DNA from: Marchantia polymorpha subsp. ruderalis
Taxonomy: Eukaryota; Streptophyta; Marchantiopsida; Marchantiales; Marchantiaceae
DNA: 64,000 bases
Assembly: GCA_037833965.1 (NCBI GenBank)
Contig: AP031357.1
Span: forward strand, 5,910,001-5,974,000
Direction: 5' to 3'
Part shown: positions 1-64,000 of the stretch, piece by piece
How positions within the stretch are numbered: the stretch's first letter is position 1
How the letters are laid out: each line of letters starts with the position of its first letter
The notes under the pieces: model-generated
Seen by the model: only the letters and a program-made list of their open reading frames with translations
Databases searched by the model: none
Told to the model about the DNA's origin: nothing
Made by a program: the position numbers and the translations under genes

Positions 1-497
1 GCCCAATGCACTGGAGCTCCTGACAACACTAGCTCCACAAATTCTACCTGCCAACCATGCATGTAAGCGGTCTTGGTCGGCTGCAATATCTGCAGCAATG
101 CAGTCGCGACATATCTCCGCAATCGATCTTTGTAATCCCGTGTCCGGAAACCGTTCTTGGGATGCCTGGCAACTTTGAAGAGCTCATTGTAGGAGATTTC
201 TTCCTCCTGGGACACCTTCACGCTATCGGCCTCGAAGAGGAGATCCCCTTCCTCACCGGCACACCTGCCCAACACCTACGCTCAGTTACAAATGTCCCAT
301 CTTTCTGGATGTGGACGGAATCCGCGTGAGGGCTTGTGTCTCTCCTGCAGATACTCGCGCACCATCTCCGGACATGTCCAGTTCCATCCCCACAGGAGGA
401 AATCGAGCTTCAGCCCCAGCAGCACATCTTGAAATGCGCGTAGACCGATCTGCGGCACCCTGAGGGGAAACACTCGCAGCTGGGGAACCTTCGACAT
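1..497 (-). pseudogene. Layer-1 element ORF, 5' part, broken
   Basis: The ATG at 497-495 opens the frame that is also found in copy 2 (ATG 6763). The N-terminal residues begin MSKVPQLRV. Codon 72 is TGA (284-282) where copy 2 has TGG, and codon 74 is TAG (278-276) as in copy 2; the frame then stays open to the window edge. The product is not recognised. The region is rich in aromatic, Leu and Arg residues without low-complexity runs, unlike the middle of the protein, so it may be a folded domain. The TGG-to-TGA change is a G-to-A transition, which fits decay of a methylated transposon. The rest of the ORF is outside the window. Confidence 0.6.
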
Positions 498-1589
498 TGC
501 GTTTCCTGCACACACAAACGTTCTCCCTTTCGCTCGCTCTCTCACAATCGCCACTGCGCGTCGGCCGCTCAAGCACTGACTGCTCACTCTCTCTTCGCTC
601 ACGCTCAAGTTCGCTACTCGCAATTCTCTCCAAGGTCTGTCAAGATCCTTGCGCAACTCGTCTCCGCACTCTCTTCCTCACTGCAGGTCTCTCTGCCCTT
701 GCGCGTAATCTTGGAAGCTGGAAATCGCAAAATCAAGAATGAGAGAATGAGACTGGAGCGCAGTCTTTTCTTCTCCGAATTCAAGAACGTCCAACGTTCT
801 TACTGGTTACAACGTACGCAGCCGGCTATACGGCCTAACGGTTCGCCCTTTGCATGCGCGAACTCACGTCTCCGCACTGCGCGCATTCGCATGCGTGAAT
901 GTTGAATTCTCCCGCCGCCGCCGCCTTCCGGACTCGAGTCCGCCGCAGGGTATACGTCGGCTATGTTGTCTTTCCCTAACCCGTCCATCACCGGAGGCGT
1001 GTCGCCGCTGGCGTGTTCCTTATCCATCGGCGCCTTGCTGGAGGCGCACATCTAGGCGGAGCGAATTACGCCGGCGCGTATTCGTACCGCTTATTTTGTC
1101 CTTTATGCCTCGTCCATTGCTGACGGCGCATATCCGCCAGCGCAAATCATGCCAGCGCATCCGGCCATCAGCGCCACGTCGGAGGCGTACATCAGACCGG
1201 CGCTTTCCTTCCATGAGCAGCCGCCAAAGGCGCTTCCGACTCTGAGTTGGTTTCCTCCCATGAGCGCGCGATTCCGCCGAAGGCGCATCGCCGAAGGCGT
1301 ACGGGAGTCCTTTCCGGCTGTGAACCCTAGCGCGAACGGCGCATGTCCGGCTACGAGTTTTCCGACGCTCATTACTTCTCCGTCCCTGATCCATCTCCGA
1401 CGCTCTTGGGCTCGTTAGAACGAGCGTCCCAAGCTCTTTCTAATGCAATTTCAACCAACTGGATCTACCGTGTATTCCGATCGTTGTGAAGGTTTTCCCT
1501 TTCCGCGCTAGCGACGCATCGCCGAAGGCGCACTCATGGTCGGAAGCCTTCAGAGGTCCGGGCCGTTCTTCTGACGTCTTTAGCAAAAC

Positions 1590-1685
1590 CTCCTCCTGAG
1601 GTGTCTGCTCCGGAAGCGTAGCTTCCTTAAACGCTGGAAGCGCGTGAGTAGAGACACCTCAGAAAATGAGCTTTTGCCGAAGGCG
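1590..1685. repeat. Long hairpin in layer-1 element, copy 1
   Basis: Arms around CTGAGGTGTCT and AGACACCTCAG with purine-rich extensions (AAACCTCCTC against GAGCTTTTGC) and an inner GGAAGC/GCTTCC pair. It is the counterpart of the hairpin at 5597-5697. Confidence 0.6.
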
Positions 1686-1855
1686 CCGAAGACATTGGCG
1701 TTGGTACATCCGACTACGCGATCCTTCGTGACCTCGTGACGATCTCATCAATCCACTCTATTTAACGTACCCTTTTCTAACTACAAACACTACTTCGGTA
1801 CTAGTTTTCTAAAATTGTTTAAATTCTGCAAAAAAACAAAAAGTGTGTTACCACA

Positions 1856-2300
1856 GGACACGACGTGCTAACATATGGCATGAGTTGAAAGTCATACGTG
1901 GACTTCGATACTGGTTAGTTTCACTTACAAAAGTCTTAAATGGCAATTTTCATACCTGTTTTTTTTCCCACTCTACCTAGATAGGCTCCAATGTGGCTCA
2001 AAAGAAGTGGTATGGGGTTTTTTCTCCTCATTTCTTCCTTGTAGTTGGTGTACTTGTCCTACTTTCGAAGAGGAAGCGGATAATTATATGTATTTTGAAT
2101 CGGTGTTTCAGATCGCTATGCTTTTGCTTCAGTAACCATGGTAGTGTAGTTGCTTCATTCTGAAACTCAAAATCTGCTGATGTCAGTCTAAACTGGATCC
2201 TTTACGTATGTTTATACTTAACGTATTCATAAAATCACCGTTCTTGGATTCTGGAACGGTAGATCAGTATCTGATTATAATTTTGCTTTTTCTGATACAA
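1856..2300 (+). other. Remainder of metallothionein intron (relic), no gene
   Basis: The last part (about 2240-2300) aligns with the 3' end of the intron of the intact metallothionein gene (61630-61690 minus strand), including a shared CTTGGATTCT block and the GATACA before exon 2. I found no counterpart of metallothionein exon 1 here; the copy-1 transposon terminus at 1855 may have cut it off. The rest of this stretch is AT-rich with no convincing ORF. Confidence 0.5.
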
Positions 2301-2370
2301 CTTTTATGGTGCCAACGAAGGATGCAAGTGCGATGACAAGTCCTCATGCAACCCTTGCAATTGCAAATGA
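2301..2370 (+). pseudogene. Metallothionein second exon, relic copy
   Basis: These 70 bases are the same length as exon 2 of the intact gene at 61560-61629 and encode the plant metallothionein tail ending CNPCNCK and stop (TGA 2368-2370). Two lesions are visible. The 3' splice acceptor is AA (2299-2300) instead of AG. The third Cys of the CxCxxxCxCxxCxC cluster is Ser (TCC for TGC), and the following Gly is Asp two residues earlier (CDDKSSC against CGDKCSC). No exon 1 is found upstream. It is therefore most likely a dead duplicate of the metallothionein gene, in the opposite orientation to the intact copy 59 kb away. A functional role through another acceptor is not excluded but unlikely. Confidence 0.8.
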
Positions 2371-3054
2371 GAGAGAACACCTCCAAATTATGCTGTTAAT
2401 ATTCCACAAAGTCATCCTCAGTCGACTGAGGATGATGAGCTATAGCGAAAGTTTTGCAAATCATATATGCAGTGGCTTTAGGACGCACTCATCACTTTCT
2501 GGAAGTTTGACTGTGCTTTCAGTTGACAGTTTGCAGCTTTAGAGTTTTTGTATCGGAACAAAATTGGAATAGAGCTACATCGTGCACTACACATTAACTT
2601 TTCTGTACACTCGGATTTTTCTACAGTCTCAGACTTATTTGAATTATGAATTTGAAGCCTTGGAGGCTAATTTTGAATCTTTTTGTATTGTGAGATGTCA
2701 GCGTGGTTTTTAGTACCAGTTCGGTTCATGGAAGCTGTAAGTTAGGAGATAGTCAATCTACATGGTGGCACACAGGTCGAAAGCAAAAATATAGGGTCAC
2801 ATGAAAGGGAGAGAAACATACCCAACAAATCTAGCTCAATGATAAGAGATACAAAGAAAAGGAATCGGGACTACCTTCTCCATAAAAAGTCATTTCTTGT
2901 TCAAACAATATCCTCCGCCTATTTCTGTGTGTTTATATTCCTATAGAACTCTCATGACAAAAACAGGAAGACGTATACAGTACTTTTGTCTGAATTTGGA
3001 GATTTATTCTTGAACTCAATGTAGGATCACACTAAACCCTACATCACAGAATCC
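2371..3054. other. No gene seen; extra DNA in 3' flank of relic metallothionein
   Basis: At the intact gene only about 150 bp separate the stop codon from the AATAAA block; here about 700 bp do. Apart from the palindrome at 2412-2435 this stretch shows no convincing coding frame or transposon terminus. Confidence 0.5.
2412..2435. repeat. 24-bp perfect palindrome
   Basis: Twelve-base arms TCATCCTCAGTC / GACTGAGGATGA meet with no spacer, centred on GTCGAC. It lies about 40 bp after the relic metallothionein stop codon, in the part of the 3' flank that has no counterpart at the intact gene. Confidence 0.85.
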
Positions 3055-3155
3055 TGTGTATATCTGACGACATAAATAAAGTCAGCAGAAGCATCTGCTG
3101 TAAGATTTCTGGTCATATGTGTGTTCTGTGAACTTACTGCATGCTTAAGTGAATT
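3055..3155 (+). other. Conserved metallothionein 3' flank with AATAAA signal
   Basis: It aligns with 61335-61435 (minus strand), downstream of the intact metallothionein gene and in the same orientation relative to the gene. Shared blocks include AATAAAGTC, GCAGAAGCATCTGCTG, AAGATTTCTGGT and AACTTACTGCATGC. The AATAAA at 3075-3080 matches a poly(A) signal. This shows that the duplicated segment included the 3' untranslated region. Confidence 0.7.
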
Positions 3156-5407
3156 AAGTTGGACCTTGGACAGTAAGTATGGAGAGTAGTGAGAACTGAT
3201 TCGACAGAGGTATGTAATAGCCAAAAGGGTGGCGAGTTCCAAAGACAATTCTTGCCTCATCCGACAGAAGTTGCCAGTTATTGAAGCCGTCATTGGTCTC
3301 GACCTTCAGTCACATTGATTCATAATTCATCTCACAAATTGTCATATATTTGCTTCTGTTATCTGACTTTGCTCATTGCAAAATGCTCATTTCTATGCAA
3401 GATGGACGATTATAATCAGTCAGGTCCTGAGCTATCTACATCCAGCAAAAACTCAAACTATCTCAAAACTGCAGCTGTAAATATGTTAAACGATTATATG
3501 CTCTAATATGTGACTATGTTACCAATTATGCAAGTCACATAGCCATCTGAGAGCTTATAGGTGCACTAGACGTCGGCATAGGTGACAAAGACAACATTCT
3601 GATAGTCACACAAAACTTTAAGTGAATCTACTTCGAGATTGGACGTGCCTATCAGAGGTCTCACACTGTAAGTTTCAATGCACATCGAAGAGTTCCAAAT
3701 CAAATTGTTCTGAACTTTTAGTGTTCAGATACAGGTATCTGACAGATACAGGTAGAAAAGGGTTTGAGATAGAACTATTTACTGTGTATTCTTCACACGA
3801 CTCGCTTAGTTGCACAAACTTTTACAAACGGCCGTACTTTACAATATGTTATCACCGTTTGATTACAAAAATTACAGTTTGAACACTAGGGATTCCATAT
3901 GAGCTATCCCTCTTGCGATAAAGTTTTAGTTTTTAGTTCTCGCAACGTTCCAAGACACGACTGCAATCATTGTTATGGCGTAGATCATTGCAACGCAATA
4001 GATACAACGTTGCAGCCTCTACAGTGACAGCCCCTCTTCTACATGGTTGTTGGAATTTCATCCGGTTGAGTGCATCTACATGGTTGCCGGAATGTATGGT
4101 CCGCCGACCCTCCCCGCAAAGTGTTCTTATAGTCCATCGTTAGATGCGTCTGCCGGAAATCACTTTGATGCTCCATCGGAAAATTGAGTGCCAATGAAAA
4201 ACCTGCCCGGTTAGCCTGCCCGCACATTCTTCCATCTTTGGTTCAAAAGAGGAGAGTCGCAGCGAAAAGAAGAACTTCCGTCACGGGTCATTGCAGGATG
4301 ACACCTGCCTAGGTCTATGAAGGCCATATATAGGGGCTATGTATAAGTTTGTGCAGCTAAACCCGTCCCGATAAGATTCTTATATTTCATTCTTAGAAAG
4401 CTAGGGAGTGTTGGATTCATGAGAAGTAATATGTTGTTGTATAGCCTAGTTAGATAATTGAATTACATTATGGTCTTCTTACCAACCCAAAGGTCTTAGC
4501 TTGCTGACAAAAGAGTTATCAGTCTAATACACTTTCCCGAAGCTAGGGGAGGGTAGTTGTCAGCAGTAGCAGTAGAGAAACCTGTGAGCTGCCCTGGGAT
4601 ATTCCAAGCTGGAAGTTGTACCCTGTTGGTGCTTTGGGTGGTGGTGGTGGTGGTGGTGGCGGCGGCGGCCATGGAGAGTTCCATGCCAAGCAGAGGAAGA
4701 AGCACAGGGAACAAGATCGAGAAATTCGCCAAGCCAAAATTCAGTTCTCAATGAGATCTTGGTGCATGTGCTGTATTGGGACCTGATTCAGAAGAGGGCA
4801 CTAGAATTCAATCAAGGGAAGGAAATGTAAGAGTAGTCGTAGGATTTGTGGTTTAAGTAGGGGTCAAATTGTTAGTTGGGCAACTTTTCCAGTGTCAGTA
4901 ATCTGTTGGAAAGCCTCAATCCTAGTCGGTTTAGACAAATTACACACGCAGCTCAGACTCTGTCAACATAAGCCTAGTCTTGTCCAAATACATGCAAACT
5001 TATCCGCTATACTTCAACTAGCTGAACGCTATGCCCACAAGAACTTTGTTGAGATAACGCTTGAAATCCAGCTGGGAGAGAGGAGATCCCCTCTTTGTCT
5101 AAATTCGCCTTTTTGTATGTTAATTGTTTTGACTGCAGAGCATCCAAAGTGCTGAAATTAAAATAGTTTGGTGTTTTCACTGTATTGGATGGTTTATCGA
5201 AGTTCTCGCAACTTTAGAACATGTAGCAAATGTGGGTATGCTGGATCTTTCAAAATTGGTTTCATGCTGTTAGGTACTACGCATCATGATGAACAAATTC
5301 CAGTCTTCACAGACACAACAACAGAACTAGCATAAAGCTCTAGTGAGGAAACCCGAACAAGAGAATGTAATAAAAGCGACTCACGTAAAAATGAGTTGCT
5401 GGTTCTA
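3156..5407. other. Unassigned AT-rich DNA, no convincing gene
   Basis: Only short frames without recognisable domains occur on either strand. Visible items are a TATATA box in a GC-flanked context (4327-4332), a GGT/GGC microsatellite (about 4638-4671), and AGGGAGTGTTGG near 4404, which resembles a Copia polypurine tract/LTR junction but has no matching LTR copy or coding remnant. The minus strand across the microsatellite encodes a Thr/Pro run by chance. Confidence 0.5.
4638..4671. repeat. (GGT)n(GGC)n microsatellite
   Basis: About seven GGT units pass directly into four GGC units. All six frames become homopolymer amino-acid runs here, which explains the overlapping short ORFs; none has family features. 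Confidence 0.9.
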
Positions 5408-5421
5408 CAAACTTGAGGGAG
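5408..5421 (+). repeat. 14-bp direct repeat at left edge of layer-1 copy 2
   Basis: CAAACTTGAGGGAG here is repeated exactly at 60699-60712. It is followed here by the element terminus TGTGG. It could be a target duplication or a Copia-like polypurine tract preceding an LTR; both readings are inference. Confidence 0.6.
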
Positions 5422-5596
5422 TGTGGTAACACACTTTTTGTTTTTTTTGCAGAATTTAAACAATTTTAGAAAACTAGTACCGAAGCAGTGTTTGTAGTTA
5501 GAAAAGGGTACGTTAAATAGAGTGGATTGATGAGATCGTCACGAGGTCACGAAGAATCGCGTAGTCGGATGTACCCACGCCAATGTCTTCGGCGCC

Positions 5597-5697
5597 TTCG
5601 GCAAAAGCTCCTTTTCTGAGGTGTCTCTACTCACGCGCTTCCAGCGTTTAAGGAAGCTACGCTTCCGGCGCAGACACCTCAGGAGGAGGTTTTGCTA
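5597..5697. repeat. Long imperfect hairpin in layer-1 element, copy 2
   Basis: The perfect core arms are CTGAGGTGTCT (5616-5626) and AGACACCTCAG (5672-5682), extended outward by GCAAAAGCTCC against GAGGTTTTGC with a few mismatches. The 45-base loop contains a second GGAAGC/GCTTCC pair. It is preserved in copy 1. Confidence 0.75.
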
Positions 5698-8598
5698 AAG
5701 ACGTCAGAAGAACGGCCCGGACCTCTAAAGGCTTCCGACCATGAGTGCGCCTTCGGCGATGCGCCGCTAGCGCGGAAAGGGAAAACCTTCATAACGATCG
5801 GAATACACGGTAGATCCAGTTGGTTGAAGTTGCATTAGAAAGAGCTCGGGACGCTTGTTCTAACGAGCCCAAGAGCGTCGGAGATGGATCCGGGTCGAAG
5901 AAGTTATGAGCGTCGGAAAACTCGTAGCGGGACATGCGCCGTTCGCGCTAGGGTTCACAGCCGGAAAGGACTCCCGTACGCCCTCGGCGGTGCGCCTTCG
6001 GCGGAATCACGCGCTCATGGGAGGAAATCAACTCGGAGTCGGAAGCGCCTTTGGCGGCTGCGCAACGGAAGAAACGCGCCGGTCGGATGTACGCCTCCGA
6101 CGTGGCGCTGATGACCGGATGCGCTGGCATGATTTGCGCCGGCGGGATATGCGCCGTCAGCAATGGACGAGGCATAAAGGACAAAATAAGCGGTACGAAT
6201 ACGCGCCGACTGGATGTGCGCCTCCAGCAAGGCGCCGACGGATAAGGAACACGCCAGCGGCGACGCGCCTCCGGTGATGGACGGGTTAGGGAAAGACAAC
6301 ATAGCCGACGTATACCCTACGGCGGACTCGAGTCCGGAAGACGGCGGCGGCGGGAGAATTCAACATTCACGCATGCGAATGCGCGCGAGACGTGAATTTG
6401 CGCATGCAAAGGGCGAACCGTTAGGCCGTATAGCCGGCTGCGTACGTTGTAACCAGTAAGAACGTTGGACGTTCTTGAAATCGGAGAAGAAAAGACTGCG
6501 CCCCAGTCTCATTCTCTCATTCTTGATTTTGCGAGTTCCAGCTTCCAAGATTACGCGCAAGGGCGGAGAGACCTGCAATGAGAGGAGAGAGTGCGGAGAC
6601 GAGTTACGCAAGGATCTTGACAGACCTTGGAGAGAATTGCGAGTAGCGAACTTGAGCGTGAGCGAAGAGAGAGTGAGCAGTCAGTGCTTGAGCGGCCGAC
6701 GCGCAGTGGCGATTGTGAGAGAGCGAGCGAAAGGGAGAACGTTTGTGTGTGCAGGTAACGCAATGTCGAAGGTTCCCCAGCTGCGAGTGTCTCCCCTCAG
6801 GGTGCCGCAGATCGGTCTACGCGCATTTCAAGATGTGCTGCTGGGGCTGAAGCTCGATTTCCTCCTGTGGGGGTGGAACTGGACATGTCCGGAGATGGTG
6901 CGCGAGTATCTGCAGGAGAGACACAAGCCCTCACGCGGATTCCGTCCACATCCAGAAAGATGGGACATTTGTAGCTGGGCGTAGGTGTTGGGCAGGTGTG
7001 CCGGCGAGGAAGGGGATCTCCTCTTCGAGGCCGATAGCGTGAAGGTGTCCCAAGAGGAAGAAATCTCCTACAATGAGCTCTTCAAAGTTGCCAGGCATCC
7101 CAAGAACGGTTTCCGGACAAGGGATTACAAAGATCGATTGCGGAGAAATGTCGCGACTGCATTGCTGCAGATATTGCAGCTGACCAAGACTGCTTACATG
7201 CATGGTTGGCAGGTAGAATTTGTGGAGCTAGTGTTGTCAGGAGCTCCAGTGCATTGGGCACGGCTCCTGTGGAAGGTGACGCGCCAACATGCGCAAGAAG
7301 AGAAAGGAGGAACCCTCAATCATCTTTCGCCTTACCTGATTGTGTTTTATCGGGCGATGGGTTGTTTGACAAATTCAGAGCGGACACGGTTTCCGCTGCT
7401 GACCCGGAGCTATCCAGGTAGATACTCACGGGAGGCCGAAGTGGACACGGATCCGGACGAGGAACCTGCCAGTCCGCCTCCGGCTCCGGCCCCAGCAAGA
7501 GCAGCAGAAGAACGTTGAAGTGAGCGCATTCCGCGAAAGCGGAAGTGGGATGAGAGACCTGAGTACAGGCAGCCGGAAGTGCTAGCTGCGCCGACTCGTG
7601 GTCGGCCCACCCACGAGCCTCACAGTCGACCAAAACAGAGGGCACGCAAAATGCCAACTAGTACTGAGGAGACCGGGCGTACTCCGGTCCGGCGGAATCC
7701 CACGCAGGAGGAGATAATCGCGCAGATTCTAGGGAAGTCGACAAATACCTCTGCGCAGAAGGCACCAATGCCTTCGGAAGGAGATGGACGGACTGACAGT
7801 CGGCCGACTACGAGTCGGGCGACTGAAGGTCGACAAGCGAAAGGAAGGCCAACTGAGCGGCGCGTTGAACCGGATAGCAGGCCGGAAGCAGAAGAGAGTT
7901 TGGCTGACGAGCCAACAACCCTCAGAAGGTCGTCTTCGGCGGAAGGCACTTCTAGGAAAACGCCACCAGCAAGCAGGCCAAGTGGACTGAAGACGCGCAG
8001 GGTGTATCCGACTCTCAGTCGGACAACTGCTGGTCGGCCGACTGCGAGTCGGTCAACAGAGAGTCGGCCGGATTCGCCGACTGCGAGACGGACAGGACCG
8101 GCGACCAGTGTGCGGACGCCTTCGGCGCACGCACCTTCAGCGAAGACACCTTCCGCGCAGATTGCGCCGGAAGGGCAGGCAGCAGAAGCGGGCGGTGCAA
8201 AGGTGACAAGAGTCACTGCGGCGTCGACCCCTTCGGAAACCGAAGATCGAGCCGGAACAGGGGCTCAAGCAGTGAGATCCCCCACTGCCCTGGATATTTT
8301 AGCAGGCAGTGGAGCAGCAGTCGCAGCGGAAGCTGCTGCGCGCCACAGTTCCAGGGAGTCGCCAAGGGATTCAGTGGCGACTGAAATCCTCGAAACTGAA
8401 TATGAGACGAGCTCGGAAGAGCAGGAAGCGGATTCTGTGCAGAAAACGCCAACAGGGGTGTTGTGCGAGCAGATAGTCCCTCTACTGCGATATCTGGATC
8501 GCAAGACATCCAAGTACTCGGGTACTGGAAAACCGCAGTCTTATGTGGAGACTATCAAGCGAAGGACGAGGAGCAAGGTGGCCACTTGGGCCTCTAGG

Positions 8599-8603
8599 TG
8601 CCA
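8599..8603. repeat. Target site duplication, left (array)
   Basis: TGCCA immediately precedes LTR 1 and is repeated after LTR 6 at 58974-58978. Removing the insert and one TGCCA restores an uninterrupted layer-1 reading frame, which confirms the boundaries. Confidence 0.95.
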
Positions 8604-9641
8604 TGTGAGCCGAACCTTCCCACCCTTCAGCGGTTGTAGTCCAGGTGGGGGTTCGAGCTCCCATAATCTAACTTCGCTGAATTCAAGCCATGTACTCAAA
8701 GTGTATTCAGGACAATGAGATCATAAACACTTGCTCCTTCACAGACAAATTATCCAGAACTGAAAATAATAACCTTGCTGTCTACTATTTTCGCAAGAGC
8801 ATCAGACAAGCTCTTTGTTACATAAAGATCTAACCCAACTCTGGGTGACTTCCTCAATACTACAGCCGCTGTGGGCTTTCCTAGATACCAGTCCCACTCC
8901 CAATTCCTACTCAAAGTTCAATGTCGACTTCTCAGCTCCCACCTTCAGACCCCACCAGATTTCTCTCTCGGATTCAACTCTCACTTTTCAAGTTCAAATT
9001 CAGATCCCGACTGTCAGATTTCAGTCTCAGATTTCACTTCACTCACATCTCCCACTCTCAGGTCTTCCACTCTGATCTCAGCTCCCAGGCCGAGCACACC
9101 ACTTCCGTCTCCACACACGCACACCACCAGCCCTCGCACACTGGTACACTACAAGCTCTCGCACACTAGGCCGAACACACCACCAGGTCTCAGCTCCCAC
9201 GCCGAACTCTCCACTTCGAAGTCCAAGGCCGAGACACCCACAGCCCGCCTGCATGCCCCACTCGCAATGGTGGATAGCTGCCTGCTCCCCCTGCGCGACT
9301 ACACGCCGCCGCCGCCGCCACACCTGTACATTCTACATCCTGACCACCCGATATCCGCCGGAGGGGATCTTCTTCCGCGCACCGCCGAAGGCATCCACCC
9401 GTAGAAGACGCACGACCACACCTTTGCTTATCCATAACAGTCACTCCCGACACCCATAACTCACAGACCCTAGCTCTGTTTCACAAGTTCGTGGGCTCGT
9501 TGGAACGAGCAGGTCGAGCTCTTTCCAACGAGACCCTAACTGAGTCAAACCGTTACGAATTGAGAAAGTTATGCCGGTTTTACCCTTCGCCGAAGGCGCC
9601 GGCACGAAGTTCGCCGACCTCGAGTTCTCCGGAGGCGGGTT

Positions 9642-9746
9642 TTCCGGTTTGATGTCTTCTGGTTGGATAGCTTCCGGTTGGATATCTTCCGGTGAGATAG
9701 CTTCCGGTTGGATAGCTTCCGGTTCGATGTCTTCCGGTTGGATGTT
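9642..9746. repeat. 15-bp minisatellite in LTR (about 7 units)
   Basis: Unit TTCCGGTTGGATAGC with small variations, seven times head to tail. Because the period is a multiple of three it reads as a repeated SGWIA-type pentapeptide in one frame; no evidence that this is translated. Confidence 0.9.
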
Positions 9747-10006
9747 GTCCTACCCTATCTGCCGCTTTCGACGCTCATAACTCAGTGACGCCTTATCCGT
9801 TTGAAGAGTTCTTGGTCTCGTTGGAACGAGCGTCGCGAGTTCTTTCCAACGAGACCCTAATCAAGTCAAACCGTTAACAAATGAAAAAGATATGCCGAGT
9901 TTACTGTTTCGCCGATGGCCCTTGCACGATGTTCACCGGCTCGGAGTTCGCCGACCCCGAGTTCGCCGAAGGCCTGCTCGCAGTTGTCGCGAAGTCGTCC
10001 GAAGCC

Positions 10007-10121
10007 GAAGATGTTCGCAGCCGGAGACCCCCGGTGCCGAAGACGTTCGCAGCCGGAGACGTTCGCAGCCGGAGACTTGGAGCCGAAGACGTTCGCAGCC
10101 GGAGATGTTCGCAACCGGACT
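10007..10121. repeat. Minisatellite in LTR, GTTCGCAGCCGGAGA unit
   Basis: Five or six copies of an 18-base-type unit GACGTTCGCAGCCGGAGA, irregularly spaced, some separated by CCGAA. Present in all six LTRs. Confidence 0.85.
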
Positions 10122-10486
10122 TGCCTCAACCCTTCCCATCAGTAACTTCCGACACTCACAACTCAGTGATTCCTCATCCGTTTGAAGAGTTCTTGGTCTC
10201 GTTGGAACGAGCGTTGCGAGCTCTTTCCAAGGAGACACTAACTGAGTCAAGGAGTCACACATTGAAAACGTTATGAGGGTTTCACTGTTTCGCCGAAGGC
10301 CTTTCCCCGAAGGAACTTCACCGAAGGCTCTTCGCCGGAGACCCTGCCCTGAAAGCCCCGTTCCGGACCTTTGCCTACTAGCTATTACACCAACTCCTAA
10401 TCTTACCAAAACTTCCAGAAAACTCCGAGCATAATTTTGCAAGAGCTTAAATCTAAAACTTTAACTCTCACAAGGTTAAAAAGACA

Positions 10487-10510
10487 TGTGAGCACAATTT
10501 TGTGCTCACA
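10487..10510. repeat. Palindromic LTR terminus
   Basis: Arms TGTGAGCACAA and TTGTGCTCACA separated by two bases. The outer seven bases on each side are the same as the LTR terminal inverted repeat, so the LTR end carries a second, inward copy of its own terminus. Confidence 0.92.
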
Positions 10511-10567
10511 TCATTGGCGACCATCAGGGGAAGATTCCAGAATCCTAGCTCTGCAGGCTAGACAGCT

Positions 10568-13500
10568 TCAAATCCGGTACTGCTTGCATCTACTTCCCGC
10601 AGTGCGTGTGGGGAAAACTTCTCCATTCAACGTTTCCAACTGCACTGAGTTGTTTGGAAATACCTCACGAATCAGATAAGGCCCTAACCATACTGCATCA
10701 AACTTTCCTGGGAACTCAAGCTTCCTACCATCCTGGAGCATCACCATCATACCTGGCCTCAGCGTCCTTTTCTTATGCTTCTTGTCAAAGGTGATTTTTC
10801 TCCTCCGTTGAATGGCCTCAATATGTTGAGCACTCATTCTCCTCCTCTCATCAAGCTCTTCTAATGTCGTCAGCCTATTCCTTAATGACTGACTGTTTGT
10901 AAGCCGTGACTGCACTGCAACTCGGAGTGATTCCACCTCGAATTCGATGGGGAGAGTGGCCTCCAATCCATACACTAACGAAAACGGCGTTGCCTGTGTT
11001 GTCACCTTGAAAGTTGTCCGATAAGCCCACAATGCTGCTGTCAGCTTGGTGTCCCAATCCCTTTTTGAGTCAACCACCGTTTTGCGAAGAATACTCACCA
11101 GAGTCCCATTGACTCGCTCTGTCTGACCATTGGTTTGTGGATGATATGGAGTAGTTTTTCTGTGATCTATCTCAAACCTATCTGTTAATTCTTGAAACAT
11201 CTCATTCAAGAAGTGCCTGCCCCTATCGCTAACCAGAATCTTGGGACATCCAAACCTTGAAATGATGTTTTCGTACATGAATGTGGCAGCATGAGCAGCC
11301 GTATTCGTCTTCACCGCTTTTGCTTCCGCCCACTTTGTCAAGTATTCTGTCGCAACTATGATGTAAGCCATGCCTTTTGACGAATGAGGATGAATCTCAC
11401 CGATATAATCAATTCCCCATTTTTCAAAAGGTACAAGTGGCAATGAAACGTGTAGAGGCATCTCCATTCGAAGGTCATTCCTAGCATACCTCTGACAGGC
11501 ATCACAGCGCTTCACATATTCATGAGAGTCCCTAAACAACCTAGGCCAGAAGTATCCCGCTCTAAGTATTTTCTGACCTGTAAGTTGGCCAGAGAAATGT
11601 CCTCCACAAGCACTGTCGTGGCAAGCCTCTAAAATTGCAGGAACCTCCACTTCTGACACACACCTTCTCAGAACACCATCAGCTCCCCTTCTAAACAATC
11701 TGTGGCCAATCACTGCAAAATGTCTACTGTTGACTCTCACCTTCCTCCTTTCCTCCTTAGTCCAATCACCTGACAACTGCTGAGTTGTCAAAAACTCTAC
11801 TATTCCAGCGTACCATTCTGGCTGAGCTGTGACTACAAAAAGACTATCATCTATCAACCTATCATCTAATGGACTGGTCCCTACATCCTCCGACAACCTA
11901 GATAGATGGTCGGCCTGCAAGTGCATGCGACCAGGTTTATACTCTACAGTGTAGTCAAATTCCTCCAGCAATAAAACCCACCTGGCCAATCTTCCACTAA
12001 GCTCCGCCTTGTTCACCAGATATTTGATTGCCATATGATCAACGAAGAAAACCACTGGATTGCAGATCAGATAATGTCTAAACTTCTTGACTGAAAAAAC
12101 CATGGCCAAGCACTCCCTCTCAGTAGTAGAATAGTTCCTCTCTGCTGGATTCAACTGCCTACTGGCATAAGCGATTGGCAGGTCCTTCCCCTTCTCCCCT
12201 GTAGACTGACATAACGCACTACCCACTGCTACACTACTTGCATCACAGAAAACGTGAAAAGGCATGCTCCAGTCAGGAGGCCTCAACACCGGATAAGTAC
12301 TCAACCTGGACTTCAACTCTTCAAAAGCTTCTTGACAAGCATCTGTCCACTCAAACCTGTTCTCCTTCCTCAACAGTTGAGTAATAGGCACTACAATCTT
12401 GGCAAAGTCAGGAATCAACTCTCTATACCACCCTACATGTCCCAATAACTTGGCTACACCCTTAGTATTCGTGGGAGTTGCCAATCCTTCAATGACTGCA
12501 ATCTTATCAGGATCCGGTTCTCTTCCCTTCTCACTCACGACATAACCCAAAAGTACTCCTCTCTGAACACCTAGGAATGTCTTCTCAGGATTCAGAGCTA
12601 GCTGCATTCTTCTACATCTAATGAGAGCTTCTCTAACACACTGCAGATGCTCACCAGCACTTGACTGAGTGCTAAAATCGTCCACAAAAACTGTCATAGA
12701 CTTGTATAACAGATCTGTGAAAATATACATCACTAACCTTTGGAATGTGGCAGGTGCATTGCACAATCCGAAAGGCATAACAACCCATACAAAAGTTCCC
12801 CACGGAGTTGTGAAGGCTGTCTTATGAACATCCTGTACAGCTATGGAAATCTGATTGTAGCCAGCATATCCATCCATGAATGTGTACCTCGCATGACCCC
12901 CAACTTCCTCCAAAAGCAGCGTGATAAAAGGTAAAGGAAAGTGATCCTTCTCAGTACAGGCATTCAGCTTCCTATAATCCACACACACTCTAAGTTTCCC
13001 ATTCTTCTTCTTGACCAAAACCATAGGAGAAACCCAATCCGTGATCTCTACAGGCTTGATGAATCCAGCTTTGAGTAATCTCTCCAATTCTGCTCGAACT
13101 AACAACTGTAACTGTGGGTTCATCCTTCTCTCCTTCTGTCTAATAGGCTTAGCTCCAGGGACCAGCGAAATCCGATGCTCCACCATTTCACGAGGTACTC
13201 CCTTCAACTCATCATACGACCAAGCAAAGGTATCACTGAATTCGTCCACCAACTCACCATATTTCTGTATCTCATCCTCTCCTAGCTTGGAACCCATCTT
13301 CATTTGCTTCAGTTCTCCTCCTCTGATGGACACCTCCACATATTTCCAGTCTTCTTCTGCCACATGAGTTTGTTCCTCTGAGCTTTGATACCAATCTGGA
13401 GGGACCTGAGGATAATCCCTGACGTCTTGGCCCACCACAATTCCGGTTGATGTAGTCCTGAAATGCAAGGGTTCCTCCAACTTCGCATTTTTCACAGTAG

Positions 13501-16500
13501 TCTCCTCCTCTTGAGTTCCATCAACATGCACCGAATCCACCTCAGTAATATCCAACTCGTCCAACCATGGAGTGAGACCTCCATGTATCCACTCTTCCTC
13601 CATAAGAACCTCACATGGTTCTAGCAACAGATACTCTTCTCGCTGTGAACTGATCACCTCCTTCTCAAAAATTTTGTGATGAGAAATCATCATGGCGTCA
13701 CAACCTGACTCAGGATAATCTCTCAACCACTGAGCAAACTCTCCATCATCGCTTCTGCTGTAAAAACTAGGGCCCAAGCTACCTGATCCTACATCTAATC
13801 TATTTTTTCTGTCATTCAAATGAACCACTCCCACTAAAGTGTCATCACACTTGGCCTCGTTTTTCTCTTCTTCCTTCCCTGAAGATAACTCAGGATCCTC
13901 TCTCACCCTTCCACCTAATGACCCTATTGACACCTTGACTCTGTTATCATGAGGACCATATGTGATTGATGGCTTCAGTCCTCCCCAATCCACAATTGCA
14001 TTAGCCATTCTCAACCAAGGTCTGCCCAATAGAATGGGAAAGGTGTCCCTGTTCGAATGCATCTTAATCACATGAAATGTGACAATGTACTCCTCACCAC
14101 CAGTGGACAACCTGCAATCTTTAATCATCCCCACTGGTACAGCTGAAGTCTGATTGGCCATATTGATAATGAAAGGTGAGGGGCCTGTCAGATTCAAACC
14201 TAACTTTCTCATGGTGTGTTCAGGTAGGATGTTCAAACCACTACCCCCATCAACTAATACATTGGGAATCACCTTGTCTACCACTACCACCTCTATCTCC
14301 ACAGGTTTGACATCCTGACTTCCTTTTTGCAAATGAACTCTAGCAGCGACTCTAGTCTTCGTCTTTCTACTCCTTCTATGCACTGGAATGCCCTCCTTCA
14401 AAGTCTTACGAGCAATGGGAGATATTTCCAGCAGCTGACCAAAAGTAATGTCTGCCTTCAGCGAACTCAGATCTGACCACAAATTGTACTTCTCCGACTC
14501 TCTCCTTCTCTGACCTCTCATGTTCTTCCACTCTGTCACAGGAATCCCAGGTCCTTCCCACTCTCGTGATTGATTGCTTTCTGAATCTTGCGTGACAGGT
14601 GGCACCTCTGCATCATGTAGAACCTCATCTCTTTTCTCCTCTGCTCTTGTAATCCTCCTTGCTCTCCTCGCCACTCTCTCAAGATCAGAGAGATGAGGAG
14701 GCTCCTCAGATGAAGTCTCCCCTTGCTCATCTTCATTTTTCTCAGTTTGCATCTTGCGATGCACAGCTCTGGTGGTGACAGCAAGGGCCGGAGCTTCATG
14801 CATAATCACATCATCCGAATTTTTCAACTTATAAGTAATCAGATTAGTATGTGGAGGCCACTGATTCTGCCCTTGTTCAACTATCCCCTTACCAAGATCA
14901 GAACTACTACGTTGGACATCTCCATCATCGTTTGCAAACCTAGCATCTTGAGAGTTTGAAGAACATGGATCTGCAAAAGAAACCTGTTTTCTGTTGTCAC
15001 TACGAGGTTCATCTCGTGGTTCACTCTGGATGGGAATATATCTGTTCACTGTCTGCAGTCCAACAGGTGGATTGAATGTCTGTTTGCCGTTCTCATGATC
15101 ATAATACAAGTTAGAAGGTCTAAGATTGTTAGAATGCTCATTCTGCGGTCTTGCACCCCTCATATTTTCTCTCGCCTGGTAAGGACTAACAGTAGGCTGA
15201 GGCATCCTAATAACTTTATCTGGCTGCCGACATTGGTCAGAGGGATGACTACCTCCACAATTACTACACCCATTAACCCCAACCTCAGACCAACACTGAC
15301 CTGGATAGTGCCACCTACCACAAAATGCATGTAATTCTTTTCTCTCCATGTTCTGACCAACCTGACCCCTAGGAGGTACTCTGTACCCGTTTTGACCTTG
15401 GTAATTTGGTCCTTGGCCCCTTTGGTGTTGCACAGGTGGGCCACCGCTCATTCTGTTGTCACGGTTTGGCACCACCCTACAAAATTGCCTGGTATGACCA
15501 GATTGACCACACTGGACACACCACATGCTTGATGAATGTCTACCTGACTCGACTGGAGGAGGAGGCCCTGGCTGTTGACTCCTGATCATCAAGGCCATCT
15601 GATCTGTAATATTTTGCATTTGCTTCATCATGGTCTCTTGAAAGCCCACTTGGCTAGCATTTAATCTTTTCTCTACATCTGCCAGGTTAGGATCTACAGT
15701 AGGGGCTGGCAATGCTAAAACAGGTGCTGGCTCTCTGGTCTGCGAAATTGACTCACTGAGAGAATAGGGAGCTTGACCCCTATGCCTACCTAAGTCTCCT
15801 TCAATTGCTCTTGGACGAATTGGGATGAACTGAGGAATGGATTCATCCTCCTTCCTCCACAATCTATCATAGTCCTTGTCAATATTCTCTATCTCCCTGG
15901 CAGCCATCTTGGCCTCAGCAAGAGTTTGAGGGCTTCTCTCCAGCACCCCTCGGATGGTCCCAGATTTGAAAAAGCCTTGGATAAAAAATTGTCTCAGCGT
16001 ATCGTCATTGAGCATTGTACCCACAAAACGCGCACAAACCAGATCAAATCTTCTAATGTAAGCTGAGATTTCCTCTTCCCTTCCCTGTTTTAACGATGCC
16101 AAAGCTCTCAATGCAGAACCTTGCCCCACCTCAGGCCTAAACTCATTCAAGAACTCCCTTTGCATCTGATCCCATCCCCCAAAATGACCTTCAGAATGAT
16201 CCCTATACCACTCATACGCCTCACCTTCCAGGGTAGTAGGAAACCAGACCAAAAAATACCCTGGATCTGTAATCAGAGAGCTGGCTAGCCTCTCAACATA
16301 TCTTTCCATGTGCCTTGAAGGATCCTCATCCTTCGTCCCATAGAACTTAGGCAGATTGGGTGGCATGACCACAGCTGCCAAGTTCTGTGGAACCTGAATA
16401 GGAAGGCCTCTTGGCCTCACGAGTGGGTCTATGGGAGGACTAGAAGGAGGTCCTGCTCTCCCTCCATCGTCAGCCATGCTAGCAGATTCCTCCACCAACC

Positions 16501-16687
16501 TCTCACTGTCAGGTTCTACAATCTCTAAACCTTCTAACAAAGACTCATCAACAGGGTCTACGTTCAGAAATATCTCAAGTTTAATTTCTTCCTCGATTTC
16601 CTTATTCTCAGGTTTCTTCCTACTGCGAACAGGTTTCTCCAATCCTGGCTCCAGGTTTGGTTTGTGCGATCTAGTCCTATTCTGCAT
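10568..16687 (-). CDS. Gag-Pol polyprotein, array unit 1
   Basis: 2039 residues in one uninterrupted frame, ATG 16687, TGA at 10570-10568. Order: Gag about 100-280; zinc knuckles 390-403 (CX2CX4HX4C) and 474-486 (CX2CX3HX4C variant); retroviral-type aspartic protease with LVDGG at 811-815; reverse transcriptase about 1190-1385 with FVDD at 1334-1337; RNase H about 1475-1600 (D1482, TERE motif, D1550); integrase with HHCC (H1690, H1697, C1728, C1731) and DD35E core D1760, D1821, E1857; GPY at 2002-2004. This domain order (integrase last) is Ty3/Gypsy. The start lies only 13 nt after the primer-binding site; M71 is an alternative Gag start. All catalytic residues are present, so the unit looks coding-competent. 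It makes the capsid, matures it, copies the RNA and integrates the DNA. Confidence 0.95.
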   Translation of the reverse strand: MQNRTRSHKPNLEPGLEKPVRSRKKPENKEIEEEIKLEIFLNVDPVDESLLEGLEIVEPDSERLVEESASMADDGGRAGPPSSPPIDPLVRPRGLPIQVPQNLAAVVMPPNLPKFYGTKDEDPSRHMERYVERLASSLITDPGYFLVWFPTTLEGEAYEWYRDHSEGHFGGWDQMQREFLNEFRPEVGQGSALRALASLKQGREEEISAYIRRFDLVCARFVGTMLNDDTLRQFFIQGFFKSGTIRGVLERSPQTLAEAKMAAREIENIDKDYDRLWRKEDESIPQFIPIRPRAIEGDLGRHRGQAPYSLSESISQTREPAPVLALPAPTVDPNLADVEKRLNASQVGFQETMMKQMQNITDQMALMIRSQQPGPPPPVESGRHSSSMWCVQCGQSGHTRQFCRVVPNRDNRMSGGPPVQHQRGQGPNYQGQNGYRVPPRGQVGQNMERKELHAFCGRWHYPGQCWSEVGVNGCSNCGGSHPSDQCRQPDKVIRMPQPTVSPYQARENMRGARPQNEHSNNLRPSNLYYDHENGKQTFNPPVGLQTVNRYIPIQSEPRDEPRSDNRKQVSFADPCSSNSQDARFANDDGDVQRSSSDLGKGIVEQGQNQWPPHTNLITYKLKNSDDVIMHEAPALAVTTRAVHRKMQTEKNEDEQGETSSEEPPHLSDLERVARRARRITRAEEKRDEVLHDAEVPPVTQDSESNQSREWEGPGIPVTEWKNMRGQRRRESEKYNLWSDLSSLKADITFGQLLEISPIARKTLKEGIPVHRRSRKTKTRVAARVHLQKGSQDVKPVEIEVVVVDKVIPNVLVDGGSGLNILPEHTMRKLGLNLTGPSPFIINMANQTSAVPVGMIKDCRLSTGGEEYIVTFHVIKMHSNRDTFPILLGRPWLRMANAIVDWGGLKPSITYGPHDNRVKVSIGSLGGRVREDPELSSGKEEEKNEAKCDDTLVGVVHLNDRKNRLDVGSGSLGPSFYSRSDDGEFAQWLRDYPESGCDAMMISHHKIFEKEVISSQREEYLLLEPCEVLMEEEWIHGGLTPWLDELDITEVDSVHVDGTQEEETTVKNAKLEEPLHFRTTSTGIVVGQDVRDYPQVPPDWYQSSEEQTHVAEEDWKYVEVSIRGGELKQMKMGSKLGEDEIQKYGELVDEFSDTFAWSYDELKGVPREMVEHRISLVPGAKPIRQKERRMNPQLQLLVRAELERLLKAGFIKPVEITDWVSPMVLVKKKNGKLRVCVDYRKLNACTEKDHFPLPFITLLLEEVGGHARYTFMDGYAGYNQISIAVQDVHKTAFTTPWGTFVWVVMPFGLCNAPATFQRLVMYIFTDLLYKSMTVFVDDFSTQSSAGEHLQCVREALIRCRRMQLALNPEKTFLGVQRGVLLGYVVSEKGREPDPDKIAVIEGLATPTNTKGVAKLLGHVGWYRELIPDFAKIVVPITQLLRKENRFEWTDACQEAFEELKSRLSTYPVLRPPDWSMPFHVFCDASSVAVGSALCQSTGEKGKDLPIAYASRQLNPAERNYSTTERECLAMVFSVKKFRHYLICNPVVFFVDHMAIKYLVNKAELSGRLARWVLLLEEFDYTVEYKPGRMHLQADHLSRLSEDVGTSPLDDRLIDDSLFVVTAQPEWYAGIVEFLTTQQLSGDWTKEERRKVRVNSRHFAVIGHRLFRRGADGVLRRCVSEVEVPAILEACHDSACGGHFSGQLTGQKILRAGYFWPRLFRDSHEYVKRCDACQRYARNDLRMEMPLHVSLPLVPFEKWGIDYIGEIHPHSSKGMAYIIVATEYLTKWAEAKAVKTNTAAHAATFMYENIISRFGCPKILVSDRGRHFLNEMFQELTDRFEIDHRKTTPYHPQTNGQTERVNGTLVSILRKTVVDSKRDWDTKLTAALWAYRTTFKVTTQATPFSLVYGLEATLPIEFEVESLRVAVQSRLTNSQSLRNRLTTLEELDERRRMSAQHIEAIQRRRKITFDKKHKKRTLRPGMMVMLQDGRKLEFPGKFDAVWLGPYLIREVFPNNSVQLETLNGEVFPTRTAGSRCKQYRI

Positions 16688-16700
16688 TTACAAGATCAGG

Positions 16701-16718
16701 CTCCCGGCAGACGCACCA
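16701..16718 (-). other. Primer-binding site, unit 1
   Basis: Minus strand: LTR 2 end, 5-nt gap (TAAAA), then TGGTGCGTCTGCCGGGAG. Its complement has the layout of a tRNA 3' end: CCA, discriminator A, acceptor strand CAGACGC, T-stem CCCGG. The primer would be a tRNA starting GCGTCTG; I do not assign the amino acid with confidence. Confidence 0.75.
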
Positions 16719-16723
16719 TTTTA

Positions 16724-18630
16724 TGTGAGCCGAACCTTCCCACCCTTCAGCGGTTGTAGTCCAGGTGGGGGTTCGAGCTCCCATAATCTAACTTCGCTGA
16801 ATTCAAGCCATGTACTCAAAGTGTATTCAGGACAATGAGATCATAAACACTTGCTCCTTCACAGACAAATTATCCAGAACTGAAAATAATAACCTTGCTG
16901 TCTACTATTTTCGCAAGAGCATCAGACAAGCTCTTTGTTACATAAAGATCTAACCCAACTCTGGGTGACTTCCTCAATACTACAGCCGCTGTGGGCTTTC
17001 CTAGATACCAGTCCCACTCCCAATTCCTACTCAAAGTTCAATGTCGACTTCTCAGCTCCCACCTTCAGACCCCACCAGATTTCTCTCTCGGATTCAACTC
17101 TCACTTTTCAAGTTCAAATTCAGATCCCGACTGTCAGATTTCAGTCTCAGATTTCACTTCACTCACATCTCCCACTCTCAGGTCTTCCACTCTGATCTCA
17201 GCTCCCAGGCCGAGCACACCACTTCCGTCTCCACACACGCACACCACCAGCCCTCGCACACTGGTACACTACAAGCTCTCGCACACTAGGCCGAACACAC
17301 CACCAGGTCTCAGCTCCCACGCCGAACTCTCCACTTCGAAGTCCAAGGCCGAGACACCCACAGCCCGCCTGCATGCCCCACTCGCAATGGTGGATAGCTG
17401 CCTGCTCCCCCTGCGCGACTACACGCCGCCGCCGCCGCCACACCTGTACATTCTACATCCTGACCACCCGATATCCGCCGGAGGGGATCTTCTTCCGCGC
17501 ACCGCCGAAGGCATCCACCCGTAGAAGACGCACGACCACACCTTTGCTTATCCATAACAGTCACTCCCGACACCCATAACTCACAGACCCTAGCTCTGTT
17601 TCACAAGTTCGTGGGCTCGTTGGAACGAGCAGGTCGAGCTCTTTCCAACGAGACCCTAACTGAGTCAAACCGTTACGAATTGAGAAAGTTATGCCGGTTT
17701 TACCCTTCGCCGAAGGCGCCGGCACGAAGTTCGCCGACCTCGAGTTCTCCGGAGGCGGGTTTTCCGGTTTGATGTCTTCTGGTTGGATAGCTTCCGGTTG
17801 GATATCTTCCGGTGAGATAGCTTCCGGTTGGATAGCTTCCGGTTCGATGTCTTCCGGTTGGATGTTGTCCTACCCTATCTGCCGCTTTCGACGCTCATAA
17901 CTCAGTGACGCCTTATCCGTTTGAAGAGTTCTTGGTCTCGTTGGAACGAGCGTCGCGAGTTCTTTCCAACGAGACCCTAATCAAGTCAAACCGTTAACAA
18001 ATGAAAAAGATATGCCGAGTTTACTGTTTCGCCGATGGCCCTTGCACGATGTTCACCGGCTCGGAGTTCGCCGACCCCGAGTTCGCCGAAGGCCTGCTCG
18101 CAGTTGTCGCGAAGTCGTCCGAAGCCGAAGATGTTCGCAGCCGGAGACCCCCGGTGCCGAAGACGTTCGCAGCCGGAGACGTTCGCAGCCGGAGACTTGG
18201 AGCCGAAGACGTTCGCAGCCGGAGATGTTCGCAACCGGACTTGCCTCAACCCTTCCCATCAGTAACTTCCGACACTCACAACTCAGTGATTCCTCATCCG
18301 TTTGAAGAGTTCTTGGTCTCGTTGGAACGAGCGTTGCGAGCTCTTTCCAAGGAGACACTAACTGAGTCAAGGAGTCACACATTGAAAACGTTATGAGGGT
18401 TTCACTGTTTCGCCGAAGGCCTTTCCCCGAAGGAACTTCACCGAAGGCTCTTCGCCGGAGACCCTGCCCTGAAAGCCCCGTTCCGGACCTTTGCCTACTA
18501 GCTATTACACCAACTCCTAATCTTACCAAAACTTCCAGAAAACTCCGAGCATAATTTTGCAAGAGCTTAAATCTAAAACTTTAACTCTCACAAGGTTAAA
18601 AAGACATGTGAGCACAATTTTGTGCTCACA
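16724..18630 (-). repeat. Array LTR 2 (shared by units 1 and 2)
   Basis: No difference from LTR 1 noticed. It is the 5' LTR of unit 1 and the 3' LTR of unit 2. Confidence 0.95.
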
Positions 18631-18687
18631 TCATTGGCGACCATCAGGGGAAGATTCCAGAATCCTAGCTCTGCAGGCTAGACAGCT

Positions 18688-21600
18688 TCAAATCCGGTAC
18701 TGCTTGCATCTACTTCCCGCAGTGCGTGTGGGGAAAACTTCTCCATTCAACGTTTCCAACTGCACTGAGTTGTTTGGAAATACCTCACGAATCAGATAAG
18801 GCCCTAACCATACTGCATCAAACTTTCCTGGGAACTCAAGCTTCCTACCATCCTGGAGCATCACCATCATACCTGGCCTCAGCGTCCTTTTCTTATGCTT
18901 CTTGTCAAAGGTGATTTTTCTCCTCCGTTGAATGGCCTCAATATGTTGAGCACTCATTCTCCTCCTCTCATCAAGCTCTTCTAATGTCGTCAGCCTATTC
19001 CTTAATGACTGACTGTTTGTAAGCCGTGACTGCACTGCAACTCGGAGTGATTCCACCTCGAATTCGATGGGGAGAGTGGCCTCCAATCCATACACTAACG
19101 AAAACGGCGTTGCCTGTGTTGTCACCTTGAAAGTTGTCCGATAAGCCCACAATGCTGCTGTCAGCTTGGTGTCCCAATCCCTTTTTGAGTCAACCACCGT
19201 TTTGCGAAGAATACTCACCAGAGTCCCATTGACTCGCTCTGTCTGACCATTGGTTTGTGGATGATATGGAGTAGTTTTTCTGTGATCTATCTCAAACCTA
19301 TCTGTTAATTCTTGAAACATCTCATTCAAGAAGTGCCTGCCCCTATCGCTAACCAGAATCTTGGGACATCCAAACCTTGAAATGATGTTTTCGTACATGA
19401 ATGTGGCAGCATGAGCAGCCGTATTCGTCTTCACCGCTTTTGCTTCCGCCCACTTTGTCAAGTATTCTGTCGCAACTATGATGTAAGCCATGCCTTTTGA
19501 CGAATGAGGATGAATCTCACCGATATAATCAATTCCCCATTTTTCAAAAGGTACAAGTGGCAATGAAACGTGTAGAGGCATCTCCATTCGAAGGTCATTC
19601 CTAGCATACCTCTGACAGGCATCACAGCGCTTCACATATTCATGAGAGTCCCTAAACAACCTAGGCCAGAAGTATCCCGCTCTAAGTATTTTCTGACCTG
19701 TAAGTTGGCCAGAGAAATGTCCTCCACAAGCACTGTCGTGGCAAGCCTCTAAAATTGCAGGAACCTCCACTTCTGACACACACCTTCTCAGAACACCATC
19801 AGCTCCCCTTCTAAACAATCTGTGGCCAATCACTGCAAAATGTCTACTGTTGACTCTCACCTTCCTCCTTTCCTCCTTAGTCCAATCACCTGACAACTGC
19901 TGAGTTGTCAAAAACTCTACTATTCCAGCGTACCATTCTGGCTGAGCTGTGACTACAAAAAGACTATCATCTATCAACCTATCATCTAATGGACTGGTCC
20001 CTACATCCTCCGACAACCTAGATAGATGGTCGGCCTGCAAGTGCATGCGACCAGGTTTATACTCTACAGTGTAGTCAAATTCCTCCAGCAATAAAACCCA
20101 CCTGGCCAATCTTCCACTAAGCTCCGCCTTGTTCACCAGATATTTGATTGCCATATGATCAACGAAGAAAACCACTGGATTGCAGATCAGATAATGTCTA
20201 AACTTCTTGACTGAAAAAACCATGGCCAAGCACTCCCTCTCAGTAGTAGAATAGTTCCTCTCTGCTGGATTCAACTGCCTACTGGCATAAGCGATTGGCA
20301 GGTCCTTCCCCTTCTCCCCTGTAGACTGACATAACGCACTACCCACTGCTACACTACTTGCATCACAGAAAACGTGAAAAGGCATGCTCCAGTCAGGAGG
20401 CCTCAACACCGGATAAGTACTCAACCTGGACTTCAACTCTTCAAAAGCTTCTTGACAAGCATCTGTCCACTCAAACCTGTTCTCCTTCCTCAACAGTTGA
20501 GTAATAGGCACTACAATCTTGGCAAAGTCAGGAATCAACTCTCTATACCACCCTACATGTCCCAATAACTTGGCTACACCCTTAGTATTCGTGGGAGTTG
20601 CCAATCCTTCAATGACTGCAATCTTATCAGGATCCGGTTCTCTTCCCTTCTCACTCACGACATAACCCAAAAGTACTCCTCTCTGAACACCTAGGAATGT
20701 CTTCTCAGGATTCAGAGCTAGCTGCATTCTTCTACATCTAATGAGAGCTTCTCTAACACACTGCAGATGCTCACCAGCACTTGACTGAGTGCTAAAATCG
20801 TCCACAAAAACTGTCATAGACTTGTATAACAGATCTGTGAAAATATACATCACTAACCTTTGGAATGTGGCAGGTGCATTGCACAATCCGAAAGGCATAA
20901 CAACCCATACAAAAGTTCCCCACGGAGTTGTGAAGGCTGTCTTATGAACATCCTGTACAGCTATGGAAATCTGATTGTAGCCAGCATATCCATCCATGAA
21001 TGTGTACCTCGCATGACCCCCAACTTCCTCCAAAAGCAGCGTGATAAAAGGTAAAGGAAAGTGATCCTTCTCAGTACAGGCATTCAGCTTCCTATAATCC
21101 ACACACACTCTAAGTTTCCCATTCTTCTTCTTGACCAAAACCATAGGAGAAACCCAATCCGTGATCTCTACAGGCTTGATGAATCCAGCTTTGAGTAATC
21201 TCTCCAATTCTGCTCGAACTAACAACTGTAACTGTGGGTTCATCCTTCTCTCCTTCTGTCTAATAGGCTTAGCTCCAGGGACCAGCGAAATCCGATGCTC
21301 CACCATTTCACGAGGTACTCCCTTCAACTCATCATACGACCAAGCAAAGGTATCACTGAATTCGTCCACCAACTCACCATATTTCTGTATCTCATCCTCT
21401 CCTAGCTTGGAACCCATCTTCATTTGCTTCAGTTCTCCTCCTCTGATGGACACCTCCACATATTTCCAGTCTTCTTCTGCCACATGAGTTTGTTCCTCTG
21501 AGCTTTGATACCAATCTGGAGGGACCTGAGGATAATCCCTGACGTCTTGGCCCACCACAATTCCGGTTGATGTAGTCCTGAAATGCAAGGGTTCCTCCAA

Positions 21601-24600
21601 CTTCGCATTTTTCACAGTAGTCTCCTCCTCTTGAGTTCCATCAACATGCACCGAATCCACCTCAGTAATATCCAACTCGTCCAACCATGGAGTGAGACCT
21701 CCATGTATCCACTCTTCCTCCATAAGAACCTCACATGGTTCTAGCAACAGATACTCTTCTCGCTGTGAACTGATCACCTCCTTCTCAAAAATTTTGTGAT
21801 GAGAAATCATCATGGCGTCACAACCTGACTCAGGATAATCTCTCAACCACTGAGCAAACTCTCCATCATCGCTTCTGCTGTAAAAACTAGGGCCCAAGCT
21901 ACCTGATCCTACATCTAATCTATTTTTTCTGTCATTCAAATGAACCACTCCCACTAAAGTGTCATCACACTTGGCCTCGTTTTTCTCTTCTTCCTTCCCT
22001 GAAGATAACTCAGGATCCTCTCTCACCCTTCCACCTAATGACCCTATTGACACCTTGACTCTGTTATCATGAGGACCATATGTGATTGATGGCTTCAGTC
22101 CTCCCCAATCCACAATTGCATTAGCCATTCTCAACCAAGGTCTGCCCAATAGAATGGGAAAGGTGTCCCTGTTCGAATGCATCTTAATCACATGAAATGT
22201 GACAATGTACTCCTCACCACCAGTGGACAACCTGCAATCTTTAATCATCCCCACTGGTACAGCTGAAGTCTGATTGGCCATATTGATAATGAAAGGTGAG
22301 GGGCCTGTCAGATTCAAACCTAACTTTCTCATGGTGTGTTCAGGTAGGATGTTCAAACCACTACCCCCATCAACTAATACATTGGGAATCACCTTGTCTA
22401 CCACTACCACCTCTATCTCCACAGGTTTGACATCCTGACTTCCTTTTTGCAAATGAACTCTAGCAGCGACTCTAGTCTTCGTCTTTCTACTCCTTCTATG
22501 CACTGGAATGCCCTCCTTCAAAGTCTTACGAGCAATGGGAGATATTTCCAGCAGCTGACCAAAAGTAATGTCTGCCTTCAGCGAACTCAGATCTGACCAC
22601 AAATTGTACTTCTCCGACTCTCTCCTTCTCTGACCTCTCATGTTCTTCCACTCTGTCACAGGAATCCCAGGTCCTTCCCACTCTCGTGATTGATTGCTTT
22701 CTGAATCTTGCGTGACAGGTGGCACCTCTGCATCATGTAGAACCTCATCTCTTTTCTCCTCTGCTCTTGTAATCCTCCTTGCTCTCCTCGCCACTCTCTC
22801 AAGATCAGAGAGATGAGGAGGCTCCTCAGATGAAGTCTCCCCTTGCTCATCTTCATTTTTCTCAGTTTGCATCTTGCGATGCACAGCTCTGGTGGTGACA
22901 GCAAGGGCCGGAGCTTCATGCATAATCACATCATCCGAATTTTTCAACTTATAAGTAATCAGATTAGTATGTGGAGGCCACTGATTCTGCCCTTGTTCAA
23001 CTATCCCCTTACCAAGATCAGAACTACTACGTTGGACATCTCCATCATCGTTTGCAAACCTAGCATCTTGAGAGTTTGAAGAACATGGATCTGCAAAAGA
23101 AACCTGTTTTCTGTTGTCACTACGAGGTTCATCTCGTGGTTCACTCTGGATGGGAATATATCTGTTCACTGTCTGCAGTCCAACAGGTGGATTGAATGTC
23201 TGTTTGCCGTTCTCATGATCATAATACAAGTTAGAAGGTCTAAGATTGTTAGAATGCTCATTCTGCGGTCTTGCACCCCTCATATTTTCTCTCGCCTGGT
23301 AAGGACTAACAGTAGGCTGAGGCATCCTAATAACTTTATCTGGCTGCCGACATTGGTCAGAGGGATGACTACCTCCACAATTACTACACCCATTAACCCC
23401 AACCTCAGACCAACACTGACCTGGATAGTGCCACCTACCACAAAATGCATGTAATTCTTTTCTCTCCATGTTCTGACCAACCTGACCCCTAGGAGGTACT
23501 CTGTACCCGTTTTGACCTTGGTAATTTGGTCCTTGGCCCCTTTGGTGTTGCACAGGTGGGCCACCGCTCATTCTGTTGTCACGGTTTGGCACCACCCTAC
23601 AAAATTGCCTGGTATGACCAGATTGACCACACTGGACACACCACATGCTTGATGAATGTCTACCTGACTCGACTGGAGGAGGAGGCCCTGGCTGTTGACT
23701 CCTGATCATCAAGGCCATCTGATCTGTAATATTTTGCATTTGCTTCATCATGGTCTCTTGAAAGCCCACTTGGCTAGCATTTAATCTTTTCTCTACATCT
23801 GCCAGGTTAGGATCTACAGTAGGGGCTGGCAATGCTAAAACAGGTGCTGGCTCTCTGGTCTGCGAAATTGACTCACTGAGAGAATAGGGAGCTTGACCCC
23901 TATGCCTACCTAAGTCTCCTTCAATTGCTCTTGGACGAATTGGGATGAACTGAGGAATGGATTCATCCTCCTTCCTCCACAATCTATCATAGTCCTTGTC
24001 AATATTCTCTATCTCCCTGGCAGCCATCTTGGCCTCAGCAAGAGTTTGAGGGCTTCTCTCCAGCACCCCTCGGATGGTCCCAGATTTGAAAAAGCCTTGG
24101 ATAAAAAATTGTCTCAGCGTATCGTCATTGAGCATTGTACCCACAAAACGCGCACAAACCAGATCAAATCTTCTAATGTAAGCTGAGATTTCCTCTTCCC
24201 TTCCCTGTTTTAACGATGCCAAAGCTCTCAATGCAGAACCTTGCCCCACCTCAGGCCTAAACTCATTCAAGAACTCCCTTTGCATCTGATCCCATCCCCC
24301 AAAATGACCTTCAGAATGATCCCTATACCACTCATACGCCTCACCTTCCAGGGTAGTAGGAAACCAGACCAAAAAATACCCTGGATCTGTAATCAGAGAG
24401 CTGGCTAGCCTCTCAACATATCTTTCCATGTGCCTTGAAGGATCCTCATCCTTCGTCCCATAGAACTTAGGCAGATTGGGTGGCATGACCACAGCTGCCA
24501 AGTTCTGTGGAACCTGAATAGGAAGGCCTCTTGGCCTCACGAGTGGGTCTATGGGAGGACTAGAAGGAGGTCCTGCTCTCCCTCCATCGTCAGCCATGCT

Positions 24601-24807
24601 AGCAGATTCCTCCACCAACCTCTCACTGTCAGGTTCTACAATCTCTAAACCTTCTAACAAAGACTCATCAACAGGGTCTACGTTCAGAAATATCTCAAGT
24701 TTAATTTCTTCCTCGATTTCCTTATTCTCAGGTTTCTTCCTACTGCGAACAGGTTTCTCCAATCCTGGCTCCAGGTTTGGTTTGTGCGATCTAGTCCTAT
24801 TCTGCAT
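18688..24807 (-). CDS. Gag-Pol polyprotein, array unit 2
   Basis: Predicted protein identical to unit 1 over all 2039 residues: two zinc knuckles, protease VDGG, RT FVDD, RNase H, HHCC, DD35E and GPY all intact. Internal domain spans 18631-24843; primer-binding site at 24821-24838. Its flanking LTRs 2 and 3 are both shared with neighbours, so it has no target duplication of its own. Confidence 0.95.
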   Translation of the reverse strand: MQNRTRSHKPNLEPGLEKPVRSRKKPENKEIEEEIKLEIFLNVDPVDESLLEGLEIVEPDSERLVEESASMADDGGRAGPPSSPPIDPLVRPRGLPIQVPQNLAAVVMPPNLPKFYGTKDEDPSRHMERYVERLASSLITDPGYFLVWFPTTLEGEAYEWYRDHSEGHFGGWDQMQREFLNEFRPEVGQGSALRALASLKQGREEEISAYIRRFDLVCARFVGTMLNDDTLRQFFIQGFFKSGTIRGVLERSPQTLAEAKMAAREIENIDKDYDRLWRKEDESIPQFIPIRPRAIEGDLGRHRGQAPYSLSESISQTREPAPVLALPAPTVDPNLADVEKRLNASQVGFQETMMKQMQNITDQMALMIRSQQPGPPPPVESGRHSSSMWCVQCGQSGHTRQFCRVVPNRDNRMSGGPPVQHQRGQGPNYQGQNGYRVPPRGQVGQNMERKELHAFCGRWHYPGQCWSEVGVNGCSNCGGSHPSDQCRQPDKVIRMPQPTVSPYQARENMRGARPQNEHSNNLRPSNLYYDHENGKQTFNPPVGLQTVNRYIPIQSEPRDEPRSDNRKQVSFADPCSSNSQDARFANDDGDVQRSSSDLGKGIVEQGQNQWPPHTNLITYKLKNSDDVIMHEAPALAVTTRAVHRKMQTEKNEDEQGETSSEEPPHLSDLERVARRARRITRAEEKRDEVLHDAEVPPVTQDSESNQSREWEGPGIPVTEWKNMRGQRRRESEKYNLWSDLSSLKADITFGQLLEISPIARKTLKEGIPVHRRSRKTKTRVAARVHLQKGSQDVKPVEIEVVVVDKVIPNVLVDGGSGLNILPEHTMRKLGLNLTGPSPFIINMANQTSAVPVGMIKDCRLSTGGEEYIVTFHVIKMHSNRDTFPILLGRPWLRMANAIVDWGGLKPSITYGPHDNRVKVSIGSLGGRVREDPELSSGKEEEKNEAKCDDTLVGVVHLNDRKNRLDVGSGSLGPSFYSRSDDGEFAQWLRDYPESGCDAMMISHHKIFEKEVISSQREEYLLLEPCEVLMEEEWIHGGLTPWLDELDITEVDSVHVDGTQEEETTVKNAKLEEPLHFRTTSTGIVVGQDVRDYPQVPPDWYQSSEEQTHVAEEDWKYVEVSIRGGELKQMKMGSKLGEDEIQKYGELVDEFSDTFAWSYDELKGVPREMVEHRISLVPGAKPIRQKERRMNPQLQLLVRAELERLLKAGFIKPVEITDWVSPMVLVKKKNGKLRVCVDYRKLNACTEKDHFPLPFITLLLEEVGGHARYTFMDGYAGYNQISIAVQDVHKTAFTTPWGTFVWVVMPFGLCNAPATFQRLVMYIFTDLLYKSMTVFVDDFSTQSSAGEHLQCVREALIRCRRMQLALNPEKTFLGVQRGVLLGYVVSEKGREPDPDKIAVIEGLATPTNTKGVAKLLGHVGWYRELIPDFAKIVVPITQLLRKENRFEWTDACQEAFEELKSRLSTYPVLRPPDWSMPFHVFCDASSVAVGSALCQSTGEKGKDLPIAYASRQLNPAERNYSTTERECLAMVFSVKKFRHYLICNPVVFFVDHMAIKYLVNKAELSGRLARWVLLLEEFDYTVEYKPGRMHLQADHLSRLSEDVGTSPLDDRLIDDSLFVVTAQPEWYAGIVEFLTTQQLSGDWTKEERRKVRVNSRHFAVIGHRLFRRGADGVLRRCVSEVEVPAILEACHDSACGGHFSGQLTGQKILRAGYFWPRLFRDSHEYVKRCDACQRYARNDLRMEMPLHVSLPLVPFEKWGIDYIGEIHPHSSKGMAYIIVATEYLTKWAEAKAVKTNTAAHAATFMYENIISRFGCPKILVSDRGRHFLNEMFQELTDRFEIDHRKTTPYHPQTNGQTERVNGTLVSILRKTVVDSKRDWDTKLTAALWAYRTTFKVTTQATPFSLVYGLEATLPIEFEVESLRVAVQSRLTNSQSLRNRLTTLEELDERRRMSAQHIEAIQRRRKITFDKKHKKRTLRPGMMVMLQDGRKLEFPGKFDAVWLGPYLIREVFPNNSVQLETLNGEVFPTRTAGSRCKQYRI

Positions 24808-24843
24808 TTACAAGATCAGGCTCCCGGCAGACGCACCATTTTA

Positions 24844-26750
24844 TGTGAGCCGAACCTTCCCACCCTTCAGCGGTTGTAGTCCAGGTGGGGGTTCGAGCTC
24901 CCATAATCTAACTTCGCTGAATTCAAGCCATGTACTCAAAGTGTATTCAGGACAATGAGATCATAAACACTTGCTCCTTCACAGACAAATTATCCAGAAC
25001 TGAAAATAATAACCTTGCTGTCTACTATTTTCGCAAGAGCATCAGACAAGCTCTTTGTTACATAAAGATCTAACCCAACTCTGGGTGACTTCCTCAATAC
25101 TACAGCCGCTGTGGGCTTTCCTAGATACCAGTCCCACTCCCAATTCCTACTCAAAGTTCAATGTCGACTTCTCAGCTCCCACCTTCAGACCCCACCAGAT
25201 TTCTCTCTCGGATTCAACTCTCACTTTTCAAGTTCAAATTCAGATCCCGACTGTCAGATTTCAGTCTCAGATTTCACTTCACTCACATCTCCCACTCTCA
25301 GGTCTTCCACTCTGATCTCAGCTCCCAGGCCGAGCACACCACTTCCGTCTCCACACACGCACACCACCAGCCCTCGCACACTGGTACACTACAAGCTCTC
25401 GCACACTAGGCCGAACACACCACCAGGTCTCAGCTCCCACGCCGAACTCTCCACTTCGAAGTCCAAGGCCGAGACACCCACAGCCCGCCTGCATGCCCCA
25501 CTCGCAATGGTGGATAGCTGCCTGCTCCCCCTGCGCGACTACACGCCGCCGCCGCCGCCACACCTGTACATTCTACATCCTGACCACCCGATATCCGCCG
25601 GAGGGGATCTTCTTCCGCGCACCGCCGAAGGCATCCACCCGTAGAAGACGCACGACCACACCTTTGCTTATCCATAACAGTCACTCCCGACACCCATAAC
25701 TCACAGACCCTAGCTCTGTTTCACAAGTTCGTGGGCTCGTTGGAACGAGCAGGTCGAGCTCTTTCCAACGAGACCCTAACTGAGTCAAACCGTTACGAAT
25801 TGAGAAAGTTATGCCGGTTTTACCCTTCGCCGAAGGCGCCGGCACGAAGTTCGCCGACCTCGAGTTCTCCGGAGGCGGGTTTTCCGGTTTGATGTCTTCT
25901 GGTTGGATAGCTTCCGGTTGGATATCTTCCGGTGAGATAGCTTCCGGTTGGATAGCTTCCGGTTCGATGTCTTCCGGTTGGATGTTGTCCTACCCTATCT
26001 GCCGCTTTCGACGCTCATAACTCAGTGACGCCTTATCCGTTTGAAGAGTTCTTGGTCTCGTTGGAACGAGCGTCGCGAGTTCTTTCCAACGAGACCCTAA
26101 TCAAGTCAAACCGTTAACAAATGAAAAAGATATGCCGAGTTTACTGTTTCGCCGATGGCCCTTGCACGATGTTCACCGGCTCGGAGTTCGCCGACCCCGA
26201 GTTCGCCGAAGGCCTGCTCGCAGTTGTCGCGAAGTCGTCCGAAGCCGAAGATGTTCGCAGCCGGAGACCCCCGGTGCCGAAGACGTTCGCAGCCGGAGAC
26301 GTTCGCAGCCGGAGACTTGGAGCCGAAGACGTTCGCAGCCGGAGATGTTCGCAACCGGACTTGCCTCAACCCTTCCCATCAGTAACTTCCGACACTCACA
26401 ACTCAGTGATTCCTCATCCGTTTGAAGAGTTCTTGGTCTCGTTGGAACGAGCGTTGCGAGCTCTTTCCAAGGAGACACTAACTGAGTCAAGGAGTCACAC
26501 ATTGAAAACGTTATGAGGGTTTCACTGTTTCGCCGAAGGCCTTTCCCCGAAGGAACTTCACCGAAGGCTCTTCGCCGGAGACCCTGCCCTGAAAGCCCCG
26601 TTCCGGACCTTTGCCTACTAGCTATTACACCAACTCCTAATCTTACCAAAACTTCCAGAAAACTCCGAGCATAATTTTGCAAGAGCTTAAATCTAAAACT
26701 TTAACTCTCACAAGGTTAAAAAGACATGTGAGCACAATTTTGTGCTCACA
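24844..26750 (-). repeat. Array LTR 3 (shared by units 2 and 3)
   Basis: No difference from LTR 1 noticed. Confidence 0.95.
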
Positions 26751-26807
26751 TCATTGGCGACCATCAGGGGAAGATTCCAGAATCCTAGCTCTGCAGGCTA
26801 GACAGCT

Positions 26808-29800
26808 TCAAATCCGGTACTGCTTGCATCTACTTCCCGCAGTGCGTGTGGGGAAAACTTCTCCATTCAACGTTTCCAACTGCACTGAGTTGTTTGGAAA
26901 TACCTCACGAATCAGATAAGGCCCTAACCATACTGCATCAAACTTTCCTGGGAACTCAAGCTTCCTACCATCCTGGAGCATCACCATCATACCTGGCCTC
27001 AGCGTCCTTTTCTTATGCTTCTTGTCAAAGGTGATTTTTCTCCTCCGTTGAATGGCCTCAATATGTTGAGCACTCATTCTCCTCCTCTCATCAAGCTCTT
27101 CTAATGTCGTCAGCCTATTCCTTAATGACTGACTGTTTGTAAGCCGTGACTGCACTGCAACTCGGAGTGATTCCACCTCGAATTCGATGGGGAGAGTGGC
27201 CTCCAATCCATACACTAACGAAAACGGCGTTGCCTGTGTTGTCACCTTGAAAGTTGTCCGATAAGCCCACAATGCTGCTGTCAGCTTGGTGTCCCAATCC
27301 CTTTTTGAGTCAACCACCGTTTTGCGAAGAATACTCACCAGAGTCCCATTGACTCGCTCTGTCTGACCATTGGTTTGTGGATGATATGGAGTAGTTTTTC
27401 TGTGATCTATCTCAAACCTATCTGTTAATTCTTGAAACATCTCATTCAAGAAGTGCCTGCCCCTATCGCTAACCAGAATCTTGGGACATCCAAACCTTGA
27501 AATGATGTTTTCGTACATGAATGTGGCAGCATGAGCAGCCGTATTCGTCTTCACCGCTTTTGCTTCCGCCCACTTTGTCAAGTATTCTGTCGCAACTATG
27601 ATGTAAGCCATGCCTTTTGACGAATGAGGATGAATCTCACCGATATAATCAATTCCCCATTTTTCAAAAGGTACAAGTGGCAATGAAACGTGTAGAGGCA
27701 TCTCCATTCGAAGGTCATTCCTAGCATACCTCTGACAGGCATCACAGCGCTTCACATATTCATGAGAGTCCCTAAACAACCTAGGCCAGAAGTATCCCGC
27801 TCTAAGTATTTTCTGACCTGTAAGTTGGCCAGAGAAATGTCCTCCACAAGCACTGTCGTGGCAAGCCTCTAAAATTGCAGGAACCTCCACTTCTGACACA
27901 CACCTTCTCAGAACACCATCAGCTCCCCTTCTAAACAATCTGTGGCCAATCACTGCAAAATGTCTACTGTTGACTCTCACCTTCCTCCTTTCCTCCTTAG
28001 TCCAATCACCTGACAACTGCTGAGTTGTCAAAAACTCTACTATTCCAGCGTACCATTCTGGCTGAGCTGTGACTACAAAAAGACTATCATCTATCAACCT
28101 ATCATCTAATGGACTGGTCCCTACATCCTCCGACAACCTAGATAGATGGTCGGCCTGCAAGTGCATGCGACCAGGTTTATACTCTACAGTGTAGTCAAAT
28201 TCCTCCAGCAATAAAACCCACCTGGCCAATCTTCCACTAAGCTCCGCCTTGTTCACCAGATATTTGATTGCCATATGATCAACGAAGAAAACCACTGGAT
28301 TGCAGATCAGATAATGTCTAAACTTCTTGACTGAAAAAACCATGGCCAAGCACTCCCTCTCAGTAGTAGAATAGTTCCTCTCTGCTGGATTCAACTGCCT
28401 ACTGGCATAAGCGATTGGCAGGTCCTTCCCCTTCTCCCCTGTAGACTGACATAACGCACTACCCACTGCTACACTACTTGCATCACAGAAAACGTGAAAA
28501 GGCATGCTCCAGTCAGGAGGCCTCAACACCGGATAAGTACTCAACCTGGACTTCAACTCTTCAAAAGCTTCTTGACAAGCATCTGTCCACTCAAACCTGT
28601 TCTCCTTCCTCAACAGTTGAGTAATAGGCACTACAATCTTGGCAAAGTCAGGAATCAACTCTCTATACCACCCTACATGTCCCAATAACTTGGCTACACC
28701 CTTAGTATTCGTGGGAGTTGCCAATCCTTCAATGACTGCAATCTTATCAGGATCCGGTTCTCTTCCCTTCTCACTCACGACATAACCCAAAAGTACTCCT
28801 CTCTGAACACCTAGGAATGTCTTCTCAGGATTCAGAGCTAGCTGCATTCTTCTACATCTAATGAGAGCTTCTCTAACACACTGCAGATGCTCACCAGCAC
28901 TTGACTGAGTGCTAAAATCGTCCACAAAAACTGTCATAGACTTGTATAACAGATCTGTGAAAATATACATCACTAACCTTTGGAATGTGGCAGGTGCATT
29001 GCACAATCCGAAAGGCATAACAACCCATACAAAAGTTCCCCACGGAGTTGTGAAGGCTGTCTTATGAACATCCTGTACAGCTATGGAAATCTGATTGTAG
29101 CCAGCATATCCATCCATGAATGTGTACCTCGCATGACCCCCAACTTCCTCCAAAAGCAGCGTGATAAAAGGTAAAGGAAAGTGATCCTTCTCAGTACAGG
29201 CATTCAGCTTCCTATAATCCACACACACTCTAAGTTTCCCATTCTTCTTCTTGACCAAAACCATAGGAGAAACCCAATCCGTGATCTCTACAGGCTTGAT
29301 GAATCCAGCTTTGAGTAATCTCTCCAATTCTGCTCGAACTAACAACTGTAACTGTGGGTTCATCCTTCTCTCCTTCTGTCTAATAGGCTTAGCTCCAGGG
29401 ACCAGCGAAATCCGATGCTCCACCATTTCACGAGGTACTCCCTTCAACTCATCATACGACCAAGCAAAGGTATCACTGAATTCGTCCACCAACTCACCAT
29501 ATTTCTGTATCTCATCCTCTCCTAGCTTGGAACCCATCTTCATTTGCTTCAGTTCTCCTCCTCTGATGGACACCTCCACATATTTCCAGTCTTCTTCTGC
29601 CACATGAGTTTGTTCCTCTGAGCTTTGATACCAATCTGGAGGGACCTGAGGATAATCCCTGACGTCTTGGCCCACCACAATTCCGGTTGATGTAGTCCTG
29701 AAATGCAAGGGTTCCTCCAACTTCGCATTTTTCACAGTAGTCTCCTCCTCTTGAGTTCCATCAACATGCACCGAATCCACCTCAGTAATATCCAACTCGT

Positions 29801-32800
29801 CCAACCATGGAGTGAGACCTCCATGTATCCACTCTTCCTCCATAAGAACCTCACATGGTTCTAGCAACAGATACTCTTCTCGCTGTGAACTGATCACCTC
29901 CTTCTCAAAAATTTTGTGATGAGAAATCATCATGGCGTCACAACCTGACTCAGGATAATCTCTCAACCACTGAGCAAACTCTCCATCATCGCTTCTGCTG
30001 TAAAAACTAGGGCCCAAGCTACCTGATCCTACATCTAATCTATTTTTTCTGTCATTCAAATGAACCACTCCCACTAAAGTGTCATCACACTTGGCCTCGT
30101 TTTTCTCTTCTTCCTTCCCTGAAGATAACTCAGGATCCTCTCTCACCCTTCCACCTAATGACCCTATTGACACCTTGACTCTGTTATCATGAGGACCATA
30201 TGTGATTGATGGCTTCAGTCCTCCCCAATCCACAATTGCATTAGCCATTCTCAACCAAGGTCTGCCCAATAGAATGGGAAAGGTGTCCCTGTTCGAATGC
30301 ATCTTAATCACATGAAATGTGACAATGTACTCCTCACCACCAGTGGACAACCTGCAATCTTTAATCATCCCCACTGGTACAGCTGAAGTCTGATTGGCCA
30401 TATTGATAATGAAAGGTGAGGGGCCTGTCAGATTCAAACCTAACTTTCTCATGGTGTGTTCAGGTAGGATGTTCAAACCACTACCCCCATCAACTAATAC
30501 ATTGGGAATCACCTTGTCTACCACTACCACCTCTATCTCCACAGGTTTGACATCCTGACTTCCTTTTTGCAAATGAACTCTAGCAGCGACTCTAGTCTTC
30601 GTCTTTCTACTCCTTCTATGCACTGGAATGCCCTCCTTCAAAGTCTTACGAGCAATGGGAGATATTTCCAGCAGCTGACCAAAAGTAATGTCTGCCTTCA
30701 GCGAACTCAGATCTGACCACAAATTGTACTTCTCCGACTCTCTCCTTCTCTGACCTCTCATGTTCTTCCACTCTGTCACAGGAATCCCAGGTCCTTCCCA
30801 CTCTCGTGATTGATTGCTTTCTGAATCTTGCGTGACAGGTGGCACCTCTGCATCATGTAGAACCTCATCTCTTTTCTCCTCTGCTCTTGTAATCCTCCTT
30901 GCTCTCCTCGCCACTCTCTCAAGATCAGAGAGATGAGGAGGCTCCTCAGATGAAGTCTCCCCTTGCTCATCTTCATTTTTCTCAGTTTGCATCTTGCGAT
31001 GCACAGCTCTGGTGGTGACAGCAAGGGCCGGAGCTTCATGCATAATCACATCATCCGAATTTTTCAACTTATAAGTAATCAGATTAGTATGTGGAGGCCA
31101 CTGATTCTGCCCTTGTTCAACTATCCCCTTACCAAGATCAGAACTACTACGTTGGACATCTCCATCATCGTTTGCAAACCTAGCATCTTGAGAGTTTGAA
31201 GAACATGGATCTGCAAAAGAAACCTGTTTTCTGTTGTCACTACGAGGTTCATCTCGTGGTTCACTCTGGATGGGAATATATCTGTTCACTGTCTGCAGTC
31301 CAACAGGTGGATTGAATGTCTGTTTGCCGTTCTCATGATCATAATACAAGTTAGAAGGTCTAAGATTGTTAGAATGCTCATTCTGCGGTCTTGCACCCCT
31401 CATATTTTCTCTCGCCTGGTAAGGACTAACAGTAGGCTGAGGCATCCTAATAACTTTATCTGGCTGCCGACATTGGTCAGAGGGATGACTACCTCCACAA
31501 TTACTACACCCATTAACCCCAACCTCAGACCAACACTGACCTGGATAGTGCCACCTACCACAAAATGCATGTAATTCTTTTCTCTCCATGTTCTGACCAA
31601 CCTGACCCCTAGGAGGTACTCTGTACCCGTTTTGACCTTGGTAATTTGGTCCTTGGCCCCTTTGGTGTTGCACAGGTGGGCCACCGCTCATTCTGTTGTC
31701 ACGGTTTGGCACCACCCTACAAAATTGCCTGGTATGACCAGATTGACCACACTGGACACACCACATGCTTGATGAATGTCTACCTGACTCGACTGGAGGA
31801 GGAGGCCCTGGCTGTTGACTCCTGATCATCAAGGCCATCTGATCTGTAATATTTTGCATTTGCTTCATCATGGTCTCTTGAAAGCCCACTTGGCTAGCAT
31901 TTAATCTTTTCTCTACATCTGCCAGGTTAGGATCTACAGTAGGGGCTGGCAATGCTAAAACAGGTGCTGGCTCTCTGGTCTGCGAAATTGACTCACTGAG
32001 AGAATAGGGAGCTTGACCCCTATGCCTACCTAAGTCTCCTTCAATTGCTCTTGGACGAATTGGGATGAACTGAGGAATGGATTCATCCTCCTTCCTCCAC
32101 AATCTATCATAGTCCTTGTCAATATTCTCTATCTCCCTGGCAGCCATCTTGGCCTCAGCAAGAGTTTGAGGGCTTCTCTCCAGCACCCCTCGGATGGTCC
32201 CAGATTTGAAAAAGCCTTGGATAAAAAATTGTCTCAGCGTATCGTCATTGAGCATTGTACCCACAAAACGCGCACAAACCAGATCAAATCTTCTAATGTA
32301 AGCTGAGATTTCCTCTTCCCTTCCCTGTTTTAACGATGCCAAAGCTCTCAATGCAGAACCTTGCCCCACCTCAGGCCTAAACTCATTCAAGAACTCCCTT
32401 TGCATCTGATCCCATCCCCCAAAATGACCTTCAGAATGATCCCTATACCACTCATACGCCTCACCTTCCAGGGTAGTAGGAAACCAGACCAAAAAATACC
32501 CTGGATCTGTAATCAGAGAGCTGGCTAGCCTCTCAACATATCTTTCCATGTGCCTTGAAGGATCCTCATCCTTCGTCCCATAGAACTTAGGCAGATTGGG
32601 TGGCATGACCACAGCTGCCAAGTTCTGTGGAACCTGAATAGGAAGGCCTCTTGGCCTCACGAGTGGGTCTATGGGAGGACTAGAAGGAGGTCCTGCTCTC
32701 CCTCCATCGTCAGCCATGCTAGCAGATTCCTCCACCAACCTCTCACTGTCAGGTTCTACAATCTCTAAACCTTCTAACAAAGACTCATCAACAGGGTCTA

Positions 32801-32927
32801 CGTTCAGAAATATCTCAAGTTTAATTTCTTCCTCGATTTCCTTATTCTCAGGTTTCTTCCTACTGCGAACAGGTTTCTCCAATCCTGGCTCCAGGTTTGG
32901 TTTGTGCGATCTAGTCCTATTCTGCAT
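26808..32927 (-). CDS. Gag-Pol polyprotein, array unit 3
   Basis: Predicted protein identical to units 1 and 2 over 2039 residues, all catalytic residues present. Internal domain 26751-32963; primer-binding site 32941-32958. The exact repetition of units 1-3 means that none of them has accumulated a protein-level change since they separated. Confidence 0.95.
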   Translation of the reverse strand: MQNRTRSHKPNLEPGLEKPVRSRKKPENKEIEEEIKLEIFLNVDPVDESLLEGLEIVEPDSERLVEESASMADDGGRAGPPSSPPIDPLVRPRGLPIQVPQNLAAVVMPPNLPKFYGTKDEDPSRHMERYVERLASSLITDPGYFLVWFPTTLEGEAYEWYRDHSEGHFGGWDQMQREFLNEFRPEVGQGSALRALASLKQGREEEISAYIRRFDLVCARFVGTMLNDDTLRQFFIQGFFKSGTIRGVLERSPQTLAEAKMAAREIENIDKDYDRLWRKEDESIPQFIPIRPRAIEGDLGRHRGQAPYSLSESISQTREPAPVLALPAPTVDPNLADVEKRLNASQVGFQETMMKQMQNITDQMALMIRSQQPGPPPPVESGRHSSSMWCVQCGQSGHTRQFCRVVPNRDNRMSGGPPVQHQRGQGPNYQGQNGYRVPPRGQVGQNMERKELHAFCGRWHYPGQCWSEVGVNGCSNCGGSHPSDQCRQPDKVIRMPQPTVSPYQARENMRGARPQNEHSNNLRPSNLYYDHENGKQTFNPPVGLQTVNRYIPIQSEPRDEPRSDNRKQVSFADPCSSNSQDARFANDDGDVQRSSSDLGKGIVEQGQNQWPPHTNLITYKLKNSDDVIMHEAPALAVTTRAVHRKMQTEKNEDEQGETSSEEPPHLSDLERVARRARRITRAEEKRDEVLHDAEVPPVTQDSESNQSREWEGPGIPVTEWKNMRGQRRRESEKYNLWSDLSSLKADITFGQLLEISPIARKTLKEGIPVHRRSRKTKTRVAARVHLQKGSQDVKPVEIEVVVVDKVIPNVLVDGGSGLNILPEHTMRKLGLNLTGPSPFIINMANQTSAVPVGMIKDCRLSTGGEEYIVTFHVIKMHSNRDTFPILLGRPWLRMANAIVDWGGLKPSITYGPHDNRVKVSIGSLGGRVREDPELSSGKEEEKNEAKCDDTLVGVVHLNDRKNRLDVGSGSLGPSFYSRSDDGEFAQWLRDYPESGCDAMMISHHKIFEKEVISSQREEYLLLEPCEVLMEEEWIHGGLTPWLDELDITEVDSVHVDGTQEEETTVKNAKLEEPLHFRTTSTGIVVGQDVRDYPQVPPDWYQSSEEQTHVAEEDWKYVEVSIRGGELKQMKMGSKLGEDEIQKYGELVDEFSDTFAWSYDELKGVPREMVEHRISLVPGAKPIRQKERRMNPQLQLLVRAELERLLKAGFIKPVEITDWVSPMVLVKKKNGKLRVCVDYRKLNACTEKDHFPLPFITLLLEEVGGHARYTFMDGYAGYNQISIAVQDVHKTAFTTPWGTFVWVVMPFGLCNAPATFQRLVMYIFTDLLYKSMTVFVDDFSTQSSAGEHLQCVREALIRCRRMQLALNPEKTFLGVQRGVLLGYVVSEKGREPDPDKIAVIEGLATPTNTKGVAKLLGHVGWYRELIPDFAKIVVPITQLLRKENRFEWTDACQEAFEELKSRLSTYPVLRPPDWSMPFHVFCDASSVAVGSALCQSTGEKGKDLPIAYASRQLNPAERNYSTTERECLAMVFSVKKFRHYLICNPVVFFVDHMAIKYLVNKAELSGRLARWVLLLEEFDYTVEYKPGRMHLQADHLSRLSEDVGTSPLDDRLIDDSLFVVTAQPEWYAGIVEFLTTQQLSGDWTKEERRKVRVNSRHFAVIGHRLFRRGADGVLRRCVSEVEVPAILEACHDSACGGHFSGQLTGQKILRAGYFWPRLFRDSHEYVKRCDACQRYARNDLRMEMPLHVSLPLVPFEKWGIDYIGEIHPHSSKGMAYIIVATEYLTKWAEAKAVKTNTAAHAATFMYENIISRFGCPKILVSDRGRHFLNEMFQELTDRFEIDHRKTTPYHPQTNGQTERVNGTLVSILRKTVVDSKRDWDTKLTAALWAYRTTFKVTTQATPFSLVYGLEATLPIEFEVESLRVAVQSRLTNSQSLRNRLTTLEELDERRRMSAQHIEAIQRRRKITFDKKHKKRTLRPGMMVMLQDGRKLEFPGKFDAVWLGPYLIREVFPNNSVQLETLNGEVFPTRTAGSRCKQYRI

Positions 32928-32963
32928 TTACAAGATCAGGCTCCCGGCAGACGCACCATTTTA

Positions 32964-34870
32964 TGTGAGCCGAACCTTCCCACCCTTCAGCGGTTGTAGT
33001 CCAGGTGGGGGTTCGAGCTCCCATAATCTAACTTCGCTGAATTCAAGCCATGTACTCAAAGTGTATTCAGGACAATGAGATCATAAACACTTGCTCCTTC
33101 ACAGACAAATTATCCAGAACTGAAAATAATAACCTTGCTGTCTACTATTTTCGCAAGAGCATCAGACAAGCTCTTTGTTACATAAAGATCTAACCCAACT
33201 CTGGGTGACTTCCTCAATACTACAGCCGCTGTGGGCTTTCCTAGATACCAGTCCCACTCCCAATTCCTACTCAAAGTTCAATGTCGACTTCTCAGCTCCC
33301 ACCTTCAGACCCCACCAGATTTCTCTCTCGGATTCAACTCTCACTTTTCAAGTTCAAATTCAGATCCCGACTGTCAGATTTCAGTCTCAGATTTCACTTC
33401 ACTCACATCTCCCACTCTCAGGTCTTCCACTCTGATCTCAGCTCCCAGGCCGAGCACACCACTTCCGTCTCCACACACGCACACCACCAGCCCTCGCACA
33501 CTGGTACACTACAAGCTCTCGCACACTAGGCCGAACACACCACCAGGTCTCAGCTCCCACGCCGAACTCTCCACTTCGAAGTCCAAGGCCGAGACACCCA
33601 CAGCCCGCCTGCATGCCCCACTCGCAATGGTGGATAGCTGCCTGCTCCCCCTGCGCGACTACACGCCGCCGCCGCCGCCACACCTGTACATTCTACATCC
33701 TGACCACCCGATATCCGCCGGAGGGGATCTTCTTCCGCGCACCGCCGAAGGCATCCACCCGTAGAAGACGCACGACCACACCTTTGCTTATCCATAACAG
33801 TCACTCCCGACACCCATAACTCACAGACCCTAGCTCTGTTTCACAAGTTCGTGGGCTCGTTGGAACGAGCAGGTCGAGCTCTTTCCAACGAGACCCTAAC
33901 TGAGTCAAACCGTTACGAATTGAGAAAGTTATGCCGGTTTTACCCTTCGCCGAAGGCGCCGGCACGAAGTTCGCCGACCTCGAGTTCTCCGGAGGCGGGT
34001 TTTCCGGTTTGATGTCTTCTGGTTGGATAGCTTCCGGTTGGATATCTTCCGGTGAGATAGCTTCCGGTTGGATAGCTTCCGGTTCGATGTCTTCCGGTTG
34101 GATGTTGTCCTACCCTATCTGCCGCTTTCGACGCTCATAACTCAGTGACGCCTTATCCGTTTGAAGAGTTCTTGGTCTCGTTGGAACGAGCGTCGCGAGT
34201 TCTTTCCAACGAGACCCTAATCAAGTCAAACCGGTAACAAATGAAAAAGATATGCCGAGTTTACTGTTTCGCCGATGGCCCTTGCACGATGTTCACCGGC
34301 TCGGAGTTCGCCGACCCCGAGTTCGCCGAAGGCCTGCTCGCAGTTGTCGCGAAGTCGTCCGAAGCCGAAGATGTTCGCAGCCGGAGACCCCCGGTGCCGA
34401 AGACGTTCGCAGCCGGAGACGTTCGCAGCCGGAGACTTGGAGCCGAAGACGTTCGCAGCCGGAGATGTTCGCAACCGGACTTGCCTCAACCCTTCCCATC
34501 AGTAACTTCCGACACTCACAACTCAGTGATTCCTCATCCGTTTGAAGAGTTCTTGGTCTCGTTGGAACGAGCGTTGCGAGCTCTTTCCAAGGAGACACTA
34601 ACTGAGTCAAGGAGTCACACATTGAAAACGTTATGAGGGTTTCACTGTTTCGCCGAAGGCCTTTCCCCGAAGGAACTTCACCGAAGGCTCTTCGCCGGAG
34701 ACCCTGCCCTGAAAGCCCCGTTCCGGACCTTTGCCTACTAGCTATTACACCAACTCCTAATCTTACCAAAACTTCCAGAAAACTCCGAGCATAATTTTGC
34801 AAGAGCTTAAATCTAAAACTTTAACTCTCACAAGGTTAAAAAGACATGTGAGCACAATTTTGTGCTCACA
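32964..34870 (-). repeat. Array LTR 4 (shared by units 3 and 4)
   Basis: Carries one private change, G at 34234 where the other five LTRs have T (plus strand, CCGGTAACA against CCGTTAACA). Confidence 0.95.
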
Positions 34871-37800
34871 TCATTGGCGACCATCAGGGGAAGATTCCAG
34901 AATCCTAGCTCTGCAGGCTAGACAGCTTCAAATCCGGTACTGCTTGCATCTACTTCCCGCAGTGCGTGTGGGGAAAACTTCTCCATTCAACGTTTCCAAC
35001 TGCACTGAGTTGTTTGGAAATACCTCACGAATCAGATAAGGCCCTAACCATACTGCATCAAACTTTCCTGGGAACTCAAGCTTCCTACCATCCTGGAGCA
35101 TCACCATCATACCTGGCCTCAGCGTCCTTTTCTTATGCTTCTTGTCAAAGGTGATTTTTCTCCTCCGTTGAATGGCCTCAATATGTTGAGCACTCATTCT
35201 CCTCCTCTCATCAAGCTCTTCTAATGTCGTCAGCCTATTCCTTAATGACTGACTGTTTGTAAGCCGTGACTGCACTGCAACTCGGAGTGATTCCACCTCG
35301 AATTCGATGGGGAGAGTGGCCTCCAATCCATACACTAACGAAAACGGCGTTGCCTGTGTTGTCACCTTGAAAGTTGTCCGATAAGCCCACAATGCTGCTG
35401 TCAGCTTGGTGTCCCAATCCCTTTTTGAGTCAACCACCGTTTTGCGAAGAATACTCACCAGAGTCCCATTGACTCGCTCTGTCTGACCATTGGTTTGTGG
35501 ATGATATGGAGTAGTTTTTCTGTGATCTATCTCAAACCTATCTGTTAATTCTTGAAACATCTCATTCAAGAAGTGCCTGCCCCTATCGCTAACCAGAATC
35601 TTGGGACATCCAAACCTTGAAATGATGTTTTCGTACATGAATGTGGCAGCATGAGCAGCCGTATTCGTCTTCACCGCTTTTGCTTCCGCCCACTTTGTCA
35701 AGTATTCTGTCGCAACTATGATGTAAGCCATGCCTTTTGACGAATGAGGATGAATCTCACCGATATAATCAATTCCCCATTTTTCAAAAGGTACAAGTGG
35801 CAATGAAACGTGTAGAGGCATCTCCATTCGAAGGTCATTCCTAGCATACCTCTGACAGGCATCACAGCGCTTCACATATTCATGAGAGTCCCTAAACAAC
35901 CTAGGCCAGAAGTATCCCGCTCTAAGTATTTTCTGACCTGTAAGTTGGCCAGAGAAATGTCCTCCACAAGCACTGTCGTGGCAAGCCTCTAAAATTGCAG
36001 GAACCTCCACTTCTGACACACACCTTCTCAGAACACCATCAGCTCCCCTTCTAAACAATCTGTGGCCAATCACTGCAAAATGTCTACTGTTGACTCTCAC
36101 CTTCCTCCTTTCCTCCTTAGTCCAATCACCTGACAACTGCTGAGTTGTCAAAAACTCTACTATTCCAGCGTACCATTCTGGCTGAGCTGTGACTACAAAA
36201 AGACTATCATCTATCAACCTATCATCTAATGGACTGGTCCCTACATCCTCCGACAACCTAGATAGATGGTCGGCCTGCAAGTGCATGCGACCAGGTTTAT
36301 ACTCTACAGTGTAGTCAAATTCCTCCAGCAATAAAACCCACCTGGCCAATCTTCCACTAAGCTCCGCCTTGTTCACCAGATATTTGATTGCCATATGATC
36401 AACGAAGAAAACCACTGGATTGCAGATCAGATAATGTCTAAACTTCTTGACTGAAAAAACCATGGCCAAGCACTCCCTCTCAGTAGTAGAATAGTTCCTC
36501 TCTGCTGGATTCAACTGCCTACTGGCATAAGCGATTGGCAGGTCCTTCCCCTTCTCCCCTGTAGACTGACATAACGCACTACCCACTGCTACACTACTTG
36601 CATCACAGAAAACGTGAAAAGGCATGCTCCAGTCAGGAGGCCTCAACACCGGATAAGTACTCAACCTGGACTTCAACTCTTCAAAAGCTTCTTGACAAGC
36701 ATCTGTCCACTCAAACCTGTTCTCCTTCCTCAACAGTTGAGTAATAGGCACTACAATCTTGGCAAAGTCAGGAATCAACTCTCTATACCACCCTACATGT
36801 CCCAATAACTTGGCTACACCCTTAGTATTCGTGGGAGTTGCCAATCCTTCAATGACTGCAATCTTATCAGGATCCGGTTCTCTTCCCTTCTCACTCACGA
36901 CATAACCCAAAAGTACTCCTCTCTGAACACCTAGGAATGTCTTCTCAGGATTCAGAGCTAGCTGCATTCTTCTACATCTAATGAGAGCTTCTCTAACACA
37001 CTGCAGATGCTCACCAGCACTTGACTGAGTGCTAAAATCGTCCACAAAAACTGTCATAGACTTGTATAACAGATCTGTGAAAATATACATCACTAACCTT
37101 TGGAATGTGGCAGGTGCATTGCACAATCCGAAAGGCATAACAACCCATACAAAAGTTCCCCACGGAGTTGTGAAGGCTGTCTTATGAACATCCTGTACAG
37201 CTATGGAAATCTGATTGTAGCCAGCATATCCATCCATGAATGTGTACCTCGCATGACCCCCAACTTCCTCCAAAAGCAGCGTGATAAAAGGTAAAGGAAA
37301 GTGATCCTTCTCAGTACAGGCATTCAGCTTCCTATAATCCACACACACTCTAAGTTTCCCATTCTTCTTCTTGACCAAAACCATAGGAGAAACCCAATCC
37401 GTGATCTCTACAGGCTTGATGAATCCAGCTTTGAGTAATCTCTCCAATTCTGCTCGAACTAACAACTGTAACTGTGGGTTCATCCTTCTCTCCTTCTGTC
37501 TAATAGGCTTAGCTCCAGGGACCAGCGAAATCCGATGCTCCACCATTTCACGAGGTACTCCCTTCAACTCATCATACGACCAAGCAAAGGTATCACTGAA
37601 TTCGTCCACCAACTCACCATATTTCTGTATCTCATCCTCTCCTAGCTTGGAACCCATCTTCATTTGCTTCAGTTCTCCTCCTCTGATGGACACCTCCACA
37701 TATTTCCAGTCTTCTTCTGCCACATGAGTTTGTTCCTCTGAGCTTTGATACCAATCTGGAGGGACCTGAGGATAATCCCTGACGTCTTGGCCCACCACAA

Positions 37801-40800
37801 TTCCGGTTGATGTAGTCCTGAAATGCAAGGGTTCCTCCAACTTCGCATTTTTCACAGTAGTCTCCTCCTCTTGAGTTCCATCAACATGCACCGAATCCAC
37901 CTCAGTAATATCCAACTCGTCCAACCATGGAGTGAGACCTCCATGTATCCACTCTTCCTCCATAAGAACCTCACATGGTTCTAGCAACAGATACTCTTCT
38001 CGCTGTGAACTGATCACCTCCTTCTCAAAAATTTTGTGATGAGAAATCATCATGGCGTCACAACCTGACTCAGGATAATCTCTCAACCACTGAGCAAACT
38101 CTCCATCATCGCTTCTGCTGTAAAAACTAGGGCCCAAGCTACCTGATCCTACATCTAATCTATTTTTTCTGTCATTCAAATGAACCACTCCCACTAAAGT
38201 GTCATCACACTTGGCCTCGTTTTTCTCTTCTTCCTTCCCTGAAGATAACTCAGGATCCTCTCTCACCCTTCCACCTAATGACCCTATTGACACCTTGACT
38301 CTGTTATCATGAGGACCATATGTGATTGATGGCTTCAGTCCTCCCCAATCCACAATTGCATTAGCCATTCTCAACCAAGGTCTGCCCAATAGAATGGGAA
38401 AGGTGTCCCTGTTCGAATGCATCTTAATCACATGAAATGTGACAATGTACTCCTCACCACCAGTGGACAACCTGCAATCTTTAATCATCCCCACTGGTAC
38501 AGCTGAAGTCTGATTGGCCATATTGATAATGAAAGGTGAGGGGCCTGTCAGATTCAAACCTAACTTTCTCATGGTGTGTTCAGGTAGGATGTTCAAACCA
38601 CTACCCCCATCAACTAATACATTGGGAATCACCTTGTCTACCACTACCACCTCTATCTCCACAGGTTTGACATCCTGACTTCCTTTTTGCAAATGAACTC
38701 TAGCAGCGACTCTAGTCTTCGTCTTTCTACTCCTTCTATGCACTGGAATGCCCTCCTTCAAAGTCTTACGAGCAATGGGAGATATTTCCAGCAGCTGACC
38801 AAAAGTAATGTCTGCCTTCAGCGAACTCAGATCTGACCACAAATTGTACTTCTCCGACTCTCTCCTTCTCTGACCTCTCATGTTCTTCCACTCTGTCACA
38901 GGAATCCCAGGTCCTTCCCACTCTCGTGATTGATTGCTTTCTGAATCTTGCGTGACAGGTGGCACCTCTGCATCATGTAGAACCTCATCTCTTTTCTCCT
39001 CTGCTCTTGTAATCCTCCTTGCTCTCCTCGCCACTCTCTCAAGATCAGAGAGATGAGGAGGCTCCTCAGATGAAGTCTCCCCTTGCTCATCTTCATTTTT
39101 CTCAGTTTGCATCTTGCGATGCACAGCTCTGGTGGTGACAGCAAGGGCCGGAGCTTCATGCATAATCACATCATCCGAATTTTTCAACTTATAAGTAATC
39201 AGATTAGTATGTGGAGGCCACTGATTCTGCCCTTGTTCAACTATCCCCTTACCAAGATCAGAACTACTACGTTGGACATCTCCATCATCGTTTGCAAACC
39301 TAGCATCTTGAGAGTTTGAAGAACATGGATCTGCAAAAGAAACCTGTTTTCTGTTGTCACTACGAGGTTCATCTCGTGGTTCACTCTGGATGGGAATATA
39401 TCTGTTCACTGTCTGCAGTCCAACAGGTGGATTGAATGTCTGTTTGCCGTTCTCATGATCATAATACAAGTTAGAAGGTCTAAGATTGTTAGAATGCTCA
39501 TTCTGCGGTCTTGCACCCCTCATATTTTCTCTCGCCTGGTAAGGACTAACAGTAGGCTGAGGCATCCTAATAACTTTATCTGGCTGCCGACATTGGTCAG
39601 AGGGATGACTACCTCCACAATTACTACACCCATTAACCCCAACCTCAGACCAACACTGACCTGGATAGTGCCACCTACCACAAAATGCATGTAATTCTTT
39701 TCTCTCCATGTTCTGACCAACCTGACCCCTAGGAGGTACTCTGTACCCGTTTTGACCTTGGTAATTTGGTCCTTGGCCCCTTTGGTGTTGCACAGGTGGG
39801 CCACCGCTCATTCTGTTGTCACGGTTTGGCACCACCCTACAAAATTGCCTGGTATGACCAGATTGACCACACTGGACACACCACATGCTTGATGAATGTC
39901 TACCTGACTCGACTGGAGGAGGAGGCCCTGGCTGTTGACTCCTGATCATCAAGGCCATCTGATCTGTAATATTTTGCATTTGCTTCATCATGGTCTCTTG
40001 AAAGCCCACTTGGCTAGCATTTAATCTTTTCTCTACATCTGCCAGGTTAGGATCTACAGTAGGGGCTGGCAATGCTAAAACAGGTGCTGGCTCTCTGGTC
40101 TGCGAAATTGACTCACTGAGAGAATAGGGAGCTTGACCCCTATGCCTACCTAAGTCTCCTTCAATTGCTCTTGGACGAATTGGGATGAACTGAGGAATGG
40201 ATTCATCCTCCTTCCTCCACAATCTATCATAGTCCTTGTCAATATTCTCTATCTCCCTGGCAGCCATCTTGGCCTCAGCAAGAGTTTGAGGGCTTCTCTC
40301 CAGCACCCCTCGGATGGTCCCAGATTTGAAAAAGCCTTGGATAAAAAATTGTCTCAGCGTATCGTCATTGAGCATTGTACCCACAAAACGCGCACAAACC
40401 AGATCAAATCTTCTAATGTAAGCTGAGATTTCCTCTTCCCTTCCCTGTTTTAACGATGCCAAAGCTCTCAATGCAGAACCTTGCCCCACCTCAGGCCTAA
40501 ACTCATTCAAGAACTCCCTTTGCATCTGATCCCATCCCCCAAAATGACCTTCAGAATGATCCCTATACCACTCATACGCCTCACCTTCCAGGGTAGTAGG
40601 AAACCAGACCAAAAAATACCCTGGATCTGTAATCAGAGAGCTGGCTAGCCTCTCAACATATCTTTCCATGTGCCTTGAAGGATCCTCATCCTTCGTCCCA
40701 TAGAACTTAGGCAGATTGGGTGGCATGACCACAGCTGCCAAGTTCTGTGGAACCTGAATAGGAAGGCCTCTTGGCCTCACGAGTGGGTCTATGGGAGGAC

Positions 40801-40986
40801 TAGAAGGAGGTCCTGCTCTCCCTCCATCGTCAGCCATGCTAGCAGATTCCTCCACCAACCTCTCACTGTCAGGTTCTACAATCTCTAAACCTTCTAACAA
40901 AGACTCATCAACAGGGTCTACGTTCAGAAATATCTCAAGTTTAATTTCTTCCTCGATTTCCTTATTCTCAGGTTTCTTCCTACTGC

Positions 40987-40990
40987 GAAC
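40987..40990. repeat. Target site duplication of nested element, left
   Basis: GAAC, repeated at 48850-48853. Comparison with uninterrupted units shows exactly four duplicated bases; the next base outward differs (C against A). Confidence 0.9.
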
Positions 40991-41848
40991 TGCAACCTCC
41001 GGGCTGACTCTCACTCAGGTTTACCTCTGATGGCTTTGTGGTAGCGCATCATGGTTCTAGAAGACTAAGATTCATACTCTCACTCATGTCCCAAACACCT
41101 TCTCTTACAAACTCTCATGTATCACTCCAACTCACACACAACTCTCCTCACATCACCCTCTTCACATAAATGCAAACACACGTCGATACTCCAAGATACT
41201 CAAAAACTTCACTCCTTCATTACTGAAACAAGTCCTCACACATGACTCTCCAAACTTGCTTGAGAGGTGCTACTCTACCTCTCTATTTATACTACTTGAG
41301 AAGTTACCATAGTAACATGTGGTAATTTCTCCTAACTTACTTTTACCTAGGTAAGTTTGACTAACCTTCTCTACGTGGCAACATGCCATTGGCCTACCTA
41401 AACCTTCTAGAAGCTTCCGGAATCCAAGGTTGAGGTGGCGACATGCCATTGGAAGCTTTTAAACTTCTACAAGCTTCCTAGCCACTAAGTCAACATTAGA
41501 CTTAGTCTAGCCAATCATCTTTCATACATTTAGTCAAACCAATCAAATCCAAGCTTCTAGTCAAATATCTAATCCCTTGGAATCTAGAACTTTTGTATAA
41601 GACAAAATAGAAGTGCTCACTCCTTGTAAAAGACAAAATAGAAGTGCTCACTCCATTCTTCTAGAACTCCGCTAATTATTCCGCCAACTATAGACATTGT
41701 AGCTAAACTTAGTCATGACTAGATAAACTTAGTTATAACTAACTAGTTTAGTCATAACTAGCTAGTCTTAGCTATGCCTTGGCTAATCATCCTTATTCCC
41801 TTGACCACTTCTAAGACTTAGTACATATGTGCAACACCCGGTCTTACA
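40991..41848 (-). repeat. Nested element 3' LTR
   Basis: 858 bp; compared base by base with 47992-48849, only 41030 (A) against 48031 (G) differs. Contains a tandem pair AGACAAAATAGAAGTGCTCA and a TATAAATA box on the minus strand (41291-41284). Confidence 0.95.
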
Positions 41849-41862
41849 TTTACCCCCGGACC
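41849..41862 (-). other. Polypurine tract of nested element
   Basis: Minus strand GGTCCGGGGGTAAA directly abuts the 3' LTR start TGTAAG, the expected position for plus-strand DNA priming. Confidence 0.85.
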
Positions 41863-41871
41863 AAGATTTCA

Positions 41872-44800
41872 CTACGCCCTCGGAGTGAAAGAATCTGATC
41901 TTCGATGGAATAACTTCAACTTGTCGTGGTTGACTCGATCGAAGTGACGTCCTCCTAACTCCTTGATGTCATAAGTGAAATTTCCCCACACCTTCTCAAC
42001 TATGAAAGGTCCAAAATACTTAGGAAGAAACTTTTTCCTAGCTCTCTTGTATCTAATTGCATCAAAGAGCATCACCCAATCACCTTCCTTGAACGGCTTC
42101 AAGTTCTGGTTTCCACTTCGTTTGTCGTGATACTTCTTCTGCAACTGTTGAGCCCGCTCCACTCGTACCATGGCTAATGCTCGAGCTTCCTCCAACTCCA
42201 TCAATTGTTGTTGGCGAGACTTGATGGCTTCTGCTCCATTTGATTTCTTCAACCTTTGCTGGATTGTTGTGAATGTTGTCAAGTCAAACTGTATGGGAAG
42301 TTTTGACTCAACTCCATACACCATCCGAAAAGGTGAGTATCCAGTAGATGTCTTCCATGTTGTGCGATACTCCCATAAGATAGCATGGAGCCTCTTGTCC
42401 CAATTGTGTTTACTCCCGTCCATGTCTGCATCCTTGGCCAATATCATACACAAAGTGTAGTTGGTCCGCTCCGCCAACCCATTAGCGTTAGGTTTGTAGG
42501 AAGTGGTCACTCGAGCCTTGATGGAAAAGTGCTCCAACATGGCTTGAATCATACTTCCCACAAATTCTCCTCCTCTATCTGATACTAACTCCAATGGACA
42601 ACCAAATCGAGTAATGATTCTCTCATATAAAAATCTACCAACCTCCTTCTCATTAGTAGATTTAAGTGGTCTTGCCTCTACCCACTTCGTAAGATAATCT
42701 GTAGCTATCACAATGAACTTATTCCCTCGAGGAGTAAGATTCAAAGGACCTACAAAATCTATTCCCCACTTTTCAAAAGGACCTAACACTGGTACAGAAA
42801 TCATAGGAGGGGTTTTCATGGACTTTTTAGCAAAAGCTTGACACACATCACAACTTTTGCAATATTCCACACAATCCTTAAAAATACCCTTCCAATGATA
42901 ACCAGCATCAAGAATTTTGAAGGCAGTTACCTTCCCCGCAAAATGTCCTCCACATACTGCACCATCATGAAACTCCTTCATGAGTTGTAGTGCCTCTCCT
43001 CTCCCAACCGCCCTTCGTAGAAGTCCGTCAGCTCCTTGATGAAAAAGTACCTTCTCCATGATCATATAAGGTTGACATCTCTTCACTAATGCATTTTTCT
43101 CCCTTTGATGCATTCCTTGAGGAAACTCTCCTCTAGAGATGAAATCCCAAATTTCCTTGTACTCCTCCGGTACTGTTGTCACCGTGTCCATGACTAGCAA
43201 GTCCTCATCCGGAAAGGTGTCATCTACTGACTGATCTCCTCCATCATCATATGCTCTCGACATCAAATCCGCATTAGCATGCTTCTTTCCAGGTCTATCC
43301 TCAATGGTATAATCAAACTCTGCTAGTAGTAGCTTCCATCTAGCTATCCTCCCTTCAGCATTAGGCTTGTTGAAAATGTATTTCAAAGCCTTATGATCAG
43401 TCACTATAGTGAATCTCCCACCCAACAAATAATGTCGAAACTTCTTAAGTGAGAAGATTACAGCTAACGCCTCTCTCTCTGTCACTGAGTAGTTCTTCTC
43501 CGCTTGAACCATTTGTCTACTAGCATAGGCAATTGGATGATCATGCTTTTCATCATCTAATTGACTCAAGGTGCATCCTACAGCAATATTTGATGCATCT
43601 GTGTAGAGAATGAAAGGTTTACCCCAATCCGGTTTCGCCAAAATTGGAGCCGTCACCAACGCCTTCTTGAGAACTTCGAACGCCGTCTTTGCAGCTTCAT
43701 CCTTGAAAATGAGTTCGTACTCCACTCCCTTCTTCATGTAATTTGTCAAGGCATGAGCTTTGTTGGAGAAGGACAAGATGAACCGTCGATAGTACCCCAC
43801 CATACCAAGGAATTGCCTCAACTTGGTTAAAGTCGCCGGAAAAGGTAACTCCATGATCCGTGTCACCTTCTCTGGGTCCACCGCTATACCATTCTTGGAG
43901 ATGATATGCCCCAACAATAGGCCTTCCTCACATCCAAAAATGCATTTTTCTGGATTGAGTGAAGCCTTAGCTTCCTCCAGCCGTTGAAGTATTTTGATCA
44001 AATGATCAAAATGATCCGCTTTCCTCCCGTAAACACAAAAATCATCTATGAAATCCCTTACAAACTTTCCAATGAAAGGTTCAAACACTCTATTCATGAA
44101 CCTTTGAAAAGTGGCAGGAGCATTACATAGACCAAACGGCATCACTCTAAAAGCGAAGGTTCCCCATGGAGTAGTAAAAGTTGTTTTGAGTTGGTCTTCT
44201 AAGGCAATTTGGATTTGGTTATAGCCACTATAACCATCTCCAAAACTATACCACTCATGGCCAGCAACCTCCTCTAGAATCTCATCTATGAAAGGCAAGG
44301 GATAGTAGTCTTTCTTTGTGACAGCATTCAACTTTTTGTAATCTACGCACACTCGTAGCTTACCATTCTTCTTCTTCACTATCACAATTGGAGACACCCA
44401 TTCAGAATTTTCTACCTCGTAGATGAAGCCAGCCTCCTTGAGCTTGTCGATCTCCTCCTTCACCACAAGAGCCGTAGGTGGATTTATTCGGCGTTGCTTT
44501 TGCCGAATAGGACGAGCTTTCTCCTCCAACTCGATGCGATGAGTCTCCAACGTCACATGCTTAAGATCCTTGTAACTAAAGGCAAAAACATGAATATATT
44601 TGCGAAATATATCCAGAAACTTTGCCTTTTCCTCCTTGGTAACCTTGGGACCAAACCTGAGAGTGGACAGTCGTCGACACACCTCCTCTTCGCTCATCTC
44701 CACTTTGTCAGGATCTTTCTTCACTCCAGGCCTAGGCAACAACTCCATGGCAGCAATGACTTGTACTTGAACATTATCATCAGAAGAGTACTCCGATGAT

Positions 44801-46638
44801 GTTTCTTGATCAGAAGTTGAGATGTCTGTGTCAACTTCTGAAAAGCTACCACTCTCTTCACTCTCAGATTCCCAATACTCGTCAGTTGGTCTATCTGAGT
44901 CAGTGGTGGATTCCCCTCCTCTCGTCAAAGGAACCTTAACTCGATGGTTCTTTGGGCCTATCCTCAAATAGCCCTTGTGCCATCGGTCCGTAGTCCTTAC
45001 CGCCCTCAACCAAGGACGTCCCAACAGCAAGTCGTAGCTAGCTTCCTTGAGAATTTGGAAGGAAAGCAAAGTTTGCACTCCCCTCACACTAACCACAACT
45101 TTGTCTACCACCCCCAGTGGTCTTACCTTCTGTTTGTTGGCCATACCAACAATTATGCTAGAAGGTCTAGAAGGTTGCATACCCAACTTCTGCATCAACC
45201 TCTCAGACATGGCATTCACAGCCGATCCACCATCAACCAACACATCTGATACATCATGTCCATTGATCCTCACTTCGATCTTTGAAGCATGTGTACATAC
45301 CTCCGAAGCAGCCGCATCCACCACCCCAACTCCCACATTGGTCATGTGAGCCTTCCCCTTAGATTTCCGCTTCTTGGTCCTTGTGGAGATAAGACCTCCT
45401 CTTAACTCCTTCCGAATGGCTGGATTCAAGGCAATCAGCTGACCAACTGTTATATTGGCCTTCTGATTTCCTACATCCTCCACCACGTCATACTTAGCTT
45501 GAGAAGATGAAATGGAAAAGTCATCCATGCCCAACTTCTTCCTTGGTACTCTTGGTTGACTCACTCCACTTGACCGTGTACTTCGACTTGGCGTGTCCTC
45601 CATGAAAATCGACTCGTCCGCAAATCGGGCCCGCTTCTTCTCATGAGCAAGGATATCCACTTTCGATTTTGAGCTCTCCCCTTTCTCAAAAGTGCATTGA
45701 TGAGGGAATACATCAATGGATGCTACTCCCTTATCCTTGGCTTGTTGCGTGGCCGGTGCATTGTTGTTGTGCCGAACTCCATCATGTTGTCGAGGGTTAG
45801 GACAATTTCTCTGAAAATGAGGACCTCCACAAGAAAAGCAAGAAACCGCAAAGTTTCCTGAAGGTGGATTTCCTCTTGGAGGATAATTTCCATACCCCCT
45901 AGAGCCTCCTACTACGTTCTGATTCCTCTTCTCCCACAACTGTACTACATTGATCTTGAGATCTGCTAGAGTCTCCGTGATAGATTTCAACTCATTTTGA
46001 AAATCCACACTAGGATTCGCTATCGTGGATGAAGTAGAAGTGTTTGAAACAATAGACCTTCCTACAACCGGTGGAGCTACTTCTCTAGCCACCAAGCTAG
46101 AATCATCATCTTCTAAGCTCTCCTCCATTCTAATAGCAATTCGAATGGCTTCAGCCTTAGAAGAGGGCTTCTCGTATCTCACCTTACTTCGAATCTCTGG
46201 TCTCAAACCTCCAACGAAGTTCTTCATGAGCATCGCCCTTATCCCCACCATTGTAGCATCCACTTCGTCTCCGCCCTTCCTCAACACCACGTGGAATCTA
46301 GATTCCAACTTCTCGGTTCTCTCCACATAGGTCCTCACCTTCTCGTTCTCTCCTTGTTTCAAGAAGGTGACCTCACACATCAACTTTTCATAACTTTCAC
46401 TGGGAAGAAAGTTTTCGATCAGGTTCTCCGTTAATGTCTCCCACGTGTCGTCCTCCGAATGCTCCCTCTTGTACTCCTTGTACCACTTGAGAGCAGAATC
46501 CTCCAAGAAATCCGGCAAAAGCATAGCCCACTCGTCTTTCTTCCTCTCATTGTTTCCTATGCAAGCCCTCTTGAAGTCCCTAACAAAAGCTTCTACATCC
46601 TCATTCTCCCTCCCATAAAATACCGGAAGCTTCCCCAT
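41872..46638 (-). CDS. Gag-Pol polyprotein of nested element
   Basis: 1588 residues from ATG 46638 to TAG 41874-41872; a TAG lies three codons upstream of the ATG, so the frame cannot extend further. Order: Gag 1-175; zinc knuckle C267-C279 (CX2CX3HX4C, one residue shorter than the usual spacing); protease LVDGG 467-471; reverse transcriptase about 715-910 with FIDD 863-866; RNase H with D1014, TERE motif and D1081; integrase HHCC (H1224, H1232, C1263, C1266) and DD35E core D1294, D1354, E1390; GPF at 1543-1545. No chromodomain follows. All catalytic residues are present, so the element looks autonomous. An acidic Ser-rich spacer (575-625) separates protease and RT. It encodes the capsid and the enzymes for reverse transcription and integration. 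Confidence 0.95.
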   Translation of the reverse strand: MGKLPVFYGRENEDVEAFVRDFKRACIGNNERKKDEWAMLLPDFLEDSALKWYKEYKREHSEDDTWETLTENLIENFLPSESYEKLMCEVTFLKQGENEKVRTYVERTEKLESRFHVVLRKGGDEVDATMVGIRAMLMKNFVGGLRPEIRSKVRYEKPSSKAEAIRIAIRMEESLEDDDSSLVAREVAPPVVGRSIVSNTSTSSTIANPSVDFQNELKSITETLADLKINVVQLWEKRNQNVVGGSRGYGNYPPRGNPPSGNFAVSCFSCGGPHFQRNCPNPRQHDGVRHNNNAPATQQAKDKGVASIDVFPHQCTFEKGESSKSKVDILAHEKKRARFADESIFMEDTPSRSTRSSGVSQPRVPRKKLGMDDFSISSSQAKYDVVEDVGNQKANITVGQLIALNPAIRKELRGGLISTRTKKRKSKGKAHMTNVGVGVVDAAASEVCTHASKIEVRINGHDVSDVLVDGGSAVNAMSERLMQKLGMQPSRPSSIIVGMANKQKVRPLGVVDKVVVSVRGVQTLLSFQILKEASYDLLLGRPWLRAVRTTDRWHKGYLRIGPKNHRVKVPLTRGGESTTDSDRPTDEYWESESEESGSFSEVDTDISTSDQETSSEYSSDDNVQVQVIAAMELLPRPGVKKDPDKVEMSEEEVCRRLSTLRFGPKVTKEEKAKFLDIFRKYIHVFAFSYKDLKHVTLETHRIELEEKARPIRQKQRRINPPTALVVKEEIDKLKEAGFIYEVENSEWVSPIVIVKKKNGKLRVCVDYKKLNAVTKKDYYPLPFIDEILEEVAGHEWYSFGDGYSGYNQIQIALEDQLKTTFTTPWGTFAFRVMPFGLCNAPATFQRFMNRVFEPFIGKFVRDFIDDFCVYGRKADHFDHLIKILQRLEEAKASLNPEKCIFGCEEGLLLGHIISKNGIAVDPEKVTRIMELPFPATLTKLRQFLGMVGYYRRFILSFSNKAHALTNYMKKGVEYELIFKDEAAKTAFEVLKKALVTAPILAKPDWGKPFILYTDASNIAVGCTLSQLDDEKHDHPIAYASRQMVQAEKNYSVTEREALAVIFSLKKFRHYLLGGRFTIVTDHKALKYIFNKPNAEGRIARWKLLLAEFDYTIEDRPGKKHANADLMSRAYDDGGDQSVDDTFPDEDLLVMDTVTTVPEEYKEIWDFISRGEFPQGMHQREKNALVKRCQPYMIMEKVLFHQGADGLLRRAVGRGEALQLMKEFHDGAVCGGHFAGKVTAFKILDAGYHWKGIFKDCVEYCKSCDVCQAFAKKSMKTPPMISVPVLGPFEKWGIDFVGPLNLTPRGNKFIVIATDYLTKWVEARPLKSTNEKEVGRFLYERIITRFGCPLELVSDRGGEFVGSMIQAMLEHFSIKARVTTSYKPNANGLAERTNYTLCMILAKDADMDGSKHNWDKRLHAILWEYRTTWKTSTGYSPFRMVYGVESKLPIQFDLTTFTTIQQRLKKSNGAEAIKSRQQQLMELEEARALAMVRVERAQQLQKKYHDKRSGNQNLKPFKEGDWVMLFDAIRYKRARKKFLPKYFGPFIVEKVWGNFTYDIKELGGRHFDRVNHDKLKLFHRRSDSFTPRA

Positions 46639-46646
46639 TTCCAACT

Positions 46647-46648
<2 letters not shown>

Positions 46649-46678
<30 letters not shown>
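46649..46678. repeat. 30-base T tract (A tract on coding strand)
   Basis: Uninterrupted T30 on the plus strand, ending 10 bases before the gag ATG. On the element's RNA it is an A30 tract in the leader immediately upstream of gag. Confidence 0.97.
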
Positions 46679-46870
46679 CTATTGGAAATTTATATGGGGC
46701 TTCCTAATACAATATAAACAACACTAACTCCATCCTTGAGTAATTCATCAAAGGAAACACAAAAGGAATTGGTTGTTCCAAGATAGCCAAAGCTCTCTCC
46801 TCTCCTAGGCATACGATGAGTCTTACCCTCATCATCATCTTCTCCATCATTCGAATGATGATCTCCATCT

Positions 46871-47314
46871 TCAGTTGGAGCTTGAACCCGCTGAGGTCAC
46901 TTTCTCTGTTTCAGCACTTAGCTTGCCGTCAAACCCTTCCACAAGTGATTCCAGAAGTGCCTTCACTCCGCTGCATTCGTGTCCCGCTGGTAGCCCAATC
47001 ACTCCGCAATTGTCACAGAAGGTGGCGCTTTGGGATTCATGTGGCGATGATGGTCCCAAGTGAAGTTTCAAATCTCCCAAGTTCCTCTTGCTCCTCAATC
47101 TTCTATCTTTGTTCCGCAGGGAACAATTGACAACCTTATGGCCCTCCTCTCCACAATAAAAACAAGTTTCACGTTTGACTCTTGGAGATTGACTCACTAC
47201 TCTTTCTTCAAACTCCACCTTGAATTCTCTTGTATTGGAGTCTAAAGACACTATAACATCCAAGCCTTGAGGTACTTTGGATAACCTAACCTTCCAACCT
47301 TCTTGTTCACTCAT
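46871..47314 (-). CDS. Extra zinc-knuckle ORF upstream of gag (nested element)
   Basis: 147 residues, ATG 47314, stop ending at 46871, between the primer-binding site and gag. It carries a canonical CX2CX4HX4C knuckle (CFYCGEEGHKVVNC, about 69-82) and a second Cys/His cluster (CDNC...GHEC, about 119-134). The N-terminal 65 residues are basic and hydrophobic in alternation without a family I recognise. The C-terminal end is Ser/Glu-rich. It is in the same direction as gag-pol but is separated from it by about 230 bases including the A30 tract, so a separate or spliced message, or re-initiation, would be needed. It resembles an RNA-binding nucleocapsid-like protein; function is inferred only from the knuckle. 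Most Ty3/Gypsy elements have no ORF in this position. Confidence 0.7.
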   Translation of the reverse strand: MSEQEGWKVRLSKVPQGLDVIVSLDSNTREFKVEFEERVVSQSPRVKRETCFYCGEEGHKVVNCSLRNKDRRLRSKRNLGDLKLHLGPSSPHESQSATFCDNCGVIGLPAGHECSGVKALLESLVEGFDGKLSAETEKVTSAGSSSN

Positions 47315-47970
47315 TTTCCCATAAGGTAGAAACCACTCAAAAGACCTCTCCCAGAAACGCTATCTACTTGACGAAAACTGTGAATAAAGAAATCAAAAAC
47401 TTTTGCTTTGTTATCTTGCTTTTGTACCCCCTCAACTTCAAATCAACATAACTTCGTCTCTAGACGTGATCTCTCAGTGAAATTTTGACTCAAACGTAGC
47501 TTATCTTCCAATACACACTCGTACGAAGTTTCAAAGCCTAAATTGAAATACAGAAAAAGTAATCAACTCTGTACAAACTTTCCAGAGAGCAGACTTTTGA
47601 TACCCGTGAAAACCCACTCAACTTCTAACTCTCATATCTTTCTGTTAACACATGATCTGGACCTGAAACAAAAACGTAAATTTTCTCTATCTTTCACTCT
47701 AAAATCAATAAAAACTTTGAAGAATACCTTCAAAAATACTTTTCGGTGTCTAAGATCACTTTTCTCTCAAAAAGACATGTTTACGTGAACAAAACATACA
47801 AAATCACTTCTAGGCTATCATATGAGACTATGGGATAAACAAATGGAATTTCGCTCTCAAGCACACTCTCCGCTCTTTCATTCCCCAATGTTAACACCAA
47901 GTGATCCCTCATGGATACTTTCTCTCGAGCTAGAAATCGAATCCTAAACATTCCGCCTTCTAGATTGAGG
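47315..47970 (-). other. Leader of nested element, no ORF
   Basis: About 650 bases between the primer-binding site and the zinc-knuckle ORF. AT-rich, several short frames, no domain seen. Packaging or dimerisation signals would be expected here but cannot be recognised by eye. Confidence 0.6.
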
Positions 47971-47987
47971 TCCCGGCAACGGAACCA
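47971..47987 (-). other. Primer-binding site of nested element (tRNA-Glu type)
   Basis: Minus strand TGGTTCCGTTGCCGGGA begins 4 nt inside the 5' LTR. It is complementary over 17 nt to the 3' end of plant tRNA-Glu (TCCCGGCAACGGAACCA, from memory of the tRNA). Confidence 0.85.
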
Positions 47988-47991
47988 AAAA

Positions 47992-48849
47992 TGCAACCTC
48001 CGGGCTGACTCTCACTCAGGTTTACCTCTGGTGGCTTTGTGGTAGCGCATCATGGTTCTAGAAGACTAAGATTCATACTCTCACTCATGTCCCAAACACC
48101 TTCTCTTACAAACTCTCATGTATCACTCCAACTCACACACAACTCTCCTCACATCACCCTCTTCACATAAATGCAAACACACGTCGATACTCCAAGATAC
48201 TCAAAAACTTCACTCCTTCATTACTGAAACAAGTCCTCACACATGACTCTCCAAACTTGCTTGAGAGGTGCTACTCTACCTCTCTATTTATACTACTTGA
48301 GAAGTTACCATAGTAACATGTGGTAATTTCTCCTAACTTACTTTTACCTAGGTAAGTTTGACTAACCTTCTCTACGTGGCAACATGCCATTGGCCTACCT
48401 AAACCTTCTAGAAGCTTCCGGAATCCAAGGTTGAGGTGGCGACATGCCATTGGAAGCTTTTAAACTTCTACAAGCTTCCTAGCCACTAAGTCAACATTAG
48501 ACTTAGTCTAGCCAATCATCTTTCATACATTTAGTCAAACCAATCAAATCCAAGCTTCTAGTCAAATATCTAATCCCTTGGAATCTAGAACTTTTGTATA
48601 AGACAAAATAGAAGTGCTCACTCCTTGTAAAAGACAAAATAGAAGTGCTCACTCCATTCTTCTAGAACTCCGCTAATTATTCCGCCAACTATAGACATTG
48701 TAGCTAAACTTAGTCATGACTAGATAAACTTAGTTATAACTAACTAGTTTAGTCATAACTAGCTAGTCTTAGCTATGCCTTGGCTAATCATCCTTATTCC
48801 CTTGACCACTTCTAAGACTTAGTACATATGTGCAACACCCGGTCTTACA
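47992..48849 (-). repeat. Nested element 5' LTR
   Basis: 858 bp, one base different from the 3' LTR (48031 G against 41030 A), pointing to a recent insertion. Confidence 0.95.
48285..48292 (-). promoter_or_regulatory. TATA box in 5' LTR of nested element
   Basis: TATAAATA on the minus strand in the context AGTATAAATAGAG; a start site would be expected about 25-30 bases downstream, near 48255. This would place the primer-binding site some 270 bases into the RNA. Confidence 0.65.
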
Positions 48850-48853
48850 GAAC
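48850..48853. repeat. Target site duplication of nested element, right
   Basis: GAAC, the second copy of 40987-40990; unit 4 resumes with AGGTTTCTCC. Confidence 0.9.
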
Positions 48854-48946
48854 AGGTTTCTCCAATCCTGGCTCCAGGTTTGGTTTGTGCGATCTAGTCC
48901 TATTCTGCATTTACAAGATCAGGCTCCCGGCAGACGCACCATTTTA

Positions 48947-50853
48947 TGTGAGCCGAACCTTCCCACCCTTCAGCGGTTGTAGTCCAGGTGGGGGTTCGAG
49001 CTCCCATAATCTAACTTCGCTGAATTCAAGCCATGTACTCAAAGTGTATTCAGGACAATGAGATCATAAACACTTGCTCCTTCACAGACAAATTATCCAG
49101 AACTGAAAATAATAACCTTGCTGTCTACTATTTTCGCAAGAGCATCAGACAAGCTCTTTGTTACATAAAGATCTAACCCAACTCTGGGTGACTTCCTCAA
49201 TACTACAGCCGCTGTGGGCTTTCCTAGATACCAGTCCCACTCCCAATTCCTACTCAAAGTTCAATGTCGACTTCTCAGCTCCCACCTTCAGACCCCACCA
49301 GATTTCTCTCTCGGATTCAACTCTCACTTTTCAAGTTCAAATTCAGATCCCGACTGTCAGATTTCAGTCTCAGATTTCACTTCACTCACATCTCCCACTC
49401 TCAGGTCTTCCACTCTGATCTCAGCTCCCAGGCCGAGCACACCACTTCCGTCTCCACACACGCACACCACCAGCCCTCGCACACTGGTACACTACAAGCT
49501 CTCGCACACTAGGCCGAACACACCACCAGGTCTCAGCTCCCACGCCGAACTCTCCACTTCGAAGTCCAAGGCCGAGACACCCACAGCCCGCCTGCATGCC
49601 CCACTCGCAATGGTGGATAGCTGCCTGCTCCCCCTGCGCGACTACACGCCGCCGCCGCCGCCACACCTGTACATTCTACATCCTGACCACCCGATATCCG
49701 CCGGAGGGGATCTTCTTCCGCGCACCGCCGAAGGCATCCACCCGTAGAAGACGCACGACCACACCTTTGCTTATCCATAACAGTCACTCCCGACACCCAT
49801 AACTCACAGACCCTAGCTCTGTTTCACAAGTTCGTGGGCTCGTTGGAACGAGCAGGTCGAGCTCTTTCCAACGAGACCCTAACTGAGTCAAACCGTTACG
49901 AATTGAGAAAGTTATGCCGGTTTTACCCTTCGCCGAAGGCGCCGGCACGAAGTTCGCCGACCTCGAGTTCTCCGGAGGCGGGTTTTCCGGTTTGATGTCT
50001 TCTGGTTGGATAGCTTCCGGTTGGATATCTTCCGGTGAGATAGCTTCCGGTTGGATAGCTTCCGGTTCGATGTCTTCCGGTTGGATGTTGTCCTACCCTA
50101 TCTGCCGCTTTCGACGCTCATAACTCAGTGACGCCTTATCCGTTTGAAGAGTTCTTGGTCTCGTTGGAACGAGCGTCGCGAGTTCTTTCCAACGAGACCC
50201 TAATCAAGTCAAACCGTTAACAAATGAAAAAGATATGCCGAGTTTACTGTTTCGCCGATGGCCCTTGCACGATGTTCACCGGCTCGGAGTTCGCCGACCC
50301 CGAGTTCGCCGAAGGCCTGCTCGCAGTTGTCGCGAAGTCGTCCGAAGCCGAAGATGTTCGCAGCCGGAGACCCCCGGTGCCGAAGACGTTCGCAGCCGGA
50401 GACGTTCGCAGCCGGAGACTTGGAGCCGAAGACGTTCGCAGCCGGAGATGTTCGCAACCGGACTTGCCTCAACCCTTCCCATCAGTAACTTCCGACACTC
50501 ACAACTCAGTGATTCCTCATCCGTTTGAAGAGTTCTTGGTCTCGTTGGAACGAGCGTTGCGAGCTCTTTCCAAGGAGACACTAACTGAGTCAAGGAGTCA
50601 CACATTGAAAACGTTATGAGGGTTTCACTGTTTCGCCGAAGGCCTTTCCCCGAAGGAACTTCACCGAAGGCTCTTCGCCGGAGACCCTGCCCTGAAAGCC
50701 CCGTTCCGGACCTTTGCCTACTAGCTATTACACCAACTCCTAATCTTACCAAAACTTCCAGAAAACTCCGAGCATAATTTTGCAAGAGCTTAAATCTAAA
50801 ACTTTAACTCTCACAAGGTTAAAAAGACATGTGAGCACAATTTTGTGCTCACA
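48947..50853 (-). repeat. Array LTR 5 (shared by units 4 and 5)
   Basis: No difference from LTR 1 noticed. It is the 5' LTR of the interrupted unit 4; that unit's primer-binding site is at 48924-48941. Confidence 0.95.
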
Positions 50854-50910
50854 TCATTGGCGACCATCAGGGGAAGATTCCAGAATCCTAGCTCTGCAGG
50901 CTAGACAGCT

Positions 50911-53900
50911 TCAAATCCGGTACTGCTTGCATCTACTTCCCGCAGTGCGTGTGGGGAAAACTTCTCCATTCAACGTTTCCAACTGCACTGAGTTGTTTGG
51001 AAATACCTCACGAATCAGATAAGGCTCTAACCATACTGCATCAAACTTTCTTGGGAACTCAAGCTTCCTACCATCCTGGAGCATCACCATCATACCTGGC
51101 CTCAGCGTCCTTTTCTTATGCTTCTTGTCAAAGGTGATTTTTCTCCTCCGTTGAATGGCCTCAATATGTTGAGCACTCATTCTCCTCCTCTCATCAAGCT
51201 CTTCTAATGTCGTCAGCCTATTCCTTAATGACTGACTGTTTGTAAGCCGTGACTGCACTGCAACTCGGAGTGATTCCACCTCGAATTCGATGGGGAGAGT
51301 GGCCTCCAATCCATACACTAACGAAAACGGCGTTGCCTGTGTTGTCACCTTGAAAGTTGTCCGATAAGCCCACAATGCTGCTGTCAGCTTGGTGTCCCAA
51401 TCCCTTTTTGAGTCAACCACCGTTTTGCGAAGAATACTCACCAGAGTCCCATTGACTCGCTCTGTCTGACCATTGGTTTGTGGATGATATGGAGTAGTTT
51501 TTCTGTGATCTATCTCAAACCTATCTGTTAATTCTTGAAACATCTCATTCAAGAAGTGCCTGCCCCTATCGCTAACCAGAATCTTGGGACATCCAAACCT
51601 TGAAATGATGTTTTCGTACATGAATGTGGCAGCATGAGCAGCCGTATTCGTCTTCACCGCTTTTGCTTCCGCCCACTTTGTCAAGTATTCTGTCGCAACT
51701 ATGATGTAAGCCATGCCTTTTGACGAATGAGGATGAATCTCACCGATATAATCAATTCCCCATTTTTCAAAAGGTACAAGTGGCAATGAAACGTGTAGAG
51801 GCATCTCCATTCGAAGGTCATTCCTAGCATACCTCTGACAGGCATCACAGCGCTTCACATATTCATGAGAGTCCCTAAACAACCTAGGCCAGAAGTATCC
51901 CGCTCTAAGTATTTTCTGACCTGTAAGTTGGCCAGAGAAATGTCCTCCACAAGCACTGTCGTGGCAAGCCTCTAAAATTGCAGGAACCTCCACTTCTGAC
52001 ACACACCTTCTCAGAACACCATCAGCTCCCCTTCTAAACAATCTGTGGCCAATCACTGCAAAATGTCTACTGTTGACTCTCACCTTCCTCCTTTCCTCCT
52101 TAGTCCAATCACCTGACAACTGCTGAGTTGTCAAAAACTCTACTATTCCAGCGTACCATTCTGGCTGAGCTGTGACTACAAAAAGACTATCATCTATCAA
52201 CCTATCATCTAATGGACTGGTCCCTACATCCTCCGACAACCTAGATAGATGGTCGGCCTGCAAGTGCATGCGACCAGGTTTATACTCTACAGTGTAGTCA
52301 AATTCCTCCAGCAATAAAACCCACCTGGCCAATCTTCCACTAAGCTCCGCCTTGTTCACCAGATATTTGATTGCCATATGATCAACGAAGAAAACCACTG
52401 GATTGCAGATCAGATAATGTCTAAACTTCTTGACTGAAAAAACCATGGCCAAGCACTCCCTCTCAGTAGTAGAATAGTTCCTCTCTGCTGGATTCAACTG
52501 CCTACTGGCATAAGCGATTGGCAGGTCCTTCCCCTTCTCCCCTGTAGACTGACATAACGCACTACCCACTGCTACACTACTTGCATCACAGAAAACGTGA
52601 AAAGGCATGCTCCAGTCAGGAGGCCTCAACACCGGATAAGTACTCAACCTGGACTTCAACTCTTCAAAAGCTTCTTGACAAGCATCTGTCCACTCAAACC
52701 TGTTCTCCTTCCTCAACAGTTGAGTAATAGGCACTACAATCTTGGCAAAGTCAGGAATCAACTCTCTATACCACCCTACATGTCCCAATAACTTGGCTAC
52801 ACCCTTAGTATTCGTGGGAGTTGCCAATCCTTCAATGACTGCAATCTTATCAGGATCCGGTTCTCTTCCCTTCTCACTCACGACATAACCCAAAAGTACT
52901 CCTCTCTGAACACCTAGGAATGTCTTCTCAGGATTCAGAGCTAGCTGCATTCTTCTACATCTAATGAGAGCTTCTCTAACACACTGCAGATGCTCACCAG
53001 CACTTGACTGAGTGCTAAAATCGTCCACAAAAACTGTCATAGACTTGTATAACAGATCTGTGAAAATATACATCACTAACCTTTGGAATGTGGCAGGTGC
53101 ATTGCACAATCCGAAAGGCATAACAACCCATACAAAAGTTCCCCACGGAGTTGTGAAGGCTGTCTTATGAACATCCTGTACAGCTATGGAAATCTGATTG
53201 TAGCCAGCATATCCATCCATGAATGTGTACCTCGCATGACCCCCAACTTCCTCCAAAAGCAGCGTGATAAAAGGTAAAGGAAAGTGATCCTTCTCAGTAC
53301 AGGCATTCAGCTTCCTATAATCCACACACACTCTAAGTTTCCCATTCTTCTTCTTGACCAAAACCATAGGAGAAACCCAATCCGTGATCTCTACAGGCTT
53401 GATGAATCCAGCTTTGAGTAATCTCTCCAATTCTGCTCGAACTAACAACTGTAACTGTGGGTTCATCCTTCTCTCCTTCTGTCTAATAGGCTTAGCTCCA
53501 GGGACCAGCGAAATCCGATGCTCCACCATTTCACGAGGTACTCCCTTCAACTCATCATACGACCAAGCAAAGGTATCACTGAATTCGTCCACCAACTCAC
53601 CATATTTCTGTATCTCATCCTCTCCTAGCTTGGAACCCATCTTCATTTGCTTCAGTTCTCCTCCTCTGATGGACACCTCCACATATTTCCAGTCTTCTTC
53701 TGCCACATGAGTTTGTTCCTCTGAGCTTTGATACCAATCTGGAGGGACCTGAGGATAATCCCTGACGTCTTGGCCCACCACAATTCCGGTTGATGTAGTC
53801 CTGAAATGCAAGGGTTCCTCCAACTTCGCATTTTTCACAGTAGTCTCCTCCTCTTGAGTTCCATCAACATGCACCGAATCCACCTCAGTAATATCCAACT

Positions 53901-56900
53901 CGTCCAACCATGGAGTGAGACCTCCATGTATCCACTCTTCCTCCATAAGAACCTCACATGGTTCTAGCAACAGATACTCTTCTCGCTGTGAACTGATCAC
54001 CTCCTTCTCAAAAATTTTGTGATGAGAAATCATCATGGCGTCACAACCTGACTCAGGATAATCTCTCAACCACTGAGCAAACTCTCCATCATCGCTTCTG
54101 CTGTAAAAACTAGGGCCCAAGCTACCTGATCCTACATCTAATCTATTTTTTCTGTCATTCAAATGAACCACTCCCACTAAAGTGTCATCACACTTGGCCT
54201 CGTTTTTCTCTTCTTCCTTCCCTGAAGATAACTCAGGATCCTCTCTCACCCTTCCACCTAATGACCCTATTGACACCTTGACTCTGTTATCATGAGGACC
54301 ATATGTGATTGATGGCTTCAGTCCTCCCCAATCCACAATTGCATTAGCCATTCTCAACCAAGGTCTGCCCAATAGAATGGGAAAGGTGTCCCTGTTCGAA
54401 TGCATCTTAATCACATGAAATGTGACAATGTACTCCTCACCACCAGTGGACAACCTGCAATCTTTAATCATCCCCACTGGTACAGCTGAAGTCTGATTGG
54501 CCATATTGATAATGAAAGGTGAGGGGCCTGTCAGATTCAAACCTAACTTTCTCATGGTGTGTTCAGGTAGGATGTTCAAACCACTACCCCCATCAACTAA
54601 TACATTGGGAATCACCTTGTCTACCACTACCACCTCTATCTCCACAGGTTTGACATCCTGACTTCCTTTTTGCAAATGAACTCTAGCAGCGACTCTAGTC
54701 TTCGTCTTTCTACTCCTTCTATGCACTGGAATGCCCTCCTTCAAAGTCTTACGAGCAATGGGAGATATTTCCAGCAGCTGACCAAAAGTAATGTCTGCCT
54801 TCAGCGAACTCAGATCTGACCACAAATTGTACTTCTCCGACTCTCTCCTTCTCTGACCTCTCATGTTCTTCCACTCTGTCACAGGAATCCCAGGTCCTTC
54901 CCACTCTCGTGATTGATTGCTTTCTGAATCTTGCGTGACAGGTGGCACCTCTGCATCATGTAGAACCTCATCTCTTTTCTCCTCTGCTCTTGTAATCCTC
55001 CTTGCTCTCCTCGCCACTCTCTCAAGATCAGAGAGATGAGGAGGCTCCTCAGATGAAGTCTCCCCTTGCTCATCTTCATTTTTCTCAGTTTGCATCTTGC
55101 GATGCACAGCTCTGGTGGTGACAGCAAGGGCCGGAGCTTCATGCATAATCACATCATCCGAATTTTTCAACTTATAAGTAATCAGATTAGTATGTGGAGG
55201 CCACTGATTCTGCCCTTGTTCAACTATCCCCTTACCAAGATCAGAACTACTACGTTGGACATCTCCATCATCGTTTGCAAACCTAGCATCTTGAGAGTTT
55301 GAAGAACATGGATCTGCAAAAGAAACCTGTTTTCTGTTGTCACTACGAGGTTCATCTCGTGGTTCACTCTGGATGGGAATATATCTGTTCACTGTCTGCA
55401 GTCCAACAGGTGGATTGAATGTCTGTTTGCCGTTCTCATGATCATAATACAAGTTAGAAGGTCTAAGATTGTTAGAATGCTCATTCTGCGGTCTTGCACC
55501 CCTCATATTTTCTCTCGCCTGGTAAGGACTAACAGTAGGCTGAGGCATCCTAATAACTTTATCTGGCTGCCGACATTGGTCAGAGGGATGACTACCTCCA
55601 CAATTACTACACCCATTAACCCCAACCTCAGACCAACACTGACCTGGATAGTGCCACCTACCACAAAATGCATGTAATTCTTTTCTCTCCATGTTCTGAC
55701 CAACCTGACCCCTAGGAGGTACTCTGTACCCGTTTTGACCTTGGTAATTTGGTCCTTGGCCCCTTTGGTGTTGCACAGGTGGGCCACCGCTCATTCTGTT
55801 GTCACGGTTTGGCACCACCCTACAAAATTGCCTGGTATGACCAGATTGACCACACTGGACACACCACATGCTTGATGAATGTCTACCTGACTCGACTGGA
55901 GGAGGAGGCCCTGGCTGTTGACTCCTGATCATCAAGGCCATCTGATCTGTAATATTTTGCATTTGCTTCATCATGGTCTCTTGAAAGCCCACTTGGCTAG
56001 CATTTAATCTTTTCTCTACATCTGCCAGGTTAGGATCTACAGTAGGGGCTGGCAATGCTAAAACAGGTGCTGGCTCTCTGGTCTGCGAAATTGACTCACT
56101 GAGAGAATAGGGAGCTTGACCCCTATGCCTACCTAAGTCTCCTTCAATTGCTCTTGGACGAATTGGGATGAACTGAGGAATGGATTCATCCTCCTTCCTC
56201 CACAATCTATCATAGTCCTTGTCAATATTCTCTATCTCCCTGGCAGCCATCTTGGCCTCAGCAAGAGTTTGAGGGCTTCTCTCCAGCACCCCTCGGATGG
56301 TCCCAGATTTGAAAAAGCCTTGGATAAAAAATTGTCTCAGCGTATCGTCATTGAGCATTGTACCCACAAAACGCGCACAAACCAGATCAAATCTTCTAAT
56401 GTAAGCTGAGATTTCCTCTTCCCTTCCCTGTTTTAACGATGCCAAAGCTCTCAATGCAGAACCTTGCCCCACCTCAGGCCTAAACTCATTCAAGAACTCC
56501 CTTTGCATCTGATCCCATCCCCCAAAATGACCTTCAGAATGATCCCTATACCACTCATACGCCTCACCTTCCAGGGTAGTAGGAAACCAGACCAAAAAAT
56601 ACCCTGGATCTGTAATCAGAGAGCTGGCTAGCCTCTCAACATATCTTTCCATGTGCCTTGAAGGATCCTCATCCTTCGTCCCATAGAACTTAGGCAGATT
56701 GGGTGGCATGACCACAGCTGCCAAGTTCTGTGGAACCTGAATAGGAAGGCCTCTTGGCCTCACGAGTGGGTCTATGGGAGGACTAGAAGGAGGTCCTGCT
56801 CTCCCTCCATCGTCAGCCATGCTAGCAGATTCCTCCACCAACCTCTCACTGTCAGGTTCTACAATCTCTAAACCTTCTAACAAAGACTCATCAACAGGGT

Positions 56901-57030
56901 CTACGTTCAGAAATATCTCAAGTTTAATTTCTTCCTCGATTTCCTTATTCTCAGGTTTCTTCCTACTGCGAACAGGTTTCTCCAATCCTGGCTCCAGGTT
57001 TGGTTTGTGCGATCTAGTCCTATTCTGCAT
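50911..57030 (-). CDS. Gag-Pol polyprotein, array unit 5
   Basis: 2039 residues, same organisation as unit 1, with two private substitutions near the integrase C-terminus: G1994R (51051, plus-strand C to T) and G2002E (51026, plus-strand C to T). G2002 is the glycine of the GPY/F motif, a conserved part of the integrase C-terminal domain, so this unit's integrase may be impaired while units 1-3 keep the intact motif. Protease, RT, RNase H and the DD35E core are unchanged. Internal domain 50854-57066; primer-binding site 57044-57061. Its 5' LTR is LTR 6 at the right-hand outer edge, so it is the first unit that would be transcribed from the array's outer promoter. Confidence 0.93.
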   Translation of the reverse strand: MQNRTRSHKPNLEPGLEKPVRSRKKPENKEIEEEIKLEIFLNVDPVDESLLEGLEIVEPDSERLVEESASMADDGGRAGPPSSPPIDPLVRPRGLPIQVPQNLAAVVMPPNLPKFYGTKDEDPSRHMERYVERLASSLITDPGYFLVWFPTTLEGEAYEWYRDHSEGHFGGWDQMQREFLNEFRPEVGQGSALRALASLKQGREEEISAYIRRFDLVCARFVGTMLNDDTLRQFFIQGFFKSGTIRGVLERSPQTLAEAKMAAREIENIDKDYDRLWRKEDESIPQFIPIRPRAIEGDLGRHRGQAPYSLSESISQTREPAPVLALPAPTVDPNLADVEKRLNASQVGFQETMMKQMQNITDQMALMIRSQQPGPPPPVESGRHSSSMWCVQCGQSGHTRQFCRVVPNRDNRMSGGPPVQHQRGQGPNYQGQNGYRVPPRGQVGQNMERKELHAFCGRWHYPGQCWSEVGVNGCSNCGGSHPSDQCRQPDKVIRMPQPTVSPYQARENMRGARPQNEHSNNLRPSNLYYDHENGKQTFNPPVGLQTVNRYIPIQSEPRDEPRSDNRKQVSFADPCSSNSQDARFANDDGDVQRSSSDLGKGIVEQGQNQWPPHTNLITYKLKNSDDVIMHEAPALAVTTRAVHRKMQTEKNEDEQGETSSEEPPHLSDLERVARRARRITRAEEKRDEVLHDAEVPPVTQDSESNQSREWEGPGIPVTEWKNMRGQRRRESEKYNLWSDLSSLKADITFGQLLEISPIARKTLKEGIPVHRRSRKTKTRVAARVHLQKGSQDVKPVEIEVVVVDKVIPNVLVDGGSGLNILPEHTMRKLGLNLTGPSPFIINMANQTSAVPVGMIKDCRLSTGGEEYIVTFHVIKMHSNRDTFPILLGRPWLRMANAIVDWGGLKPSITYGPHDNRVKVSIGSLGGRVREDPELSSGKEEEKNEAKCDDTLVGVVHLNDRKNRLDVGSGSLGPSFYSRSDDGEFAQWLRDYPESGCDAMMISHHKIFEKEVISSQREEYLLLEPCEVLMEEEWIHGGLTPWLDELDITEVDSVHVDGTQEEETTVKNAKLEEPLHFRTTSTGIVVGQDVRDYPQVPPDWYQSSEEQTHVAEEDWKYVEVSIRGGELKQMKMGSKLGEDEIQKYGELVDEFSDTFAWSYDELKGVPREMVEHRISLVPGAKPIRQKERRMNPQLQLLVRAELERLLKAGFIKPVEITDWVSPMVLVKKKNGKLRVCVDYRKLNACTEKDHFPLPFITLLLEEVGGHARYTFMDGYAGYNQISIAVQDVHKTAFTTPWGTFVWVVMPFGLCNAPATFQRLVMYIFTDLLYKSMTVFVDDFSTQSSAGEHLQCVREALIRCRRMQLALNPEKTFLGVQRGVLLGYVVSEKGREPDPDKIAVIEGLATPTNTKGVAKLLGHVGWYRELIPDFAKIVVPITQLLRKENRFEWTDACQEAFEELKSRLSTYPVLRPPDWSMPFHVFCDASSVAVGSALCQSTGEKGKDLPIAYASRQLNPAERNYSTTERECLAMVFSVKKFRHYLICNPVVFFVDHMAIKYLVNKAELSGRLARWVLLLEEFDYTVEYKPGRMHLQADHLSRLSEDVGTSPLDDRLIDDSLFVVTAQPEWYAGIVEFLTTQQLSGDWTKEERRKVRVNSRHFAVIGHRLFRRGADGVLRRCVSEVEVPAILEACHDSACGGHFSGQLTGQKILRAGYFWPRLFRDSHEYVKRCDACQRYARNDLRMEMPLHVSLPLVPFEKWGIDYIGEIHPHSSKGMAYIIVATEYLTKWAEAKAVKTNTAAHAATFMYENIISRFGCPKILVSDRGRHFLNEMFQELTDRFEIDHRKTTPYHPQTNGQTERVNGTLVSILRKTVVDSKRDWDTKLTAALWAYRTTFKVTTQATPFSLVYGLEATLPIEFEVESLRVAVQSRLTNSQSLRNRLTTLEELDERRRMSAQHIEAIQRRRKITFDKKHKKRTLRPGMMVMLQDGRKLEFPRKFDAVWLEPYLIREVFPNNSVQLETLNGEVFPTRTAGSRCKQYRI

Positions 57031-57066
57031 TTACAAGATCAGGCTCCCGGCAGACGCACCATTTTA

Positions 57067-58973
57067 TGTGAGCCGAACCTTCCCACCCTTCAGCGGTTGT
57101 AGTCCAGGTGGGGGTTCGAGCTCCCATAATCTAACTTCGCTGAATTCAAGCCATGTACTCAAAGTGTATTCAGGACAATGAGATCATAAACACTTGCTCC
57201 TTCACAGACAAATTATCCAGAACTGAAAATAATAACCTTGCTGTCTACTATTTTCGCAAGAGCATCAGACAAGCTCTTTGTTACATAAAGATCTAACCCA
57301 ACTCTGGGTGACTTCCTCAATACTACAGCCGCTGTGGGCTTTCCTAGATACCAGTCCCACTCCCAATTCCTACTCAAAGTTCAATGTCGACTTCTCAGCT
57401 CCCACCTTCAGACCCCACCAGATTTCTCTCTCGGATTCAACTCTCACTTTTCAAGTTCAAATTCAGATCCCAACTGTCAGATTTCAGTCTCAGATTTCAC
57501 TTCACTCACATCTCCCACTCTCAGGTCTTCCACTCTGATCTCAGCTCCCAGGCCGAGCACACCACTTCCGTCTCCACACACGCACACCACCAGCCCTCGC
57601 ACACTGGTACACTACAAGCTCTCGCACACTAGGCCGAACACACCACCAGGTCTCAGCTCCCACGCCGAACTCTCCACTTCGAAGTCCAAGGCCGAGACAC
57701 CCACAGCCCGCCTGCATGCCCCACTCGCAATGGTGGATAGCTGCCTGCTCCCCCTGCGCGACTACACGCCGCCGCCGCCGCCACACCTGTACATTCTACA
57801 TCCTGACCACCCGATATCCGCCGGAGGGGATCTTCTTCCGCGCACCGCCGAAGGCATCCACCCGTAGAAGACGCACGACCACACCTTTGCTTATCCATAA
57901 CAGTCACTCCCGACACCCATAACTCACAGACCCTAGCTCTGTTTCACAAGTTCGTGGGCTCGTTGGAACGAGCAGGTCGAGCTCTTTCCAACGAGACCCT
58001 AACTGAGTCAAACCGTTACGAATTGAGAAAGTTATGCCGGTTTTACCCTTCGCCGAAGGCGCCGGCACGAAGTTCGCCGACCTCGAGTTCTCCGGAGGCG
58101 GGTTTTCCGGTTTGATGTCTTCTGGTTGGATAGCTTCCGGTTGGATATCTTCCGGTGAGATAGCTTCCGGTTGGATAGCTTCCGGTTCGATGTCTTCCGG
58201 TTGGATGTTGTCCTACCCTATCTGCCGCTTTCGACGCTCATAACTCAGTGACGCCTTATCCGTTTGAAGAGTTCTTGGTCTCGTTGGAACGAGCGTCGCG
58301 AGTTCTTTCCAACGAGACCCTAATCAAGTCAAACCGTTAACAAATGAAAAAGATATGCCGAGTTTACTGTTTCGCCGATGGCCCTTGCACGATGTTCACC
58401 GGCTCGGAGTTCGCCGACCCCGAGTTCGCCGAAGGCCTGCTCGCAGTTGTCGCGAAGTCGTCCGAAGCCGAAGATGTTCGCAGCCGGAGACCCCCGGTGC
58501 CGAAGACGTTCGCAGCCGGAGACGTTCGCAGCCGGAGACTTGGAGCCGAAGACGTTCGCAGCCGGAGATGTTCGCAACCGGACTTGCCTCAACCCTTCCC
58601 ATCAGTAACTTCCGACACTCACAACTCAGTGATTCCTCATCCGTTTGAAGAGTTCTTGGTCTCGTTGGAACGAGCGTTGCGAGCTCTTTCCAAGGAGACA
58701 CTAACTGAGTCAAGGAGTCACACATTGAAAACGTTATGAGGGTTTCACTGTTTCGCCGAAGGCCTTTCCCCGAAGGAACTTCACCGAAGGCTCTTCGCCG
58801 GAGACCCTGCCCTGAAAGCCCCGTTCCGGACCTTTGCCTACTAGCTATTACACCAACTCCTAATCTTACCAAAACTTCCAGAAAACTCCGAGCATAATTT
58901 TGCAAGAGCTTAAATCTAAAACTTTAACTCTCACAAGGTTAAAAAGACATGTGAGCACAATTTTGTGCTCACA
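57067..58973 (-). repeat. Array LTR 6 (outer 5' LTR)
   Basis: One private change, A at 57472 where the others have G. Its end abuts the right target duplication TGCCA. Confidence 0.95.
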
Positions 58974-58978
58974 TGCCA
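58974..58978. repeat. Target site duplication, right (array)
   Basis: TGCCA, matching 8599-8603. The layer-1 frame resumes in phase at 58979. Confidence 0.95.
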
Positions 58979-60395
58979 AGTATATGTGGAAAGGAACACC
59001 GCCCTCCGACAACACCTGGCGGTCACACAGAAGCTATACCAAGCCTTGCAACAGTAGAGGGAGGATGTGGCGACGAAAAGCCAGGCGGAGGCCGAGCTAA
59101 TATGGGCAAAGATCGAGTCAGAATTGCAGGAAGAGCGGAGACAAAACCGCATCCTAGCAGCAGAGCTTGTGCGCCAGACGCGCGCCTTGGAAGAAAGTCA
59201 AAGAGCCCGCAAGGAGGATGAGGAGTTGTTGCGCAACTTGCAATCCGAGTGCTCGGATTTGAGGGCGCAGCGTGCGGAAGCAGAAATGCAGCTAGCGGAG
59301 GTAGAAAGCAGCTGCAGGGCGCGAGAAGAGTTGGCGACGCGGGTGACTCACTGCCTAAAAGGATACGCCCATTGGGAGGTGGCAGCTCAAGAGAGGATCA
59401 CACTCAGGGAGTTCGAGCTTCGGGCGGCGGCATTGACGGAGGGTGACAGTCGGAGTCGGCGGCGAGTAGCGAGGAAATTAGAAACCTTCTTGTCGGGTGC
59501 GCGCGACACTATGGCGCACTTAGAGTCGGAAGTCACTGCAGCCCTCCGACGCCTGGGGTTGCGCAGCCGGTCGGAAGACTGGCAAGGTAGAGACAACGAG
59601 CGGAGCAGTCCGGCGCGCAGGAGGCGCAGCACCGGATCCGCCGAGTGCAGTAGTATAGTTTGGTTTCGCGCAGATGTTGCGAGGAGTAGATAGGATAGCG
59701 TAGTGCTAGTTAGGACCTTTGAGAATATAAAGTAGATCAAGGCGTTTTGCCTTGGGACTCTTCCAGTTTCGGAAGTGCAGATCAGGAACTCACTTTCTTG
59801 GCGTGTTTGTGCATTTGGTCCTGGCACCACGTAGAGAAACTGCAGCATAGCGAAGTTACCGTATGTTGTAGTTGAAGGCCTTCGGCTGAATGTTCAGAGC
59901 TAGCACCCGGTTAGAGACTTGAGTAGTGCGGATCTGCACCTGCGGGTGATTTCTGATGCTAAGAGCCGGCTGCGAGTTAGAGACTTGAACAGTTCCCCCT
60001 TACTCCTTCGAGTGACATATCCTGATTGTACTCCTACGGGAAGTTTCCCCTGAATGCCAAAGTGAAGTTTTATTACTTCGTGTAAACCTTGGTTTGCAAT
60101 TCAGGTTGTGTGTGTGTTACTGGATCGTGTCTAAGTTAAGTTCTCAGTCGGGTCTGCACTCCCTGCGTTTGGTGTGAGAGTCGAGGGTGACGTCCACGGC
60201 GTATGAAGAGGCTTCGTTCCGAAGTGGGAAGTCCAGTCCGGGTACCCTACGCTAGTTCCTGGCGGAAGGGCAGTAAAAGCCGGAGTGGGAGTCACTACCT
60301 GCAGAACCTCTGAGTGAACTTTTGAGACACTTTCCTCCTGAAATCCGAAGCGGAGGTCCTGACCGACCTCCGAGTTGTGCTTTTGCCAGTTTCAG

Positions 60396-60419
60396 GTGTG
60401 TGTGTGTGTGTGTGTGTGT
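60396..60419. repeat. (GT)12 microsatellite
   Basis: Twelve uninterrupted GT units. It explains the repetitive His/Thr and Cys/Val frames seen on both strands. Confidence 0.95.
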
Positions 60420-60442
60420 TTTGAGTGACCACGCTGTACCGT

Positions 60443-60505
60443 GCATCCTCCGAGCATCCTCCGAGTCGAGATCCTCCTCCGAGTCGAGCCTCCGAGTCGA
60501 GCACT
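60443..60505. repeat. Short tandem words CTCCGAGTCGAG
   Basis: Five partial copies of a CATCCTCCGAG / CTCCGAGTCGAG unit in a row, irregular spacing. Confidence 0.75.
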
Positions 60506-60685
60506 GCAGTATTTCTGGGAGTGACAGTCGCCTAGAATTCAAACTCTACAAAAGTCTGTTAAACGTGACACTTTTACTCTGTGTGTTGCCTCTGTCCCTG
60601 TGGGTTCGATCTTTTTACCACCATACTGCAGTTTTAGCCTTTGGTGGGTTATTACATAAGGAGCCGACAACTTCTTTTTTTCTCT

Positions 60686-60719
60686 TCTCTGGCTCTCTCA
60701 AACTTGAGGGAGCCAGAGA
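60686..60719. repeat. 16-bp-arm hairpin at right boundary of layer-1 element
   Basis: Left arm TCTCTGGCTCTCTCAA, loop AC, right arm TTGAGGGAGCCAGAGA, with one G-T type mismatch. The right arm overlaps the 14-bp repeat at 60699-60712. Confidence 0.85.
60699..60712 (+). repeat. 14-bp direct repeat at right edge of layer-1 copy 2
   Basis: CAAACTTGAGGGAG, exact copy of 5408-5421. Here it is followed by CCAGAGAG rather than TGTGG. Confidence 0.6.
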
Positions 60720-61238
60720 GAAGTACAATTTAATCTAACGCTGAATCAAGTTCGCACTGAGAGAAATATAAAGTAGCTCAAGATAGTTGGCCTACGATTG
60801 ACGGGGTGGACCAATAGAGGTTTTCTACATAAACCAAGGACCTTGGATTCACAGGCGTTGAACGCTTCTGAATCTATTATGGTGAAGTAGCAGATATGTC
60901 AGAAGAAGATGAAGACCTCAGATGTATATTACAAGAAAACGAGGACTAGACTGGAAATTCAAAACCTCAATGTTTATATTACCTACAATTTTCCATGCAT
61001 TTTGCGTGGTAGATATGAGTCTCAACACATCCAAGATACGCCGCCACAACTGGATTACTACCACTGCTTGTAACCTCGAGTATATTGGTTTACTCATATT
61101 CATGCTCAGTACTTAGTACTCGCCGGCGTTTTGGCTATTCCCTAACTCTCTCAATAATAACTCTCTCCTAACTTTCTCGTCATTTTCTCGACTAACCCCG
61201 ATTCTCCGACACCCACTCCCTAATTTCCGCCCCACCAA
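60720..61238. other. No gene seen
   Basis: AT-rich DNA with only short frames. A GAAATATAAAGTAG block at about 60763 resembles one at about 59720. A pyrimidine-rich stretch (61140-61230) precedes the TATA box at 61239. Confidence 0.5.
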
Positions 61239-61350
61239 TATATAGAAACAAAGAGAAAAAGCCATACAACATCAACAAAATGCCAAAAAAAGCAGCTGCT
61301 TTCCACTCCAACGGCGTTTTATCTCTCTCTCTCACACGCATGCAGTAAGT
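61239..61350 (+). promoter_or_regulatory. Possible core promoter and short first exon, convergent to metallothionein
   Basis: TATATA at 61239-61244 follows a CT-rich stretch. The first ATG, 61280 in context ACAAAATGCC, opens 22 codons ([12 protein letters not shown]...) ending in TAA; just before that is CA|GTAAGT (donor GT at 61345), so this could be a first exon. The downstream block 61366-61430 is open in one frame and is conserved at the left-hand locus, but that block is also the 3' flank of metallothionein. The evidence is weak. Confidence 0.25.
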
Positions 61351-61401
61351 TTTCAAGACCAGGCTTTCACCAGAAATCTTCCAGCAGATGCTTCTGCAGA
61401 C

Positions 61402-61407
61402 TTTATT
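61402..61407 (-). terminator. Poly(A) signal of metallothionein gene
   Basis: AATAAA on the minus strand about 153 bases after the stop codon, inside the block conserved with 3055-3155. Confidence 0.6.
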
Positions 61408-61559
61408 TACTTCGTCACATATACAATAGAGCTTAGCATTCTAAATTGATCTCGAGGATAATTCCTCAAATTCTGACGAAAATAAACCGCTCCCTGTTTT
61501 GTCAGTAGACTTCTGTAAGCATTTAAATCACAAGATTTGGAATTTTTGACACTGCTCTC

Positions 61560-62300
61560 TCACTTGCAGTTGCAAGGGTTGCATGAGCACTTGTCACCGC
61601 ACTTGCATCCTTCATTGGCGCCCTCAAAGCTGTATCATTTGCAACAGATTCAGAAGATATTAATCAATCGCTTTAGAATCCAAGAAGTCATGCTTGCTAG
61701 ATTATTGTTCGGTGATGGTACAGTGCTGTAGCACCAAAGAGGAAAGGAGCCAAAACAACAGGATTACAGATTCAATCAACCATGAATTGCAAATGTGGTC
61801 AAGATATGGAAACAGACGGGATGATAAGTACCCTCTCATCTCGGAGCTCTCGAATGTGTCCATTGACCTCATCGGGCAGCAGCTATCAAAATCAGCAAAC
61901 CACAGTTTAGAAAGAACTGAGAGAAACATTTGTTCTAACTTAAGATTAGCTATCTAAACTCAAACCACAATGTGGAAATTTCTCGAATGTATATGCTCAT
62001 GATGCACACTAAATCCATGGTCTTTGGCCATAAATTGAAGATTTCTTGATCAGAAAGCGGAGGAAGGATTTCTGCAAGGTGTACATTAACTACATTGACT
62101 TTGTCTTAACACATGCTCCTGTCACACACTTGAAGCAAAAGCTTCCGCGAATTACAGATAAATACAGACAGTTGCACAACGAAGAAATCTATTTGTTCTT
62201 TACATCTTGGCTTGAAAACCATGACTTGAACTGACCTGTTGCCAGTGCTGCACTTGCAGGCAGCGCCGCAAGAACAAGCAGAGCTTCCGCAGCCAGACAT
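61560..62300 (-). CDS. Plant metallothionein, two exons
   Basis: Exon 1 is 62300-62236 (ATG 62300-62298), exon 2 is 61629-61560 (TGA 61562-61560). The 606-nt intron has donor AG|GTCAGT and acceptor ACAG, and phases match. The spliced product is 44 residues with 11 Cys: an N-terminal cluster C4, C9, C11, C15, C17 and a C-terminal cluster C30, C32, C36, C38, C41, C43 ending CNPCNCK, as in plant metallothioneins. The linker between clusters is only 12 residues, while type 1-3 angiosperm proteins have a much longer Cys-free spacer and are usually 60-80 residues. Such proteins bind Cu(I), Zn(II) and similar ions through Cys thiolates in the cytosol, for metal homeostasis. The start is fixed by the MSGCGSS N-terminus. 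Each exon encodes one Cys cluster. A decayed second copy of exon 2 lies at 2301-2370. Confidence 0.88.
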
Positions 62301-62443
62301 CTTAAAATGATTAAAAGTAGTAAGTGGCGCTTGGCTATAGCACGGACGACGAAATGGAATAGAATGGAATGATAGAGATGTGAAAAGCAGGAGGTTCCTG
62401 AGAAAGGAGTAGTGCTGATGACGAATCCACAGCTATCAGCTGC

Positions 62444-62452
62444 TTTAAATAA
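62444..62452 (-). promoter_or_regulatory. Putative TATA box of metallothionein gene
   Basis: TTATTTAAA on the minus strand, about 145 bases before the ATG; a start about 30 bases downstream would give a CT-rich leader of about 115 nt without upstream ATG in good context. Confidence 0.45.
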
Positions 62453-62459
62453 TGATCTT

Positions 62460-64000
62460 AGATCCACGATTGGATTGCCTCCTTTGATAGGAATTCAACA
62501 GCAGGTTCTGCGAAATAAATAAGAAACTCCTACGCCTTTGCCTCTGCCGTGGGTAGTGGCTGCCGACTACACTCGTAATCAGAGTATTGGAATGCATGGC
62601 TAGCTTATTTTCAGCTGTTGACGGAAACCAAAGGCCAGATTGAGAATGAGTTTTGTCGAATGTTTGTGATGTAGGATCAAGGACCAGGATAGAAGTAAGA
62701 AGTGTTTCACTTGTACATGCACAGCCTCAGGTTTCTGATTCATGGAGTGCCTGCTAGAGGGGTCTGGAAACATCAACTTAGCTCTGCACCAGAGTTGAGC
62801 GAAGAGCTTGGTTGCCGATTCAGTTTTGTGAGCAAATTCAGGCGCGTACTCAGGCTGGCCAGCGTGGTAAGCATGAACAGAGATAAGTCTCAAAACAGGA
62901 AGAATGAGTGCACGGGACAAGAGCTCAATCTCCCGCTCAGTGCTGAGTGATGATTGGGATGACCTGGTGGAATCTCAACAAAATCAACGTCAGATGCAAC
63001 TTCCCAATCTGGAAGGAGCATCTCACGTTGACTTCATCATAAAACAAAATTACTTGATGAAGGTCAGGGATCGAGGCTGCCAGTTCTCACCCAGATTATT
63101 ACCCAGAATTCTACTGTTCAAGAGATTGGTTTACATTCTCACCCGCTGGAGTTTCGATGTCGAAAATGATGATATCTGATGATTTGTACAGGTTGGCTGA
63201 GTCGTTCAGGACGTCATGTTGTCTTCGAAAACACTGAAGAAGGTAATTTATTAGCAAGGAGCAGACGAAACTTAGAGCTTCACAGCGAGATTGTATGATG
63301 CGGGAAGGCTGCTTGGTTAATGGAACATAAAAATTCCAAACGAATGGGTCCCGTCCATTGCTCAATTGTGTATAAAATTTCTATTACACATCTGAATACT
63401 GAATAGTCATGACTTTCTCTCAGAATAGCACAAGGCCTTTGCCTAAAATAGATAATAAATTCCACTCTTCAAGATAAGTTCAAGCTTCAATGGAATCTTC
63501 GTGTTTTGCCTCTCATGAGAAACATTCTTAGAGCCTAAGATCCGGACATCCAGAAACCTTGTTGGAGCTCCATGGTGCATCAGCAAGGACGATCAGGTTG
63601 ACAGAGGGCTGAAGTCATTTTCTGAACATCTTATGTTGAAAATGGAAAACTATTTTTCTCTGCATAATTGTCTCTATGATCTTAGAGTACTGGCCGGCAT
63701 GGCCCAATACAAAGAATCAAAAAGTGGTGGAAATCTTGACTGAGTCCGTGTATATATAGTTCTAATTTTATGTGTTAGTAACACAAAAAGAATGGCATTC
63801 ATGATATCTCCTAGTTAATCTAGGCTTAGAGGGAAAACCTTCAGGCGACAAACTGAAGTATAGGAAATTATGAGCCCTAGCAAGTTTTAAGCGAGGTGCT
63901 CCATGGAGTACATTATATAGATATTAAGTTGAAAAAAATGGAAACTAATTGGTCTGGAAATAAAATGAAGTAAATCTAGAAGAAAAAACATTTATTGAGT
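62460..64000. other. Unassigned DNA, no convincing gene
   Basis: Two frames are somewhat longer than background: minus strand 62920-62600 (106 codons) and plus strand 62904-63179 (91 codons from an ATG). They overlap slightly, show no domain, signal peptide or repeat I recognise, and have no supporting promoter elements. Either could be a decayed gene fragment. The remainder to 64000 is AT-rich with short frames only. Confidence 0.4.

Follow-up and report, generated by a model that had tools for sequence, protein, structure and literature searches.

Tandem arrays of LTR elements with shared LTRs are said to occur at the kangaroo centromere and in yeast, where recombination was proposed as their source, and a full-size autonomous Copia-type LTR element has reportedly been found with three LTRs, the middle one shared, again with recombination proposed. 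In plants, tandem LTR elements are reported to be common, and the available part of the same study states that their origin is undecided (PMC11899658). No Marchantia case of a tandem LTR element was found in our literature search. The array that we describe here from Marchantia polymorpha is a long example of this arrangement already known in plants (PMC11899658, from the portion available).

Within the window (the whole stretch of DNA that was analysed, 64 kb), six LTRs of 1907 bp alternate with five internal regions of 6213 bp at a period of 8120 bp, as revealed by shift comparison. Including a nested element, the five-unit locus covers 50.4 kb, with the following features.

8599..8603, no strand: left target-site duplication (TSD) TGCCA; the empty site of the adjacent inverted arm has this sequence once
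8604..10510, minus strand: LTR1, 1907 bp, TG..CA, 3′ end of the array in the element sense
10511..16723, minus strand: internal region of unit 1, 6213 bp, with open frame 10568-16687 (2039 aa) for gag, RT, RNase H and integrase
16724..18630, minus strand: LTR2, common to units 1 and 2
18631..24843, minus strand: internal region of unit 2, with an open frame at 18688-24807
24844..26750, minus strand: LTR3, common to units 2 and 3
26751..32963, minus strand: internal region of unit 3, with an open frame at 26808-32927
32964..34870, minus strand: LTR4, common to units 3 and 4, with T>G at 34234 as a private change
34871..40990, minus strand: larger part of the internal region of unit 4, frame interrupted by the nested element
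40991..48849, minus strand: nested, different Ty3-type element
48850..48946, minus strand: remainder of the internal region of unit 4 (primer-binding-site end; its first 4 bases are the target duplication of the nested element)
48947..50853, minus strand: LTR5, common to units 4 and 5
50854..57066, minus strand: internal region of unit 5, with two private changes (C>T at 51026 and at 51051) and an open frame at 50911-57030
57067..58973, minus strand: LTR6, 5′ end of the array in the element sense, with G>A at 57472 as a private change
58974..58978, no strand: right target-site duplication TGCCA

At a shift of 8120, positions 8603-32870 match 16723-40990 with one difference and 48850-50854 match 56970-58974 with one difference, while units 4 and 5 align at a shift of 15983 (8120 plus the 7863 of the nested insertion) with three differences. 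A near-perfect match of 24 kb at one shift rules out a chance repeat as the source of the array. The six LTRs differ pairwise by 0-2 bases. At the left border TGCCA is followed by TGTGAG and at the right border CTCACA is followed by TGCCA; every inner LTR has internal sequence on both sides, and TGCCA brackets the whole array only. This layout, n internal regions with n+1 LTRs, inner LTRs common to neighbours and one outer TSD, is that of a tandem LTR-retrotransposon. The nested element has LTRs at 40991-41848 and 47992-48849 with 1 difference between them, flanked by a 4-bp target duplication, GAAC, at 40987-40990 and 48850-48853. A preliminary description of this DNA had proposed a five-fold LTR-internal repeat closed by a terminal LTR with an 8120-bp period, and six LTRs of which the inner ones are shared; shift comparison and the LTR boundaries bear out both, the exact unit number lying beyond the sequence evidence. 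The same four base differences that it had listed (34234, 51026, 51051 and 57472) were recovered by shift comparison.

The Ty3/Gypsy assignment made there also stands, as the Pfam matches on the 2039-aa frame (gag 149-238, RVT_1 1225-1382, RNase H 1447-1577, H2C2 1681-1735, rve 1753-1850) place gag, RT, RNase H and integrase in one frame and in the order that defines Ty3/Gypsy elements. By pattern, a CCHC zinc knuckle was located at 390, the RT motif FVDD at 1334 and the integrase zinc site HHCC at 1690. Neither a Pfam protease match nor a D[ST]G[ASV] motif for an aspartic protease was found in this frame, and for a chromodomain, which marks the chromovirus branch when it lies at the C-terminus of integrase, the frame had no Pfam match at E of 0.001 or below. 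The LTRs are of the TG..CA type with a 5-bp target duplication, TGCCA in the array and ATGAG, CAGCC, GTCAA and CCCTC at sister loci. The sequence TGGTGCGTCTGCCGGGA starts 5 bases past the 5′ LTR, at the putative primer-binding-site position, and no clear purine run adjoins the 3′ LTR as a polypurine tract. The 64-kb window gave no hit with Rfam at the gathering threshold and none in a tRNA scan, and six more frames from the flanks had no Pfam match at E of 0.01 or below.

An inverted copy of the flanks lies next door (C8:5901001-5910000, 95-98% identical) and holds the empty site. The empty site carries TGCCA once, and the array therefore stems from one integration, which also confirms the earlier reading of TGCCA at the outer ends only as a single target duplication. 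Several independent insertions of the element are ruled out by the single TSD together with this empty site. A single TSD and intact TG..CA outer ends would equally be expected if a multi-unit cDNA, arising when the LTRs of a circular or tandem template were read through or when cDNAs were joined, had been integrated once by integrase with its units identical at time zero. We regard such an origin as unlikely, even though rice tandems have been tied to a single insertion with both routes held possible (PMC11899658, in the part available) and Cassandra transcripts of two to five units are described in the accessible text of PMC7215508. Those multi-unit transcripts are of miniature elements, and a cDNA of 42.5 kb would be about five times the normal genome. 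That a five-unit concatemer of this length, from a full-size autonomous element, formed before integration and was inserted by integrase in one step is, in its specific form, distinctly doubtful; if true, it would mean that DNA of several genome lengths can be packaged or assembled, and then integrated, by Ty3 elements of plants.

Comparison with other aligned loci shows each of the four single-base differences to be a derived change confined to a single unit: T->G at 34234 in LTR4, C->T at 51026 and 51051 in internal region 5, and G->A at 57472 in LTR6. At each site, the sole alternative base among the aligned loci is the one in the marked unit. A mixture of different donor copies is ruled out as far as tested, the four differences being absent from the other aligned copies. 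None of the four mutations is shared among units (P 0.05 for a Kingman tree and 0.21 for Yule growth), which as a test of stepwise growth is only suggestive. Growth spread over time predicts some sharing, and growth of the array was therefore probably fast. The private, star-like mutations are explained by an integrated concatemer as well as by exchange.

The family is also present elsewhere in the genome. Three further arrays of the same family occur among the matches listed. One of them, C5:22621506-22659836, is a dimer with outer TSD CCCTC and a unit period of 18176, and both its units hold the same opposite-sense element at the same place with the same CTGTA duplication; its units were thus duplicated as DNA after the nested insertion. 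Its middle LTR has 0 differences from the right LTR and 4 from the left, as should be expected of a crossover product. A second array, C5:17492556-17510486, has TSD GTCAA and internal regions identical over 6213 bp, and a third, C4:11097318-11117587, has three units, the third incomplete in the matched stretch, with no outer TSD established. Solo LTRs are the reciprocal product of unequal LTR-LTR exchange. Among the matches listed there are 98 exact LTR 5′ ends, 24 of them without an adjoining listed internal junction, and six of eight inspected from these 24 were solo LTRs with a perfect 5-bp TSD. Closer neighbour pairs among the matches listed were seen on C3 (3838 bp apart) and C6 (106 bp apart).

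Because a sister array was duplicated after its nested insertion and solo LTRs occur, we favour the exchange route; the demonstrable duplication of at least one array of the same family after it had inserted speaks against a concatemer. Rather likely, on indirect support, the present array was made by one insertion followed by unequal LTR-LTR exchange between sister chromatids. One full-length Ty3-type element would have integrated once at the TGCCA site. Mispairing of its two identical 1907-bp LTRs, whether between sister chromatids or during the repair of a break, would then have let unequal exchange add whole units of LTR plus internal region, so that the inner LTRs are shared and a single TSD encloses the array. 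The array would have grown in a short burst or soon after the insertion, so that later point mutations and the nested insertion mark single units only. No crossover point is visible in the array itself because its LTRs were identical; that exchange of the kind seen in the C5 dimer made it, and when, we infer.

The number of units is another matter. At least three units are anchored by markers, whereas the figure of exactly five would be the assembler's. From the left flank to 34234 (8604-34234), 25,631 bp carry no distinguishing base, against Tak-2 HiFi reads with a mean of 14 kb and a maximum of 51 kb, assembled with hifiasm (PMC13078153, as given in the part available). The array could hence be real with a wrong unit number, the count of indistinguishable left units having been set arbitrarily by the assembler and the true one being three, four or more than five, which is compatible with either mechanism. 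All four differences are confined to the 43% of the array made up of units 4-5 and LTR6 (P = 0.033, with a boundary set after viewing the data), a pattern that a single sequence repeated as units 1-3 would give, and copy number in another tandem region is unresolved according to the accessible part of the assembly paper (PMC13078153). Yet the nested element and the four single-base marks pin the right-hand units, HiFi reads above 26 kb may exist, and the figures stated there are a QV of 82.9 and a depth of about 100x, from a haploid source; we consider a wrong count rather improbable. Assembly of the whole tandem from dispersed copies is hardly credible. Near-identical ordinary single elements of the same subfamily do exist at C7:470470-480496 (TSD ATGAG) and C4:3399385-3409411 (TSD CAGCC), but all four marks are missing from them and their own marks are absent from the array, the TSD and empty site are consistent with a true insertion, and the same form recurs in three other arrays of different sequence. 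Of the three origins left open earlier, unequal exchange is thus favoured by the C5 dimer and the solo LTRs, the worry about assembly is partly upheld, for the unit count only, and a concatemer fits the star pattern equally.

The C5 dimer already shows that elements of this family can be duplicated once they have inserted. As a large stretch of young copies that are nearly identical, the array could gain units or collapse to a solo LTR, which makes it a measurable site of structural mutation. The question of origin could be decided at the present locus together with the three sister arrays, since the life cycle of Marchantia is haploid-dominant and two reference accessions of high quality are available.

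Compared with known systems, the array shares with the Copia three-LTR case a full-size autonomous element and a shared inner LTR, and differs from it by type and in having six LTRs rather than three. The kangaroo and yeast arrays are from other hosts, and in yeast the route is entry into an element already present, independent of integrase. Tandemly arrayed TRIMs have the same LTR(n+1)-internal(n) form, including a maize L5I4 with TSDs (PMC4717578, in the part available), and Cassandra arrays reach at least 12 repeats (PMC7215508, likewise); both are miniature and non-autonomous, whereas the present units are of 8.1 kb with a 2039-aa gag-pol frame. The preliminary description had called a five-fold array rare, which needs qualifying given how common tandem LTR elements are reported to be in plants (PMC11899658, from the available text) and the three more arrays among the same-family matches listed. 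The tandems of rice and other plants (Morales-Diaz et al. 2025, PMC11899658) are, in the part of that study available, alike in LTR/internal alternation, an LTR at both ends, near-identical units and one 5-nt TSD in the worked loci, those of rice being mostly Gypsy. They differ in that the two worked loci are dimers and the pipeline was set to loci of at most 40,000 bp, whereas the present array spans 50.4 kb with five units, lies in a liverwort and is accompanied by a same-family case of duplication after insertion.

When the window (C8:5910001-5974000) was compared against itself with offsets of 8120 and 15983, the array (8604-58973, minus strand) resolved into 6 LTRs of 1907 bp and 5 internal regions of 6213 bp, bearing out the five-unit anatomy and the period of 8120 given in the preliminary description. 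As also described there, TGCCA is confined to the outer ends, where it adjoins the outer LTRs on either side, each inner LTR is bordered by internal sequence, and the units differ at four bases: 34234 (LTR4), 51026 and 51051 (both in internal region 5) and 57472 (LTR6). Unit 4 is interrupted by 7859 bp of nested element plus a 4-bp duplication:

Window 40991-48849: nested Ty3-type element of a family different from that of the array

In this nested element the frames are 1590 aa and 162 aa long, the two LTRs differ at a single base, and the target duplication is 4 bp rather than 5 bp.

The sense of the array element is the minus strand, and its 2039-aa open frame is intact in units 1, 2, 3 and 5 and disrupted by the nested element in unit 4. 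Pfam matches to gag, RT, RNase H and integrase follow the Ty3 order, which supports the claimed Ty3/Gypsy identity; a CCHC knuckle, FVDD and the integrase zinc site are present, and neither a Pfam match nor a motif for protease was found in the frame. MPTK2_3g07970, a protein of M. polymorpha, shows 88% identity across the searched RT-RNase H part. Each LTR opens, in element sense, with a 24-base near-perfect palindrome, TGTGAGCACAAAATTGTGCTCACA (window 10487-10510 and the other LTR ends), and holds three 176-nt repeats, two of which show 69% and 79% identity to the third; no clear polypurine tract was found before the 3′ LTR. The diverged repeats lie at window 9433-10310 and in copies inside every LTR, and their region is gapped in the sister LTRs at two other arrays.

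The left flank of the array is part of an inverted duplication, the other arm of which lies directly upstream of the window. The arms measure about 5 kb, with 95-98% identity and a spacer of about 3.6 kb (window 1-8603 with positions 5972-9000 of the upstream stretch, L040); one arm carries the array, the other an empty site. Sequence of the empty arm aligned to both array flanks, at 97.5% over 1344 bp for one and 95.2% over 1698 bp for the other, with an overlap of five bases, TGCCA, between the alignments. This overlap upholds the single target duplication first proposed and indicates that the array integrated once, its target site surviving as a single copy in the neighbouring arm. The open frame at the integration site gave no Pfam match and is a member of a family with multiple copies in Marchantia (27 matches, all 23 with a source name being from Marchantia). 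Since one relative also bears a gag domain, in a match covering 27% of the query, the target itself is probably repeat-derived.

Across the genome searched (241,466,482 bases, 9 contigs), the primer-binding-site pattern, allowing up to 3 mismatches, matched at 150 places and the internal-to-LTR junction at 128, with 100 listed in each case. Two ordinary single elements, each with its own TSD, are near-identical to the array units. The one at C7:470470-480496 carries the array's commonest LTR and one internal difference, and the one at C4:3399385-3409411 has one difference common to both LTRs and two internal differences; neither element shares a difference with an array unit. For the four sites that differ within the array, the majority base occurs in 33/34, 31/32, 19/20 and 19/20 aligned loci, which include the array units and in some cases overlap one another, and the minority base is that of the marked array unit alone. 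These comparisons show that the family has been active recently and that the four differences arose after the units had separated. At 7e-9 changes per site per generation, a rate that is not Marchantia's, 4 changes in 42,507 bp correspond to an order of 13,000 generations. Two family elements also lie in opposite orientation within 26 kb at C8:9333283-9359399.

Units 4-5 and LTR6, which make up 43% of the array, hold all four differences (P 0.033); counted from 34234 itself the share is 40% (P 0.025), the boundary being chosen post hoc in both cases. This hints that units 1-3 are younger copies or an overcount by the assembler. The worry about assembly error holds in part, for the unit count only: 25,631 bp without a marker separate the left flank from 34234, well above the mean read. 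According to PMC13078153, the assembly is a hifiasm build of a haploid genome from HiFi reads (mean 14 kb, maximum 51 kb) at about 100x nuclear coverage, and copy number was unresolved at another of its tandem regions. LTR1 lacks the mark of LTR4, and units 4 and 5 are marked; judged from these marks, three is the least number of units, and five is taken as the assembler's count.

Among the matches listed, three loci have same-strand neighbours spaced by about 8.1 kb, namely the window, C4 and C5 at 17.49-17.51 Mb, and a fourth array has a longer period. These four arrays account for 12 primer-binding sites among the 100 listed, nested elements left out.

C4:11097318-11117587: diverged array of three units, the third incomplete
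C5, 17.49-17.51 Mb: dimer of two units, TSD GTCAA
C5:22621506-22659836, minus-sense outer element: fourth array, two units, period 18176

The left LTR end of the C4 array is worn and no outer TSD was assigned; its units 1 and 2 show 3 internal-region differences. In the C5 dimer the internal regions do not differ over 6213 bp, LTR1 and LTR2 show one difference, and the third LTR (C5:17508862-17510486) falls short of the other two by about 315 bp. In the fourth array, the internal region of the minus-sense element contains a nested plus-sense relative from its own family, with CTGTA on both sides of the insertion, and the composite is present twice with a common LTR between the copies and CCCTC at the outer ends. 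Over the compared stretches, which take in only a small part of the nested internal region, the units show 4 differences, 2 in the nested left LTR and 2 in a 2966-bp internal piece. No difference was seen in the first 3253 bp, in the nested right LTR or between the middle and right LTRs; the left outer and middle LTRs show 4 differences. The nested element's own two LTRs are one base apart in each unit at different positions, and thus had no difference between them at the time of the duplication. The nested element must predate the duplication, so this array expanded while already in the chromosome, and exchange between the LTRs of the outer element is the simplest route. A solo LTR on C9 and this array are inserted only a few bases from each other in apparently the same repeated target sequence (C9:6704740-6707140 and C5:22659837-22659870).

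Solo LTRs bear on the same process. The LTR 5′-end pattern matched 438 times, the LTR-to-PBS junction 143 times and the internal-to-LTR junction 128 times. Up to about 167 ends would thus lack both junctions, a rough figure as pattern sensitivities differ. Judged against the matches listed, 98 exact LTR ends comprised 33 5′ LTRs, 35 3′ LTRs, 6 shared and 24 that were neither. Eight of these 24 were checked, and six proved to be solo LTRs, each bordered by a perfect 5-bp TSD; of the other two, one had a four-of-five TSD match (CCTTG/TCTTG), and for the last the stretch contained no intact LTR end. LTR-LTR exchange is thus not rare in this family.

The preliminary description had left three origins open. 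Insertion of one element, followed by rapid unequal exchange adding units, would account for the array findings, and we favour it because it fits them and the process is seen in the same family. One-step insertion of a ready-made concatemer accounts for the array itself just as well, yet its size stands against it and no such case was met among the loci examined here. Private mutations count only weakly against slow growth of the array (P 0.05 under a Kingman tree, 0.21 under Yule growth).

Tandem LTR retrotransposons are described as common in plants, and in rice as mostly Gypsy, in PMC11899658, where worked loci have one TSD, tandems are tied to a single insertion, the mechanism is left open and the detection pipeline is capped at a locus size of 40 kb. 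Longer arrays are reported for miniature elements (PMC4717578, PMC7215508), and BARE1 structures with three LTRs are mentioned in PMC7215508. As such plant tandems and miniature-element arrays have already been reported, the Marchantia array adds a further case to a known kind of structure.
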